Assembly: GCF_037975245.1 (NCBI RefSeq)
Contig: NC_092575.1
Location: 28,545,341 to 28,609,340 of the forward strand
DNA: 64,000 nt
Direction: 5' to 3'
From: Apostichopus japonicus
Lineage: Eukaryota > Echinodermata > Holothuroidea > Aspidochirotida > Stichopodidae
Below the pieces are notes generated by a model that was not told the origin of the DNA, did no database searches, and worked only from the letters and a program-made list of their open reading frames with translations. The position numbers and the translations under genes are program-made. This document shows positions 1-64,000 of the stretch, one piece after another (position 1 is the stretch's first letter; each line of letters starts with the position of its first letter).

Positions 1-183
1 TCTTTTTTGCATGACACTGGTTTGCAAAATTTGAATGTGTCTTTGTTTGTCCATAGAAGATGAGCAGATCACATGGTATATAAATAAAATTGTCTTAGTT
101 CTTATTTGTTCAAACTTACATTTTGATCAACAGAAAATGCAAAACAATTTGCTTTTTTTTATTTCATTTTATTAAAGTATTGC

Positions 184-987
184 TTCGACAAGCAGCAGAG
201 CGGAAAAAAAGATGAGCCCAGATTTGAATGAATTTTTGATGAGTATTAGAGGAAAAGACCGTGTTGCCATTGAAGTGAGGTACCACTCTCTATGTTGAAG
301 AAACTAGATACAATTCTTGAGAAGGAAGACATACAGATCTTGAAAGGTAAAGTACTCTCTTCAATGTGTGGTTCATTGAGTGTTCAGGGGTGGATCTAGG
401 ACTTTTGGAATATGGGGGTCCTCCCCCAAGGAAAATTAAAAAATTGTCTAAACGCTTTGAGATGCAATATCAGGTTAATCTTTCCATTGAAATTATTAAA
501 GTAATTTGCAACATATTTCTAGCTGAATTGTAATTATATTGGTACCCCATCATATCATGTGAGACATGTGAGAAAAATATCCAATTTCATGGTACAAGGT
601 GTTCTGGTCATCTCCTCCTCAGAGCAGAGTTTACCACCAACAAAAGATGCTCTGATCCAACATGTTAAGCGCTGCAACAACCAGGCTGCTATTCACAGTA
701 AGGCATTGCAGAAAAGGATTGATGCACTCTCACCAGAGGGACATGGATGGAAACTTGAAAATGATGACCTTATAATCACTTGGATGACGAAGCCACCTGA
801 CCCAGATGTTTTGCTTCAGTGTGTCAGCAGTAGCTGTAGAGTCGGCAAATGTCTTAAAGGAAGATGTTCCTGAATGAATGCACAACTACTGTGTACAGAC
901 CTATGTAAATATAGAAATTGCAGCGACTTCCAAGAAAATGTTGAGATTGTTGATGCAGTGGAAGATGATTTGGAGGATGAACTGTGA
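184..987 (+). pseudogene. Broken copy of an invertebrate repeat-family protein with Cys-rich tail
   Basis: Two exon-like blocks can be read. The first (about 191-346) gives GKDRVAIEVRYHSLC, then RN and IQFLRRKTYRS once two in-frame stops (TGA, TAG) are ignored; it ends at a donor-like AAAG/GTAAAG. The second (open from about 526, stop 871-873, frame continuing to 985-987) contains LPPTKDALIQHVKRCNNQAA and a Cys-rich end. I recall this pair of motifs (an ARYH-like block, and an LPPT..A...H..R block followed by CxC clusters) from uncharacterised multicopy invertebrate proteins of unknown function. The stop at 871-873 falls where homologues have the second Cys of a CSC motif, and after it the frame continues with NAQLLCTDLCKYRNC. 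Three nonsense codons point to a pseudogene. The interval between blocks starts near 385 with a hAT-like end (CAGGGGTGGATCTAGG). Confidence 0.5.
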
Positions 988-2866
988 TGGTGTTAAATCT
1001 TGATATCTTAGTCTGAAATTTTAATCAAGTTTGAAGTTTGTGAAGAGGGTTAACTTTTTCAAAGTCATGTTGTCATTATTTTGTTCCCCAGAGTTTAAAG
1101 GAACCAGAAAACATAATCTTATTCATATATTCATTTAAGCTATTAGTAGTTTTACGTAGATTACCCTACCTACCAGACACCTTATGATAAATATCCACAT
1201 TTTCTTCAAATCACACTTTTTTTGCTGAGAGGGGAGGGGGGAGGAGGGTGTTATGGGCATGCTTTACCTCTTGCATATTCACAACTACATTTACTGATGA
1301 CGATGACGCAAATACCGCGTCCTGAAACCAGTCAGAGGTTTATATACTGTTGTTGGGGAATCATCGCCCCTGACCCTGTTCCAATTTCACGGTTCTTTAT
1401 TGTTTTGCCGTAACATTTCGTTACCTGTTTTATTCATATTGTGAACACGTTTTGTGCATCTGTTCAAGTTTTGACTGAAGAATATTCAAGTCTTTAGTGA
1501 CTTTTATTTCATCTAATTATCTTCACCTCTACTACGGAATGGACTTTCCCTTTTCCATACCATATCTGACTTCCATGCAGTGAATTGAAGTGGATCCTGT
1601 ATAACAGTACTGTCCTTGGATGAACTTTTAATCACTTATTAATTTCGCGCCGCGCTTTTTGATGAAGAACCTGTATCTTGAATCATCGCAAAGGCCCAGC
1701 TCTACTACACCATTGAGTGTATCGACCCAGTCTTAATAGATACATTATTTCTTTCTATCTGGGGCTTAAGTTAACTGTCTTTGTTATTCACTTATTTGTA
1801 CCATTCACCTTTATTATTCATATTATTTGTAGAATATAGAACTATTATTATTCAAAATACCATTCGAAACCTTGTCGATCTTTTCTTTTCTTTTCTTTTA
1901 ACTCCCTTGGGAACACTTTTTGCAGGAATACGAATTATAAACATGTCGTTTCCGTAACATGGAGAAAGTACCTAGTTTTGCAGAAGACTGTAGAAAGAGT
2001 ACTAAGGTAACGGATATATACCGACTAACTTTATTTCACATCTACGATATGCCATGATGTCTTAGTGTGCCAACTTATATATTGATTTATACAAAAGAAA
2101 TAGCTCACTGGTCTTGGGGCATTGGCACATCTCACTGTAACTAGGGATTTAGCTACATGTAAAGTAGAGGGGGAGGGGGTCACATGTGTAAAACAGTTTG
2201 GATGGGGAGTGTAACAATTATGGAGAGGAACTTTTCATTATATGTGTATATTTACGCATACATGCACAGACGAAATGCATTCATAACATAGGGGGAAAAT
2301 CTAAATATATTTGATTTATTACAAAGCATTATATTTGAGTTTATTAAAAGTGGTACATTTTTATAATTAAAACCCTTGAGTTATAATGTGCAAAAATTGC
2401 ATTTCATATTTCAAAGTTGAGAATGTGATTTTTTACCATTTTGGCGAAAATGGAGGGGGGGGGGGGGGGAGGGCACAACTTGTAATGCCTGAAAACAACC
2501 ATCACTGACCCTTAGACCAGAATCCTCTTCCACCATTCTTGTAACCCTGACCCAACTATTATACAAAAAAAATATATCAGTCGCAATTAAACATATAAGA
2601 AAAGAGTGGTATGTATGCACCACTGTACCAAATCTAACGTTAGCACATGTGTTCCTAATACAAAGAATCGTAGCACTTAATGTCTATATAACATACCCAA
2701 TTTCGAGGGTGCGTTACGAAAATACTGCAGGAAATTTTTTTGAGAACTTTTGATGTAATGTCTGTGATGCATTGAACTACCCCAAAATGCTTTAAAAATC
2801 TAGACCCAGTGTTGCTGGAACGAAACTGATTTTACAGCCTCTTTTTGAGTTTCAGCTGATGGCCTA
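988..2866. other. Left flank, no gene recognised
   Basis: I see no convincing coding region, RNA gene or transposon with ends here. It contains a purine-rich patch (about 1227-1250) and a G-run near 2455-2470. The sequence is not shared with the flank of the second duplication copy, so the duplication boundary lies at 2867. Confidence 0.5.
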
Positions 2867-3315
2867 AACACATCATTGACTCAGCTAACACTAATTATAA
2901 CTCCAGCTTAGGATTGACGAACGTCTCCATATTAACTGGAAGAAGCCTAATCTGAACAAACTGCTTGATAGCCCGTTGTTAACACTGTTAAATTAAATCT
3001 ACTTTCACCTTGTGTTCTTGTTCCTATGTTACCCTTATTCGTTTATTATTAGTTCGTAAGCTGAAGATGATAGTAGTGACTCGCGACACATGTCTGTTTT
3101 CTAGTCTCACCCAAGCCCAACCATGGTTTGGGCTTCAAATGAAAAAAAAGGGGAATCTTCTTGGGGGCCCAAGTATATCCGGCTCAATTCTTATGTGGTT
3201 AACCAGTTAATTGGTCTATTTTAACCGGTTAAACCCGTTAGTGTATGGACAGTTAACCTTTTATTGACAACCGAAGTGCCCACCTGACTTTTTTTCTTGT
3301 AGAGCTAGGTAAGAG

Positions 3316-3580
3316 TCTACGGAAGCTTAAAAGTGTCACCAACATAAGAAAACTTTTCACCAATAAGTCAACATTTTTCAGTAATTTGTTAAGATATTTA
3401 CATAATATATTATCAAAAGTCAGAAAATTGTTCAATTGCTCAGTTAAAGCAACTGAGCAATCCAACATTTTTCTGATTTTTGATATGATATTATCTTGTT
3501 ATCTAACCAATTTACTGAAAAATGTCAACTTATGGGGCAAAGTTTTTCTTATGTTGATGGCACATTAAAGCTTCCGTAGA
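3316..3580. mobile_element. Hairpin MITE, TCTACGGAAGCTT ends (copy 1)
   Basis: A 265-bp element that is almost entirely an imperfect inverted repeat. It starts TCTACGGAAGCTT and ends AAGCTTCCGTAGA, and the arms stay complementary through AACATAAGAAAA, GACATTTTTCAGTAA-like and CAATTGCTCAGTT-like segments to the centre near 3440. No coding capacity. The same element is at 40924-41187, so it predates the duplication. Superfamily not determined. Confidence 0.75.
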
Positions 3581-3619
3581 GTCACACTCAAAGCACAATG
3601 CAATTAAAACACCAGCGCG

Positions 3620-4674
3620 CGTATGGAAAGCCATTTAAACATTTAATCGGGAATTTGAGATATCTTAAATTGTTGTTTTATTTTAGATATCTAAAATTCT
3701 ATTTCAGATATCTAAAATTAAATTCGAGATATCTGGAATTTAATTCGAGATATCTGAAATTTTATTTCATATATGAAATTGACTTCGAGATATCTAAATT
3801 AGATTTCGAGATATCTGAAATTCTAATTCAGATATCTGAAATTGAATTCGAGATAACTGAAATTCTATTTCAGATATCTTACATTCTAATTCGAGATATC
3901 TGAAATTGAATTCGAGATATCTGAAATTGAATTCGAGATATCTGAAATTGAATTCGATATATCTGAAATGCATATGCAGAAGTTCGTAAAATGGTGCGAA
4001 AATTAAGCTACAGCAAAGTGACAGTACAAAATGTACAAAGAGCTGCCATCGTCGCGTCGACGTATGGGTGGGATTGAATCTAGCTTGCTTGCTGGCTAAC
4101 GTTAGGCCTAGTATACATTATATGCATTTAAATAACTAGTTGTGAAATGAATTCGAGATATATGAAATTGAATTTTCGATATCTGAAATTGAATTTTCGA
4201 TATCTGAAATTGAATTTTCGATATCTGAAATTGAATTCGAGATATCTGGAATTGAATTCGAGATATCTGAAATTCTATTTCAGATATCTAAAATTGAATT
4301 CGAGATATCTGAAATTGAATTCGAGATATCTGAAATTCTATTTCAGATATCTGCAATTCCATTTCAGATATCTGAAATTGAATTCGAGATATCTGATATT
4401 CTATTTAAGATATCTGCAATTCTATTTCAGATATCCGAAATTGAATTCGAGATATCTGAAATTATATTTCAGATATTTGAAATAGAATTGCAGATATCTC
4501 GAATTCAATTTCAGATATCTGAAATTCTCTGGTATTTCGAGATATCTGAAATTTGCTTTAAGATATCTGCAATTATTTGTAGATATCTTAAATAAATTGG
4601 AGATATCTTTAATTTAATTTGAGATATCTGAAATTATTTCGAGATATCTGAAATTCCTCATTAAATGTTATAAA
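3620..4674. mobile_element. Foldback element made of palindromic GATATC repeats
   Basis: About 1.05 kb present only in copy 1. Most of it is a 20-21-bp repeat, variants of GAATTCGAGATATCTGAAATT, in which each unit is itself nearly self-complementary around GATATC. Many units carry both GAATTC (EcoRI) and GATATC (EcoRV). A non-repeat core lies at about 3976-4146. The outer ends are inverted (ACATTTAATCGGGAATTT on the left; complement ACATTTAATGAGGAATTT on the right), flanked by GCGCG on both sides. Copy 2 runs straight through ACACCAGCGCGCGAACG near 41220-41233 without it. The long SRYLKLN-type open frame is a by-product of the repeat. Confidence 0.7.
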
Positions 4675-5475
4675 AGCGCGTGCGAACGTTACTTCGATCC
4701 AAAGTGTAATACTCGTAGGGCTCCTTTCACCAGGTTGCTTCACGTATAGCCCACTTTTGTTTTTGTTAGGGTTAGGATTTGAGGATTTTGTTGGAGAGAA
4801 GGGAGCAGAAATTTAACCGAAAATAAAATTTTAGAAGTAATTTCAAAAACAGTTGTAGTAAAGGCCAGACGATGTGATCTACATTTTCTAATTTTACTTG
4901 ACAATAAAGTTTTGTCACCATGAAGTGAATGTGATGCATTATTAAAATATAGCCTCATTTTAATTTTATAATTTGCTTCACTGAACTAGTGATAGGGCAG
5001 TGGAGGCTTCACTGACCATGGTAGCGATGAGGCAGTGACGACGAAAGTTGTCAATGTCACACCTCCGTCGCCAGTTATTCAGTCGGGGCTTTTTACTTTC
5101 ATTCGGTGAAGAAAGAAAACAATCCTACCATAGCCGTTGTTAGAGACTATGGTTCTGACTATGGTAAGAGCCGTATGTACGGCTGTGACTCCTGCGACCT
5201 CAATTACGCCCTTACTACGCCCTTAATTACAGATCCAACGTGTGTCCACCCTCCCATTTATACCCTCACACAACAAACAACCAGTGCGTCTAGAAGACTA
5301 GACCTATTAAAGACCTACATTGTAGTGTAAATTATGCCTCAGAACGCTCAATTTGACGTCTTAGCGCGTTTTGTTCTTTTGGAGGAGGCCTGAGGCTCAC
5401 AGTCCCTACATATGGAAGACGTATTTAAGAACCAGGGCCACACGCCCCAATTTCTGAAATCATTAATCTACTTTT

Positions 5476-5973
5476 AGTATTCCTTGGAGCACTCTTTCTG
5501 AGGCCAAGCTTCAATTCTTTCAGTTTAGATTTCTGCACAGGATTCTAGGTACTAATAGACTTTTGTTTTTGATGGGGAAGTCGGAATCTCCACTGTGCTC
5601 CTTTTGCAAAATTAACGAAGAGTCAGTCGAGCACCTCTTCTGGGATTGCTACGTGACGGCAAATTTTATCCTTAATGCCGAAATACGTTTCTTAAATAAA
5701 CAATTCTTTTTCTCCAAACAAGATATCTTTTTTGGTTTTGGCAACGTTTACTGTCACCCTTACAACTTCTTAATTATCCACCTGAAGTATTATATTTTCG
5801 TATGCAAGACAAGCAACACCGAGCCAAATATCGATGATTTCTTTTATAAATTTAAATTTGCTTTGAGCGTCGAAAGTTTAAATTATTTTAAGCGAAAGCA
5901 GCCACGGAAAAATAAAGTGAATTTCCCGGATCTTAGAAATGCCTTTTCGTATTGTCCAAACCTGTTTACGTAG
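5476..5973 (+). pseudogene. LINE reverse transcriptase C-terminus with zf-RVT-type zinc knuckle
   Basis: The open frame reads IPWSTLSEAKLQFFQFRFLH onward through CSFCKINEESVEHLFWDC to a stop at 5971-5973. The C-x2-C...H-x4-C pattern followed by a basic tail is typical of the zinc-binding domain that closes the ORF2 of L1/Tx1-like LINEs. The frame is uninterrupted but has no endonuclease or RT catalytic domain because the copy is 5'-truncated, so it is a dead fragment. Its intactness suggests a fairly recent insertion. Clade assignment is tentative. Confidence 0.8.
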
Positions 5974-6156
5974 AAGTCTCTTATTTAGTTGTGTGTAGTG
6001 CAAATGGTTTCTTTTGCTGTCTACTTACATTAACTGATACTTACTGCAGTTGCTTGAATATGTAACAGACCATACCATTGTTGTTTATGCAATGTATAAT
6101 TTTTTTGTGTACCATGTTAAGTGATCGTGAATACATATGGAGGAGAAAAAAAAAAA
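5476..6156 (+). mobile_element. 5'-truncated LINE with 10-bp TSD and poly(A)
   Basis: A 681-bp non-LTR retrotransposon tail. It is flanked by the direct repeat ATCTACTTTT (5466-5475 and 6157-6166) and ends in an A-rich tail (6145-6156). Copy 2 has the uninterrupted empty site near 41990-42010, so the insertion postdates the duplication or was lost there. It carries the last 165 codons of the reverse-transcriptase ORF plus about 170 bp of 3' UTR. Confidence 0.88.
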
Positions 6157-6384
6157 ATCTACTTTTGGTCTCTCTAAAAAATGAGAATAATCAAACATTC
6201 CTTCAATGATCAGGGATGCGGGAGAAGCCTGCAAGGATTTATGGATTACAACTTTCATGACGGGTGGCTTCCAGTTCAACATTTTAACTCAAATTAGGAA
6301 TCTTTACAAATTTGTTATCAAGTCACTTCAGACGGGAAAACCGTAGATTGCTCTTGGATGAAAACTCACCTAAGGCCTACTATG

Positions 6385-6475
6385 ACCAGACCGAGGATCG
6401 AACCCCGAACCTCCCAGTTGCTATGCTTCATTGCTTCAAATGTCAGCGCCTTTATCCACTCGGCCACAGCACCGG
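6385..6475 (-). repeat. tRNA-derived repeat (SINE head or tRNA pseudogene), copy 1
   Basis: On the minus strand the sequence shows a Pol III A box (TGTGGCCGAGTGGAT, complement of about 6455-6469) and a B box (GGGGTTCGATCC, complement of 6395-6406) about 50 bp apart. The order and spacing match a class II (Leu/Ser-like) tRNA. The anticodon arm and acceptor stem do not fold convincingly and it sits in repeat-rich sequence, so it is a tRNA-derived SINE or pseudogene, not a working tRNA gene. The paralogous copy is at 42241-42330. Confidence 0.6.
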
Positions 6476-7089
6476 TCCGTACAAGATGGTGCTCGCACCT
6501 CCATCTTTTGGGACAGGGATTTAGCATCTACTCTATTGGCAAACAGCTGTTGGTAGGGTGGAGAGTACCAACCCCTGCACGCTAAATTTGCTCATGATGT
6601 CGCAATATTTACAGGTTTGTTTTGGCACTTCCAACTATTTGAATTCCAAGCTTTATATTTTCTCAGCCTTTAATTGCCTCCCCTCCCGACCAACCCTGGA
6701 AAAAACTCTGGTGCGACAACTGAGTCCAAGACTAGGATTGTTGCTGCAGTGGTGCCTTTGTCCCCTGCATTTGATCATTTTGCTACTTCCAAACTTCCAA
6801 AAGGATATTCCATTATGATTTAGTGAAAGACAGTGATTGATACTATATAACCGGTGAATGAATAGTTACTACTTTTAACCATTCACGTTGCGCTAAGAAA
6901 TCACTACTGTAGGTTAATGTCAAACAAGGCCTCGAGTTGAAATTAATCTTCAATAGTTGATGTTTGAATTAAAGTTGAAGCATTTTCATAATAAAGACAG
7001 ACAATGACTCTGATTAAATTAATTTTATGTTCTAACAGGGGTTTATTTCTACACCAAAAGAAATAGAAGTAAAGATGGAGAAAAGAAAA

Positions 7090-7290
7090 CATTTGATATA
7101 CCATTATGACTTACTGATAGACAGTTATTGATATACCACTATGAGTTACTGATATACAGTTATTTCTACAATATATAATACATTTGATATACTATTGACT
7201 TACTGAAAGTCAGTCACTGATATACCATTATGACTTACTGAAAGTCAGTCACTGATATACCATTATGACTTACTGAGAGACAGCTATTGT
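7090..7290. repeat. 35-bp tandem repeat, short version (copy 1)
   Basis: Degenerate units of ATATACCATTATGACTTACT plus AAAAGACAGTTATTG-like sequence. Only about five partly broken units are here; the paralogous array at 42983-43905 is far longer. Confidence 0.75.
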
Positions 7291-7312
7291 TATACAACAC
7301 CTGTTGTATAAA

Positions 7313-7463
7313 ACAAATAATGAATGGTTTCCATTCGTGCAATAGTGCAAATATTTCATGAGTTGAAAGATGTAATTTGTTCCTCGTTGAATGGAACAAA
7401 TTACATCTTTCAACTCATGAAATATTTGCACTATTGCACGAATGGAAACCATTCATTATTTGT
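7313..7463. repeat. Perfect 71-bp hairpin with 9-nt loop
   Basis: 7313-7383 is the exact reverse complement of 7393-7463; the loop is 7384-7392. The arms start ACAAATAATGAATGG and end AATTTGTTCC. A second small palindrome (TATACAACA-CC-TGTTGTATA, about 7291-7310) sits immediately to its left. Neither is at the matching place in copy 2. It is probably a hairpin-type mobile element or a fold-back rearrangement; no coding. Confidence 0.85.
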
Positions 7464-7472
7464 ATAATATTC

Positions 7473-7480
<8 letters not shown>

Positions 7481-7509
<29 letters not shown>
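7481..7509. repeat. (TA)n microsatellite
   Basis: An uninterrupted TA run directly right of the hairpin element. Confidence 0.9.
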
Positions 7510-7511
<2 letters not shown>

Positions 7512-7574
7512 TCATTGATTTAATTAACAGGGCACACTCCAAGTTGTTACCAAAATAATGCTAGCCAGCACCCT

Positions 7575-7627
7575 TCATGTTACTGACCGGCAGTAACACG
7601 CTACCACTAGCAGCCAGCTGTTACATG

Positions 7628-7663
<36 letters not shown>

Positions 7664-8880
7664 TAACTTTATTGCTCCAAATAAGGAAATTAGAGTCTCG
7701 CACATAAAAGTTCAAAACAGTACAAAAATATATGAGCAAAGGAAAATAAATCAGGATATATACAGATGGAGATAAAAGAATGAGAATGATAAACAGTAAG
7801 ACAAGGACAAGATAAAAGATTATTGCAACAGCCTAGCGACGTAAGTTGACATTGAAAAGTTTGATTGCACGGGGAGTGAACGAGTTACTATAGCGATTAG
7901 TTCTCGTGCACGGCTGTCTCAGTCTGCCATGATACCACTAGCAGCTACTGTAGCTGTAACATGCTACCACTAGCAGCTTGCTGTAACATGCTACCACTAG
8001 CAGTCAGCAGTAACATGCTACCACTAGCAGCCAGCAGTTACATGCTACCACTATAGCAGCCAGCAGTAACATGCTACCACTAGCAGCCAGCTGTAACATG
8101 CTACCACTTGCAGCCAGCTGTAACATGCTACCACTAGCAGCCAGCAGTAACATGCTACCACTAGCAGCCAGAAGTAACATGCTACCACTAGCAGCCATCA
8201 TTAACATGATACCACTAGAGGTTACACACTACCACTAGCAGCCAGCAGTAACACGATACCACTAGCAACCAGCTATAACATACTACCACAAGCAGCGAGC
8301 AGTAACATGCTACCACTATAGCAGCCAGCAGTAACATGCTACCACTAGCAGCCAGCTGTGACATGCTACCACTTGCAGCCAGCTGTAACATGATACCACT
8401 AGCAGCCAGAAGTTACATGCTACCACTAGCAGTAACATGCTACCACTATAGCAGCCAGCAGTAACATGCTACCACTAGCAGCCAGAAGTAACATGCTGTC
8501 ACTAGCAGCCATCATTAACATGATACCACTAGAGGTTACACACTACCACTAGCAGCCAGCAGTAACATGCTGTCACTAGCAGCCATCATTAACATGATAC
8601 CACTAGAGGTTACACACTACCACTAGCAGCCAGCAGTAACACGATACCACTAGCAACCAGCTATAACATGCTACCACAAGCAGCGAGCAGTAACATGCTA
8701 AAACTAGCAGCCAGCAGTAACATGCTACCACTATAGCAGCCAGCAGTAATATGCTACCACTAGCAGCCAGCTGTAACATGATACCACTAGCAGCTACTCT
8801 AGCTGTAACATGCTACCACTAGCAGCTTGCTGTAACATGCTACCACTAGCAGTAACATGCTACCACTAGCAGCCAATTAA
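7575..8880. repeat. 27-bp minisatellite, split by a LINE (copy 1)
   Basis: Units of ACATGCTACCACTAGCAGCC plus AGCAGTA, with variants in the last third (CAGCTGTA, TAGCAGC insertions), at about 7575-7627 and 7929-8880. Some blocks repeat as higher-order groups (for example 8510-8590 and 8575-8650). The open frame on the minus strand (MAASGSMLLLAASGS type) is a repeat by-product. The paralogous array at 44326-44735 is shorter. Confidence 0.85.
7628..7928 (-). mobile_element. CR1/L2-like LINE 3' end inserted in the minisatellite
   Basis: Minus-strand reading from 7928 gives GRLRQPCTRTNRYSNSFTPR and AIKLFNVNLRR then stop (7833-7835). RTNR..NSF.P.AI.L.N is the usual last block of many CR1/L2-type LINE ORFs. 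It is followed by about 170 bp of 3' UTR and a terminal (CTTA)n microsatellite (plus strand AAGT repeats, 7628-7664), as is common for 3' ends of this group. It interrupts the 27-bp array and is absent from the copy 2 array. Confidence 0.75.
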
Positions 8881-9448
8881 GTGATGATACCTAATATGTG
8901 AAGTTACTATTTCAAGATATAACTAGAATCTATCCATATACAGGACTCATTTTAAAGAAAATATTAAGGTTGTCCTTTGTCCTATTTGGTTACCCAAAGG
9001 ATTTTTTGGTTGTCCAAATGAAAGCACCAAATATACTACTGGAGTTGCCCGACGTGGTACATTGCACACATCGTGTGCACTAAAGTTACTTAATATATGA
9101 CCAGGGACTATAATGTTAGTTACGTACATCCCGCGGTTATCCAACATTTGGATTTTTAAAGAGCCTTGCGCCAGAGCCATACGTAAGTAATACTACAAGA
9201 TATCGATATAGCCTTGTAGGTGAGCACCGTAACATTAGGCTGCACAGGCCTAGTCTATCGGCCTGAGGCTTAAGTCAAGTACTCCTTACGGAGATTGACT
9301 TTTTGAATATTTTTGATAGAACTGTAGTGTACAGCGTCCAAACCTTCATCTCCGGCATACATTTTGAAGGAAGCAAACTCCAAATACACCCACAGCTAGG
9401 CCTATGGAAAACATACAATCTTTTGGATTAATATATTTCTTTCTTTTG
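8881..9448. other. Shared single-copy stretch, no gene seen
   Basis: Aligns with 44740-45307 of copy 2 with small differences. Short open frames on both strands are not kept between the copies, so I see no gene. Confidence 0.5.
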
Positions 9449-10185
9449 AAAAACCACAACTTCTTCTGAAAAGAACCAAAATTCTAATCATTTGATCAGA
9501 TGTTTGAATTTGTTTGAAAACAAGCAAACCAGAACAATTACCAACTGCAAGTACAGAGATACAACAATTCCATTACAGAGATTTTCATGCTAAAAATAGT
9601 GGAATGGGGGTTTCCAAATTTCATTTCATTTGATTGGCTAATAGCCCTTACCATTGTGTACAAGCATTCTTGCATCTATAATGCTCAATGTATACAAAGG
9701 GTGTTGTTTAAATGCAACTTATTGTAACTATGGTAACTAGTCTATGGCAAACTGTCCGCTTCAGAATTTGACAATAATTTTGTTGTTGTTTACTAGTTAC
9801 AGCTTTCATCATTTTCAAAAACCACAACTTCTTCTGAAAAGAACCAAAATTCTAATAATTTGTACAGGTGTGTGAATTTGTTTGCAAATAAACAAGCCAG
9901 AACAATTACCAACTGCAAGTACAGAGTTAACAACATTTCCATTACAGAGATTTTCATGCTAAAAATAGTGGAATGGTGGTTTCTAAATTGCATGTCATTC
10001 CATTGGCTAATAGCCCTTACCATTATCTGCAAGCATCTATAGTTCTCAATGTATACAAAGGGTGTTGTTTAAATGTAAGTCCCTGTAACTATGGTAAGTA
10101 GTTTTACTGCAAACTTTCCGCTTCACAATTTGACAATAATTTTTTTTTGTATACTAGTTACAGCTTTCATCATTTGATTTATTTG
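9449..10185. repeat. 368-bp sequence present twice in tandem (copy 1)
   Basis: ACCACAACTTCTTCTGAAAA recurs at 9453 and 9821, and the following roughly 365 bp are the same apart from substitutions and small indels. The doublet is also in copy 2 (45309-46020, spacing 367), so it predates the segmental duplication. No function recognised. Confidence 0.8.
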
Positions 10186-10210
10186 TGCACATTATCACTA
10201 TAGGCTTCTG

Positions 10211-11472
10211 TTGCACATAAGCCAATGGTTGTGTCAAGGGTCATAATAACTATGTATTGTGCGTTCCCGTAGAGGTATTTTAAAGTGCACATAAGCCAAT
10301 GGTTGTGTCAGGGATCACAATAACTATGTATTGTGCGTTCCTGTAGAGGTATTTTAAAGTGCACATAAGTCAATGGTTGTGTCAGGGATCATAATAACTA
10401 TGTATTGTGCGTTCCCTTAGAGGTATTTTAAAGTGCACATAAGCCAATGGTTGTGTCAGGGATCATAATAACTATGTATTGTGCGTTCCCGTAGAGGTAT
10501 TTTAAAGTGCACATAAGCCAATGGTTGTGTCAGGGATCATAATAACTATGTATTGTGCGTTCCCGTAGAGGTATTTTAAAGTGCACACAAGCCAATGGTT
10601 GTGTCAAGGGTCATTATAACTATGTATTGTGCGTTCCCGTAGAGGTATTTTAAAGTGCACACAAGCCAATGGTTGTGTCAAGGGTCATTATAACTATGTA
10701 TTGTGCGTTCCCGTAGAGGTATTTTAAAGTGCACACAAGCCAATGGTTGTGTCAGGGATCATAATAACTACGTATTGTGTGTTCCCGTAGAGGTATTTTA
10801 AAGTGCACACAAGCCAATGGTTGTGTCAGTGATCATAATAACTACGTATTGTGTGTTCCCGTAGAGGTATTTTAAAGTGCACACAAGCCAATGGTTGTGT
10901 CAGGGATCATAATAACTATGTATTGTGCGTTCCCGTAGAGGTATTTTAAAGTGCACACAAGCCAATGGTTGTGTCAAGGGTCATTATAACTATGTATTGT
11001 GCGTTCCCGTAGAGGTTTTTTAAAGTGCACACAAGCCAATGGTTGTGTCAGGGGTCATAATAACTATGTATTGTGCGTTCCCGTAGAGGTATTTTAAAGT
11101 GCACACAAGCCAATGGTTGTGTCAGGGATCATAATAACTACGTATTGTGTGTTCCCGTAGAGGTATTTTAAAGTGCACACAAGCCAATGGTTGTGTCAGG
11201 GATCATAATAACTACGTATTGTGTGTTCCCGTAGAGGTATTTTAAAGTGCACACAAGCCAATGGTTGTGTCAGGGATCATAATAACTATGTATTGTGCGT
11301 TCCCGTAGAGGTATTTTAAAGTGCACACAAGCCAATGGTTGTGTCAGGGATCATAGTAACTATGTATTGTGTGTTCCTGTAGAGGTATTTTAAAGTGCAC
11401 ACAAGCCAATGGTTGTGTCAGGGATCATAGTAACTTTGTATTGTGTGTTCCTGTAGAGGTATTTTAAAGTGC
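10211..11472. repeat. 74-bp tandem array, about 17 units (copy 1)
   Basis: The unit GTGCACATAAGCCAATGG...GAGGTATTTTAAA repeats with exact 74-bp spacing (for example 10285, 10359) up to 11469. Units fall into variant classes (CACATAAGCC against CACACAAGCC; AGGGATCAT against AAGGGTCAT) occurring in runs, suggesting amplification of multi-unit blocks. Copy 2 has one unit at 46069-46145. Confidence 0.92.
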
Positions 11473-11474
11473 AT

Positions 11475-12770
11475 GTGTAAGACAAGATGTGATAAACTTT
11501 ATGAAACCCCACAAAGGGTAAGTGAATGCTCGCATAAAAACAGTATTACACAAATACAAATATACTAAAAAAGACAAGGCCAAGGTTGGCTGACTTTCCC
11601 CGATTAAGTGACTTTCCTGTCTGATCATAGCTTCAATACGATAAGTAACTTCCAATCTAGCATTGCCACCCATGACACCAAATTATATTGCAAAACACCA
11701 CAAATGGTAGAGTCATAAAACATGGAAAGAATGTTATTATTGACATTAAACTTATCCATCATACGCAGGCAATGCATCCTAGAATTTAGTTTCTTCATTA
11801 AAATATCTACATGGTCATATCAGGCAAGTAGATTATTTATAACCACCCGAGATATTTATAATTATCTACCCTAACAACAATACTTCCTTTAATAATGACA
11901 TCATTTAATACCCCTTTGGACTTCCGAAAATCATTCACCATTTCTTTTGTCTTATTAATATTGAGTTCTAGAAAATTTTGCTCACAGTAATTTATCTGTT
12001 CTAGGTAGGCAGTATCATCATCCTTTTGTTATCAAACCCAATAAGGCAGCATCATAAAGTGTAACTATTGAGCATTTTTCATGATTTGCCCTTGCATCTG
12101 ATGTATACAGAGGGAATAAGAATGGTGCTAAAACCTTACCTTGTGGGGTGCCAGTATTTGATATAATAACCTTGGATGTGCTATAAGATGTTCTAATATT
12201 GAATCCACCCAATTAAATCAGGGCATACGTTCATTTCTAATAACTTATTGACTAAACTGTGGGGCTGAATAGTGTTAAAAGCAGATGAAAAATAAAAAAA
12301 ACATACCCTAGCAGAAAATTTGTATGTTCAAGATGTCAATACAGTTTTTTGAGACAGAATAAAATAGCATCCTCCGTACTACGCTTAGACCTGTATGCAA
12401 ACTGAATCAGATCTAAATATTGGTCCACAATGGGTTTTAAAAACTTAAGAGCCAGATGTTCACATGTTTTCATTGCCACTGAGGTCAGTGCTACAGGTTT
12501 TAAATCATTCATACAATTTATATTAGGGTTTTTGGGGTATAGGAATAATGCATGATCGGTTCCATACAGTTGGTATTGTCATGGTACTAAATGAAAGATT
12601 AAAAATAATTGCAAATATATTGGTTGCTACCCATCTGGGCCAGAAGCCTTTGGTGAATTTAGTTTGGAGAACTCATGACGTACCTCATCAGCAGTTACAG
12701 TTAAAAACGGAGCAGGATATGTCCCGTGACTGGATAATTAATTATGCATGATTAATAACTTTAGATTATG
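11475..12770 (-). pseudogene. LINE reverse transcriptase pseudogene (CR1/Rex1-like), copy 1
   Basis: Minus-strand pieces match a non-LTR RT: NDLKPVALTSVAMKTCEHLA and YRSKRSTEDAILFCLKK (about 12335-12515, RT motifs before the catalytic core), then SNTGTPQGKVLAPFLFPLYT (about 12105-12150, the PQG block), and further downstream RLEVTYRIEAMIRQESHLIG-type C-terminal sequence (11480-11670). Frameshifts and stops break the frame and the YADD-type motif is degraded (LYDAALLG). Rex1/CR1 affinity is judged from motif wording. It lies just 3' of the START gene and is paralogous to 46146-47410, so it predates the duplication. Confidence 0.75.
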
Positions 12771-12788
12771 TATAAGCTAGCCATCAGT

Positions 12789-12963
12789 CTACATGAACTG
12801 CATGTAAGGTGGTTGGCCAACAACATCCTGCATTATTGGGATGGCTCGGCCCAAGGCGATCATCCGTCGTACCATGTGCTCCATCTGGCTCCCTGGTCCC
12901 GTTTTACCAATTGTGCCCTTCATATCTACTTTAGAAACAAACTCCTCCACATGGACGACATCC
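12789..12963 (-). CDS. START gene copy 1, exon 6 (last)
   Basis: Encodes residues 189-246 and the stop (12789-12791). The acceptor is TCTCTTCCAG. Its first base completes the split codon 189 (TG+G, Trp). Contains VEEFVSKVDMKG and the C-terminal helix that closes a START pocket. Confidence 0.82.
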
Positions 12964-15900
12964 CTGGAAGAGAGGGAAACAATATGTTTTAAATTAGGCT
13001 TAAATCGGTCATTGAAAATTCACTTTCACAGGGAAAGGTAGAGAAAGTTCAGGATGTTAGTTGTCCTTACTAACATTACCTATTTTTAACTTTATTTTCA
13101 GGACTACAAAATCTTGTCTGATCCACACGCCAATAACACATGTACCTGAAGTTCCAGTTTTGTGCAGGCCAATTACCCCTGTCATTGTAGTCACTTTCTA
13201 TAAGCAGGCAAATGTCAAATGACACTGGCTAGTGAGAGCTGCCATCTTCTAAGGTGATTGAAAGGAGGCAGACTTATGAAAAAGAGCTGTTAAAGACCTT
13301 TAACATATTAAACAAACTTACCATTCTTGCTCAAGGTAAAGACCTGCTAGTGGAATATCTACTCTGTAAGCATCATCTCTAGGAGGATGAGAAGGATGCT
13401 CAATTGATTTTATCCCCGCAATAGCCACGTTGCTTGTCGGTTTTTTCACTGCTGCCAAAACTAAACTATCTCGTGCTGCAAAATTGCAACAACAGAGGCC
13501 TTGCGCTGGGATATCTTTGTAAGCTACAATAGCTCCCTATGTTGAAAAATATCAAAAAATATAGAAGAAAAATAACCATATATACACTACTCACTAACTT
13601 CATGGACAATTTTCTTTATAACAATTCTAGGAGACAAAAACACATCAGCTCTAATCTGCTAGTTTTAGCTACAAAGTTAACACAAGTCTTTCATGTTCAG
13701 AGTAGATAGACATGCATTATTTACATATATGTTTCAACAGTCTTCCTTAACGAGGGTCAGATTATACAATATTGCATGTATTGTGAAGAAACACATTGTT
13801 TGAACTGCAACTGTTGTTTTAAAGGATGACACAGTGATAGTGTATACTATTTAAATGCAGTGCATGTTTCAATATAGGTTACAATGTAAATGTATAGTAT
13901 TTAAGAGCAGTTGCATGTTTCTATATATGTAGGTTACAATGATAGTTTATACTATTTAAGAGCAGTGCATGTTTCAATATAGGTAACAATTGGTAATGTA
14001 CAGAATTTAAGAGCAGTTACATGTTTCTATTTAGGTTACAATGATAGTGTATACTATTTAAATGCAGTGCATGTTTCAATATAGGTTACAATGGTAATGT
14101 ATAGTATTTGAGGTCAGTAACATGTTTCTATATATGTAGGTTAATGATAGTGTATACTATTTAAGAGCAGTGCATGTTTCAGTATAGGTTACAATGGTAA
14201 TATACAGTATTTAAGAGCAGTTGCATGTTTCTATATATGTAAGTTACAATGATAGTGTATACTATTTAAGAGCAGTTGTATGTTTCAATATAGGTTACAA
14301 TGGTAATATACAGTATTTAAGAGCAGTTGCATGTTTCAATATAGGTTACAATGATAGTGTATACTATTTAAGAGCAGTGCATGTTTCAATATAGGTTACA
14401 ATGGTAATATACAGTATTTAAGAGCAGTTGCATGTTTCTATATATGTAAGTTACAATGATAGTGTATACTATTTAAGAGCAGTGCATGTTTCAATATAGG
14501 TTACAATGATAGTGTATACTATTTAAGAGCAGTGCATGTTTCAATATAGGTTACAATGGTAATATACAGTATTTAAAGACCAACTATGGAGACTTTTCGA
14601 TGAACATAAAATCCCACCATTTTGCATGTATGTAATCCTTAACTCACTCCAATTACATAGCTGTAATTAACTTTACCAATTTCGGACGTTAAATACGTGA
14701 AAAATGGGAAGAAAAGTCAGCTTTTTATGAAACCTGTTTCAGACATTCCTGAAACATTCCGAAGACATCAGGTGACCATGTGACGTCACTGTTTGTATAC
14801 CTCACTCACAACAATACTTTTAGTGTGTAAAGTTGTATACTTGAGCTGCCAAAAACATCAACGATATACTCCTTTTCCCCCGAAATGCCACAATTCTGTG
14901 TTGTTGGAGGTTGCAGTTATACCTCATCCAACAAAAGCATCAGCTTTTTTAGATTTCCGAGTAAAAGAACCGACGTAAAACGCCGCAGACTTTGGATCAA
15001 TTTTTGAGATCCACGCGGAAAGATTTTTCAGCACCCTGAGTATCTCATGCCCATGAGTCCACATGCATGACCCTGCCTCTGTGTAAGCTGCAAATGTCTC
15101 ATACTGCGAAAGTTATATTCTGTCGATAGCTGTGTCGGACCATGGCCGGACATAGCTAATGTCAAATTGACCGTAAACAAGCTCAGGACGTCTTTACATG
15201 TAACATTATATCACGCAATTGACAGTATAATATTTACCGTAAGAGATGACCGTGTATATACCGTGCCTATATATAGGGTAGGATTGTTAGTATATGTATG
15301 GCTCACAACATGTGTAAATAGTCATGCTATAGGATTTCATCGCATTTATCTATTTTCTTTGTTGTATTCCAGTATCGTGAGTTTGTGATACATTGTGTTA
15401 TATTGTCCGTTATGTTTATTCCGGCATCTGCATGGTCCAAGAAATTGAATAAAAACGGTTCTTTGTAGCGATCGGACGTTTTATTTCGTTAGTGACTGTC
15501 TTGTGATTGTGGGATGTAACTGGCCAAGGCCTGTTTCAACTAGACCTAACTCTATGGAATTACACAGAGTCACGGTAGTATTTCGCCCAGGATTGAACGA
15601 GAAACGTGGATTTGGATATTCACTGCTAAATTTTGTTTATTGAAAGGATACTTTTTCTGTGCTTGTACTTTTGGATATTAAAAAGAGTAAGTACTATGTT
15701 CAGCTGAAGCTTAGTCATGTATATGCTACTCTGGTCGATTCGGGTCAGCGTCTTCTCGTAGTTGTTCGATTATGTTTAGTCTCTTTTTGGTAATTTGTTG
15801 ACAGTAACGTAAGCCATTTTCCCGTCATATATCACGCATGAGGCATCTTTTAGGTCTATTCTTCTGTTCAGTTTACGGTATCTTGCGATCAAATTGTATT

Positions 15901-18900
15901 ACGGAATCGCCAAGCTGCTTGCCAGCATGTTCTACAGTATATTGTACCGTACGAACCTATTGACGCTCCGCTATGTAAAAGATGCTTCCATTTGAGTGAA
16001 AATTTTGCTAATGAAATAACCAATGTTACTAAAATTTCTGCTTATAATTGTCTTAAAGCTAGTTGCTAACCTTCATGTGCTCTTGTTTTAAGCTAACAGC
16101 TATTCAAACGCTCGAAATTGGAAGTAAAAACAGTAAAATTGATCGCTGTCTGTGTACAAACAGTGCCTATATCAGCGTTTGATTTTCGCGGTATACAAAC
16201 AATGACGTCACACAGTGACCAGAGGCTCCTTTGGGTCAATCTCTGTTTTCAGACATTCCAGAGGTTCATGTCACGTGACTACCCAAAATGTCCAGTTTCG
16301 TGGTCGTTTTTTGATGGGTTATAGTAGGTTTTCGAAGATTATTTTTTACACATGTTGATTATGGTATGTAAACTCCTAAATTAATGGAAAGTCAAAAAAA
16401 AAAAAAAAATTGCCTACATAGATGGTCTTTAAGAGCAGTTGTATGTTTCTATATGGTTACAATGATAGTGTATACTATTTAAGAGCAAAGCATGTTTCAA
16501 TATAGGTAACAATGGTAATGTACAGTATAAAAGAGCAGTTGCATGTTTCAATATATGTAGGTTACAATGATAGTGTATACTATTTAAGAGCAGTGCATGT
16601 TTCTATATAGGTTACAATGGTAATGTGCAGTATTTAAGAGCAATCGCATGTTTCAATATAGGTTACAATGGTAATGTACAGTATAAAAGAGCAGTTGCAT
16701 GTTTCAATATATGTAGGTTACAATGATAGTGTATACTATTTAAGAGCAGTGCATGTTTCAATATAGGTTACAATGGTAATGTACAGTATTCAAGAGCAGT
16801 TGCATGTTTCTATATATGTAGGTTACAATGATAGTGTATACTATTTAAGAGCAGTTGTATGTTTCAATATAAAGATTACAATGATAGTGTACAGTTTTTA
16901 GGAGCAGTTATTTGTATATATATATACAGTATGTAGGTTACAATGATAGTGGATATTTTCATTGAGCACATAAATACAGTGTAGTAATGGTCAAGTCCGG
17001 GAAATGATTTTGACCTGAATTTATATCACCTAGAACCAACACGTAGGCTATAACTTTAACTATTTTGAAACTGTTAGACTGAGCCATGTTCATTTGACAT
17101 TTAAAAACCTTGATTCCAGTAAAATATTGTTAGTTTGTTACTCCATAACTTCTAAACTGTACAGTACAGTAAGAGCTTAGTATTTAATTTGATAATTCAA
17201 ACATATTGTTTACCCATGTGTACTGACATACTGTATGGTAATTAGTATTACCATTGTAGAGAGAACAGGGAACCAGAAGGTTAATGTGAGTCACTGGCAA
17301 AATACATTTCCTTGCAACTTTTATCCTGTTTAATTTTTGTTCTCATTACATGACAGTCTACTTGACACCAACTATGCTCTTTTTTATTTTGTCTTCATGG
17401 TATTTTTGCTTAAAACATAAGGTAGTGGACTGCCTGGTCTTTCTTCACTCTTTGGCCTATGATATACATTGGTTAGAATAGTTGCTAATACTGTTGCCAT
17501 CTACCTGGGCTACACATAGTTAATGAAAAGCTCACCAGTCAAGTCAATTTGACCTAATTCTCATAACAGGTTCCCATAAATCCATTGTTTTTGGTAACTT
17601 TTCATTAACATGCAAACAAAGTGTCTCTTAGCTTACCCCTCCAAGACGTTCAACTATCTGTATGTTACTTCCGTCCCTTTCCGGCATATTTCGGAAACCG
17701 AATGGTGGGGTTAGTAAATACACTAACACCTTCTCGAGGGGAGCAGTAATATCAATTTTCAGCCTCATCCTGTAAATATTATATAATAATAATTAGAGGT
17801 GCAGAGAGAAGAACACAGAGTTAATTAATATAACACCTACAGGGGAAGCAAATTAAGGCACCTAAGACCATCTGAGCAATGCCAGGAGGGTATCTTAGTA
17901 AGGAGTGATGGGTTAGGTTATACTGTAAACCATCTCAGTAAGGAGAGATGGGCAGAGTCTAGCTTGCATAAGCATATCTTGACTTTGTTTTGGTAGTCTC
18001 TAGTCTTTAATGCTGACAGCCTGACAAAATGTACATGCACTGTTCAAAGAAGGTCCGTAACTAAGAATGACTTACATTTTACTTTCACTGAACATTGTAC
18101 TTTCACTGTAGTCATTAATGCTGACAACCTGACAAAATGTACATTCACTGTTCAAAGAAGATCCGGGACTAAGAATGACTTACATTTTTCTTTCACTGTT
18201 GTACGATCCTTTGCATGCCTGTGTCAAACAAAAGAAAGCAAGTAAAAGAAAGACAATTAAAGCAATATCAAGTAAAAAGTATAAAGAGAAAAAAACAGGC
18301 GCATCATGCATACTACAGTAAGCAACTATACCCACTGCTTTGGTACATCATTGTATGATTATGAAAAGAAAAAAGGTTACCAAACTTTGATGTAAAGTGT
18401 GTAGCCTTAAACTGTGTGTACACAGCTAGGTAGTGTGAGATTTGTTTGCTCTAGTAGGAACATTTACAATTACATGAGTAATGCAAATTGGATTACTTGA
18501 ATTAATACTTAAAACTGCAATCAGGTAAAGCAAAGATTGTTGATCAACACAATCTTGTCCAATTAATCATTTTTTTTTTATCTTTGCTTTGCAATGCTTA
18601 TGCATGCACATAATTTATAAACCTTTGAAGGAATTGTCTGGTGTGGAAGTTTTTCCTTGTAGATCTTATTTTTATCTTTCTAACCATGGGCCAATTTTTC
18701 CCCATTCAACGTTTTCTTCTTGTAGAAATGGGGTTTTCAAATTCACCAATTTCTCACCAAAAGCACCGTTGTTCGAACGCATCAATTTGGTGATTGACGT
18801 AGCTATGTCTATTTGCCTATCAGGCTATTTGCCTGCACTAGTGCAGGCAAATAGACAAAACGAGCGACTTGATGTTAGCACTCCTATTTCCGCAGCAAAT

Positions 18901-21037
18901 ACACTCTTGTGTGTACGCACAGGTGATTGGCTATTATATATTACGTGTACATCGCGAACGTACATATACAGCCTACCATGCCCAGTTGGTATATACGTAC
19001 TTAGCGTTGTACATAATACACTCTCACACTCAAACAACAGTTCATAAACTGTTCTTTGAAATTGCTGAAATAAAATTCACAGATCAACTTTACAGTTAAA
19101 GGAAACTTGAAAAGTATTCGGAATGCCGAAAGATGAATCTTGACGGAATCGATATCAGAGCAGAATGTAGTACCGAGAAGCTTAGGCTTCGCAGAACTGT
19201 AGGATTGTAAACCTTAGAGTAACCTACATGCGAACATTCTTCGCGTTGAAGCTGAATAGCGTGATGTATAAACAACGAAGCGTCTGCTGTTAAAACTTAT
19301 CTTACAGTATGTTACACAAAGACCACGAAACCACCGATCTACTACATACTGTATATGGCATAGTATCACATATATATAGTATACATATGTACCTAATTTA
19401 TAAGAAATTTCGCCGAAAATTAAGGAAGACACATATCTGTATACAAACGCGGTTTTTGTTGTGATAACTGTAGGTACTGTACTGTACGGAGCGTGGCTTA
19501 TATTGCAATATCTACGTTTGCTAAAATGATGTCATGTTCTTTAATGTTCAAATCATATTTGAAGTGTCCATCCTTAACGATTAAAAAATTGTTTCTCTGT
19601 CAAACGCAACATTAGCATTCTCAAACTTTGACTGTTTGGAAAATTATTTATTGTATTTCAAGGTTACTTCTTAAAGCAACCAGACAATCCTTTTAAGTTG
19701 ATTTTCACCAGCTTTTGGAGGCAGTTACAGTAACTTGGGTAATAAATTAACACACAGTCACTTCTGAGCACCACAGAAAACAATAGTAAACCTACTGTAG
19801 ACAGTTTAATATTATGGAATACTCACAGGAGCACCACACTCTTTTTTGTACTGCCTTAAGGACCAAGCACTTTCACTGAGAGTATGTAACTCCTCCACCT
19901 GGTGTATAAGACTTGCAACTTCTTGACCTCTTGAAAACTGACCTGTAGTTCCAGAGAAACCATATTTAACATCTGACTGGTCAAAGGCAGTAACTGAGTC
20001 TTAAAGGGAAAGAAGAAAAATTATGGATAAAAATGCTGAAAAGATACCACAAAGAAAACAGTTCACAGTTTTAGAACAATATCATACTAGTACTTAAAAA
20101 TATACATAGGTATTTCTATCATTGAATTAGGTGGTTGTAAGATGAAACGTATCCTTCTAGTATAGTTATTTAGTAATACATTTATTTACACATTAGCAAA
20201 GCTGGATTTCCAGATGTTAGTCATTGATTTGACTTCTGAATGTAAGATTTATCCACTTCCAAAAAATGACATATGTTGACAAAACTGAGTGAAGGGACAC
20301 TGCACCTATTTGAAAATCATTGCCAAAGTGTTGTCAACGACACAGAGCTCAGTCTACAGGGCTGAGTAGTCATAGGTGGAGTTAATAATTGCAAAGTGGC
20401 TATTCTTACGACTAGTCGTAAGAATAATTTCCGACTACGCATGCGCAGTTGCTATTTTTATGACCAGGAGTACTATTTTTACGACGAGGAGTAACAATAA
20501 TTTCCGGTTAGGGTTAGAGTTAGGGTTAGGATTGAGGTTAATGGTTATGTTTAGGGTTAGGGTTACCCCTACTACATTCGCAGTTACTTTATCTACTTTA
20601 CTGCGCTTGAATTCGCCTTTGTTGTAAGAATAGTTTATAAATAATTGTTACGACTAGTTGTAAGAATAGCCACGGCCTAATAATTGCTTAAACTAGTGAA
20701 AGTAAAATCACTTTTAATTTAAGTGTGAAAATTGCTGTGAGAAACAGAAAAATAGCTGAAAAGTGCTGCAGCTAGTATCAGGAGTTTCCCACTGGTTCCG
20801 GCCAACTTGACGGCCCTCGATCTGTACCCTAATCGAAATGTCTTCCCCTCGAACAATTAGAAGTGCCCTGATTTTAATGCGTAGCCTAGGTTTAATCTTT
20901 GAACGCTACTGTATTGCAATCAAGTCCCTAAGTATTCCACTGCACAAGCTAGGCTACGTAACTTACAGAAGCATTTATCTAACGTTGGCTAAGCTGTCCT
21001 AGATTTACACTATGGTGGGAAACTCACATTTCTCCAT
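12789..21037 (-). CDS. START-domain lipid transfer protein, copy 1 (six exons, 246 aa)
   Basis: Coding exons in transcript order: 21028-21037, 19827-19999, 18184-18218, 17637-17769, 13322-13536, 12789-12963. All introns are GT/AG and phases match throughout; the total is 741 nt with no internal stop. The protein starts MEKYSVTAFDQSDVKYGFSG and ends GQPPYMQFM. START hallmarks: KIDITAPLEKVL (77-88), VERLGGG with a beta segment (112-118), ARDSLVL (138-144), SIEHPSHPP (161-169), YRVDIPLAGLYLE (174-186), VEEFVSKVDMKG (194-205) and an amphipathic C-terminal helix with MVRRMIALGRAI. Length and single-domain layout resemble the StARD4/5/6 group, which bind sterols or other lipids in the cytosol; the ligand cannot be told from sequence. 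There is no signal peptide or membrane segment. The usual WD before the core is not evident (RNMPERD instead). The closest subfamily is uncertain; that it is a START gene is fairly sure. Confidence 0.82.
12992..13321. other. Intron 5 of START gene copy 1
   Basis: Intron sequence between exons 6 and 5. It contains the intact GACACTGG site (about 13221-13228) at which copy 2 carries a 1054-bp hAT-like insertion. Confidence 0.7.
13322..13536 (-). CDS. START gene copy 1, exon 5 (core)
   Basis: 215 nt, residues 118-188 plus two bases. Donor TG/GTAAGT-like, acceptor CATAG. Contains ARDSLVL and SIEHPSHPP, the most diagnostic START segments. Starts in phase 0 after the GG of exon 4. Confidence 0.85.
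13815..14572. repeat. Intronic minisatellite, 50/55-bp alternating units (left part)
   Basis: GTTACAATGATAGTGTATAC-TATTTAAGAGCAGTGCATGT units of about 50 bp alternate with longer units containing GGTAATGTACAG and TATATATGTAG, giving a higher-order repeat of about 105 bp inside intron 4. It continues at 16429-16960 after a transposon insertion. Confidence 0.85.
14577..16428 (+). mobile_element. TTAA-flanked DNA element with THAP-like frame
   Basis: 1852 bp splitting the intronic minisatellite. TTAA is on both sides (14573-14576, 16429-16432); joining them restores the array sequence GTATTTAAGAGC. The ends are inverted: AGACCAACTATGGAG on the left, complement of the right end AGACCATCTATGTAG. 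TTAA targeting is known for piggyBac-like and some Kolobok elements, but these ends do not match a family I can name. It holds a THAP-like fragment (14885-15007) and an A-run near 16394. Absent from copy 2. Confidence 0.7.
14885..15007 (+). pseudogene. THAP-type zinc finger N-terminus, truncated
   Basis: A 40-codon frame MPQFCVVGGCSYTSSNKSIS then FFRFPSKRTDVKRRRLWINF and stop. The pattern C-x4-C, SFFRFP and KRRRLW matches the first half of the THAP DNA-binding finger (usually C-x2-4-C...C-x2-H, with FP and W conserved). The second Cys/His pair is not in frame. THAP fingers occur in P-element-type transposases and in host regulators. Here it is a decayed or spliced remnant inside a TTAA-flanked element. 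Confidence 0.6.
16429..16960. repeat. Intronic minisatellite, right part
   Basis: Continuation of the 50/55-bp array of 13815-14572 after the inserted element; the units degenerate toward 16960. Confidence 0.8.
17637..17769 (-). CDS. START gene copy 1, exon 4
   Basis: 133 nt, finishing codon 73 and encoding 74-117. Acceptor TTTACAG, donor GGG/GTAAGC. Contains MRLKIDITAPLEKVL and IVERLGG, the first half of the START fold. Confidence 0.8.
18184..18218 (-). CDS. START gene copy 1, exon 3 (35-nt microexon)
   Basis: Acceptor GACACAG, donor AT/GTAAGT. It encodes ACKGSYNSERK plus two bases of the next codon. Without it, exon 2 (ending in phase 0) would join exon 4 in a frame that hits a stop after five codons. 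The same 35 nt with the same splice sites are in copy 2 at 52791-52825. Confidence 0.78.
18825..18854. repeat. 30-bp perfect palindrome in intron 2
   Basis: CTATTTGCCTGCACT followed by its exact complement. A further TGTCTATTTGCC just upstream pairs with the same right arm. Copy 2 has degraded versions near 53408-53430 and 53590-53612. Confidence 0.8.
19827..19999 (-). CDS. START gene copy 1, exon 2
   Basis: 173 nt, residues 4-61 (first codon split T+AC). Acceptor TTTAAG, donor CCT/GTGAGT. Encodes the N-terminal region before the START core, including GQEVASLIHQVEEL, a likely helix. Confidence 0.8.
20393..20677. mobile_element. MITE carrying a TTAGGG-like tract, 10-bp TSD
   Basis: 285 bp between TAATAATTGC direct repeats (20383-20392, 20678-20687). 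Near-terminal inverted repeats: GTGGCTATTCTTACGACTAG on the left, complement GTGGCTATTCTTACAACTAG on the right. The interior has TTAGGGTTAGAGTTAGGG-type telomere-like sequence (about 20512-20565). Copy 2 has the empty site at 55131-55143. The TSD length fits Mutator-like elements among others; no transposase. Confidence 0.82.
21028..21037 (-). CDS. START gene copy 1, exon 1 coding part
   Basis: Only ten coding bases (ATG GAG AAA T) before a GTGAGT donor. This start was chosen because the leftover T joins the AC of exon 2 in phase and because the ATG and donor are conserved in copy 2. Confidence 0.72.
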
Positions 21038-21265
21038 GTTCAATCCCGTGAGAAAAGTCTAATCTAACAGAGCCTAGAGCGGTTACTACTACTACTAGTA
21101 TGTACAAAGATGTATGTGTAGAGCTCGGATGTGCTGATGGAACTCTGTTCTTGACAGCCAAAACCGGAATATGTTTGTTTGAGTTATTGATGTCTCAGTT
21201 CTGCTACACAGGGATCACGTTCGGGTTCCAAGTTGGTGTGCGATATAAATAGCGATGACGAAATA
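21038..21265 (-). promoter_or_regulatory. Conserved 5' flank of START gene copy 1
   Basis: The 228 bp upstream of the ATG are nearly identical to 55490-55716, beyond which the two copies are unrelated. They should hold the 5' UTR and possibly the core promoter; no reliable TATA or initiator is visible on the minus strand. Confidence 0.45.
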
Positions 21266-22101
21266 TTAATCCCATGGAGAGAGTCCACCTAGCTGTACCT
21301 ACCATAGCATAGACAATTTCCTGAGATATGCATATATATATGCTATACTCCCAGAGGTGCCGTAATGTGGACGGAAAATGTTGCCGTTTACAAACTGCAC
21401 TATTTGTACTTCGAGCTAATCTCAACTCCAAAAGAGGATTGCTCCAAATTTTGTCAAGATTGAACTTTGTGGCTGTAGGTTCCCTCTCATATATATTTCA
21501 GAAAATTTCATCGATGAATTTGCGAATTATTGCGAAACTGGACCAGTGTTTCGGACATCACTTTTTCCGTCCACATTTATACACCAATTTGTGAGTGGCG
21601 TAGTTTGGGGTTAAATAACAAATGTTAAAAGTGATGTGCTTTTTCAATACTGTAATAGTTGTATCAAATAAAATATGTATCAGATGCATGTCCGTTCAGC
21701 CACATTTTACTACACGATAAAGTTAAACAACATGGAAAATGTTTCCGTCCACATTTTGGTGATGTCCGAAACATCATGAAGCAACTAATATATGAAGTAT
21801 GTTAAAACCCACAAGACTGTTTTGTTACTCTAATTAAAGCATAAGTACTCCCTCAACTATACAGTATGTACATGACACATTTCCACTCATCCGTTTTGAT
21901 TTTATAAACATTCCAATTTTTCCGTCCATGTGTGTGATGTCCGAAACACCAGTGATGTCCGAAACAAGTTTTAATTAATATTGCTTTATATTGCTTGAAA
22001 AAAAGACACAATAGATGAGCACTTCACATATTAATACAAGTTCCATTGTTACAAACATACATACTGCACTACTCAAAACTTTCTCCATCTTTACGAAATA
22101 T
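21266..22101. other. Unique spacer with repeated GATGTCCGAAACA motifs
   Basis: No gene recognised. TTTCGGACATCAC or its complement occurs at 21549, 21761, 21936 and 21953, with TCCGTCCACATTT-like sequence close by three times. Two more copies lie just beyond the inserted composite element (24144, 24163). Confidence 0.55.
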
Positions 22102-24113
22102 CAGGTGCGTATCCAGGGGGGGGGGCGTTGGAGGCGCGCCCCCCGGATAACAAAAAGAGAAGAGAAAAAAAAGAGAAGAAAAAATGAAAAAAGAGGGGAA
22201 AAAAGAGGGGAAAAAAGAGGAGAAGGAGAGGAAGGAAGGGAAAAGAAAAAGAAGAAAGAGAGAAAAAGGAGAAAAAGAGGGAGTAAAAGCAAAACGCGAA
22301 GACACCGGGAAGAGAAAGAGGAACAGTGACATCATTACAGCGCTGAAGGGTAGCCAGTGACGGATCAATGATTTCGTAAAAGTGTGACTCACCTTACCCC
22401 TTACACCGACAACTCTATTTATTGACGTTTCCATTTTCCTCTCTCACTAATGATCTATATATATACTATATATGGTCTATCATAACGCGTGTGCAGAATT
22501 GTGCTATGAAACCAACTGTGGCTGGTCTCGAACTCGACCGTGTCGTCGAGGAACATGACGCATTTTGGAATGGGGGCGACCGCCCGCCCCCCCCCATTCA
22601 GAACTTTTTAAATGATATCGCTAAGTAATTTCAAAATAGAAAGTGCTTAGAGGCAACTTACAAGGCCTGGGAATGTCATTTCCAGCGATCTGGGAGACAT
22701 TTTCGGCCAAAATTTGCTTGTACGCTTCGCGCTAACAAATGGTCCTGGATAGTGCCATTTCCAGCGATCTGGGAGGCATTTTCGGCCAAAATTTTCTTGT
22801 ACGCTTCGCGCCAACCTATGGTGGCGCTACGCTTAGATAATTTGCCTACAGGAGCGTTCAACGTGTTCATGTCAATATCGATAAGCAAGCATCGGTTATT
22901 ACATCGCATGCCATCATGTACCGTACGGTCCGTTAAAATTGCGCAGTATACCGCGGGATGCTAATGTAAACAACGACATGTCTCATGTAGATGTATAAAA
23001 AGCATGGAGGTCCAATTATGTCAAAACTCTCTTTTACATTAGTAATGGCGAATTAGGGCCTGCACCCCCGCCGCGCAGTGGCGGAGCGTCCATATGGTCA
23101 GCGGGGCTGATGCCCTCCCTGACGGGCTCAAATGGACTGCTGGCGCCTTTTTCAGCTCTTTACCACTTTTAATTATTCTAGATTATTGACTTTTTTATTG
23201 CGCTCTCATCTACTTATTGATATTTGTCACATTTTGTTGGTGTAATTTGGCGATGACACCTTATTCTTCGTTTATCTGCAAATTAGCCAGGCCCGGAAAG
23301 GGTCATTTCCTGCGATCTAGGGAGTATCTTTACTCAAAAATTTTCTGTACGCTACGCGCCAACCAGTGGTGGCGCTCCGCTTAGATAGTGTCGAAAGCGC
23401 CCCTTCAGACCATTCTCGCCACTCCTGACCAATACCCCTAGCTCCGCCACTGCCGCCGCGCCTCCTACGCCTATGTGTGTAGTGTTCGGTTTCGGAAATA
23501 TCTGCTATTTTTTCATTTCCTTCAACCAAGTTTTATAATAGCCGTTATAACAGGTTTTAATATTTGTACACCAATAAATTAACTGTGTCTGAATTTTCGA
23601 AAATTTCTGACCAACATTCTACATCACACTTCCCTCTACTCGTGCAATTTTGACCGGTCTGTTAGGGGTTGAAGGAAGTTTTTTCTATATTGGTTGTCCA
23701 TAGATGAAATTTTGTGAGTTTATTCACGAGAAATGTGAATTTTCAAATTCTGAACAAATATGGGGCTTAAAACCTTGAAAAGTGGGGCTGACGGGTATTG
23801 TGGGCCGCGACCTAGAATCACCTACAAAAGCAAAGACCCACAGGAGATGCGATCAGGTCGAACATGATGTGTGCCGGGTTGACAATCTTCAAAAAGGTTA
23901 TGGATGGAAAAAAAACTATTAGGAAATACTTGGTTCTCAGGCAAAAAGTGTACATCTGGTTGGTCATTTCAAGCCCGAGAAGTGCCGTTTCCGGTGATCT
24001 GGGGGGTTTCAAAACAAGAAATTTTCTTGTACGCTGCGCGCCAACTGATGGTGGCGCTCCGCTTAGATAGTAATTCGCGCCCCCCGGGTTTGAAAATCCT
24101 GGATACGCGCCTG
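22102..24113. mobile_element. Composite element 1, CAGGTGCGTATCCAGG ends, 5-bp TSD
   Basis: Inverted ends CAGGTGCGTATCCAGG and CCTGGATACGCGCCTG, flanked by AATAT on both sides (22097-22101, 24114-24118). The left interior is a GA-rich tract (22150-22330). Further in are three or four copies of a GTACGCT(T/C)CGCGCCAACC-type motif (22718, 22796, 23341, 24027) and a nested hAT-like MITE (23076-23452). No transposase. CAG-starting ends with 5-bp duplications resemble the hAT5 group; that is inference. Confidence 0.75.
23076..23452. mobile_element. hAT-like MITE, 8-bp TSD CCGCCGCG
   Basis: 377 bp with ends CAGTGGCGGAGC / GCTCCGCCACTG and a perfect 8-bp duplication (23068-23075, 23453-23460). Nested in composite element 1. 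A sister copy in opposite orientation is at 40351-40728. Non-coding. Confidence 0.85.
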
Positions 24114-26990
24114 AATATTATAGCAAAATAACCTTAAAAGAATGTTTCGGACATCACCATGTGTTTCGGACATCACTTTTGTGAATCCAACATATTGTAA
24201 AACAGCAACAGTTTAAACTGAATGATTCAAGTGGTTGATTTAAGTGTGCTAGAATACACTAAGATCCTACAACAGAATGCTTCTTAACTTTGGTGTCATT
24301 TGACCAACATGTATTCATCTTTTGTTGACTTGTGACAAGTCTGAAATGATATTATACGTATTTGGATATGAATGTTACTGGTAACATCAAATTACTTGAA
24401 TTTTTTCTAGATTTGACATCATTAACACTACAATTTTCCATCATTTAGTACTGAAGAAGTAAAAAATCGTTTAGTGATTTTTTTTTTCTGACATAGCATA
24501 TATAAGGATGGCATCACATTATTATACAGTACATTAGAGAGTAATGCTGTAATTGCCTGCTATAGCTTGAATCAAGCTACAGTATTTGTCACAACCATAG
24601 ATAGCCTATTTATAGGCTAGAAGAACTACATCAAAGGGCACGTGGGTACCATGCATGGACTGTCATGTGATGTGTTCCAGCTTCCTTGGCGGTACCTATT
24701 TGATATTTCCCAATATCATTTTGAGAATTGTAAAGTTAATTACACACAATTGGAATAGGCCTAGACGAGTTTTGTAGCATAGATCATGTTTCTATCACAT
24801 TGTTCTACAACACAGTATGTCACCGTTCAGTGTCGTTTGCCGCCCTATATGTATGCAATCAGTGTGGTTCTATAATTCAGAGCAGTTTAACTATTGAGGG
24901 AACTTGATGGTTGTCAAGGAAAGCTACCAGTACTTTGGGAATATGTTAGCTAAGTAGTAGGACCGTAGAACGTGTCTGGTGATCTAACCTATAAATGTTG
25001 GTCAATGACTTTAACTACTATGTTAAGGTACAAACATTGCTAGGTAACTGTGTGTTGTCTGTTGCTCTAAGCCCACATATACATTTACTTAACTAGTTAG
25101 TAAATCACAATAGGCAATGTGGAGAGTAATGCATTACAGTATATCAGATTATCAGTACCACCCTGGAACACATTACAGTGCATGAACCTCTTCGACTGGT
25201 ACGCGGATTTACAGTACTGTGTGATGAAACCTCCATGTTTACGCGATGGTGTCAACAGTATTGATATATATATACACAGAGTGGTGCATCATGCATGACC
25301 ATGTTTTCAGTCAGAGTTGCTTCAGACTTCAGAGCTTAAGCGATAAGTATACAGATATTTATCATTATGAAAATGAAGGATAAATCTGAACAATTTGCTG
25401 AGCTGCTGTATACCCTTACATCCAGGCCATATACTAAACTGTAAGTTTAGGCCATAGGCTTAACTAATAGCAATGGTACAAAGTAAATCATAATTCATAT
25501 GTCACAGGGAGTAAACAACAAAACATGAATACTTGTTTTTCATATGATAATAGCCAAGGCAAAATGATGAAGCTCAATAAAGAAGGATATTTAAACTAGT
25601 ACTTATAGTACTAGTATAGGCTACTACTGTTGCTTAGCTGGGCCAGTGGAAGCAATCTTCAGCATTGGCAGATCCAGCTCAAAGCTGCATGGGGAGGGGG
25701 TGGGGCACCATTTGAAGGGGTTCAAAATAGTTGTTATTGCTGACATTACAAAAAAAAGACCAAGAATTACATTTTATTTAAAAAAAAATGAAACCCTCAG
25801 AAATGAAGCTATATGCGTCCTAATTGGAGGGAACATTTTGGCATTTGGAGAAAGAATAGAATGTCCAGGCAAACCCTGCAAATATTAACGATGAGGGCAA
25901 GATGCTATATATTGCACATACTTTTGCATTGCAAATTCAATGCGAATGTTGCTCAGGGCCAACAATATGCATGCTACACCATCATCTGGATCAAATGGAA
26001 TCATATAAACATGAACTCATTTGAAATCGTGACAGAAAGCTGAACTTTTACTTTTTTTCTGGCAAGGTGAGAATAAACATCTTCAATGTTTTATGACAAG
26101 ATAATCGCATACAAAATGAAAGAAAATATTACTACAGTAAATCTGGAACACACCAGAATAATAATAGATGAATGTACTCTAGAATAATGAACATTGATGA
26201 GCAAGAATTAAGGTGTATAATTATTTAATGTAGATACGACACAATGAAAAAGAATGGAATGGTTTAGTACTAAGCATAAAAATTCACATTAAAGGGCAAG
26301 TGTTCTCAAAATGATATTTATGTATGTTATAGAGCTCTAAAAATCATGCCAGGTGCTATTCATTCCATATCTATAGCATGTCCGGCTACAGAGTAATGAG
26401 CATTTGGAAATTCCTAAAGAAATAAAATAGAACGGCAAAACTAATATTTGATGACATCAGTTCCTTAGTTTTGTAGCAATTCCTATGTTTTATATTGTTA
26501 TTCATAGTCATATAAACATGGAAGTTATAACCTTATCCGTTCTAAAATGTTAACATGTTATGTCAGCACTTGGGATCTAGATGATGTTTACACAATATTA
26601 TTTATTTCACATGTAAGGAACGTGTGGAAACATGCGTATATATTTCTAAGGGAAATATAACACTTTTAGTAATAGACATGTATTGACATGAAAAATATGG
26701 TGTGGCCATTCTACTCCTATTAAATAACAATCTGCAAACAGTCATATCTCGGTAACTGAACATGCTATGAAGATGGAAATAGTGATACCCATACGATTTT
26801 CAATGCTCTATCAGATAAGTGAACTACAGTTTGAATAAATGCCCCCTTTAATCTACAAAAATAGGTTTGAACATGAAAAATACATATTTACAAAAGTTGA
26901 AATTGTCTTGCGGTTGATGAATGAAACAACGAATGAATAGGTTGACTGCGTCCAATTGATTGTCGAGATCGTGTTGACAGGCCTTCAGTT
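24114..26990. other. Spacer, no gene recognised
   Basis: AT-rich, with scattered short open frames on both strands but no domain, RNA gene or transposon end that I recognise. A decayed GGCAGATCCAGC...GGGGAGGGGGTGGGG patch near 25665-25705 looks like an old hAT-type terminus. Confidence 0.45.
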
Positions 26991-26994
26991 AGTT

Positions 26995-27670
26995 TAGTTT
27001 AGTAGAAAAAAAAGGATCAGGAGGGACACTTAATTCCCCATCAAGGACCCTATAGAGAGAGAAAAACAACTGAAGACACAAACACTCAGACCCGATTACA
27101 ATGCTTAAAGTGCTTGTCCAAAGCATTCTTAAACCCATTGACACTACTTGCAAGTACAACTTTCTCAGGCAAACCGTTCCACTCATTCACAACCCTATTA
27201 GAAAAATTGTTATGCCGAATATTAATCCTACTTTGTGACTTTTAGAGTTTAAGACAATGACCTCTGGTACAACCATATTAGCAAACATGAAATAGTCAGT
27301 GAAGGATAAATTGTCAAAACCATACATATCTTGAAAACCTGAATCAAGTCCCCACGTAACCTCCTAAGCTCCAGTGTGGTTAGATCCAACAGTTCTAACC
27401 GCCTATAATAAGGACACTCTTTAAGGAACTAATCATCCTATAGAGTAGCCCTCCTCTGGACCTTTCAAGTACTTCCTTATCCTAAGCAAAATATGGGTTT
27501 CAAGCCTGCACAGCATACTCAAGATGAGGCCTAACCAACTGCTTATAAAGCCTTACCACGATGTCCTCTTTCAGAAAACTGAAGTTCCTCTTGATCATAC
27601 CTAAATCCCTATTACCTCTTTTAGCAGCTTCAAGACAATATTTAGAAGGTTGCAGAGACGAGTCAAATAA
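26995..27670 (-). pseudogene. CR1-like LINE reverse transcriptase C-terminus
   Basis: Reading the minus strand from about 27660 gives SSLQPSKYCLEAAKRGNRDL, GMIKRNFSFLKEDIVVRLYK and QLVRPHLEYAVQAWNPYFA, then after damage GCTRGHCLKL.KSQSRINIRH and NNFSNRVVNEWNGLPEKVVL to ASSVNGFKNALDKHFK. LVRPHLEYAVQAWNP and FSNRVVNEWNGLP..VV.A are the standard end of CR1/Jockey-group LINE ORFs. Several stops and frameshifts; no catalytic domain. An 18-bp direct repeat (AAGGTTGCAGAGACGAGT, about 27646 and 27671) marks the junction with the next fragment. Confidence 0.8.
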
Positions 27671-27679
27671 AAGGTTGCA

Positions 27680-28127
27680 GAGACGAGTTGTTCAGTAGTA
27701 TTGGCGAAAACAGCTGCCTACTTTCCTGGAACTTAACAAAGGAGGCTGTAGGAATAGTAATAAAGGCAACAATAATGTGTGGGTGCTCTCGTTGAACAGC
27801 GTCCTTAAACTGTTGGAGACGTGAGATTAGCCGAGGAGCAGTAACTGGAGATCGACGGAGAACTCTGTGACCTGAAGAATTGATGGCGAATTTCGTAAGG
27901 TTGTTAAATGCCTGCAGCAAAGCGAAGAATGACCCAGTCGTTGGTAGGATAGCGACGTATCTTATCTATGGTATACGGAGAGCAAGTCTGTAATAGTGGC
28001 TCCTCTTCTAATTACAAAAGTCTATGCTAAGTACAGGTCCTTCAGGTCTACGATAGTGATCGAAAGAATATGCCGTTGAATCAGCTAAAAACAGAAACTT
28101 AATGCGTGGTGATCCACTACGAGACAT
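27680..28127 (-). pseudogene. Decayed retroelement ORF, possibly ORF1/SGNH-like
   Basis: From an ATG at 28127 the minus strand reads MSRSGSPRIKFLFLADSTAY. After a frame change it reads VVIRRGATITDLLSVYH, and then in a third stretch LQAFNNLTKFAINSSGHRVL and REHPHIIVAFITIPTASFVK. The wording (RRGATI.DL, IR.AAG..NLT-like, IVAF.TIPTASF) recalls ORF1 proteins with an SGNH/esterase-like fold found in some CR1-type LINEs. I am not certain of that. Frameshifts and stops make it non-functional. Confidence 0.35.
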
Positions 28128-28924
28128 ATTGGAAAACGAACAAGGAGACTTATCTATGAAAAGTTTATAATAAAGACAAATAATACACCAACCGCGATTG
28201 CTCTTGACTGTAAAAGGCTAGGTCAATGTAGACCGTAAGGATAGGCTGTCAGGAGTAATACACGAAATGGCATACCAACAGGTCTAGGCTAGTTGGCTGA
28301 TAATGCTATAGTCCTACTGGCCACCGTTAACAACCGCTGAATTACATCGTAATAAAAATAGCTGTAAACACAAGATAAAAAGATTTTACAACGGAACGAA
28401 CTAATCACGTCCGGGAGTCACCACTTTAGAGCTAACCAGCGTTAGCATTTTTACACTAGATTTAGCGTTTTTAGACTATTCTGGTGTTCTAGAGTACGTT
28501 TTTTTTTCAAAATTGGCCAAATCTAGCGTCTTTTGCCCAAAATTAATGGTTCACAAAAATATTGCACGTATCCGAAACATTAGAGGTGATATTACTGTTT
28601 GGTAACACACTGAACTTATTTATAGGTTACTTTTACACAGTTTTCGCGGTCGACATATTTATTATGAATAATGTAGAAGGTACGAACAGCTGAGGCGCAC
28701 GTGTGCATGTAGTAAATGTGAGGAGCGGAACTGTGGGCTATTGTGTGAGTTCTTGTACACACTACGTATACAGACTACCGCGGATTGAGACGAGAATTGT
28801 TTCTTGCAGTTAAAATTTTGTCTGAATTAGTTGTAACTTTGTTGATTCTACAGTTGTTTTGTTATGATTCTGAGCCATTATGACTTGAACTTTGTTAAAA
28901 TAATCATAAAACTGTCTATCATAT
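28128..28924. other. Spacer, no gene recognised
   Basis: No supported feature. The flanks of the next composite element both contain repeated TAGCGTTTTT-type sequence (28440-28530, 32620-32700), i.e. one host segment split by the insertion. Confidence 0.4.
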
Positions 28925-29914
28925 CAGGTGCGTATCCAGGGGGGGGCGTTGGGGGCGCGCGCCCCCCGGGTAAGAAAAAGAGGAGAGAAAAAAAGGAGAA
29001 GAAAAAAGGAAAAAAGGGGGGGGGGAAAGAGGAGGAGGAGAGGAAGGAAGGGAAAAGAAAAAGAAGAAAGAGAGAAAAAGGAGAAAAAGAGGGAGTTAAA
29101 GAAAAACGCCAAGACAACGGCCCGGGAAGAGAAAGAGGAACAGTGACATTATTACAGCGCTGATCCCTATTATATACACAGGGTAGCCAGTGACGGATCA
29201 AGGATTTCGGAAGAGGCGTGTGCCTCACCCTACCCCTTACACCGACAACTCAATTTTTGACGTTTCCATTTTTCTTCTCTTACTCATGATCTATATGTAT
29301 ACTATATATGGTATATCATAACGCGTGTGTGTGTATATACGCCTTAATCAATTGTAGAACGGTGCTATGAAACCAACTGTGGCTGGTCTCGAACTCGACC
29401 GTGTCGTCGGGGAACATGACAAATTTCGGGAAGGGGGCGACCGCCCCCCCCCCCCTTCAGCATATTATTTAATGATATCGCTAGTAATTTCAAAATAGAA
29501 AGTGCTTAGATGCAACTTACAAGGCCTGGGAAGTGTCATTTCCAGCGATCTGGGAGGCATTTTCGGCCAAAATTTACTTGTACGCTTCGCGCCAACTAAT
29601 GGGGGTGCTACGCTTAGATAATTTGCCTACAGGCTTCGCCCTATCCTTGGCAAATTCCTCGCTACGCGCCTGTTCGAATTTGTAAAGCAAACAGTAGATA
29701 TCACATCATATCAGTGAGCATGAAAATGGCGTTCCAGGATGAACAGCCTCAAAATTGTCCGATTTGCCCGAAAAAAATAACCAAAAATTTTCGCGCGCTC
29801 CGCGCGCGTCCAACATGTCAATGTCAATATCATATAAGCAAGCATCGGTTATTACATCAGATGCCATCGTGTACCGTATGGTCCGTGAAAGTGGCACAGT
29901 ATACCGCGGGATGC

Positions 29915-31074
29915 GAATTTCTTTTTCCTGAACCTTTCGGGCAGTGTACATGGAGTTTAGCCAATCAGAGCGAGGCTGTGTTGATGACGTACTATAGTAA
30001 AGATGGCGGCGTGCGTACCAAATGTTGAAGTGGGGAAATCACATTCGATAAGTCAACATAATTGTTGTACTACAGCAGAAAGTATTAAGGTATATAGGCC
30101 TTGCAATGATAACATTATACTGAATCACTGTGCACAACTTAAGTGACGTTTACATCGGTTTCTTTGTTGAAAAACGGCGATGTATGATCGCTGTCTGTTG
30201 TACAAATTTACAATGTCTTCAGATTGACATGACACTGTACTCAGTACTGTAGTACTGGTACAGTAGTATGTTACGTACTTACAGTTTAAACACATCTACA
30301 CAGCAATATTTGTACACAGTGACAGTAGGCCTACAGCATTAGGAAATCTTATGATCTAGCTAGACTAGAGGCCACGGTAGCTATTACTAATAAAAATTGG
30401 ACACCTAACGGAGGTCCGATTACAATCAAATAACTTTTCCTATAGCACCTCCTTGTGGGAGACGAGGTCCAGTAATTAACGGTTTATTGTGGAAACTGCC
30501 AAATATTTGTTGTAAACTGATGAGCGAATTATGTAAATAAGAGTGCAAGTACTGCCCTTGTTTTATTATGCAATAAATCCTCTCTTTTTAATTGTTCCAG
30601 AATGAATATCTGTTTCCCTTGTCTTTTATTCTAGCCAGTCATCTGCCTTTAAATTAGGATAAACTTTCCTAAAACGGATGTACCACATTTTGGGGCTGAG
30701 ACCGATTTCCCTCTAATAAGATCTAGAAGGAAAATAAACAAAAGAAACTATAACTATATTTTTGCCACACTATCTTCGGAGTTTCATATATAAGATGACC
30801 ATGCACTAAAACCATGACATAACTTATAATATCGATTTTCAATTCATGATATAATACTTGGACATAACTACTTGGACATGAGAAAAAGTGGGGGAAAATC
30901 CACACGTTGGCTCGAACTCGCGGTCTTTCGTTTTCCACCTTATGTTATTGAAGCGACGCATTTACCCGACTGACCATCTTTACTGAGTAGTACGTCATCA
31001 ACACAGTCTCGCTCTGATTGGCTAAACTCAACGTACACTGCCCGAAAGGTTCAGGAAAAAAATTCGCGCCCGCT
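29915..31074. mobile_element. Foldback element with about 90-bp inverted ends
   Basis: Inserted at GGATGC (29909-29914, 31075-31080). Element 1 has the uninterrupted site at about 22953-22970. The ends are long inverted repeats containing CCTGAACCTTTCGGGCAGTG and AGCCAATCAGAGCGAG, reaching GTACTA..AGTAAAGATGG (about 30003 and 30978). The exact outer boundary is uncertain by a few bases. The interior includes a tRNA-like block (30900-30977). Confidence 0.65.
30900..30977 (-). repeat. tRNA-derived SINE-like block
   Basis: The minus strand has an A-box-like TGGTCAGTCGGGTAAATGCG and, about 50 bp on, a B-box-like GAGTTCGAGCC. The order fits a tRNA-derived Pol III promoter; the stems are poor, so not a functional tRNA. 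Confidence 0.45.
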
Positions 31075-31423
31075 GGATGCTAATGTAAACAACGAAATGT
31101 CTTATGTAGACGGAGAAAAATCATGGAAGTCCAATTATGTTAATACTCTCTTTTACATTAGTAATGGCGAATTAGGGGCTGCAGCACCACCCCCTCCCGC
31201 CTCCTACGCCTATGTGTGTATTGTTCGGTTTCGGAAATATCTGCTATATTTTCATTTCCTTCAACCAAGTTTTATAATAGCCGTTAAAAGAGGTTTTAAT
31301 ATTTGTACACCAAGAAATTAACTGTGTCGGAATTTTTGAAAATTTCTGACCCACATTCTTCATCACACGTCCCTCTACTCGTGCAATATTGACCGGTCTG
31401 TTAGGGGTTCAAGGAGGTTTTTC

Positions 31424-32085
31424 CAAGGGCGGCGGAACCGGGGGGCACGGGGGCACAGGGGGCACGTGCCCACCCACTTTTCCTCAGGTTAAAAATGTGC
31501 CCTTTTTCTACATAAAAATTTAGGTGTCTCAAGTTAGCAAGAGGCCAGGGAACCAGAATGAACACTCGGGAAGGGCCGTTTCCGGCCATCTGAGGGGTTT
31601 GGTAAACCAAAAAATTTCTTGCACGCTCCGCGCCAACCGATGGTGGCGCTCCGCTCAGATAGTCGTGCATACAACTTTGCAAATCCTGGCTACGCCGCTG
31701 ACTTTCTAATGAATTTCTGTGGGTCAAACTCAAAGCTATTTCGAATGGAAAAAAATCGTAAGATATTAACAAGAAATAAATTCTAATTCGGAAGATTCCT
31801 ACATTAGCAACTAGCATGATTTCACCTCATTTTGTCTCAAAAGAAAACTTGTTCCATGTTTCCTAATTTGCACATTGGATATTGCAGTGCTAGTATGCAT
31901 ATTTTCCTTGAGGGGGGGGGGGGGGCGTTGATGGGATGATGTGTATACGCAAATAAGATAAATACAATAAGATTTATAAAGGGTACTAAATATAAGGCTG
32001 CATCAGTCCAATCGAATATCTGCAAAGTGCCCTTTGATGTCGGTGCCCCCCCCCCCCCAGATTAAAAGTGCTTCCGCCGCCCTTG
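31424..32085. mobile_element. hAT-like element, CAAGGGCGGCGGAA ends, 8-bp TSD
   Basis: 662 bp with inverted ends CAAGGGCGGCGGAA / TTCCGCCGCCCTTG and perfect GGTTTTTC duplications (31416-31423, 32086-32093). Nested in composite element 2. A larger relative is at 47910-48963. Contains the recurrent 44-bp motif at 31618. Confidence 0.88.
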
Positions 32086-32551
32086 GGTTTTTCTATATTG
32101 GTTGTCCATAGATGAAATTTTGTGCAACATTATGGGTATTTTTTTAATTGAGCTAATCACGAGAAACGTAAATTTTCAAATTCTGAACAAATAATGGGCT
32201 TAAAACCTTGAAAAGTGGGGCTGACGGATATTGTGGGCCGCGACGTAGAATCACCTACAAAAGCAATGATCCACAGGACATGCGATGAGGTTGAACATGA
32301 TGTGTGACTGGTGACGATCTTCAAAAAGGTTATGGATGGAAAAAAAAACTATTGGGAAATACTGCGGTTCTCTCTCAGGCAAAAGTGTACATCTGGTTGG
32401 TCATTTTCAAGCCCGAAAAGTGCCATTTCCGGTGATCTGGGGGGTATCAAAACCAGAAATTTTCTTGTACGCTCCTCGCCAACCGATGGTGGCGCTCCGC
32501 TTAGATAGTAATTCACGCCCCCCGGGTTAGAAAATCCTGGATACGCGCCTG

Positions 32552-33169
32552 CATATAAATAAGTGCAACTTTTGATGGAAGGTAATAGGCTTCATTACAT
32601 ATGTTCATGAAAATATATACCTAGCGTTTTCTGAGGTTTTACTTTTGCAAATGTAGCGTTTTTTGGCATTTGCCGCTGGTAACGCTGGAGCTAACGTTCT
32701 CTAAATCAGATATTCAAAAAGGGTGTTGTAAAACACACCTCTGATCTAATAATTCGGATCAGTCCGTCTAGTAAAATTAAATGAAAAGTGGTCGGCCTCC
32801 AGTACACAAAAATATTCCCAGTACACAGTCGCTCAGTCCAAGTTTAGATCGGTGGCGTGAGAATCTTTACGCCAAGCCGTGGTTGGAACTTCCAGAAGGT
32901 GGCGCGAAGTAGTAGTAGTAGACTATAGGACGCCTAGGCTTACTATCCTATGAACAGCAACCGTGCTAGGCTACGCTGATAAACAATCACCTGCGACGCG
33001 GATAGGAGGTGATCGTTAGGCCAAGAGCTCGCGGAGCAGTACATAACACGAGCGGGCAATATCCGAACAAAAATAGATAATAAGGGTTTCTGCTTCTGTT
33101 AGGTACCGTACTCGTTAAAAACCCTTCTCGGGTATCACAACGAGGATGTTGGTGCGCAGCGCAGCAGTG
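32552..33169. other. Spacer, no gene recognised
   Basis: Nothing supported apart from the probable 3' UTR of the LINE fragment to the right (about 33110-33169). Confidence 0.4.
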
Positions 33170-33615
33170 CTAATAATAATGCGTGGGCAATCTTGTCTTA
33201 AACACCTCAAGACTAGGGCTCTCTTTAACGGCCAAGGATTGTGTATCCCAGTCTTTTATAGTACTAGGATAGAAACTATACTGAAAAGCACGATGCTTCT
33301 GTGGAATTTGTATACATCGGCCACGCCTCCCTGGTTTTAAGAAGGGATTAGTCTCGTTTGGGACTGCAATTAGGCCATTAATAATTTGGAAAAAAAGAGC
33401 ATAATTCTGGCCCTTTTCCTTCTTTCTGTGAGGGGTTCCCACTTCAAAGTCTTCAAGATCTCCGTGACGCTAGACTGCCTACGGAAGTCACGAGTTACAA
33501 AGCGTGCTGCCTTCCTTTGAACTTCTTCTATTTTGTCTTGGTCTGAGACCTTATAAGGGTCCCAAATCTGAGCTGCATATTCAAGAGTAGAATGACACAT
33601 AGACATTCCCGACAC
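33170..33615 (-). pseudogene. CR1/L2-like LINE reverse transcriptase C-terminus
   Basis: The minus strand gives STLEYAAQIWDPYKVSDQDK, IEEVQRKAARFVTRDFRRQS and SVTEILKTLKWEPLTERRKR in one frame. After a frameshift at the A-run (about 33390-33397) it reads IINGLIAVPNETNPFLKPG and ends ESPSLEVFKTRLPTHYY-stop (33170-33172). This is the classic tail of CR1/L2-type LINE ORFs. Only one obvious frameshift, so fairly young; 5'-truncated. Confidence 0.85.
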
Positions 33616-34724
33616 ATTGAAGTTCCCGAGGTAAAGATATGCGTGTAGAGCTGTAATTAAGTATATTAATATAAGTCAGTTAGTACTGGTAATATTAATA
33701 ATCCACATGTCGCGGAGGTCCCAAACTAAGATGACGCATGTATTCCTGGCAAGTCCCTTAAAGTATTTTCCAAACGAGGCAACCCGTCACTGATAGTACA
33801 CACTTCCGGAGATGAGGGTGCAAGAATATAAAACTTGTATACATTCACCCAAATGAGTCAAACACTCACAGAAAAAAAATCTTCCAAAATACTCACAGAG
33901 TACCAACTCCTTTCGAGTGAATGATTGAATTATCAATTATGAATTGAATAATTTCGATGGATTTCGTTGAATCATATCGGATTTCGGAAAGCGTTCTCCT
34001 TCATTTCTTTAGCTGTCTTGCCTAGAATGATCACGTGAGGGCATGGAGCGCGCGCGATACGTATTGGCGGCAAAAAAAAAAAAAACGCGCCTAATTCGGG
34101 AATCAGTGTTGCCAGTTGACATTGTCATAACGATAGTGCAGTGTGAACATGAGATATATACATTGAAGTCGGTCAGCCGAAAGAGTGAAACCCAGGTGCG
34201 TACCGTACGGGGTGGGGTGGGGGGTGTTCGTGAGTTCGTCAGTAAAATCAAATAAACTGATGACCTCCTTTCTTTTCTTTTTTTTTTGCTTGTCAGTTTT
34301 TTCGGCTAACATTTTTACCAATTTAACATATTTTTCGCAGACTAGCCTCATTTTTACGAGCGAGATTGCTAACAATCAATTTTGGTCGGTAAATTTGGGT
34401 CCGTACACCCCCCCCCCCCCCCACCTCAAAACAGTCACAGAACGCCCCTGATAAAACCGTCTTGCTCCCGAATGGGCCCGAGTCTGTCCCAATTGGGCCA
34501 CTAAGTTAATGAATTAACTGTTGTCAAGAATATGTGGCCTAAAGACGAACCTAAGCTTTCCAAGGCAAGAAACAAGTATGTGTTGAACATCTCAATTATG
34601 TTTTGAAGTATGATAGGCAGAAGGGCCAAACTTTATTGTGTCCGAATGGGCACTAAGGGGCTGGCCCTGGCCCAACCAGGCCCAATTCAACCGAGTGAAA
34701 CACAATTGGGCCCAACTGGACGTG
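33616..34724. other. Spacer, no gene recognised
   Basis: No supported gene. It includes a GTACCGTACGGGGTGGGG patch (34199-34216) and a C-run near 34407, and GGGCCCAATTGGG-like segments (34480-34715). Confidence 0.4.
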
Positions 34725-34869
34725 CTGGCTGGGTATATATATCCATATATATACGGTATATATCCATATATATATATCCACATATATATCCATATATATC
34801 CTTATCTGTTTATATCCATATATATGTATAAATCCATATATATCCATATATATATACATATATATTTAT

Positions 34870-34905
<36 letters not shown>
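34725..34905. repeat. TATATCCA / TA simple repeat
   Basis: CATATATATC-type units degenerate into a pure (TA)n run at 34873-34902. The tyrosine/isoleucine-rich open frames here are low-complexity by-products. Confidence 0.9.
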
Positions 34906-34908
<3 letters not shown>

Positions 34909-35519
34909 TGCTCATAAATCCATGCAGCGAGGTTTCTATGGGTTTCCCTATATGTAGCATGCATATTACAGATTGTGCAGTTGAATTTATAGAACACACG
35001 AGATCCTTGTCTTAAAGGAATAGGATCTTTGACAGCAAACAGATTACGGATTAAATAAAAAAGTAAACACTAACTAAACATCAACGAGGGTGCAATACGA
35101 TAACGGATTTGATTAATTGTCTCACTTCGTTCTGTGCGTAACCAGAAAAATTACCAATGTAGAGAAGCTTGTAAAATCTAGTGTTGCGAAAAATAGATTC
35201 AGTAATATTTTGCCAAGAGACATTATTTTTCTAAAGAAGATTTTACCACTTTGTCAATTAAGTGAGATGGGAACTGATTATTCCCGAGTGTTGACATAAG
35301 TCGTTTTAATTCTTATCTTGAACCTTGTTTAATCTTTGATTATTGATTCCTGCATTGTAAGCTGACCACCAAAAATAACAACTTATTTACCTTTGTCAAG
35401 TTCCATACTGGTAATGCTTGTCATTTGTTTAAGTTTTTCCAAGATCTTTGTTCTTCCCTAGATCGGTAGTAGAGGGCATCTTTATGCGCATCTCAAAACT
35501 GACAAGAATTCATTTCCTT
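34906..35519. other. Spacer, no gene recognised
   Basis: No supported feature; the 3' end of the minus-strand LINE begins to the right. Confidence 0.4.
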
Positions 35520-37757
35520 TCATTTATTTTATTTTTTCATTTCATTTATTTCTTCCATTTCCTCACAATGTTTATATAACAATAAGACGGTGAAGACAAT
35601 ATCATGCAGAGAAAATAATAAGTAATAAATAAAAGGAAAAAATGGAAATTACAGACAGAAAATGGTGGAAGGGCTTGGAAGCCGTAGCTTGTACAAAAAG
35701 CCCACCAAAAATAAAGATAACATGTATAAAGGATATGGGCATGATAATAAAGCCCCTTACCAAGAAGACCTATACCCCCCACCCCCTCAGTAACTAAACA
35801 AAAAAAAACATTTTGATAATGTGGGAAATACTAAGAGTCAGAGACAAATGTAGATCTAAAGATGTTGATACTTGGATTATATATGAGTTTTCAACTTGAA
35901 TGAAAAAGAATTTAGGTACTTAATATTTCTTAATGCATGACTTAAGCTATTCCAGAAATTAACACCATAACAGATGATGGTACGTTTAAAGACATCGGTA
36001 TTTATGGGCAATGAAATAAATGTCCAGAGGATCTGGTGTAGTAGTTATGTATATTATAAATGAAATTAAAGTAATCATTAACATTGACTGGTAATTTATT
36101 ATTAATAGACTTTAAAATAAAAACTGCACAATGGTTTCTATGTAAATAAAAAATATCAAGTAAGTTCAGTGAGCTAAGTAGTAGTGGGGTATGTGCTAAG
36201 AAATCAGACTGTAATAACACGGACAACCTATATTTGTAATAAAAGCAAATGCTTTTGGTAGGTAGAATATGCATTACCCCAAACAATATTACAATAATTA
36301 AGATGAGGTAGCATGAGAGTATTATACAAGTTCTTGAGAATATACATTGGAACAAAGTCTTTGATTTTATGAAGGACTCCAACAGTTTTTGAGCTGGTAG
36401 TTTTAATCTTGGAAATGTAGGAAGACCACTTTAGAGCAGGATCAATAAATAAACCTAGAAATGTTATAACCTCAACACGCTTATCTGTGAGTTGCCAATA
36501 AATATATCTATATTCTTGATTTTTTTTTTGTGGTTTGGGTGAAAAATTGTAAAGTGGGTTTTGTTTATATTCAAAGATAATTTATTTACTTGACAACAAG
36601 TAGAGACTTTAGCTGTTCAAAATTTATAGTAGACTCAGCATGATTTATATCTTTGTGTTTTTACAGTATACTGGTGTCATCTGCGAAAAGTGTAAAATAC
36701 AAGGTGTTTGACCAGTATATAATATCATTTATATACAAAGAGAAAAGCAGTGGACCTAAAATTGACCCTTGTGGTACTCCACATGTAATTTTACTAAAAT
36801 CAGAATAATGATTATCAATATGTACACATTGGAGTCTGCCAGATAGATAATTAACAAACCAATTAAATGCAACCCTCTTATGCCATAATGGTACAATTTG
36901 TTGAAGAGAATTCCATGATTGACAGTGTGAAATTCTTTAGATAAATCTAAAAATACACCCAAAGAATATTCCTTCATGTTAAATCCATTATAATGATATA
37001 GTGTGATACATCCAAAGCTGCCATAGCTGTAGAACGCCCCCTTCTAAATCCAAATTGTCTATCAGTAATAATGTTGTTATTGTCTAAAAAATGTACAGTA
37101 CGGTTATATATTATACCTTCTAAAAGTTTAGATAAAGATGAAAGAACTGAGATGGGCCTGCAATGGTTAATAGATAGCTTATCACCACTTTTGAAAATTG
37201 GAGTAACTTTAGCTTCTTTAGTACGAGTTGGAACAACACCCGTAGATATTGATAAATTAGAAATATATTTAAGAGGGGCAGCAATAATAAAACGATTTTC
37301 TTGGAGAAACTGAACAGAAATATTATCAAGACCACATTAACCTTTTTTTCAATTGCATTATTGAATTGATTATTTCAGAGGAGTTGGTTGGTGAGAGAAA
37401 TAGAGATGATGGGGTACTATTAGTAAGAAAATCTGTAAATTTTGAGTGACAAGTGGGAATAGAACTTGCAAGGTTGTTACCTATATTAGCAAAAAAGTCA
37501 TTAATTTCTCGGCCATGTCAAATTTATTTGTAATTAACAAATCATTATCTTTGATTTTATCAATTGGAGTATTGATTGAAGTACGACCAAGAATTTTATT
37601 AATCGTATCCCATGTTTTCTTAAATTATTTCTATTGTCTTTGAAACAGTTTTCATGATACATCTGGCTAATCTGATAATTTTTGTCAGTTTATTTTTATA
37701 AAGAGTATATTTACTTTTATTGGTACTGGAAGGATTAAGAAGGTATACTTTATATAT
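35520..37757 (-). pseudogene. LINE reverse transcriptase, 3' part (split by composite element 3)
   Basis: A minus-strand non-LTR element. From right to left: KLTKIIRLAR-type linker (37640-37740), NDFFANIG (near 37490), a fingers block around 37120-37335, GVFLDLSKEFHTVNHGILFN (36900-36970, with Asp of motif A), GVPQGSILGP (near 36770), LYFTLFADDTSIL (36665-36710, catalytic ADD) and the C-terminal domain (36000-36380). A 3' UTR ends in an A/T-rich tail near 35520. Catalytic motifs are still readable but frameshifts separate them. CR1/L2-type by wording. Confidence 0.8.
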
Positions 37758-39682
37758 CAGGCGCGTATCCAGGATTTTCTAACCCGGGGGCGCGAATTAC
37801 TATCTAAGCGGAGCGCCACCATCGGTTGGCGCGGAGCGTACAAGAAAATTTCTGGTTTTGATACCCCCCCCCCCATATCACCGGAAATGGCACTTCTCGG
37901 GCTTGAAAATGACCAACCAGATGAGCACTTTTGCCTGAGAATCAAGTATTTCCCATTTTTTTTTCCATCCATAACCTTTTTGAAGATTGTCACCAGTCAC
38001 ACATCATGTTCGACCTCATTGCATGTCCTATGGATCATTGCTTTTGTAGGTAATTCTACGTCACGGCCCACAATATCCGAAAGCCCCACTTTTCAAGGTT
38101 TTAAGCCCATTATTTGTTGAGAATTTGAAAATTCACATTTCTCGTGAATAAAATCACTTTTAAACATACCCATAATGTTGCACAAAATTCAATCTATGGA
38201 CAACCAATATAGAAAAACCTCCTGGAACCCCTAACAGACAGGTCAAAATTGCATGAGTAGAGGAAAGTATGATGAAGAAGTTGGTGAGGAAATTTTGGAA
38301 AATTCAGACAGAGTTAATTTATTGGTGTAGAAATATTAAAATCTCTTATAATGGCTATTATAAAACTTGGTTGAAGGGAATGAAAAATAGCAGATATTTC
38401 CGATATCAGGTATATCGAACCGAACACTACACACATAGGCGTAGGTCCCGTAGGAGGCGGGGGCTGCAGCCCCCCCCCCCCCCCGCAACCATTTTTTTGG
38501 GCACCTACTGAAAGAAAAATAAATAGCAATGAATAGCTTAAAATGATCTCCTTGGCAATTAAAATAAAGTTGTAAGCTTGGCCGACATTACTACTGTAAA
38601 AGAGAGTTTTGACATAAATGGATCTGTATGGTTTTTCTCCATCTACATAAGACATTTGGTTGTTTACATTAGCATCCGGCGGTATACCGTGCAACTTTCA
38701 CGGACCGTTAGGTAAACGATGCCATGCAATGTAATGACCCATGCTTGCTTATATGATATTGGCATCGATATGTTGAACGCGCGCTTAGCGCGCGAAAAAT
38801 TTTGGCTTTTTTTCGGGCAAGTCATTACAGCCCCCAAATCCAATTGGGCTCCTACGCCTTTGACTACACACAAAGACAGTTTTTGAGGCTGTTCATCGTG
38901 GAACATGCATTCAATGCTCACTGATATGATGTTATATCTGCTCTTTGCTTTACAAATTCGAACAGGCGTGTAGCGAGTAATTGCCAAGAGAGGGGCTAAG
39001 CCTGTAGGCAAACTATCTAAGCGAAGCGCCACCATGGGTTGGCGCGAAGCGTTCAATAAAAATTTTGGCCGAAAATGCCTCCCAGATCGCTGGAAATGAC
39101 ACTTCCCAGGCCTTGTAAGTTGCATCTAAGCATTGTCTATTTTGAAATTACTAGCGATGTCATAAAGAAAATTTGCTCGGGGGGGGGGGGGGGGTCGCCC
39201 CCTTCCCGAAATGTTCCCCGACGACTCGGTCGAGTTCAAGACCAGCCACAGTTGGTTCCATATAACACAATTGTTTAAGGCGTCCATACACACACACGCG
39301 TTATGATAGACCATATATAGTATTTATATAGATACATTAGTGAGAGAGGAAAAATGGAAACGTCAAAAATGGAGTTGTCGGTGTAAGGGGTAGGGTGAGG
39401 TGCAAACCCCCTCCGTAATCCTCGATCTGTCACTGGCTACCATGTGTATATAATAGGGATCAGCGCTTTAACTATGACTGTTCCTCTTTCTCTTCCCGAG
39501 GTCTTGGATATCTTCTACTCCCTCCTTTTCTCCTTTTTCTCTCTTTTTTTCTTTTCTTTTCCCTTCCTTCCTCTCCTCCTTTTCTTTTCCCCCTCCTTTT
39601 CCCTTTTTTCTTCTCTTTTTTCTGTCCTCTTTTCCTTACCCGGGTGGCGCGCGCCCCCAACGCCCCCCTGGATACGCACCTG
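37758..39682. mobile_element. Composite element 3, inverted orientation, 5-bp TSD
   Basis: Ends CAGGCGCGTATCCAGG and CCTGGATACGCACCTG with TATAT on both sides (37753-37757, 39683-39687). It is the same family as elements 1 and 2, read backwards: the GA/TC-rich tract is at 39480-39640 and the recurrent motif at 37801 and 39014. It splits the LINE whose remaining 5' part is at 39775-40050. Confidence 0.78.

Positions 39683-39770
<88 letters not shown>
39683..39770. repeat. (TA)n microsatellite
   Basis: About 85 bp of TA repeats directly at the right end of composite element 3, probably expanded from its TATAT duplication. Confidence 0.92.
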
Positions 39771-39772
<2 letters not shown>

Positions 39773-39774
39773 AA

Positions 39775-40050
39775 ATTGAAGTTAAAATACTTGATGTTAT
39801 GCAAGGTGAGCGTATAGTATTGGATTTCTTTTAAATTGCTTTAACTACACAGTGCTTAGAAATTATATTGTTAACATTATCAACAAAAACGTTATATGCA
39901 GTATCAACATCTCGGAGATTGTATAATAGGTTCCAAGAAGAAAAGAAGAAAGTTCTAAATTGATATTACGTAAAGAATCTTTACTGGTCCTCTTATGGTA
40001 ATCACACACAAACAGGTAAATCTCACAATTGTAAGAGCCAATGCGATCGC
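39775..40050 (-). pseudogene. LINE endonuclease/linker fragment cut at the duplication junction
   Basis: The minus strand reads SWNLLYNLRDVDTAYNVFVD, NVNNIISKHCVVKAI and, after a stop, KKSNTIRSPCITSSILTSI, the linker between endonuclease and RT. It continues the LINE of 35520-37757. On its 5' side the sequence stops at 40050, exactly where duplication copy 2 begins, so only the end of the endonuclease domain remains. Confidence 0.7.
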
Positions 40051-40350
40051 AACACATCATTGACTCAGCTAACACTAAACTCCAGCTTAGGATTGAAAAA
40101 CGTCTCCATATTAACTGGGAGAAATGAACAAACTGCTTGATAGCCCGTTGTTAACACTGTTAAATTAAATCTACTTTCACCTTGTGTTACCCTGATTCGT
40201 TCATTATTAGTTCGTAACCTGAAGATGGTAGTAGTGACTCTCGACACATGTCTGTTTTCTACTCTCACCAAAGCCCAACCATGTTTTGGGCTTCAAATAA
40301 AAAATTGGGAATCCCCTTGGGGCCCCAGTAAATTTCCACACCGCTCCTTT

Positions 40351-40728
40351 CAGTGGCGGAGCTAGGGGTATTGGTCGGGGGGGGGGGAGCGAGAATGGTC
40401 TGTAGGGGCGCTTTCGACACTATCTAAGCGGAGCGCCACCACAGGTTGGCGGGGAGTGTACAGACATTTTTTGAGTTAAGATACTCCTTAGATCGCCGGA
40501 AATGACCCTTTCCGGGCCTTGCTTGCAGATACACGGAGATTAAATAGGTGTCATCGCCAACAAAATGTGACAAATGTCAATCGGTACATGAGAGCGCAAT
40601 AAAAAAGTCAATACTCGCGAATAAGTAAAAAATGGTAAAAAGCTGAAAAGGGCGCCAGCAGTCCATTTGAGTCCGTCAGGGGGGGGGGGGGGCATCCGCC
40701 TCCTGACTGTATAGACGCTCCGCCACTG
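40351..40728. mobile_element. hAT-like MITE, 8-bp TSD GCTCCTTT
   Basis: 378 bp, ends CAGTGGCGGAGC / GCTCCGCCACTG, perfect duplication (40343-40350, 40729-40736). Sister of 23076-23452 in the opposite orientation. Contains the recurrent motif at about 40420. Confidence 0.88.
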
Positions 40729-40923
40729 GCTCCTTTCAATACGCAAATATCCTCATCCACACACACCCGGCAATCCGGCTCAAAAATATGAAGTTAACCA
40801 GTTATAATTGGTCTATTTTAACTGGTTAAACCCGTTAGTGTATTGACAGTTTACCTTTTATTAACAACCAAAGTCTCCCCCCCCCCCCCCCACTGAGTTT
40901 TTTCTTGTGGAGTTAGGTAAGAG

Positions 40924-41187
40924 TCTACGGAAGCTTAAAAGTGTCACCAACATGAGAAACCTTAGCACCAATAAGTCAACATTTTTTCAGTAAATTGTTA
41001 AGATAACTAGATAATATATTATCAAACGTCACATTTTTTCAAATTTCTCAGTTAAAGCAACTGAGCAATCCAACATTTTTCTGATTTTTGATAAGATATT
41101 ATCTTGTTATCTGAACAATTTACTGAAAAATGTCATATAATGGGCGCAGGTCTTCTTATGTTGATGACACATTAAAGCTTCCGTAGA
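40924..41187. mobile_element. Hairpin MITE, TCTACGGAAGCTT ends (copy 2)
   Basis: Paralogue of 3316-3580: same ends, about 264 bp, with slightly diverged arms. Confidence 0.75.
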
Positions 41188-42240
41188 GTCACACTACACG
41201 CATAATGCAATGATTAAAACACCAGCGCGCGAACGCTACTTCAATTCAAAGTCTAATACTCGCAGGGCTGCTTTCACCGCATTGCTTCACTTATTGCCCA
41301 CTATTTTGTTGAGGTTAGGACTTTTTTGGAGGGAAGGGAGCAGAAATTTAACCGAAAAATAGAATTTTAGGAGTAATTTCAAGAACACTTATAGTAAAGG
41401 CCGGACGACATGATCTGCTACATTTTCTAATTTTACTTGACAATAAAATTTTGTCACCATAAAGTGAATGTGATGCATTATAAAAATAAAGCCTTAGTTT
41501 AAGTTTATAATTTGCTTTACTGAACCAGTGATGGGGCAGTGGAGGCTTCACTGAACCATGGTAGCGATGAGGCAGTGACGAGGCCGAAGGGGAGTTGTCA
41601 ATGCCACACCTCCATCGCCAGTTATTCAGTCGGGGCTTTTTACTTTCATTCGGTGAAGAAAGAAAACAATCCTACCATAGCCGTAGTTAGAGACTATGGT
41701 TCTGACTATGGTCAGAGCCGTATGTACGGCTCTGACTCCTGCGACCTCATGACGCCCTTAATTACAGATCCAACGGGTGTCCACCCTCCCATTTTTACCC
41801 TCACACAACAAACAACCAGTGCGTCTAGACCTATTAAGGACCTACATCGTAGTCTAAATATGCCTCAGAACGCTCAATTTGACGTCTTAGCGCGTTTTTT
41901 TCTTTTGGAGGAGGCCTGAAGCTCACACTCCCCTACATATGGAAGACGTATTTAAGAACCAGGGCCACACGCCCCAATTTATGGAATCATTAATCTACTT
42001 CTGGTTTCTCTAAATAATGATAATAATCAGACATTTATTCACTTATAATTCCTTCAATGATCAGGGATGCGGGAGAAGCCTGCAAGGATTTATGGATTAC
42101 AACTTTCATGACGGGTGGCTTCCAGTTCAACATTTTAACTCAAATTTGGAATCTTTACAAAGTTGTTATCAAGTCACTTCAGACGGGAAAACGTAGATTG
42201 CTCTTTGATGAAAACTCACCTTAGGCTTACTATGACCAGG
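41188..42240. other. Shared stretch without gene; LINE empty site
   Basis: Corresponds to 3581-6384 of copy 1 minus the foldback array and the LINE. The uninterrupted LINE target is at about 41990-42010. The segment 41539-41919 (and 5010-5390) has an open frame with TIAVVRDYGSDYG that is altered by indels between the copies, so I do not call it coding. Confidence 0.5.
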
Positions 42241-42330
42241 CCTGGGATCGAACCCCGAACCTCCCAATTGCTAAGCTTCATTGCTTGAAATGCCAGCGCC
42301 TTTATCCACTCGGCCACAGCACCGGTCCGT
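42241..42330 (-). repeat. tRNA-derived repeat, copy 2
   Basis: Paralogue of 6385-6475 with the same A box (GTGGCCGAGTGGAT) and B box (GGGGTTCGATCC) on the minus strand. Confidence 0.6.
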
Positions 42331-42982
42331 ACAAGATCGTACCCGCACCTCCATCCTTTGGGCCAGGGATTCACTCTCAACACCCTGGGCAAGCAGCTGT
42401 TGGTGGGGTGGAGAGTACCAGCCCCTGCACACTATATTTGCTCATGATATCGCAATATATATACAGGTTTGTTTTGGAACTTCCAACTGTTTGAATCCAA
42501 GCTACATATTTTCTCAGCCTACACTTGCCTCCCCTCCCTTCCCCGACCAACCCTGGAAAAAACTCTGGTGCGGCAACTGTGTCCAAGACTAGGATTGTTG
42601 CTGCATGGGTGCCTTTGTCCCCTGCATTTGATCATTTTGCTACTTCCAATTTCCAAACTTCCAAAAGGATATTCCATTATGACTTAGTGAAAGACAGTGA
42701 TTTATACTATATAACCGGTGATGGGTTTTTCATTGTCACTTCAAATGTCAATAGTTACTACTTTTAACCATTCACGTTGCGCAAGGAATTCACTACTGTA
42801 GGTTAGTGTCAAACAAGGCCTCGTGTTGAAATTAATCTTCCATAGTTGATGTTCGAATTAAAGTTGAAGCATTTTCATAATAAAGACAGACAATGACTCT
42901 GATTAAATTAATTTTATGTGCTAACAGGTTTTATTTCTAAACCAAACGAGAAAGAAGTAAAGATGGAGAAAAGAAAACATTT

Positions 42983-43905
42983 AATATACCATTATGACTT
43001 ACTAAAAGACAGTTATTGATATACCATTATGACTTACTAAAAGACAGTTATTGATATACCATTATGACTTACTAAAAGACAGTTATTGATATACCATTAT
43101 GACTTACTAAAAGACAGTTATTGATATACCATTATGACTTACTAAAAGACAGTTATTGATATACCATTATGACTTACTAAAAGACAGTTATTGATATACC
43201 ATTATGACTTACTAAAAGACAGTTATTGATATACCATTATGACTTACTAAAAGACAGTTATTTCTACTATATATAATACATTTGATATACCATTATGACT
43301 TACTAAAAGATAGTTATTTACATTGATATACCATTATGACTTACTGAAAGACAGTTATTGATATACCATTATGACTTACTGAAAGACAGTTATTTTTACT
43401 TTATATAATACATTTGATATACCATTATGACTTACTAAAGGACAGTTATTGATATACCATTATGACTTACTAAAAGACAGTTATTTCTACTATATATAAT
43501 ACATTTGATATACCATTATGACTTACTAAAAGATAGTTATTTACATTGATATACCATTATGACTTAATGAAAGACAGTTATTGATATACCATTATGACTT
43601 ACTGAAAGACAGTTATTTTTACTTTATATAATACATTTGATATACCATTATGACTTACTAAAAGACAGTTATTGATATACCATTATGACTTACTAAAAGA
43701 CAGTTATTTCTACTATATATAATACATTTGATATACCATTATGACTTACTAAAAGATAGTTATTTACATTGATATACCATTATGACTTACTGAAAGACAG
43801 TTATTGATATACCATTATGACTTACTGAAAGACAGTTATTTTTACAATATATAATACATTTGATATACCACTATGACTTACTGAAAGACAGGTATTTCTA
43901 CTATA
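42983..43905. repeat. 35-bp tandem array, expanded (copy 2)
   Basis: Near-identical 35-bp units (ATATACCATTATGACTTACT plus AAAAGACAGTTATTG) in uninterrupted series from about 42983 to 43260. Then a longer higher-order unit that also includes TACTATATATAATACATTTG and TAGTTATTTACATTG is repeated about four times to 43905. Confidence 0.9.
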
Positions 43906-44325
43906 TATAATAATTATGGACCACCCACTCACCAAGTATGTTATTAATACATCATTCTATTGTCTAGTTATTATGCATACAAACTTATGTTACAAAAGTA
44001 ACACTTAGCCCCGCCTCCTCATAAATATGAATATCAGTTGCAAGACACATCAGCATGTAAATGTAGTCTACCAATATCAACACACTAAGTTTGAAGAAAC
44101 TCCAACTTGTGGTTGCCAAGTTAAATAGATAGTTTTTGTTGTAAACAACTAACAGTTACACTATACGGCAACAACCTAAGTTAGGCCATAGGCCTACTAC
44201 CTAGGCTTATATTACACAAACATTAGCGAGAAAATATGGCGAGGACATTTAACGTATTGGCGAGTAGAATTTTAGACTCGGTCGACAGTCGGCGAGTAGT
44301 TTTAATTTTTTTTGTCGAGGCCTGA
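43906..44325. other. Copy-2-only stretch, no gene recognised
   Basis: About 420 bp with no counterpart in copy 1. No clear inverted ends or coding frame. Confidence 0.45.
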
Positions 44326-44735
44326 TGCTACCACTAGCAGTAACACGCTACCACTAGCAGCTAGCAGTAACATGCTAACACTAGCAGCCAGCTGTAACAT
44401 GCTACCACTAGCAGCCAGCAGTTACATGCTACCACTAGCAGAAACATGCTACCACTATAGCAGCCAGCAGTAACATGCTACGTCTAGCAGCCAGAAGTAA
44501 CATGCTACCACTAGCAGCCATCAGTAACATGATACCACTAGCAGTTACACACTACCACCAGCGGCCAGCAGTAACACGCTACCACTAGCAGCCAGTTGTA
44601 ACATGCTACCACAAGCAGCTAGCAGAAACATGCTACCACTAGCAGCCAGCAGTAACACGCTACCACTAGCAGCCAGTTGTAACATGCTACCACAAGCAGC
44701 GAGCAGTAACATGCTACCACTAGCAGCCAGCAGTA
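44326..44735. repeat. 27-bp minisatellite (copy 2)
   Basis: The same ACATGCTACCACTAGCAGCC-type units as 7575-8880, with fewer repeats and no LINE inside. Confidence 0.85.
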
Positions 44736-45308
44736 ATAGTGGTGATACTTAATATGTGAAGTTACTATTTCAAGACATAACTAGAATCTATCCATACACA
44801 GGACTCATTTTAAAGAAATTATTATGGTTGTCCTTCGTCCTATTTGGTTACCCAAAGAAGTTTTTGGTTGTCCAAATGAAAGCACCAAATATACTACTGG
44901 AGTTGCCCAACGTGGTACATTACACACATATTGTGCACTAAAGTTACTTAATATATGACCAGGGACTATAATGTTAGTTACGTACATCACGCGGTTATCC
45001 AACATTTGGATTTTTAAAGTGCCTTGCGCCAGAGCCCTACCTAAGTAATACTACAAGATATCGATTTAGCCTTGTAGGTGAACACTGTAACATTAGGCTG
45101 CACAGGCCTAGTCTATCGGCCTAGGCTCAAGTCTAGTACTCTTACAGAGATTGACTTTTTCAATATTTTGACAGAACTGTAGTGTACAGCGTCCAAAACC
45201 TTCATCTCCGGCATAAATTTTGGAGGAAGCAAACCCCAAGTACATGCACCCACAGTTAGGCCTATGAAAAACATACAATCTTTTGGATGAATATATTTCT
45301 TTCTTTTG

Positions 45309-46020
45309 AAAAACCACAACTTCTTCTGAAAAGAACCAAAATTATAATTATTTGATCAGATGTTTGAGCTTGTTTGCAAACAAACAAACCAGAAAAATTA
45401 CCAACTGCAAGTACAGAGTTAACAACATTTCCATTACAGAGATTTTTATGCTAAAAAAAGTCAATGGTGGTTTCCAATTTTCATGTCATTTGATTGGTTA
45501 TAGCCTTTACCATTGTCTACAAGCATTCTTGCATCTATAGTGCTCAATGAAAACAAAGGGTGTTGTTTAAATGCAACTACTTGCAACTATGGTAACTAGT
45601 CTACCGCAAACTGTCTGCTTCAGAATTTGACAATAATTTTGTTGTTGTATACTAGTTGCAGCTTTCATCATTTTCAAATACCACAACTTCTTCTGAAAAG
45701 AACCAAAATTCTAATACTATGTACAGGTGCTTGAATTTGTTTGAAAATAAACAAGCCAGAACAATTACCAACTGCAAGTACAGAGTTAACATTTCCATTA
45801 CAGAGATTTTCATGCTAAAAATAGTGGAATGGCAGTTTCCAAATTTCATGTAATTTGATTGGCTAATAGCCCTTACCATTGTCTGCAAGCATCTATAGTT
45901 CTCAATAAAGACAAAGGGTGTTGTTTAAATGCAACTACTGTACTTGTAACTTGTCTACCGCAAACTTTCCGCTTCAGAATTTGACAATAATTTTTTTTTT
46001 TTTGTATACTAGTATGCAGC
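45309..46020. repeat. 367-bp doublet (copy 2)
   Basis: Paralogue of 9449-10185: ACCACAACTTCTTCTGAAAA recurs at 45313 and 45680. Confidence 0.8.
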
Positions 46021-46068
46021 TTTCATCCTTTGATTTATTTGTGCACATTATCACTATAGGCTTCCGTT

Positions 46069-46145
46069 GCACACAAGCCAATGGCTGTGTCAGGGGTCAT
46101 AATAACTACATATTGTGTGTTCCCGTAGAGGTATTTTAAAGTGCA
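46069..46145. repeat. Single unit of the 74-bp repeat (copy 2)
   Basis: One unit only (CACACAAGCCAATGGCTGTG...GAGGTATTTTAAAG), compared with 17 tandem units in copy 1. Confidence 0.88.
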
Positions 46146-47410
46146 TGTGTAAAAGAGATCAACTTTATGAAAACCCACAAAGGGTACTCGCAAAAAAACA
46201 GTATTATACAAATACAAATATACTAAAAAGGACGAGGCCAAGGTTGGCCGACATTTCCCGACTAAGTGACTTGCATGTCTGATCATAGCTTACAATAAGT
46301 AACCTCCTTTCTAGCATTGCCACCACATGAAACCAAATTATATTGCCAAACACCACAAATGGTAGAGTTAAAAAACATGGTAAGAATGTTATTATTGACA
46401 TTAAACTTATCCATCATACGCGGACAATGCATCCTAGAATTTTTCTTCATTAAAATATCTACATGGTCATATCAGGCAAGTTGATTATTAATCACCACCA
46501 GAGATATTTATAATTATCTACCCTTCCAACAATACTTCCTTTAATAATGACATCATTTAATACCCCTTTGGACTTCCAAAAATCAATCACCCTTTCTTTT
46601 GTATTATTAATATTGAGTTCTAGAAAATTTTGCCCACAGTAATTTATCTGTTCTAGGTAGGCAGTATCATCATCCTTTTGTTATCAAACCGAATAAGGCA
46701 GCGTCATAAAATGTAACTATTGAGCATTTTTCATGATTTGCCCTTGCGTCCGATGTATACACCAGCATTTGATGTAATGACCTTGGATGTGCTATTAGAT
46801 GTTCTAATATTAACATACTGTGAACTATTGGTAAGATAATTATAAATTCACCCAATTAAATCAGGGCTTACGTTCATTTCTAAAACCTAATTGACTAAAC
46901 TGTGGGGCTCAATAGTGTTAAAAGCAGACGAAAAATGTAAAAAATATACCCTGGCAGAAAATTTGTATGTTCAAGATGTGAATACAGTTTTTTTGAGACA
47001 GAATAAAATAGCATCCTCCGTACTACGTTTAGACCTGTACACAAACTGCATCAGATCTAAATATTGGTCCACAATGGGTTTTAAAAACTTAAGAGCCAGA
47101 TGTTCACATGTTTTCATTGCCACTGAGGTCAGTGCTACAGGTTTTAAATCATTCATACAATTTATATTAGGGTTTTTGGGGTATAGGAATAATACATGAT
47201 CGGTTCCATACAGTTGGTATTGTCATATATATGGTACTAAATGAAAGATTAAAAATAATTGCAAATATATTGGTTGCAACCCATCTGGGCCAGAAGCCTT
47301 TGATGAATTTAGTTTGGAGAACTCATGATGTACCTCATCTGCAGTTACAGTTAAAAACGGAGCAAGATATGTCCTGTGACTGGATAATAAATTATGCCTG
47401 ATTAATAACT
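46146..47410 (-). pseudogene. LINE reverse transcriptase pseudogene (CR1/Rex1-like), copy 2
   Basis: Paralogue of 11475-12770. It retains NDLKPVALTSVAMKTCEHLA and KRSTEDAILFCLKK (46980-47156), YTSDARANHEKCSIV (46690-46760) and a C-terminal block with FVVFGNIIWFHVVAMLERRL (46270-46380). The PQG block seen in copy 1 is deleted here. Broken by frameshifts and stops. Confidence 0.72.
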
Positions 47411-47426
47411 TTAGATGTATCAGCTA

Positions 47427-47498
47427 GCCATCAGTCTACATGAACTGCATGTAAGGTGGTTGGCCATCAGTCTACATGAACTGCATGTAAGGTGGTTG
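47427..47498. repeat. 36-bp direct duplication across the START stop codon (copy 2)
   Basis: GCCATCAGTCTACATGAACT and the next 16 bp occur twice in tandem (47427-47462, 47463-47498); copy 1 has one. On the minus strand the gene uses the first-encountered stop (47472-47474), so the protein end is unchanged and the extra copy lies in the 3' UTR. Confidence 0.85.
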
Positions 47499-47646
47499 GC
47501 CAACAACATCCTGCATTCTTGGGATGGCTCGGCCCAAGGCGATCATCCGTCGTACCATTTGCTGCATCTGGCTCCCTGGTCCCCTTTTACCAATTTTGCC
47601 CTTCACATCTATTTCAGAAACAAACTCCTCCACATGGACGACATCC
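47472..47646 (-). CDS. START gene copy 2, exon 6 (last)
   Basis: Residues 189-246 and stop. The split codon GG+G gives Gly189 where copy 1 has Trp. Acceptor TCTTCCAG. Confidence 0.82.
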
Positions 47647-50600
47647 CTGGAAGAGAGGGAAACAATATGTCTCAAATTAGGCTTCAATCGGAAAATTGAA
47701 AATTCACTTTCACAGGGAAATGTAGAGTAAGTTCAGGATGTTAGTTGTCCTTACTAACATCGCCTATTTTTAACTTTATTTTCAGGACTACAAAATCTTG
47801 TCTGATCCACATGCCAATAACACATGTATCTGCAGTTCCAGTTTTGTGCAGGACAATTACACCTGTTGTTGTAGTTTTCTAAAAGCAGGCAAATGTCAAA
47901 TGACACTGGCAAGGGCGGCGGAAGCACTTTTAATCTGGGGGGGCACCAACGTCGAAGGGTACTTTGCAGAAATTCGATTGGACTGATGCAGCCTGATATT
48001 TAGTACCCTTTATAACTCTTATTGCATTATCTTATTGCGTATACACATCACTCCATCAACGCCCCCCCCCCCCCCCCCCCTCAAGGAAACAATGCATACT
48101 AGCACTGCAATATCTAATGTGCAAATTGGGAAACAAGGAACAAGTTTTCTTCAAGACAAGATGAGGTGAAATCATTATAAAGTCCAAGTCCCTGCACACG
48201 CGATCGATACATGCATGAAAGCAAATGAAATATGTCAAAATACGAAAGGATGGGGTAGGTTAAGGGATATTAAAGCTATACTCATTATTCATAGTAGGCT
48301 ATAAATGGCTTCTGCTTTTTACAAAGTCACAATGTTCTATAGCAAGGCATTTTTGGAAATGCATTAGGATTTTGTTGGCAAATTGAATATATGCATAATG
48401 GCACTCACCACAATGTTAGAAGCCTTGTGGTAGTAAACTTATAGGAGGCGGGGGGGGGGGGGCGCCCACCCAAAATTTTTGTGAAAATTCGGGCAATATG
48501 CTGAGAATTTTTCGGGCACCTACTGAAAGAAAAATAATTTGCTATGTGTTTTTCAATGGTTAAACTATTATGATCATTATTATTGTAACGACTTTCCCAA
48601 TAATTCTAACCAATATGCAAGGGTATAACACAGCAAATGATTGTATGTTATTGGCATGCAATGTAATAACCGACGCCTGCCTATTTGATATGCATATTAA
48701 CATGGTGAACGCGCGCGGAGCGCAAAAAATTTGGTAATACTTTTTCGGGCAATTCGTTATAGCCCCCAAAATCAAAGTGGGCTCCTACGCCTATGGAAGT
48801 AAACATTTAAAACTTTCCGAAATATTGCATTCGACGTGGGTTTCGCATAGTAAACTCTTTTTTTTATTTAGAAATTTTTATGTAGAAAAAGGGCACATTT
48901 TTAACCTGAGGAAAAGTGGGGGGGGCACGTGCCCCCTGTGCCTCCCCGGTTCCGCCGCCCTTGGACACTGGCTAGTGAGAGCTGCCATCTTCTGAGGTGA
49001 TTGAAAGGAGGCAGTCTAATCAAAATGAGCTGTTAAAGACCTTTAACATACATAAAACAAAACAGCTTACCCTTCTTGCTCAAGGTAAAGACCTGCTAGT
49101 GGAATATCTATTCTGTAAGCATCATCTTTAGGAGGATGAGAAGGATGCTCAATTGATTTTATCCCCGCAATAGCCACGTTGCTTGTCGGTATTTTCACTG
49201 CTGCCAAAACTAAACTATCTCGTGCTGCTACATTGCAACAACAGAGGACTTGCGCTGGGATATCTTTGTAAGCTACAATAGCTCCCTATGTTGAAAAATA
49301 TCAAAAAAGTATAAAATAGAAGAAGAAAAATAACCATATACACTACTGACTCACTTCATGGACAATTTTATTTATAACAATTCTAGGAGACCAAAACACA
49401 TCAGCTCTAATCTGCTAGTTTTAGCTACAACGTTATCACAAGTCTTTCATATTCAGAGTAGATAGACATGCATTATTTACATATATTGTTAACAGTTCCC
49501 CAGTTCAGGGTCCAATGGTTTTAAGTTTCCATTTATGCTTTAATTTGGTTAACAGTGCAGTGTATAGTGTCTGTATAATTCACAGATATTGAGAAGAATG
49601 AAACGTAAACAGTTGAATGCTCTGGTCACAAGTAAACAGTAGCATGCTGTAGTTATGTATGGTTGACGATATGAAGAAGTCTCTTAAGTACTTGCCTGAA
49701 TATTCTGACCTCAAATGTTTCAACAGTCTTTCTTAACGGGGGTCAGATTATACAATATTGCATGTATTGTAAAAAAACTGCAAATGTTGCTTTAAAGGAT
49801 GACACGATGATAGTGTATACTATTTAAGAGCAGTGCATGTTTCAATATAGGTTGCAATGGTAATGTACAGTATTTAAGAGCAGTTGTTTTTATATATGTA
49901 GGTTACAATGATAGTGTATACTATTTAAGAGCAGTGCATGTTTCTGTATTGGTTACAAAGGTAATGTACAGTATTTAAGAGCAGTTGTTTTTATATATGT
50001 AGGTTACAATGATAGTGTATACTATTTAAGAGCAGTGCATGTTTCTATATAGGTTACAATTGTAATGTATAGTCAGTTGGGGTAAAAAAAAACAAGGGGG
50101 TAGTTGGGGTAAAATCAACAACCCCTTTTTATAGAAGGGGAATATTTAGCCAAAGTTCCAATTTATTTTGGGTGATAGTCCTATATGTCTAGTTTATTAT
50201 TATATAATTTCTGGAACTCTATGTCACTTCGCTGCCAGTCACCGCTTAATCAAATCAAGCAAATGCTAAACCAGCAAAATTTGAAGTTTGTACCACATAT
50301 ATCCAAAACTTTCTCCTGCATACCCAGCTTATATGATGTGGAGATTATTCCAGCAGTTACAGCATAGCAGTTAGTGATATTACACTCCCCCATGGTAGAA
50401 TTACTCCAACTTCATTCATGCTTCATGGGGGGGCCTTGTTTTATTTTACCCCCAAAAAATGATGTGAATGGGGTAAAAAAAAACAAGTACTCTCCGGCTG
50501 CATTGTACTCCCTATTTTGCCCGAATGGATAAATTTTTCCATAATGTTGATTTTAGAGGTTAGGCAAATAGTTTTCATGTCTGTCATGTGTCAAAAATGT

Positions 50601-53600
50601 TAAATAATTGGGCAGAAGTGTTTCTACTACATTACACCACATTTGTTTAGCATCATATACACACTGTACAGTATGAATATGGCTGAGCATGACATATGAC
50701 ACGAGCCATCCATAATTAAGAATTAAGACAATTTCACAATTTTTTTCCTTTTTCATGTAAAGGTAGTAGTTCATACTTAGATGTAATTATATGCAAACAT
50801 GATTTTAAGATACATTCATGAAGAAAATAGCTGTTTTCTAGCATTGTTTTTTCTTACCCCGGCATTGTTTTTTTTACCCCAAATTAAACAAATTTTGGGG
50901 GTAAAAAAAAAAAAAAAATTTTTCGCAAAAAACGACACTTTCCATTTACAAAAAAAGGTATCTTTGTTAGATTCTCTTTAAGAGAATCCCACTCCACACA
51001 CTTGAACATTGGAACCGAAACAACACCTCTTACTCATCAATTTTTAGAGCAAACTTTAGGTAAATTTTTTTTTTACACCACTTGACTATACAGTATTTTA
51101 TCCCCGCAATAGCCACGTTGCTTGTCGGTATTTTCACTGCTGCCAAAACTAAACTATCTCGTGCTGCTACATTGCAACAACAGAGGACTTGCGCTGGGAT
51201 ATCTTTGTAAGCTACAATAGCTCCCTATGTTGAAAAATATCAAAAAAGTATAAAATAGAAGAAGAAAAATAACCATATAGGTAAATTTTTTTTTTACACC
51301 ACTTGACTATACAGTATTTAAGAGCAGTTGCATGTTTCTAAATATGTAGGTTACAATGATAGTGTTTACTATTTAACAGCAGAGCATGTTTCAGTATAGG
51401 TTACAATTGTAATGTATAGTATTTAAAAGCAGTTGCACGTTTCTATATATGAAGGTTACAATGATATACTATTTAAGAGCAGTGCATGTTTCAGTATAGG
51501 TTACAATGGTAATGTACAGTATTTAAGAGCAGTTGCATGTTTCAATACATGTAGGTTACAATGATAGTTTATACTATATTAGAGCAGTTGTATTTTTCAA
51601 TATATAGATAACAATGATAGTTTACAGTATTTAGGAGCAGTTGTTTGTATGTGATAGTGGATATTTTCATTGAGCACACAAATACAATGTAGTAATCGTC
51701 GATTGTCGTTGTATCACCCAGAACCAACACATAGAGACCACAGTATCTGATCAGATAAGCTATAAATTTAACTATTTTGAAACTGTTAGACTGAGCCATG
51801 TTCATTTGACATTAAAAAACCTTGATTCCAGTAAAATATTGTTAGTTTGTTACTCCATAACTTCTAAACCGTACAGTACAGTAAGAGCTTCTAGTATTTA
51901 ATTCGATAATTCAAAAATATTCAAATACATTAAAACATAAGGTAGTGGACTCCCTGGTCTTCTTTCACACTCTTTGGCCTATGATATACATTGGTTAGAA
52001 TAGTCGCTAATACTGTTGCCATCTACCTGGGCTACACATAGTTAATGAGAAGCTCACCAGTCAAGTCAATTTGACCTAATTCTCATAACAGGTTCCCATA
52101 AATCCATTGTTTTTTGGTAACTTTTAATTAACATGCAAACAAAGTGTTCTCTTAGCTTACCCCTCCAAGACGTTCAACTATCTGAGTGTTACCTCCGTCC
52201 CTTTCCAGCATATTTCGGAAACCGAATGGTGGGGTTAGTAAATACACTAACACCTTCTCGAGGGGAGCAGTAATATCGATTTTCAGCCTCATCCTGTAAA
52301 TAATATATAATTAGAGGTGCAGAGAGAAGAACACAGAGTTAATATAACACCCACAGGGGAAGCAAATTAAGGCACTTAAGACCATCTGAGCAATGCCAGG
52401 AGGGTATCTTAGTAAGGAGTGATGGGTTAGGTTATACTGTAAACCATCTCAGTAAGGAGAGATGGGTAGTCTAGCTTGCATGAGCATATCTTGACTTTGC
52501 ATTGGTACAGCTGACAACCTGACAAAATGTACATGCACTGTTCAAGGAAGTTCCGGAACTAAGAATGACTTACATTTTACTTTCACTGAACATTGTACTT
52601 TCACTGTAGTGATTAATGCTGACAACCTGACAAAATGTACATGCACTGTTCAAAGAAGATCCGGAACTAAGAATGACTTACATTTTACTTTCTTTCACTG
52701 AACATTGTACTTTCACTGTAGTGATTAATGCTGACAACCTGACAAAATGTTCATGCACTGTTCAAAGGAGGTAAACTAAGAATGACTTACATTTTTCTTT
52801 CACTGTTGTACGATCCTTTGCATGCCTGTGTCAAACAAAAGAAAGCAAGTAAAAGAAAGACAATTAAAGCAATATCAAGTAAAACGTATAAAGAGAAAAA
52901 AACAGGTACATCATGCATACTACAGTAAGCAACTATACCCACTGCTATGGTACATCATTGTATGATAATGAAAAGAAAAAAGGTTACCAAGCTTTGATGT
53001 AAAGTGTGTAGCCTTAAACTGTGTGTACACAGCTAGGTAGTGTGAGATTTGATTGCTCTAGTAGGAACATTTACAATTACATGAGTAATGCAACTACTTG
53101 AATTAATACTTAAAACTGCAATCAGGTAAAGCAAAGATTGTTGATCAGCACAATCTTGTCCAATTAATCATTTTTTTTATCTTTGCTTTGCAATGCTTAT
53201 GCATGCTCATGATTTATAAACCTTTGAAGGAATTGTCTGGTGTGGAAGTTTTTCCTTGTAGATCTCATTTTTCTCTTTGTAACCATGGCCAAATTTTTCC
53301 CCATTCAACGTTTTCTTCTTGTAGAAATCGGGTTTTCAAATTCACCAATTTCTCACCAAAAGCACCGTTGTTCAAACGCATCAATTTGGTGATTGACGTA
53401 GCTATGCCTATTTGCCTAAATGTGCAGGCAAATAGGCCAAACGAGGGACTTGATGTTAGCACTCCTATTTCCGTAGTAAATACACTCTTGTGTGTACAGG
53501 TGATTGACTATTATATATTACGTGTACATCGCGAACGTACATACTGTATACAGCCTACCATGTCCAATTTGGTGATTGACGTAGCTATGCCTATTTGCCT

Positions 53601-55489
53601 AGTGCAGGCAAATAGGCAAAACGAGGGACTTGATATTAGCACTCCTATTTCCGTAGTAAATACACTCTTGTGTGTACAGGTGATTGGCTATTATATATTA
53701 CGTGTACATCGAGAACGTACATACTGTATACAGCCTACCATGTCCAGTTGGTATACATACTTTGCGTTGTACATAATACACTCTCACACTCAAACAACAG
53801 TTTATAAACTGTTCTTTGAAATTGCTGAAATAAAATTCACAGATCAACTTTACATTAAAAGGACACTTGAAAAGTATTCGGAACACCGAAAGATGAATCT
53901 TGAGGGAATCGATATCAGAGCAGAATGCAGTACCGAGAAGCTTAGGCTTCGCAGAACTGTACGATTGTAAACCTTAGAGTAACCTACATGCGAACATTCT
54001 TCGCGTTGAAGCTGAATAGCGTGATGTATAAACAACGAAGCGTCTGCTGTTAAAACTTATCTTACAGTATGTTACACAAAGACCACGAAACCACCGATCT
54101 ACTACATACTGTATATGGCATAGTATCACATATATGTACCTAATTTATAAGAAATTTCACCGAAAATTAAGGAAGAAATTTATCTGTATACAAACCTGGT
54201 TTTTGTTGTGATTACTGTAGGTATATACTGTAGGGAGCATGGCTTATATATATTGCAATATCTACGTTTGCGAAAATGATGTCACTGTTCGTTAATGTTC
54301 AAATCATATTTGAAGTGTCCATCCTTAACGATTAAAAAATTGTTTCTCTGTCAAATGCAACATTAACATTCTCAAACTTTGACTGTTTGGAAAATGATTT
54401 ATTGTATTTCAAGGTAACTTACATAACCAGACAATCCTTTTAAGTTGATTTTCACCAGCTTTTGGAGGCAGTTACAGTAACTTGGGTAATAAATTAACAC
54501 ACAGTCACTTCTGAGCACCACAGAAAACAATAGTAAACCTAGACAGTTAAATATTATGGAATACTCACAGGAGCACCAAATTGTTTTTTGTACTGCCTGA
54601 AGGACCAAGCACTTTCATTGAGAGTATGTAACTCCTCCACCTGGTGTATAAGACTTGCAACTTCTTGACCTCTTGAAAACTGACCTGTAGTTCCAGAGAA
54701 ACCATATTTAGCATCTGACTGGTCAATGGCACTAACTGAGTCTTAAAGGGAAAGAAGAAAAATTATGGATAAAAATGCTGAAAAGATACTTACAAAGAAA
54801 ACAGTTCACAGTTTTAGAACAATATCATACTAGTACTTGAATATATAAGTATTTCTATCATTGAATTAGGTGGTTGTAAGATGAAACGTATCCTTCTAGT
54901 ATAGTTACTTAGTAATACTACTGTAACATACATTTATTTACATTAGCAAAGCTGGATTTCCAGATGTTGGTCATTTGACTTCTGAATGTAAGATTTATCC
55001 ACTTGCAAAAATATGACATACTGTATGTTGACAAAACTGAGTGAAGGGACACTGCACCTATATGAAAATCATTGCCAAAGTGTTATCAACAACACAGAGC
55101 TCAGTGTACAGGGCTGAGTAGTCATAGGTGGAGTTAATAATTGCTTAAACTAGTGAAAGCAAAATCACTTTTAATTGAAGTGTGAAAATTGCTGTGAGAA
55201 ACAGAGAAATAGCTGAAAAGTGCTGCAGCTAGTATCACGAGTTTCCCACTGGTTCCGGCCAACTTGACGGCCCTCGATCTGTACCCTAATCGAAATGTCT
55301 TCCCCTCGCACAATTAGAAGTGCCCTGATTTTAATGACTAGCCTAGGTTTAATATTTGAACGCTATTGCTATCAAGTCCCTAAGTATCACATTGCACAAG
55401 CTAGGCTACGTACTTTACAGTAGCATTTATCTAACGTTGGCTAAGCTGTCCTAGATTTACACTATGGTGGGAAACTCACATTTCTCCAT
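47472..55489 (-). CDS. START-domain lipid transfer protein, copy 2 (six exons, 246 aa)
   Basis: Coding exons in transcript order: 55480-55489, 54569-54741, 52791-52825, 52161-52293, 49071-49285, 47472-47646. Exon lengths (10, 173, 35, 133, 215, 175 nt), phases and splice sites are the same as in copy 1, with no premature stop. By my count the protein differs from copy 1 at 24 of 246 positions, several clustered in the C-terminal half (W189G, K200E, M203V, T206K, T210R, I232R) and near the exon 2 end (E57Q, C58F). All START landmarks are kept (ARDSLVL, SIEHPSHPP, YRIDIPLAGLYLE, VEEFVSEIDVKG). The same 246-aa reading frame surviving in both copies argues both are or were recently functional. 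Intron 5 has gained a hAT-like element and intron 4 a TATA-flanked element plus a pasted exon fragment. Confidence 0.82.
47910..48963. mobile_element. hAT-like element, 8-bp TSD GACACTGG, in intron 5
   Basis: 1054 bp, ends CAAGGGCGGCGGAA / TTCCGCCGCCCTTG (same family as 31424-32085, opposite orientation), perfect GACACTGG duplications (47902-47909, 48964-48971). Copy 1 has the empty site at 13221-13228. It contains a further nested block (about 48441-48795) with AGGAGGCGGGGGG and CTCCTACGCCTATG ends that also occurs inside composite element 3 (38436-38863). No transposase frame seen. Confidence 0.9.
49071..49285 (-). CDS. START gene copy 2, exon 5 (core)
   Basis: Residues 118-188 plus two bases; same splice sites as copy 1. 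The first part of this exon in transcript order, with its acceptor and flanking intron (49156-49340), has been copied exactly to 51095-51279. Confidence 0.85.
49805..50071. repeat. Intronic minisatellite (copy 2, left part)
   Basis: Same 50/55-bp unit as 13815-14572, interrupted at 50072 by a TATA-flanked insertion. Confidence 0.8.
50072..51307. mobile_element. TATA-flanked element with GGGGTAAAAAAAAACAA motifs
   Basis: TATA is on both sides (50068-50071, 51308-51311). Ends are imperfectly inverted: GTCAGTTGGGGTAAAAAAAA on the left, complement GTCAAGTGGTGTAAAAAAAA on the right. Inside, GGGGTAAAA(A)n CAA or its complement recurs (50081, 50107, 50435, 50470, 50851, 50872, 50897). The right end is duplicated around a pasted 185-bp exon fragment. 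No coding frame; superfamily unknown. Confidence 0.6.
51095..51279. repeat. Exact copy of part of START exon 5 and flanking intron
   Basis: 185 bp identical to 49156-49340, same orientation: 130 bp of exon 5, its acceptor and 55 bp of intron 4. Flanked on both sides by a 41-bp direct repeat (51058-51098, 51279-51319). A 4-5-bp match (ATTTT) lies at the left junction. On the minus strand the acceptor is intact, so it could be used as a decoy exon. Confidence 0.9.
51312..51655. repeat. Intronic minisatellite (copy 2, right part)
   Basis: Continuation of the 50/55-bp array; degenerates toward 51655. Confidence 0.8.
52161..52293 (-). CDS. START gene copy 2, exon 4
   Basis: Residues 73 (part) to 117; differs from copy 1 by P102L, S107G and I109T. 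Confidence 0.8.
52791..52825 (-). CDS. START gene copy 2, exon 3 (35-nt microexon)
   Basis: Identical in sequence and splice sites to 18184-18218, although the flanking intron has had local repeats gained or lost (the GACAACCTGACAAAATG block is present three times here, twice in copy 1). Confidence 0.78.
53382..53747. repeat. 183-bp tandem duplication in intron 2 (copy 2)
   Basis: CAATTTGGTGATTGACGTAG recurs at 53382 and 53565 and the two 183-bp units are nearly identical; copy 1 has one unit. Because 183 is divisible by three, a plus-strand open frame (53188-53970, 260 codons) survives across it. In copy 1 that frame is broken, so I do not treat it as a gene. Confidence 0.85.
54569..54741 (-). 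CDS. START gene copy 2, exon 2
   Basis: Residues 4-61; differs from copy 1 by T7S, F9I, V14A, S45N, L51F, E57Q and C58F. Acceptor TTTAAG, donor CCT/GTGAGT. Confidence 0.8.
55480..55489 (-). CDS. START gene copy 2, exon 1 coding part
   Basis: ATG GAG AAA T before GTGAGT, as in copy 1. Confidence 0.72.
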
Positions 55490-55716
55490 TTTCAATCCCG
55501 TGAGAAAAGTCTAATCTAACAGAGCCCAGAGCGGTTACTACTAATACTAGTATGTACAAAGATGTATGTGTAGAGCTCGGATGTGCTGATGGAACTCTGT
55601 TCTTGACAGCCAAAACCGAATATGTTTACTTGAGTTATAGATGTCTCAGTTCTGCTACACAGGGATCACGTTCGGGTTCCAAGTTGGTGTGCGATATAAA
55701 TAGCGATGACGAAATA
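55490..55716 (-). promoter_or_regulatory. Conserved 5' flank of START gene copy 2
   Basis: Nearly identical to 21038-21265 up to the duplication border; unrelated sequence follows. Presumed 5' UTR/core promoter. Confidence 0.45.
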
Positions 55717-56330
55717 ACATCGCTATTGTTAAGAACACTGAATTATCGTCGAACTGTGGCGTAATAACTATTCTGGTCCTTGTATTTAGGTCTTACAAAA
55801 AGCAACCGAGATAGCGGAAATGTATTTCAATACCAACATACAGACAAAACGTGATAGGAAATTACTGAAGTCGTAATGTCTCATAAAAGTTCCATGGATT
55901 GAGGAAAAATACGGGCAAACCGAGTTTCAAAGAAATGAAGAATTAGAGGTTGATATGTGGATTTTATAAAAATCCATTAAGTTAGGGAATTGTGGAAGAA
56001 CCAAACTGTCAAAAACAATGAAACCAAAAAGACGAAAAGTGAACAATAGCAAGAATGCGTTTAGTCGTTTGGCTTAATTCTTTACACTCATTTCTTCGTC
56101 AGTCGGAGGAAAACGTCTTTTCTCTCTCACTTGTTCAATCGTGAGAGAATAACTCCTTTGACACCAGGACGTCTAGCCAACACCTTGACCTATTTATATC
56201 ATGGAGGAAGCAGAGATGACTATATATACCTAAGCTATAATATTAATAGCTGCCCAGAATGCGCCATTTTGACTTCTCTGTCCGTCACACCAATTTTGTG
56301 TAAATAGTAGGTTTACTTGAATATAATATA
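55717..56330. other. Right flank, no gene recognised
   Basis: No supported feature. Confidence 0.4.
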
Positions 56331-56770
56331 CAGTGGCGGATCCAGGATTTCGCCGAAGGGGGGGCCCAGATGGGAAATGCCTAATCGTCGTCCTGGGGGA
56401 GGGGTCTAAGGGGAGTGGGTGACCCCCTCCCCTTTGGGAAAATTTCACAAAATATGGAGGTCCTCGGTGCAATCTGGTGCTACTTTTCGTGAAAGTTTGG
56501 AGTAAAATTTATTTCCAATAAATCATGTATTCATGGTTTGCCGGGCATATATTAATTTGGCAATTTCGAGCAATGAGCTGGGATTTACGTCTTTGGGGAG
56601 TAGGTGGTGATGGAAATTACTTTTTACCAGGTTACTACAGGCCATTTCATCTTGGATGCCCCCTTCCAGATGGAGACTATTGATGCAGTCAGAGTGCCCC
56701 TCTCACCTTCACTTTATCAGAATGATGGTGTACTCTTTTTGCAAATTTATTTTACAAAAAATTTCACGCA

Positions 56771-58101
56771 CAGTGGCGTAGCTAGGATTTTTTGAGTGGG
56801 GGGCCATGGGGGGCTGTTCTTTCTTGTGGGGGGCGGAGTTTACTATCTAAGCGGAGCGCCACCTTGGTTGGCGCGGAGCGTACAGAGAAAATTTGAGATT
56901 TCAGCACCCCCCAGATCGCAGGAGATGGCACCTGTGAGGCAAAATAGCAACCAAAAAGATGTGCAACTTTGGTGACAGAAATGCAAAAAAAGTTTTTTCT
57001 CTTTCATGCTGACTGGCCTTGCCAACTCAGCCAGACTTTTAACTTGAGGGAAGTTGGCATCATTTGTCGTTTCAAGCTGTCAAGGCCTTTCTCCCAACTC
57101 AAACCCCTGTGGGCTACCGGTAGATTTGCAGGATATGCCCACATGTGGACTTAAATAGCATCAGAGGAAGGGGGTGGAAGACTAACACGCATCGATGTTT
57201 CGGTAATGGTCCACATTGATGGCTCGGTGCTTATTAGGCCATTTATTGGGTTTCTTGAGGCAGCTGTCATCAGAATCTGGCTTTTTGTGCCAATCGATGA
57301 CCGATAACATGTATTGGTATGTAAATTTCTTCTTCATATATCTAGCAACACTCTAAAAACAAATGAGTGGATTTCATTCCATCGGAGTGATCACTCGGCG
57401 CACTTCAAATTAAGAGTAAAATTTAACTCTATTGGAGTTAACCCTCACTCCTAATATGAGTGAATATAACTCTATTAGGAGTTAAGATTTACTCAAATGG
57501 AGTGGAAATTCACTCTTATACCGGAATGTGCTCAGTGATCACTCCCATGGAGTGAAATTCACCTATGTTTTTATCAGTACAGTACAGTGCATATCATCAT
57601 AGACGTACGTACGTACGTACTACGTACGTTCGTATATCAGACGCACTCGATACCCACGATACGATACGGTCCTGGAGAAACTATTTCCACTCATCATTTT
57701 TTAATGATACAGTAGTGAGTATTGAACAGGCACAGCCGCATGTTTGCAGGAAATTCAGAATTCCCAATATTTTATATCTCTACCAGTAGTGAAAATCATG
57801 TTTCGACAGTTTCGTGGACATAAAAAGTTGTTTTGTGGAATATTCAATGACATATCAGGGGCGGATGCAGGATTTGTGACAGGGGGGGGGGGTCTGACAG
57901 GTCCAGCCGCGCCTGAACGTAAGAATATCTAAGCGGAGCGCCATCATTGGTTGGCGCGGAGCGTACAAGAAAATTTTTGGCTTTACAAACCCCCCAGATG
58001 GCCGGAAACGGCACTTCCCGAGTATTCTAAGCAGCATGTACCTAGCCTGAAAATATGGATCTCATGTCTGCAATTTCAGGCCCCCCGTAGCTACGCCACT
58101 G
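56771..58101. mobile_element. hAT-like element, CAGTGGCGTAGCTA ends
   Basis: Inverted ends CAGTGGCGTAGCTAGG / GTAGCTACGCCACTG. Flanks TTCACGCA and ATCACGCA match at 7 of 8 positions, fitting an aged 8-bp duplication. It contains a small inverted-repeat element (57347-57580) and an (ACGT)n patch (57602-57628). Confidence 0.65.
57347..57580. repeat. Inverted-repeat MITE rich in GAGT/ACTC
   Basis: Arms of about 45 bp: CTCTAAAAACAAATGAGTGG...GGAGTGATCACT on the left, complement of AGTGATCACTCCC...CACCTATGTTTTTA on the right. Between them are several AACTC(T/C)ATTGGAGTTAA-type small palindromes. Confidence 0.65.
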
Positions 58102-58211
58102 ATCACGCATGGGGCACTTTCCCTCGAGCGCGGTAAAAAAAAAAAAAAAAAAAAAATCAGGATTTTCAAAAAGGGGGGGCCCGGGCCCCCCCCCTCTGGA
58201 TCCGCCCCTGA

Positions 58212-59811
58212 TATAGAACTCTACAATATACAACCAAGTAGGCCTTCATAACATCACATGATAGTTATAGCGACTATGCACAAACAAAACACTCACTATA
58301 TATAAACATTCTAACATGACCGATAATACTAGAATCAGGCAACCTTGCTGGTCGATTTACAGATGTATGCCTTTCAGAAGAGCCAATTCATATGGTTGGC
58401 CATTTGTATCAATTCAACGGGAATCGACATTTATAGATTTACAGCGGTACTTGTCAATTTAATTCGGCATTTACCAGTGTCTAATCACATTCTGGTCAAC
58501 ATTGAACGCAGACGTTCCAAGTTCATCACATATTCTGCCTTTTGGTCGGAAACTTGAAATATTGGGAATACAGCAAGTTGTCAATCATCATCCCGAAATC
58601 GTCGACACAAAACAGGGTAACAACTTTCTGCTTCAAGGGTAACAACTTCCTGCTTCAGAGGTAAGTTGATGATATGTCGATTAAAAATGCTATGAAATAA
58701 TAGTTGGTGTGTCTGTTCAAATTGAAATATACTGATATCAATTGATATATTGTTCATTTAAATGGGTATAAATCAATCAGAAAGTGCTACATGTCGATTT
58801 AAAATGACACTATAAGTGACATCAATCTGTTCTATGTCTAGTTAAACTGGAATATATCGATTTAAATTGGTATATTTCATTTCCCGTGGTCTGACATGAA
58901 TGTCCTGCTATACAGTCAAGAATGAAAAAGAGTCACGAGTTTAAGGCAAGAACGAAAGAACTAACCCTTTCCCACATGTTTGGAAATAATAAAAAATGAC
59001 AAGGCTAGAGTTGTGTTTTTTTGTTTTGCTTTCAAACAAGTCCTAGCCACCATCAGATATAAGCTTAATGATTGCTTGCACTGTACTCATCATGACCAGT
59101 TATATTTTGATCTAGAAGAGGTGAAAGATTAGAAAAGTATCTCAGACTCCAACCCATATGTCAGCTTTCGTCGTGGAATCTTCCTCTTGAAACAAAGAAT
59201 TGTTTAATGCCTTAAATCACCCTCAATCATTCAGATTGTTCCACCACTTTCCTTTCGTCCGCCCGAGCTAAACAATATTGATTATCATTGCAAACATGCC
59301 AAAATTTCACTTCCTCGGTTAATTCAGGCAGTTCCGACTTCTCATGAGGTTAAACTCTTTCGGGCGGATGTTTCCTCAACAACTCCGTACCTTTCCCTCC
59401 AATGTTGATAGTTTACGTGGCTACAACTTTGACGCACGTAGTGGTACTTATTATTATGAAGTTGAACCCTGTATTTCTCATTACAACATAGGGGTTTTCC
59501 AGAATTTTATTTGTAACTTTTGCTTTGTGCTTTGTGATATTAATGATTGAAAAACTGTGGTTGCAATTGTGGTATTTCGAGAGACCTAACACTCAATCCA
59601 AGATATTTACTATATGAAATGGTATATTGTTATTAGTAATGCGGCCTGTATAGACGGTTTATTAGTGATTATTTAGAATCTGTATAGAGTGAATGATGTT
59701 AGGTGCTAGTTGCATCATAGACTTTAACCCATAGTTCATAAGTCATAAATCTGTTGGAAATATCTGTGACATATATCTATGTGACATATGGCGGAGTGTA
59801 TAGTGTAATAT
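58212..59811. other. About 1.6 kb with no recognisable feature
   Basis: Short open frames on the plus strand (58345-58557, 59344-59550) show no family resemblance that I recognise and no splice context. Confidence 0.4.
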
Positions 59812-61972
59812 TGTGACGAGCCCGCTTCCTCCGATAGTAAAACTATATCGGGACTCGCGATAGAAAGGTACTGGGATATCTTGATGCCGTATTTACGCTT
59901 CTTCAGGAGATGTCTCGAACGGAAGAAAACAATGACTTCACACAAAAAACAATTTGACGAGATAGGATTTGATTTGATGATTCGGTATAATTTCTTCTCT
60001 GTCGATTCTCTTTACAAATAAAACTAAATTACAATGATTTGACTTGACTTGACTCCGTCAATTAAACAATTAGGAGGAGTGATGAACTTTCGGCGGAGTG
60101 ATAAATTTGCTGACCAAGTGATAAATTTGCTGACGGAGTGATAAATTTGCTGACGGAGTGCGTAAACTTTCGGCCTCCTTTTCCTTTTAAACCTTACTTC
60201 CATAAAATCCCTCTGCGCATAATCAGTAGGCAGCCAATAACCTGACCATCCTGTATTAACTTAACGATATAAAAATAAATGCGCTGGCACTGATCTGCCC
60301 TGATTGGTTGGGAGTTTGGAAGTCCATCCCCTTTCTATGGAAACTTCCATACCACGTGAGAGAACCTTCTCGAATGTTCCACAGACATAATGGAATCTAT
60401 TTTGGGAAAAGGCCCTGTACCAAGATTCAATAAGATAGTTAAAAACTTCTCGTGGGAAAACTGAATCCATGACCTAGCAGGGTTGGCATTTTCCCGGGAA
60501 AAAACCTGTTTTTCCCACTAAGCGGTAAAAACCAGGTAAAAACCGGGAAAAACTGGTAAATACCGGTAAAAACCGCCTCCGTCTCGAAAACTAGTATTAA
60601 TTGTCCGTAAAATGCAGGGTCATCAGTAGGCACGATATTGTTTCATGACAGGCATATTTTATTGAATATGGGAGTTTCTTAGCTTCATTTTGAGCTATTT
60701 TATCACATTCTTATTCTACTTTTTGTGGAAAAAAGAGTATTTTTCGTATTGCACATGTATAGTTATTCTGTCACAATCTCTTTAGCAGTATGCATTGCCT
60801 ATTGCCCAAACCATTATAGGTCTACACTGGGACATTCACCCCTCCTAAATTCTTCAGGCCTATTATGTGGCATGAACAGCGGAGGATAGAACGTAGTGGC
60901 GAACCATGGCATCCAAAGCCTCAAAGGGACAAGGAACCATATAATAATATAATATTATGTGCTCAGACAGTTCATTCCATTCCATTAATTACAGTAGGCA
61001 ACAGTCTATTGAGGTGAACTTCAATCCAGGGGGCTCAATAGAAACTGCTTTGAAACTTTGTAAGGCACATGGGCCCAATTAAAGTATTAAACGCACAATG
61101 GCCCTATGGAGCCATTCACACAACCAAACTGTTTACCTTGATGCAAACATGGTCCAATTATTATACAACTTCATGCATGAGTGATTAAACACTTTGAGGT
61201 GGACAGGTGAGGTGATACTGGGCACTTCCTGTGTATAGGCTAACTGAAGAGGTAGGAGTATCAACAACACAAGTAACTGTTCCAATTGTTACTTATTCTC
61301 AAATTAGTTGATGTCACAACAGTCACTTAGTACAGTGCCTATAAGCAATATAAGCATAGTACAGTGCCTAGTGCGAAGTGTGAACAGAGTACAATTTATC
61401 GCAGACATGAAGTGATCGTTCTTGGATGTGAATCATCATTTGGATCTGAGCGGACTAATGTGGCATGTATAATATGACGAACCATAGCCCTAGGAGGCAC
61501 CAACAGTTTGATACGAGTCCATTCTCTAGATAATGGAATTATGCATCTCGATAGGAAAATAAAGTTGGTTGATTTGAGCATCCAATATATTATTTATTTG
61601 AATTATTTATAATAGTCTAATCGGTAAACTCACAAGTTATAGATCATAGCTGTTCTTTGGATGTAACCCAACCCCCTACCATAAGATGCCATTTTCTTGT
61701 AGATTCTATGCTCCTCCACAAGTTCCACATGAGTTTTTAGGAATTCTATATAATTTGAGGTTTTTCCCGGTTTTTCCCAGTTTTTCCCACTTATAGGTGG
61801 GAAAAACCTCCCGGTAAAAACCGGTAAGAAACTTGTTTTTCCCGGGGCGGTAAAAACCGCCCGGTAAAAACCGGCCAACCCTGTGACCTAGATAAATACA
61901 TAAGAGGCCTGTAAGGTGTCTCGATGGAGTGTTTCGGTAACATCAAAGAGATGGTATCACTATTTCATAACA
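59812..61972 (-). repeat. LTR of a Gypsy-type retrotransposon (with nested hAT)
   Basis: On the minus strand it begins TGTTATGAAATAG right after a polypurine tract and ends ...GTCACA. Without the nested element (60478-61883 plus one TSD copy) it is about 750 bp. It contains tandem TTGCTGACGGAGTGATAAAT-like units (60102-60165). The left boundary (TGTGACGAGCCC at 59812) is inferred from the TG...CA rule, as the other LTR is outside the window. Confidence 0.6.
60478..61883. mobile_element. hAT-like element, CAGGGTTGGC ends, 8-bp TSD TGACCTAG
   Basis: 1406 bp, ends CAGGGTTGGCATTTTCCCGG and CCGGCCAACCCTG, perfect TGACCTAG duplications (60470-60477, 61884-61891). Both subterminal regions carry many GGTAAAAACC(G)G and TTTTTCCC units in both orientations (60500-60580, 61755-61875), as expected for clustered transposase-binding repeats. 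The interior shows no transposase. Confidence 0.9.
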
Positions 61973-63244
61973 TCCCCCTCAATCTTTTAAAATTTTTGGA
62001 TACTCCAAAATTTTAACATCATACTGCTTTAACTTATCATTATCTCAAGAAGGTAGAGTACTGTAAGCACATTCACTAATATTCATTGACTTCAATAAAT
62101 GGTCTTATGTATCTCAAAGGTTAACATCTTGGTTACGAATTATTAAAATGATCATATGTTATATACATAGACACTATTTCCTTGAAACTGAAGTGTACCT
62201 CTTCAATATTGATGACATCATATGATGTAATCTAAAAATAGAAATATCATTAAGATATCTTAAAGTTACATGACACAGCAAAATATGCAGTATCTCTAAC
62301 AAAATACATTTATGCATTTCATACATCAATAATACATTTATATCAAAAGTGAAATCATGCCGTGATTTGGGGAGAGATCAGAGAATACTAGACTTAGTTA
62401 TCTTTTAACTGAACAGAACAGCTCAGCGTTCCATAAAAAATTTCGTACACAAAAAAAGAACCTTAAAATTTTACAAACTCTTTTACAAAACCTCCTCTTT
62501 AATGAAGGCATAGTTTCAAAACTGCTTTGAAACCTTGTGAATCATATACATTCACCTCAAGAAAATGTGACTCGATAGCATGGTGACCCTAGGTATGCAC
62601 TCCGAATTGATAGTCTAGTAAAGTACCAAAGTACTAGATATTCGATACCATAAAAGAGACTCCATAGACTATGACATCAACAAATCTTTCTTCAAATTAC
62701 ATAATACTTAACATCTTGTCTTTTAAACTTCATGATGAAATTTACTTTTGCATGAATAATTGAGGAAAAGAAAATATATACATAACTTCCTCAAAAGATC
62801 TATACTTTCATCTATACAAAACATCTATACTTTCATTTGCTTTGATAACTGTTGCTGTAAGCAAAAGTTGCACATTACCAATGCTGTCTCTGAATAGCCT
62901 TCAATATAACATAAATGATGCAATGTAAATATCCTTAAAATATTTCTCAATATATGAAAACCCATGTTGCTAATATTCCGGATAGGTTCTAATTGCCGGG
63001 TAAACGTTTGAACGAATTCATAAGGAAAAATAAGGTATACTCATTACACATTTGTTATAAAAGATGAAACTACTGTAGGTCACTTGGTGGCGTTTTTAAC
63101 AATAAAGCTTATATTGTTACACCATACAGTACAATGACTTCCACTTAATAGGTATGCAGGTAAATGCCATGACGCATTCCATTCATACAATCGTGGGTAA
63201 AACACCTGTTCATCTGAACTTAAAGCAATATGCAGTTACACATA
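61973..63244 (-). other. Polypurine tract and 3' non-coding part of the Gypsy-type element
   Basis: The minus strand reads AAAAGATTGAGGGGGA immediately before the LTR (61973-61988), a good polypurine tract. The remaining 1.25 kb is AT-rich with no open frame of note. Confidence 0.6.
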
Positions 63245-64000
63245 CTAACCATATAATGTTTGCAACATCCTGCCTGGATTGCCTGTAATGTTCAATCCCT
63301 TTTCATGGAGAAAATTCATTATTTCCTCTGTGTTAGAATATTTTCCTACATTCCACCAAAAATCATGACTCTTAAAGCCTGTTGGAAAACATGGTGTCTG
63401 ATAGGTGACCAGAACCTGTAATTCACCCAATTTGTATCGAGCACGTTGGACTTTCATGTCTCCTTGTGGAGCATTTGCAAAAACTTTCTTTTGCCTTAAT
63501 ATGCTATCTTTAATGGAAGGATATGGAATTGCTAATCCTTCATTATGTGCTCTATTCTCTAGAAATGATGCAACATTCATTGGCTTAGTGGTCATAAGAC
63601 ACATGACGTGATCTGAAGTTACCCCTGGCAAAATGTTACCAAACTCATCATGAAACTCAATATGTGCATCTTGCATGACATTAACATTTTCTGCATTAGA
63701 AGTGTTACTACTCAAAACATTTCTCATTCGTGCAAGCTTTTCACTTGATGAACCCTTTATTTTCAAGACCTGACGCAATTTCTGAATGTTGGTGATATTC
63801 TTAGTTTCAGAGGATGCTCTTACAAAACATGGTTTAAGCCTGTTATAATTGAATACATCACTAAGAATTTCTCCTTTGAGAGTGTCCAACAAATAAGGAG
63901 TCCTGTCTAAAACTTGATGGATCACTAATGGTCCACACCATTCTGCAGCAATTTTGCGAGAGTTCGCAGTCAAGGAAGAAGACGTTGGCTTATACAGATA
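63245..64000 (-). CDS. Gypsy-type pol C-terminus (integrase tail), partial
   Basis: An open frame enters from the right window edge (YLYKPTSSSLTANSRKIAAE at 64000) and runs 251 codons to a stop at 63245-63247. The start WCGPLVIHQVLDRTPYLLDT then GEILSDVFNYNRLKPCF matches the end of the integrase C-terminal domain of Ty3/Gypsy elements (a K...GP..I block, a beta-strand pair, then RLKP). About 190 further residues follow with no recognised domain, including KIKGSSSEKLARMRNVLSS and a Trp-rich segment near the end (SHDFWWNVGKYSN). The catalytic core and RT lie beyond the window. No disruption is visible, so this could be a young copy. Confidence 0.8.
   Translation of the reverse strand, partial: YLYKPTSSSLTANSRKIAAEWCGPLVIHQVLDRTPYLLDTLKGEILSDVFNYNRLKPCFVRASSETKNITNIQKLRQVLKIKGSSSEKLARMRNVLSSNTSNAENVNVMQDAHIEFHDEFGNILPGVTSDHVMCLMTTKPMNVASFLENRAHNEGLAIPYPSIKDSILRQKKVFANAPQGDMKVQRARYKLGELQVLVTYQTPCFPTGFKSHDFWWNVGKYSNTEEIMNFLHEKGLNITGNPGRMLQTLYG

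Follow-up and report, generated by a model that had tools for sequence, protein, structure and literature searches.

A probable young segmental duplication of a six-exon gene with a remotely START-like product in Apostichopus japonicus

A stretch of 64,000 nucleotides from the genome of Apostichopus japonicus (C15:28,545,341-28,609,340, hereafter the window) contains two similar segments, each with the exons of one gene, and raises the question of whether these are truly two loci, what kind of protein their genes encode, and how selection has acted on them after duplication. We compared the segments by self-BLAST of the window and searched for homologs of the genes in the whole genome (671.6 Mb, 35 contigs).

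Extent and Flanks of the Duplicated Segments

Self-BLAST recovered two collinear repeats in direct orientation, copy A at positions 2867-21265 (18.4 kb) and copy B at 40051-55716 (15.7 kb), the latter sitting ~35 kb from the former on the same contig. The spacer between them (21266-40050) measures 18,785 bp, and the segmental duplication proposed in a sequence-only reading, with direct, non-adjacent and collinear copies of 16-18 kb and an 18.8-kb spacer, was thus borne out by the self-alignment as well as by the flanks. Gaps left out, A and B are ~93% identical over the ~11.3 kb that align (88.7-96.4% in 13 single blocks set by hand), and the remainder of each copy consists of unshared sequence, i.e., minisatellites and insertions. 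Segmental duplications are defined as stretches of at least 1 kb with 90% or more identity, and the pair as a whole exceeds both values. Like a typical segmental duplication with a paralogous gene pair, it has more than 10 kb aligned at this identity, on one contig, in direct orientation and with the copies separated; it is unusual solely in its excess of replacement over silent changes (see below).

Four flank comparisons within the window, in which the left flank of A comprised only 2.9 kb, yielded merely dispersed repeats or nothing, and no collinear homology. A and B thus have distinct flanks, one of the two features, next to full read depth, by which non-allelic copies would be recognised. 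The spacer itself carries oppositely oriented repeat copies close to both of its ends (22098-24118 and 37749-39688).

Noncoding divergence within the gene amounts to 4.8% (164/3,385), which is compatible with a recent duplication, as had been proposed. Very heterozygous animals can reach noncoding divergence of ~4.8%, and the observed value is therefore not beyond that of two diverged haplotypes of one locus which an assembly artefact had set in series. Duplication errors giving rise to false gene gains have moreover been described as widespread in assemblies (PMC9516828). Serial placement of haplotypes is nevertheless disfavoured because the flanks show merely dispersed repeats or nothing, unlike its prediction; furthermore, A and B contain insertions that they do not share, and their divergence differs by gene half (53/603 vs 103/2771, P = 9e-7). 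A haplotype artefact behind A and B is hence unlikely, and we assign it only a very slight probability. A and B are most probably a segmental duplication of young age, and the product of the copied gene is probably START-like at a remote level.

Gene Structure

Each copy holds one gene of six exons and 246 codons plus stop, which lies on the minus strand, a detail omitted in the sequence-only reading. The gene escaped motif and splice scans on both strands; its exons were first spotted by eye in translated open stretches common to A and B. Four of them were set by their splice sites, and the microexon and the first coding exon were settled via a homologous locus on another contig (C13, see below). 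In gene A (minus strand), the coding part of exon 1 (21028-21037, 10 nt) encodes MEK plus one base and is followed by exon 2 (19827-19999, 173 nt), the microexon 3 (18184-18218, 35 nt; ACKGSYNSERK), exon 4 (17637-17769, 133 nt), exon 5 (13322-13536, 215 nt), which holds the most STARD10-like stretch, IEHPSHPPRDD, and exon 6 with the stop codon (12789-12963, 175 nt). The corresponding exons of gene B (minus strand) are located at 55480-55489 (coding part), 54569-54741, 52791-52825 (a microexon with zero differences from that of A), 52161-52293, 49071-49285 and 47472-47646 (with the stop codon). All six lengths, which sum to 741 nt, and all exon phases are the same in A and B, and the GT/AG splice sites are conserved.

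The assigned exon 1 is the sole ATG-to-donor pair common to A and B that passed the filters, and at the C13 locus a 10-nt MEK exon with a GTGAGT donor is one of two candidates with a strong donor. The microexon has a 35-nt counterpart there (HCIASYNEERK), and direct splicing of exon 2 to exon 4 was ruled out by the matching 35-nt microexon in A, B and C13. The acceptor of exon 4 is ambiguous in both copies, with a second in-frame AG 6 nt downstream (two residues) that fits better to C13. The two intact six-exon genes with frames of 246 codons that had been described were hence confirmed, with equal lengths and phases, retained GT/AG sites and the same model in an independent paralog.

Only B contains a partial copy of exon 5 (51095-51279, minus strand; 185 bp, 100% identical to 49156-49340), which sits in the intron before exon 5 and comprises the acceptor and 130 nt of the exon. 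Translated from its acceptor it reaches a stop; it is a possible splicing decoy and, if spliced in, would probably break the product. At ~47437-47474 (minus strand), directly behind its stop codon, gene B repeats the last part of its coding sequence as a short tandem copy, which is absent in A. Other open reading frames shared by the copies (e.g., 12406-12552 and 18544-19047) were rejected as genes, lying within or overlapping dispersed repeats, and the weak sub-threshold Pfam matches of such repeat-borne frames were set aside (e.g., RNB, E 0.0056; DUF267, E 0.01).

A Third Member of the Family

The C13 locus (C13:22409296-22413487; L005) is a third gene of the family and has 45% amino-acid identity to A. 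Its six exons correspond to those of A and B, down to the microexon of 35 nt and the first coding exon of 10 nt (MEK); it encodes 250 codons plus stop, and three of its exons differ in length from those of A and B, by 12, 3 and 3 nt. Identical residues number 222/246 between A and B, 111/245 aligned between A and C13, and 113/245 aligned between B and C13; the C13 gene is the older paralog of A and B. When the four exons set by splice sites were compared with the genome at the protein level, 13 matches resulted at E <=10, distributed over copy A (4), copy B (4), the partial exon in B, and C13 (4, with 38-46% identity). With the C13 protein there were 14 matches, 13 of them within the A, B and C13 genes and the partial exon, and a single stray at E 1.5. 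No family members beyond A, B and C13 were found in these genome protein searches.

Probable Relationship to START Proteins

The sequence-only reading had classified both genes as START-domain genes. Pfam-A contained no family matching the A and C13 proteins, or the A and B proteins without exons 1 and 3, at E <=10, and a Pfam search of the six frames of 40801-55702 found none at E <=5. The START model PF01852 is thus without a match to the product at E <=10, and the A and C13 proteins stay below its gathering score. The same model finds 4 places elsewhere in the genome at E <=0.001 and 11 at E <=10, and none of the ten candidates scored genome-wide lies in the window.

Profile methods point to a remote similarity. 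When a profile of A, B and C13 was compared with 177,635 PDB sequences, the sole matches at E <=10 were STARD10 (E 0.15) and STARD6 (E 1.2). Alignment by hhalign with a four-sequence START alignment covered residues 98-209 with a score of 43.3 (P 7.4e-6, probability 84%); none of 200 column shuffles reached this score (best 23.4), and the reversed alignment gave 10.8. A START profile built from four proteins placed C13, B and A at the top of 303 sequences (E 0.0002, 0.0013 and 0.0079, respectively), the best of 300 shuffled sequences having E 0.1. Homology to known START proteins is therefore detectable by hhalign, the PDB profile search and the START profile.

The product of 246 amino acids is similar in size to START proteins such as PCTP/STARD2 and STARD10. 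Profile-profile alignment with PCTP spans 107 columns (residues 98-209), the RD motif included, with 16% identity over the aligned stretch, and no counterpart of the PCTP WD can be made out by eye in the A/B product. The HPKYPPRKD of STARD10 aligns with the segment HPSHPPRDD of the gene A product. An ACOT11/12-like identity, considered in view of exon 5, was unsupported, the PDB matches being STARD10 and STARD6 only. A remote START relationship of the product is thus likely, although not proven, and the earlier classification stands as remote profile similarity (hhalign, PDB) but not as a Pfam match.

Repeats, Insertions and Junctions

The introns had been described as rearranged by many insertions, and the differences between A and B indeed comprise minisatellite expansions, with units of 21, 35, 27, 74 and ~50-105 bp, as well as insertions that the copies do not share. 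Intron 4 of A contains, at 14600-16400, part of an A-only dispersed-repeat insertion identified by self-BLAST and genome search, whose family members occur on many contigs and reach 97% identity (40 candidates scored). Repeats shared by A and B likewise have many copies elsewhere (18625-19697 and 11600-12746), as does the stretch 6216-6477. A 74-bp minisatellite array at 10212-11473 has ~17 units in A and one or two in B. Judging by eye, open frames at 36005-37336 (minus strand) and, in an A-only stretch, at 5467-5970 (plus strand) resemble pieces of non-LTR retroelements, and a 251-codon open frame at 63248-64000 (minus strand), which continues past the edge of the window, resembles the end of a retroelement integrase.

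The right junction of B (55716/55717), read from the sequence, is situated inside a 10-bp perfect inverted repeat (within 55699-55727) with arms at 55699-55708 and 55718-55727. Because the outer arm (55718-55727) is missing in A, B may be the derived copy. This end of the duplicated unit precedes the ATG by 228 bp in A and by 227 bp in B, and within the duplicated part, ~210 bp upstream of the ATG, both copies have a TATA-like element (TATTTATA; minus strand, 21244-21251 in A and 55695-55702 in B), which represents a putative piece of the core promoter. As the copied unit stops just past this element, A and B probably have a common core promoter and different upstream regulatory DNA.

Divergence of the Coding Sequences

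A and B differ at 28 bases of the 741 coding nt, which change 25 codons, 24 by replacement and one silently; three of the replacement codons carry two differences, and each of these may conceal a silent step. Pairwise maximum likelihood over the 741 nt gave an omega of 2.19, with 2dlnL of 2.01 against omega 1 (P ~0.16), 8.35 against 0.5 and 16.6 against 0.3, so that for the whole gene omega 0.5 is rejected and omega 1 is not. The NG86 method on 690 nt gave a dN of 0.047 and a dS of 0.023. Amino-acid constraint, for which a dN/dS comparison of the 246-codon frames had been proposed as a check, was thus not borne out.

The frames themselves have fared differently. Noncoding DNA in and beside the gene contains 28 indels in 3,385 positions, and ~6 would be expected at this rate in the 741 coding nt, where there are none; selection has therefore probably kept the frames. 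The empirical P of zero indels is 0.002 if both copies had been free and ~0.05 if one had been free. These noncoding blocks, like those behind the noncoding counts for the two gene halves below, were chosen by hand, with minisatellites and unaligned parts left out and dispersed repeats shared by A and B kept. Of the earlier statement that both copies are under constraint, the part concerning the reading frames stands, whereas no such constancy is seen in the amino-acid sequence (24 replacement codons to one silent).

An alternative is functionless drift of one copy or of both, as a young pseudogene that is still open by chance. Omega near or above 1 agrees with it, and so does the divergence of exons 1-4 (omega 1.06; 13/351), which equals that of their introns (103/2771 in local noncoding DNA, P = 1.0). 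Because the excess of the whole-gene omega (2.2) over 1 is not significant, neutral drift with luckily intact frames is still compatible with the data. The partial exon 5 copy of B, with its acceptor intact in the intron preceding exon 5, points in the same direction. When we simulated 28 random changes in each copy (20,000 runs per copy), at least one stop arose in ~69% of the runs, leaving a chance of ~0.31 for none; among the runs without stop, at most one silent-only codon was seen in 0.4-0.5% and at least 24 replacement codons in ~7%. Against drift stand the lack of indels, the lack of stops and the retained GT/AG sites in both copies, and the changes also avoid positions at which the older paralog agrees: of the 24 amino-acid differences, 6 fall where one copy equals C13, compared to 45-46% expected (P 0.025-0.033). 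Those six can be polarised, four being A-derived and two B-derived, and replacements on both copies are in turn what loss of function would allow. Taken together, we regard a pseudogene as unlikely.

The 3' part of the gene suggests the opposite reading, a stronger form of the account that we favour below, namely that positive selection drove the pair apart, above all in exons 5-6. All 15 differing bases of these exons lie in replacement codons, omega tends to infinity and 2dlnL against omega 1 is 5.53 (P ~0.02), adding to the ratio of 24 to one over the whole gene. However, the split into exons 1-4 and 5-6 is post hoc, P in the whole-gene test is ~0.16, and a silent step may be concealed in each of the three codons with two differences. 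Exons 5-6 are, furthermore, less diverged than the local noncoding DNA (15/390 vs 53/603, P = 0.003), and because the latter diverges more, silent sites appear to be slow here rather than replacement sites fast. Positive selection of this kind is conceivable, but we consider it doubtful.

Noncoding divergence near exons 5-6 (8.8%) exceeds that near exons 1-4 (3.7%; P = 9e-7). The fall, from 12750-13741 to 17410-21265, has the form that a converted 5' half would give, and gene conversion over this half is one possible cause of the uneven divergence.

Evolution and Meaning of the Gene Pair

The account we favour, and regard as probable, is that of a true duplication in which both copies of a gene for a START-like product are in use, with frames kept under relaxed or diversifying selection. 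A segmental duplication would have placed the second six-exon gene copy at a distance of ~35 kb on the contig of the first. As predicted from sequence, the product may be a divergent START-like protein with a helix-grip fold and a hydrophobic pocket, and hence a putative binder or carrier of a lipid-like ligand. Both copies would then have stayed in use with their frames maintained, and under relaxed or diversifying selection replacements would have piled up mostly where the residues of A and B already differ from C13. The A/B pattern agrees with such relaxation or diversification once the gene had been duplicated and is not that of strongly conserved proteins.

A more specific version, in which a START-like family divergent enough to be past the reach of Pfam has a fresh pair that was positively selected apart at the C-terminus, in an early split of ligand specificity, is speculative and on the present sequences would be rather improbable. 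If true, C-terminal positive selection together with separate upstream DNA would mean that a split in ligand specificity has been caught early.

Among the papers listed by keyword searches, no study on this START-like gene family was apparent. The case is mostly one of ordinary gene duplication. Young duplicates with frames kept and more replacement than silent changes are nevertheless well suited to following the divergence of gene copies, and the C13 gene, an older paralog of equal exon structure, serves as the outgroup. As the copied unit reaches only slightly past a possible core promoter, coding and regulatory divergence could be tested jointly in this pair, which also illustrates that a standard domain model can miss remote START-like genes.
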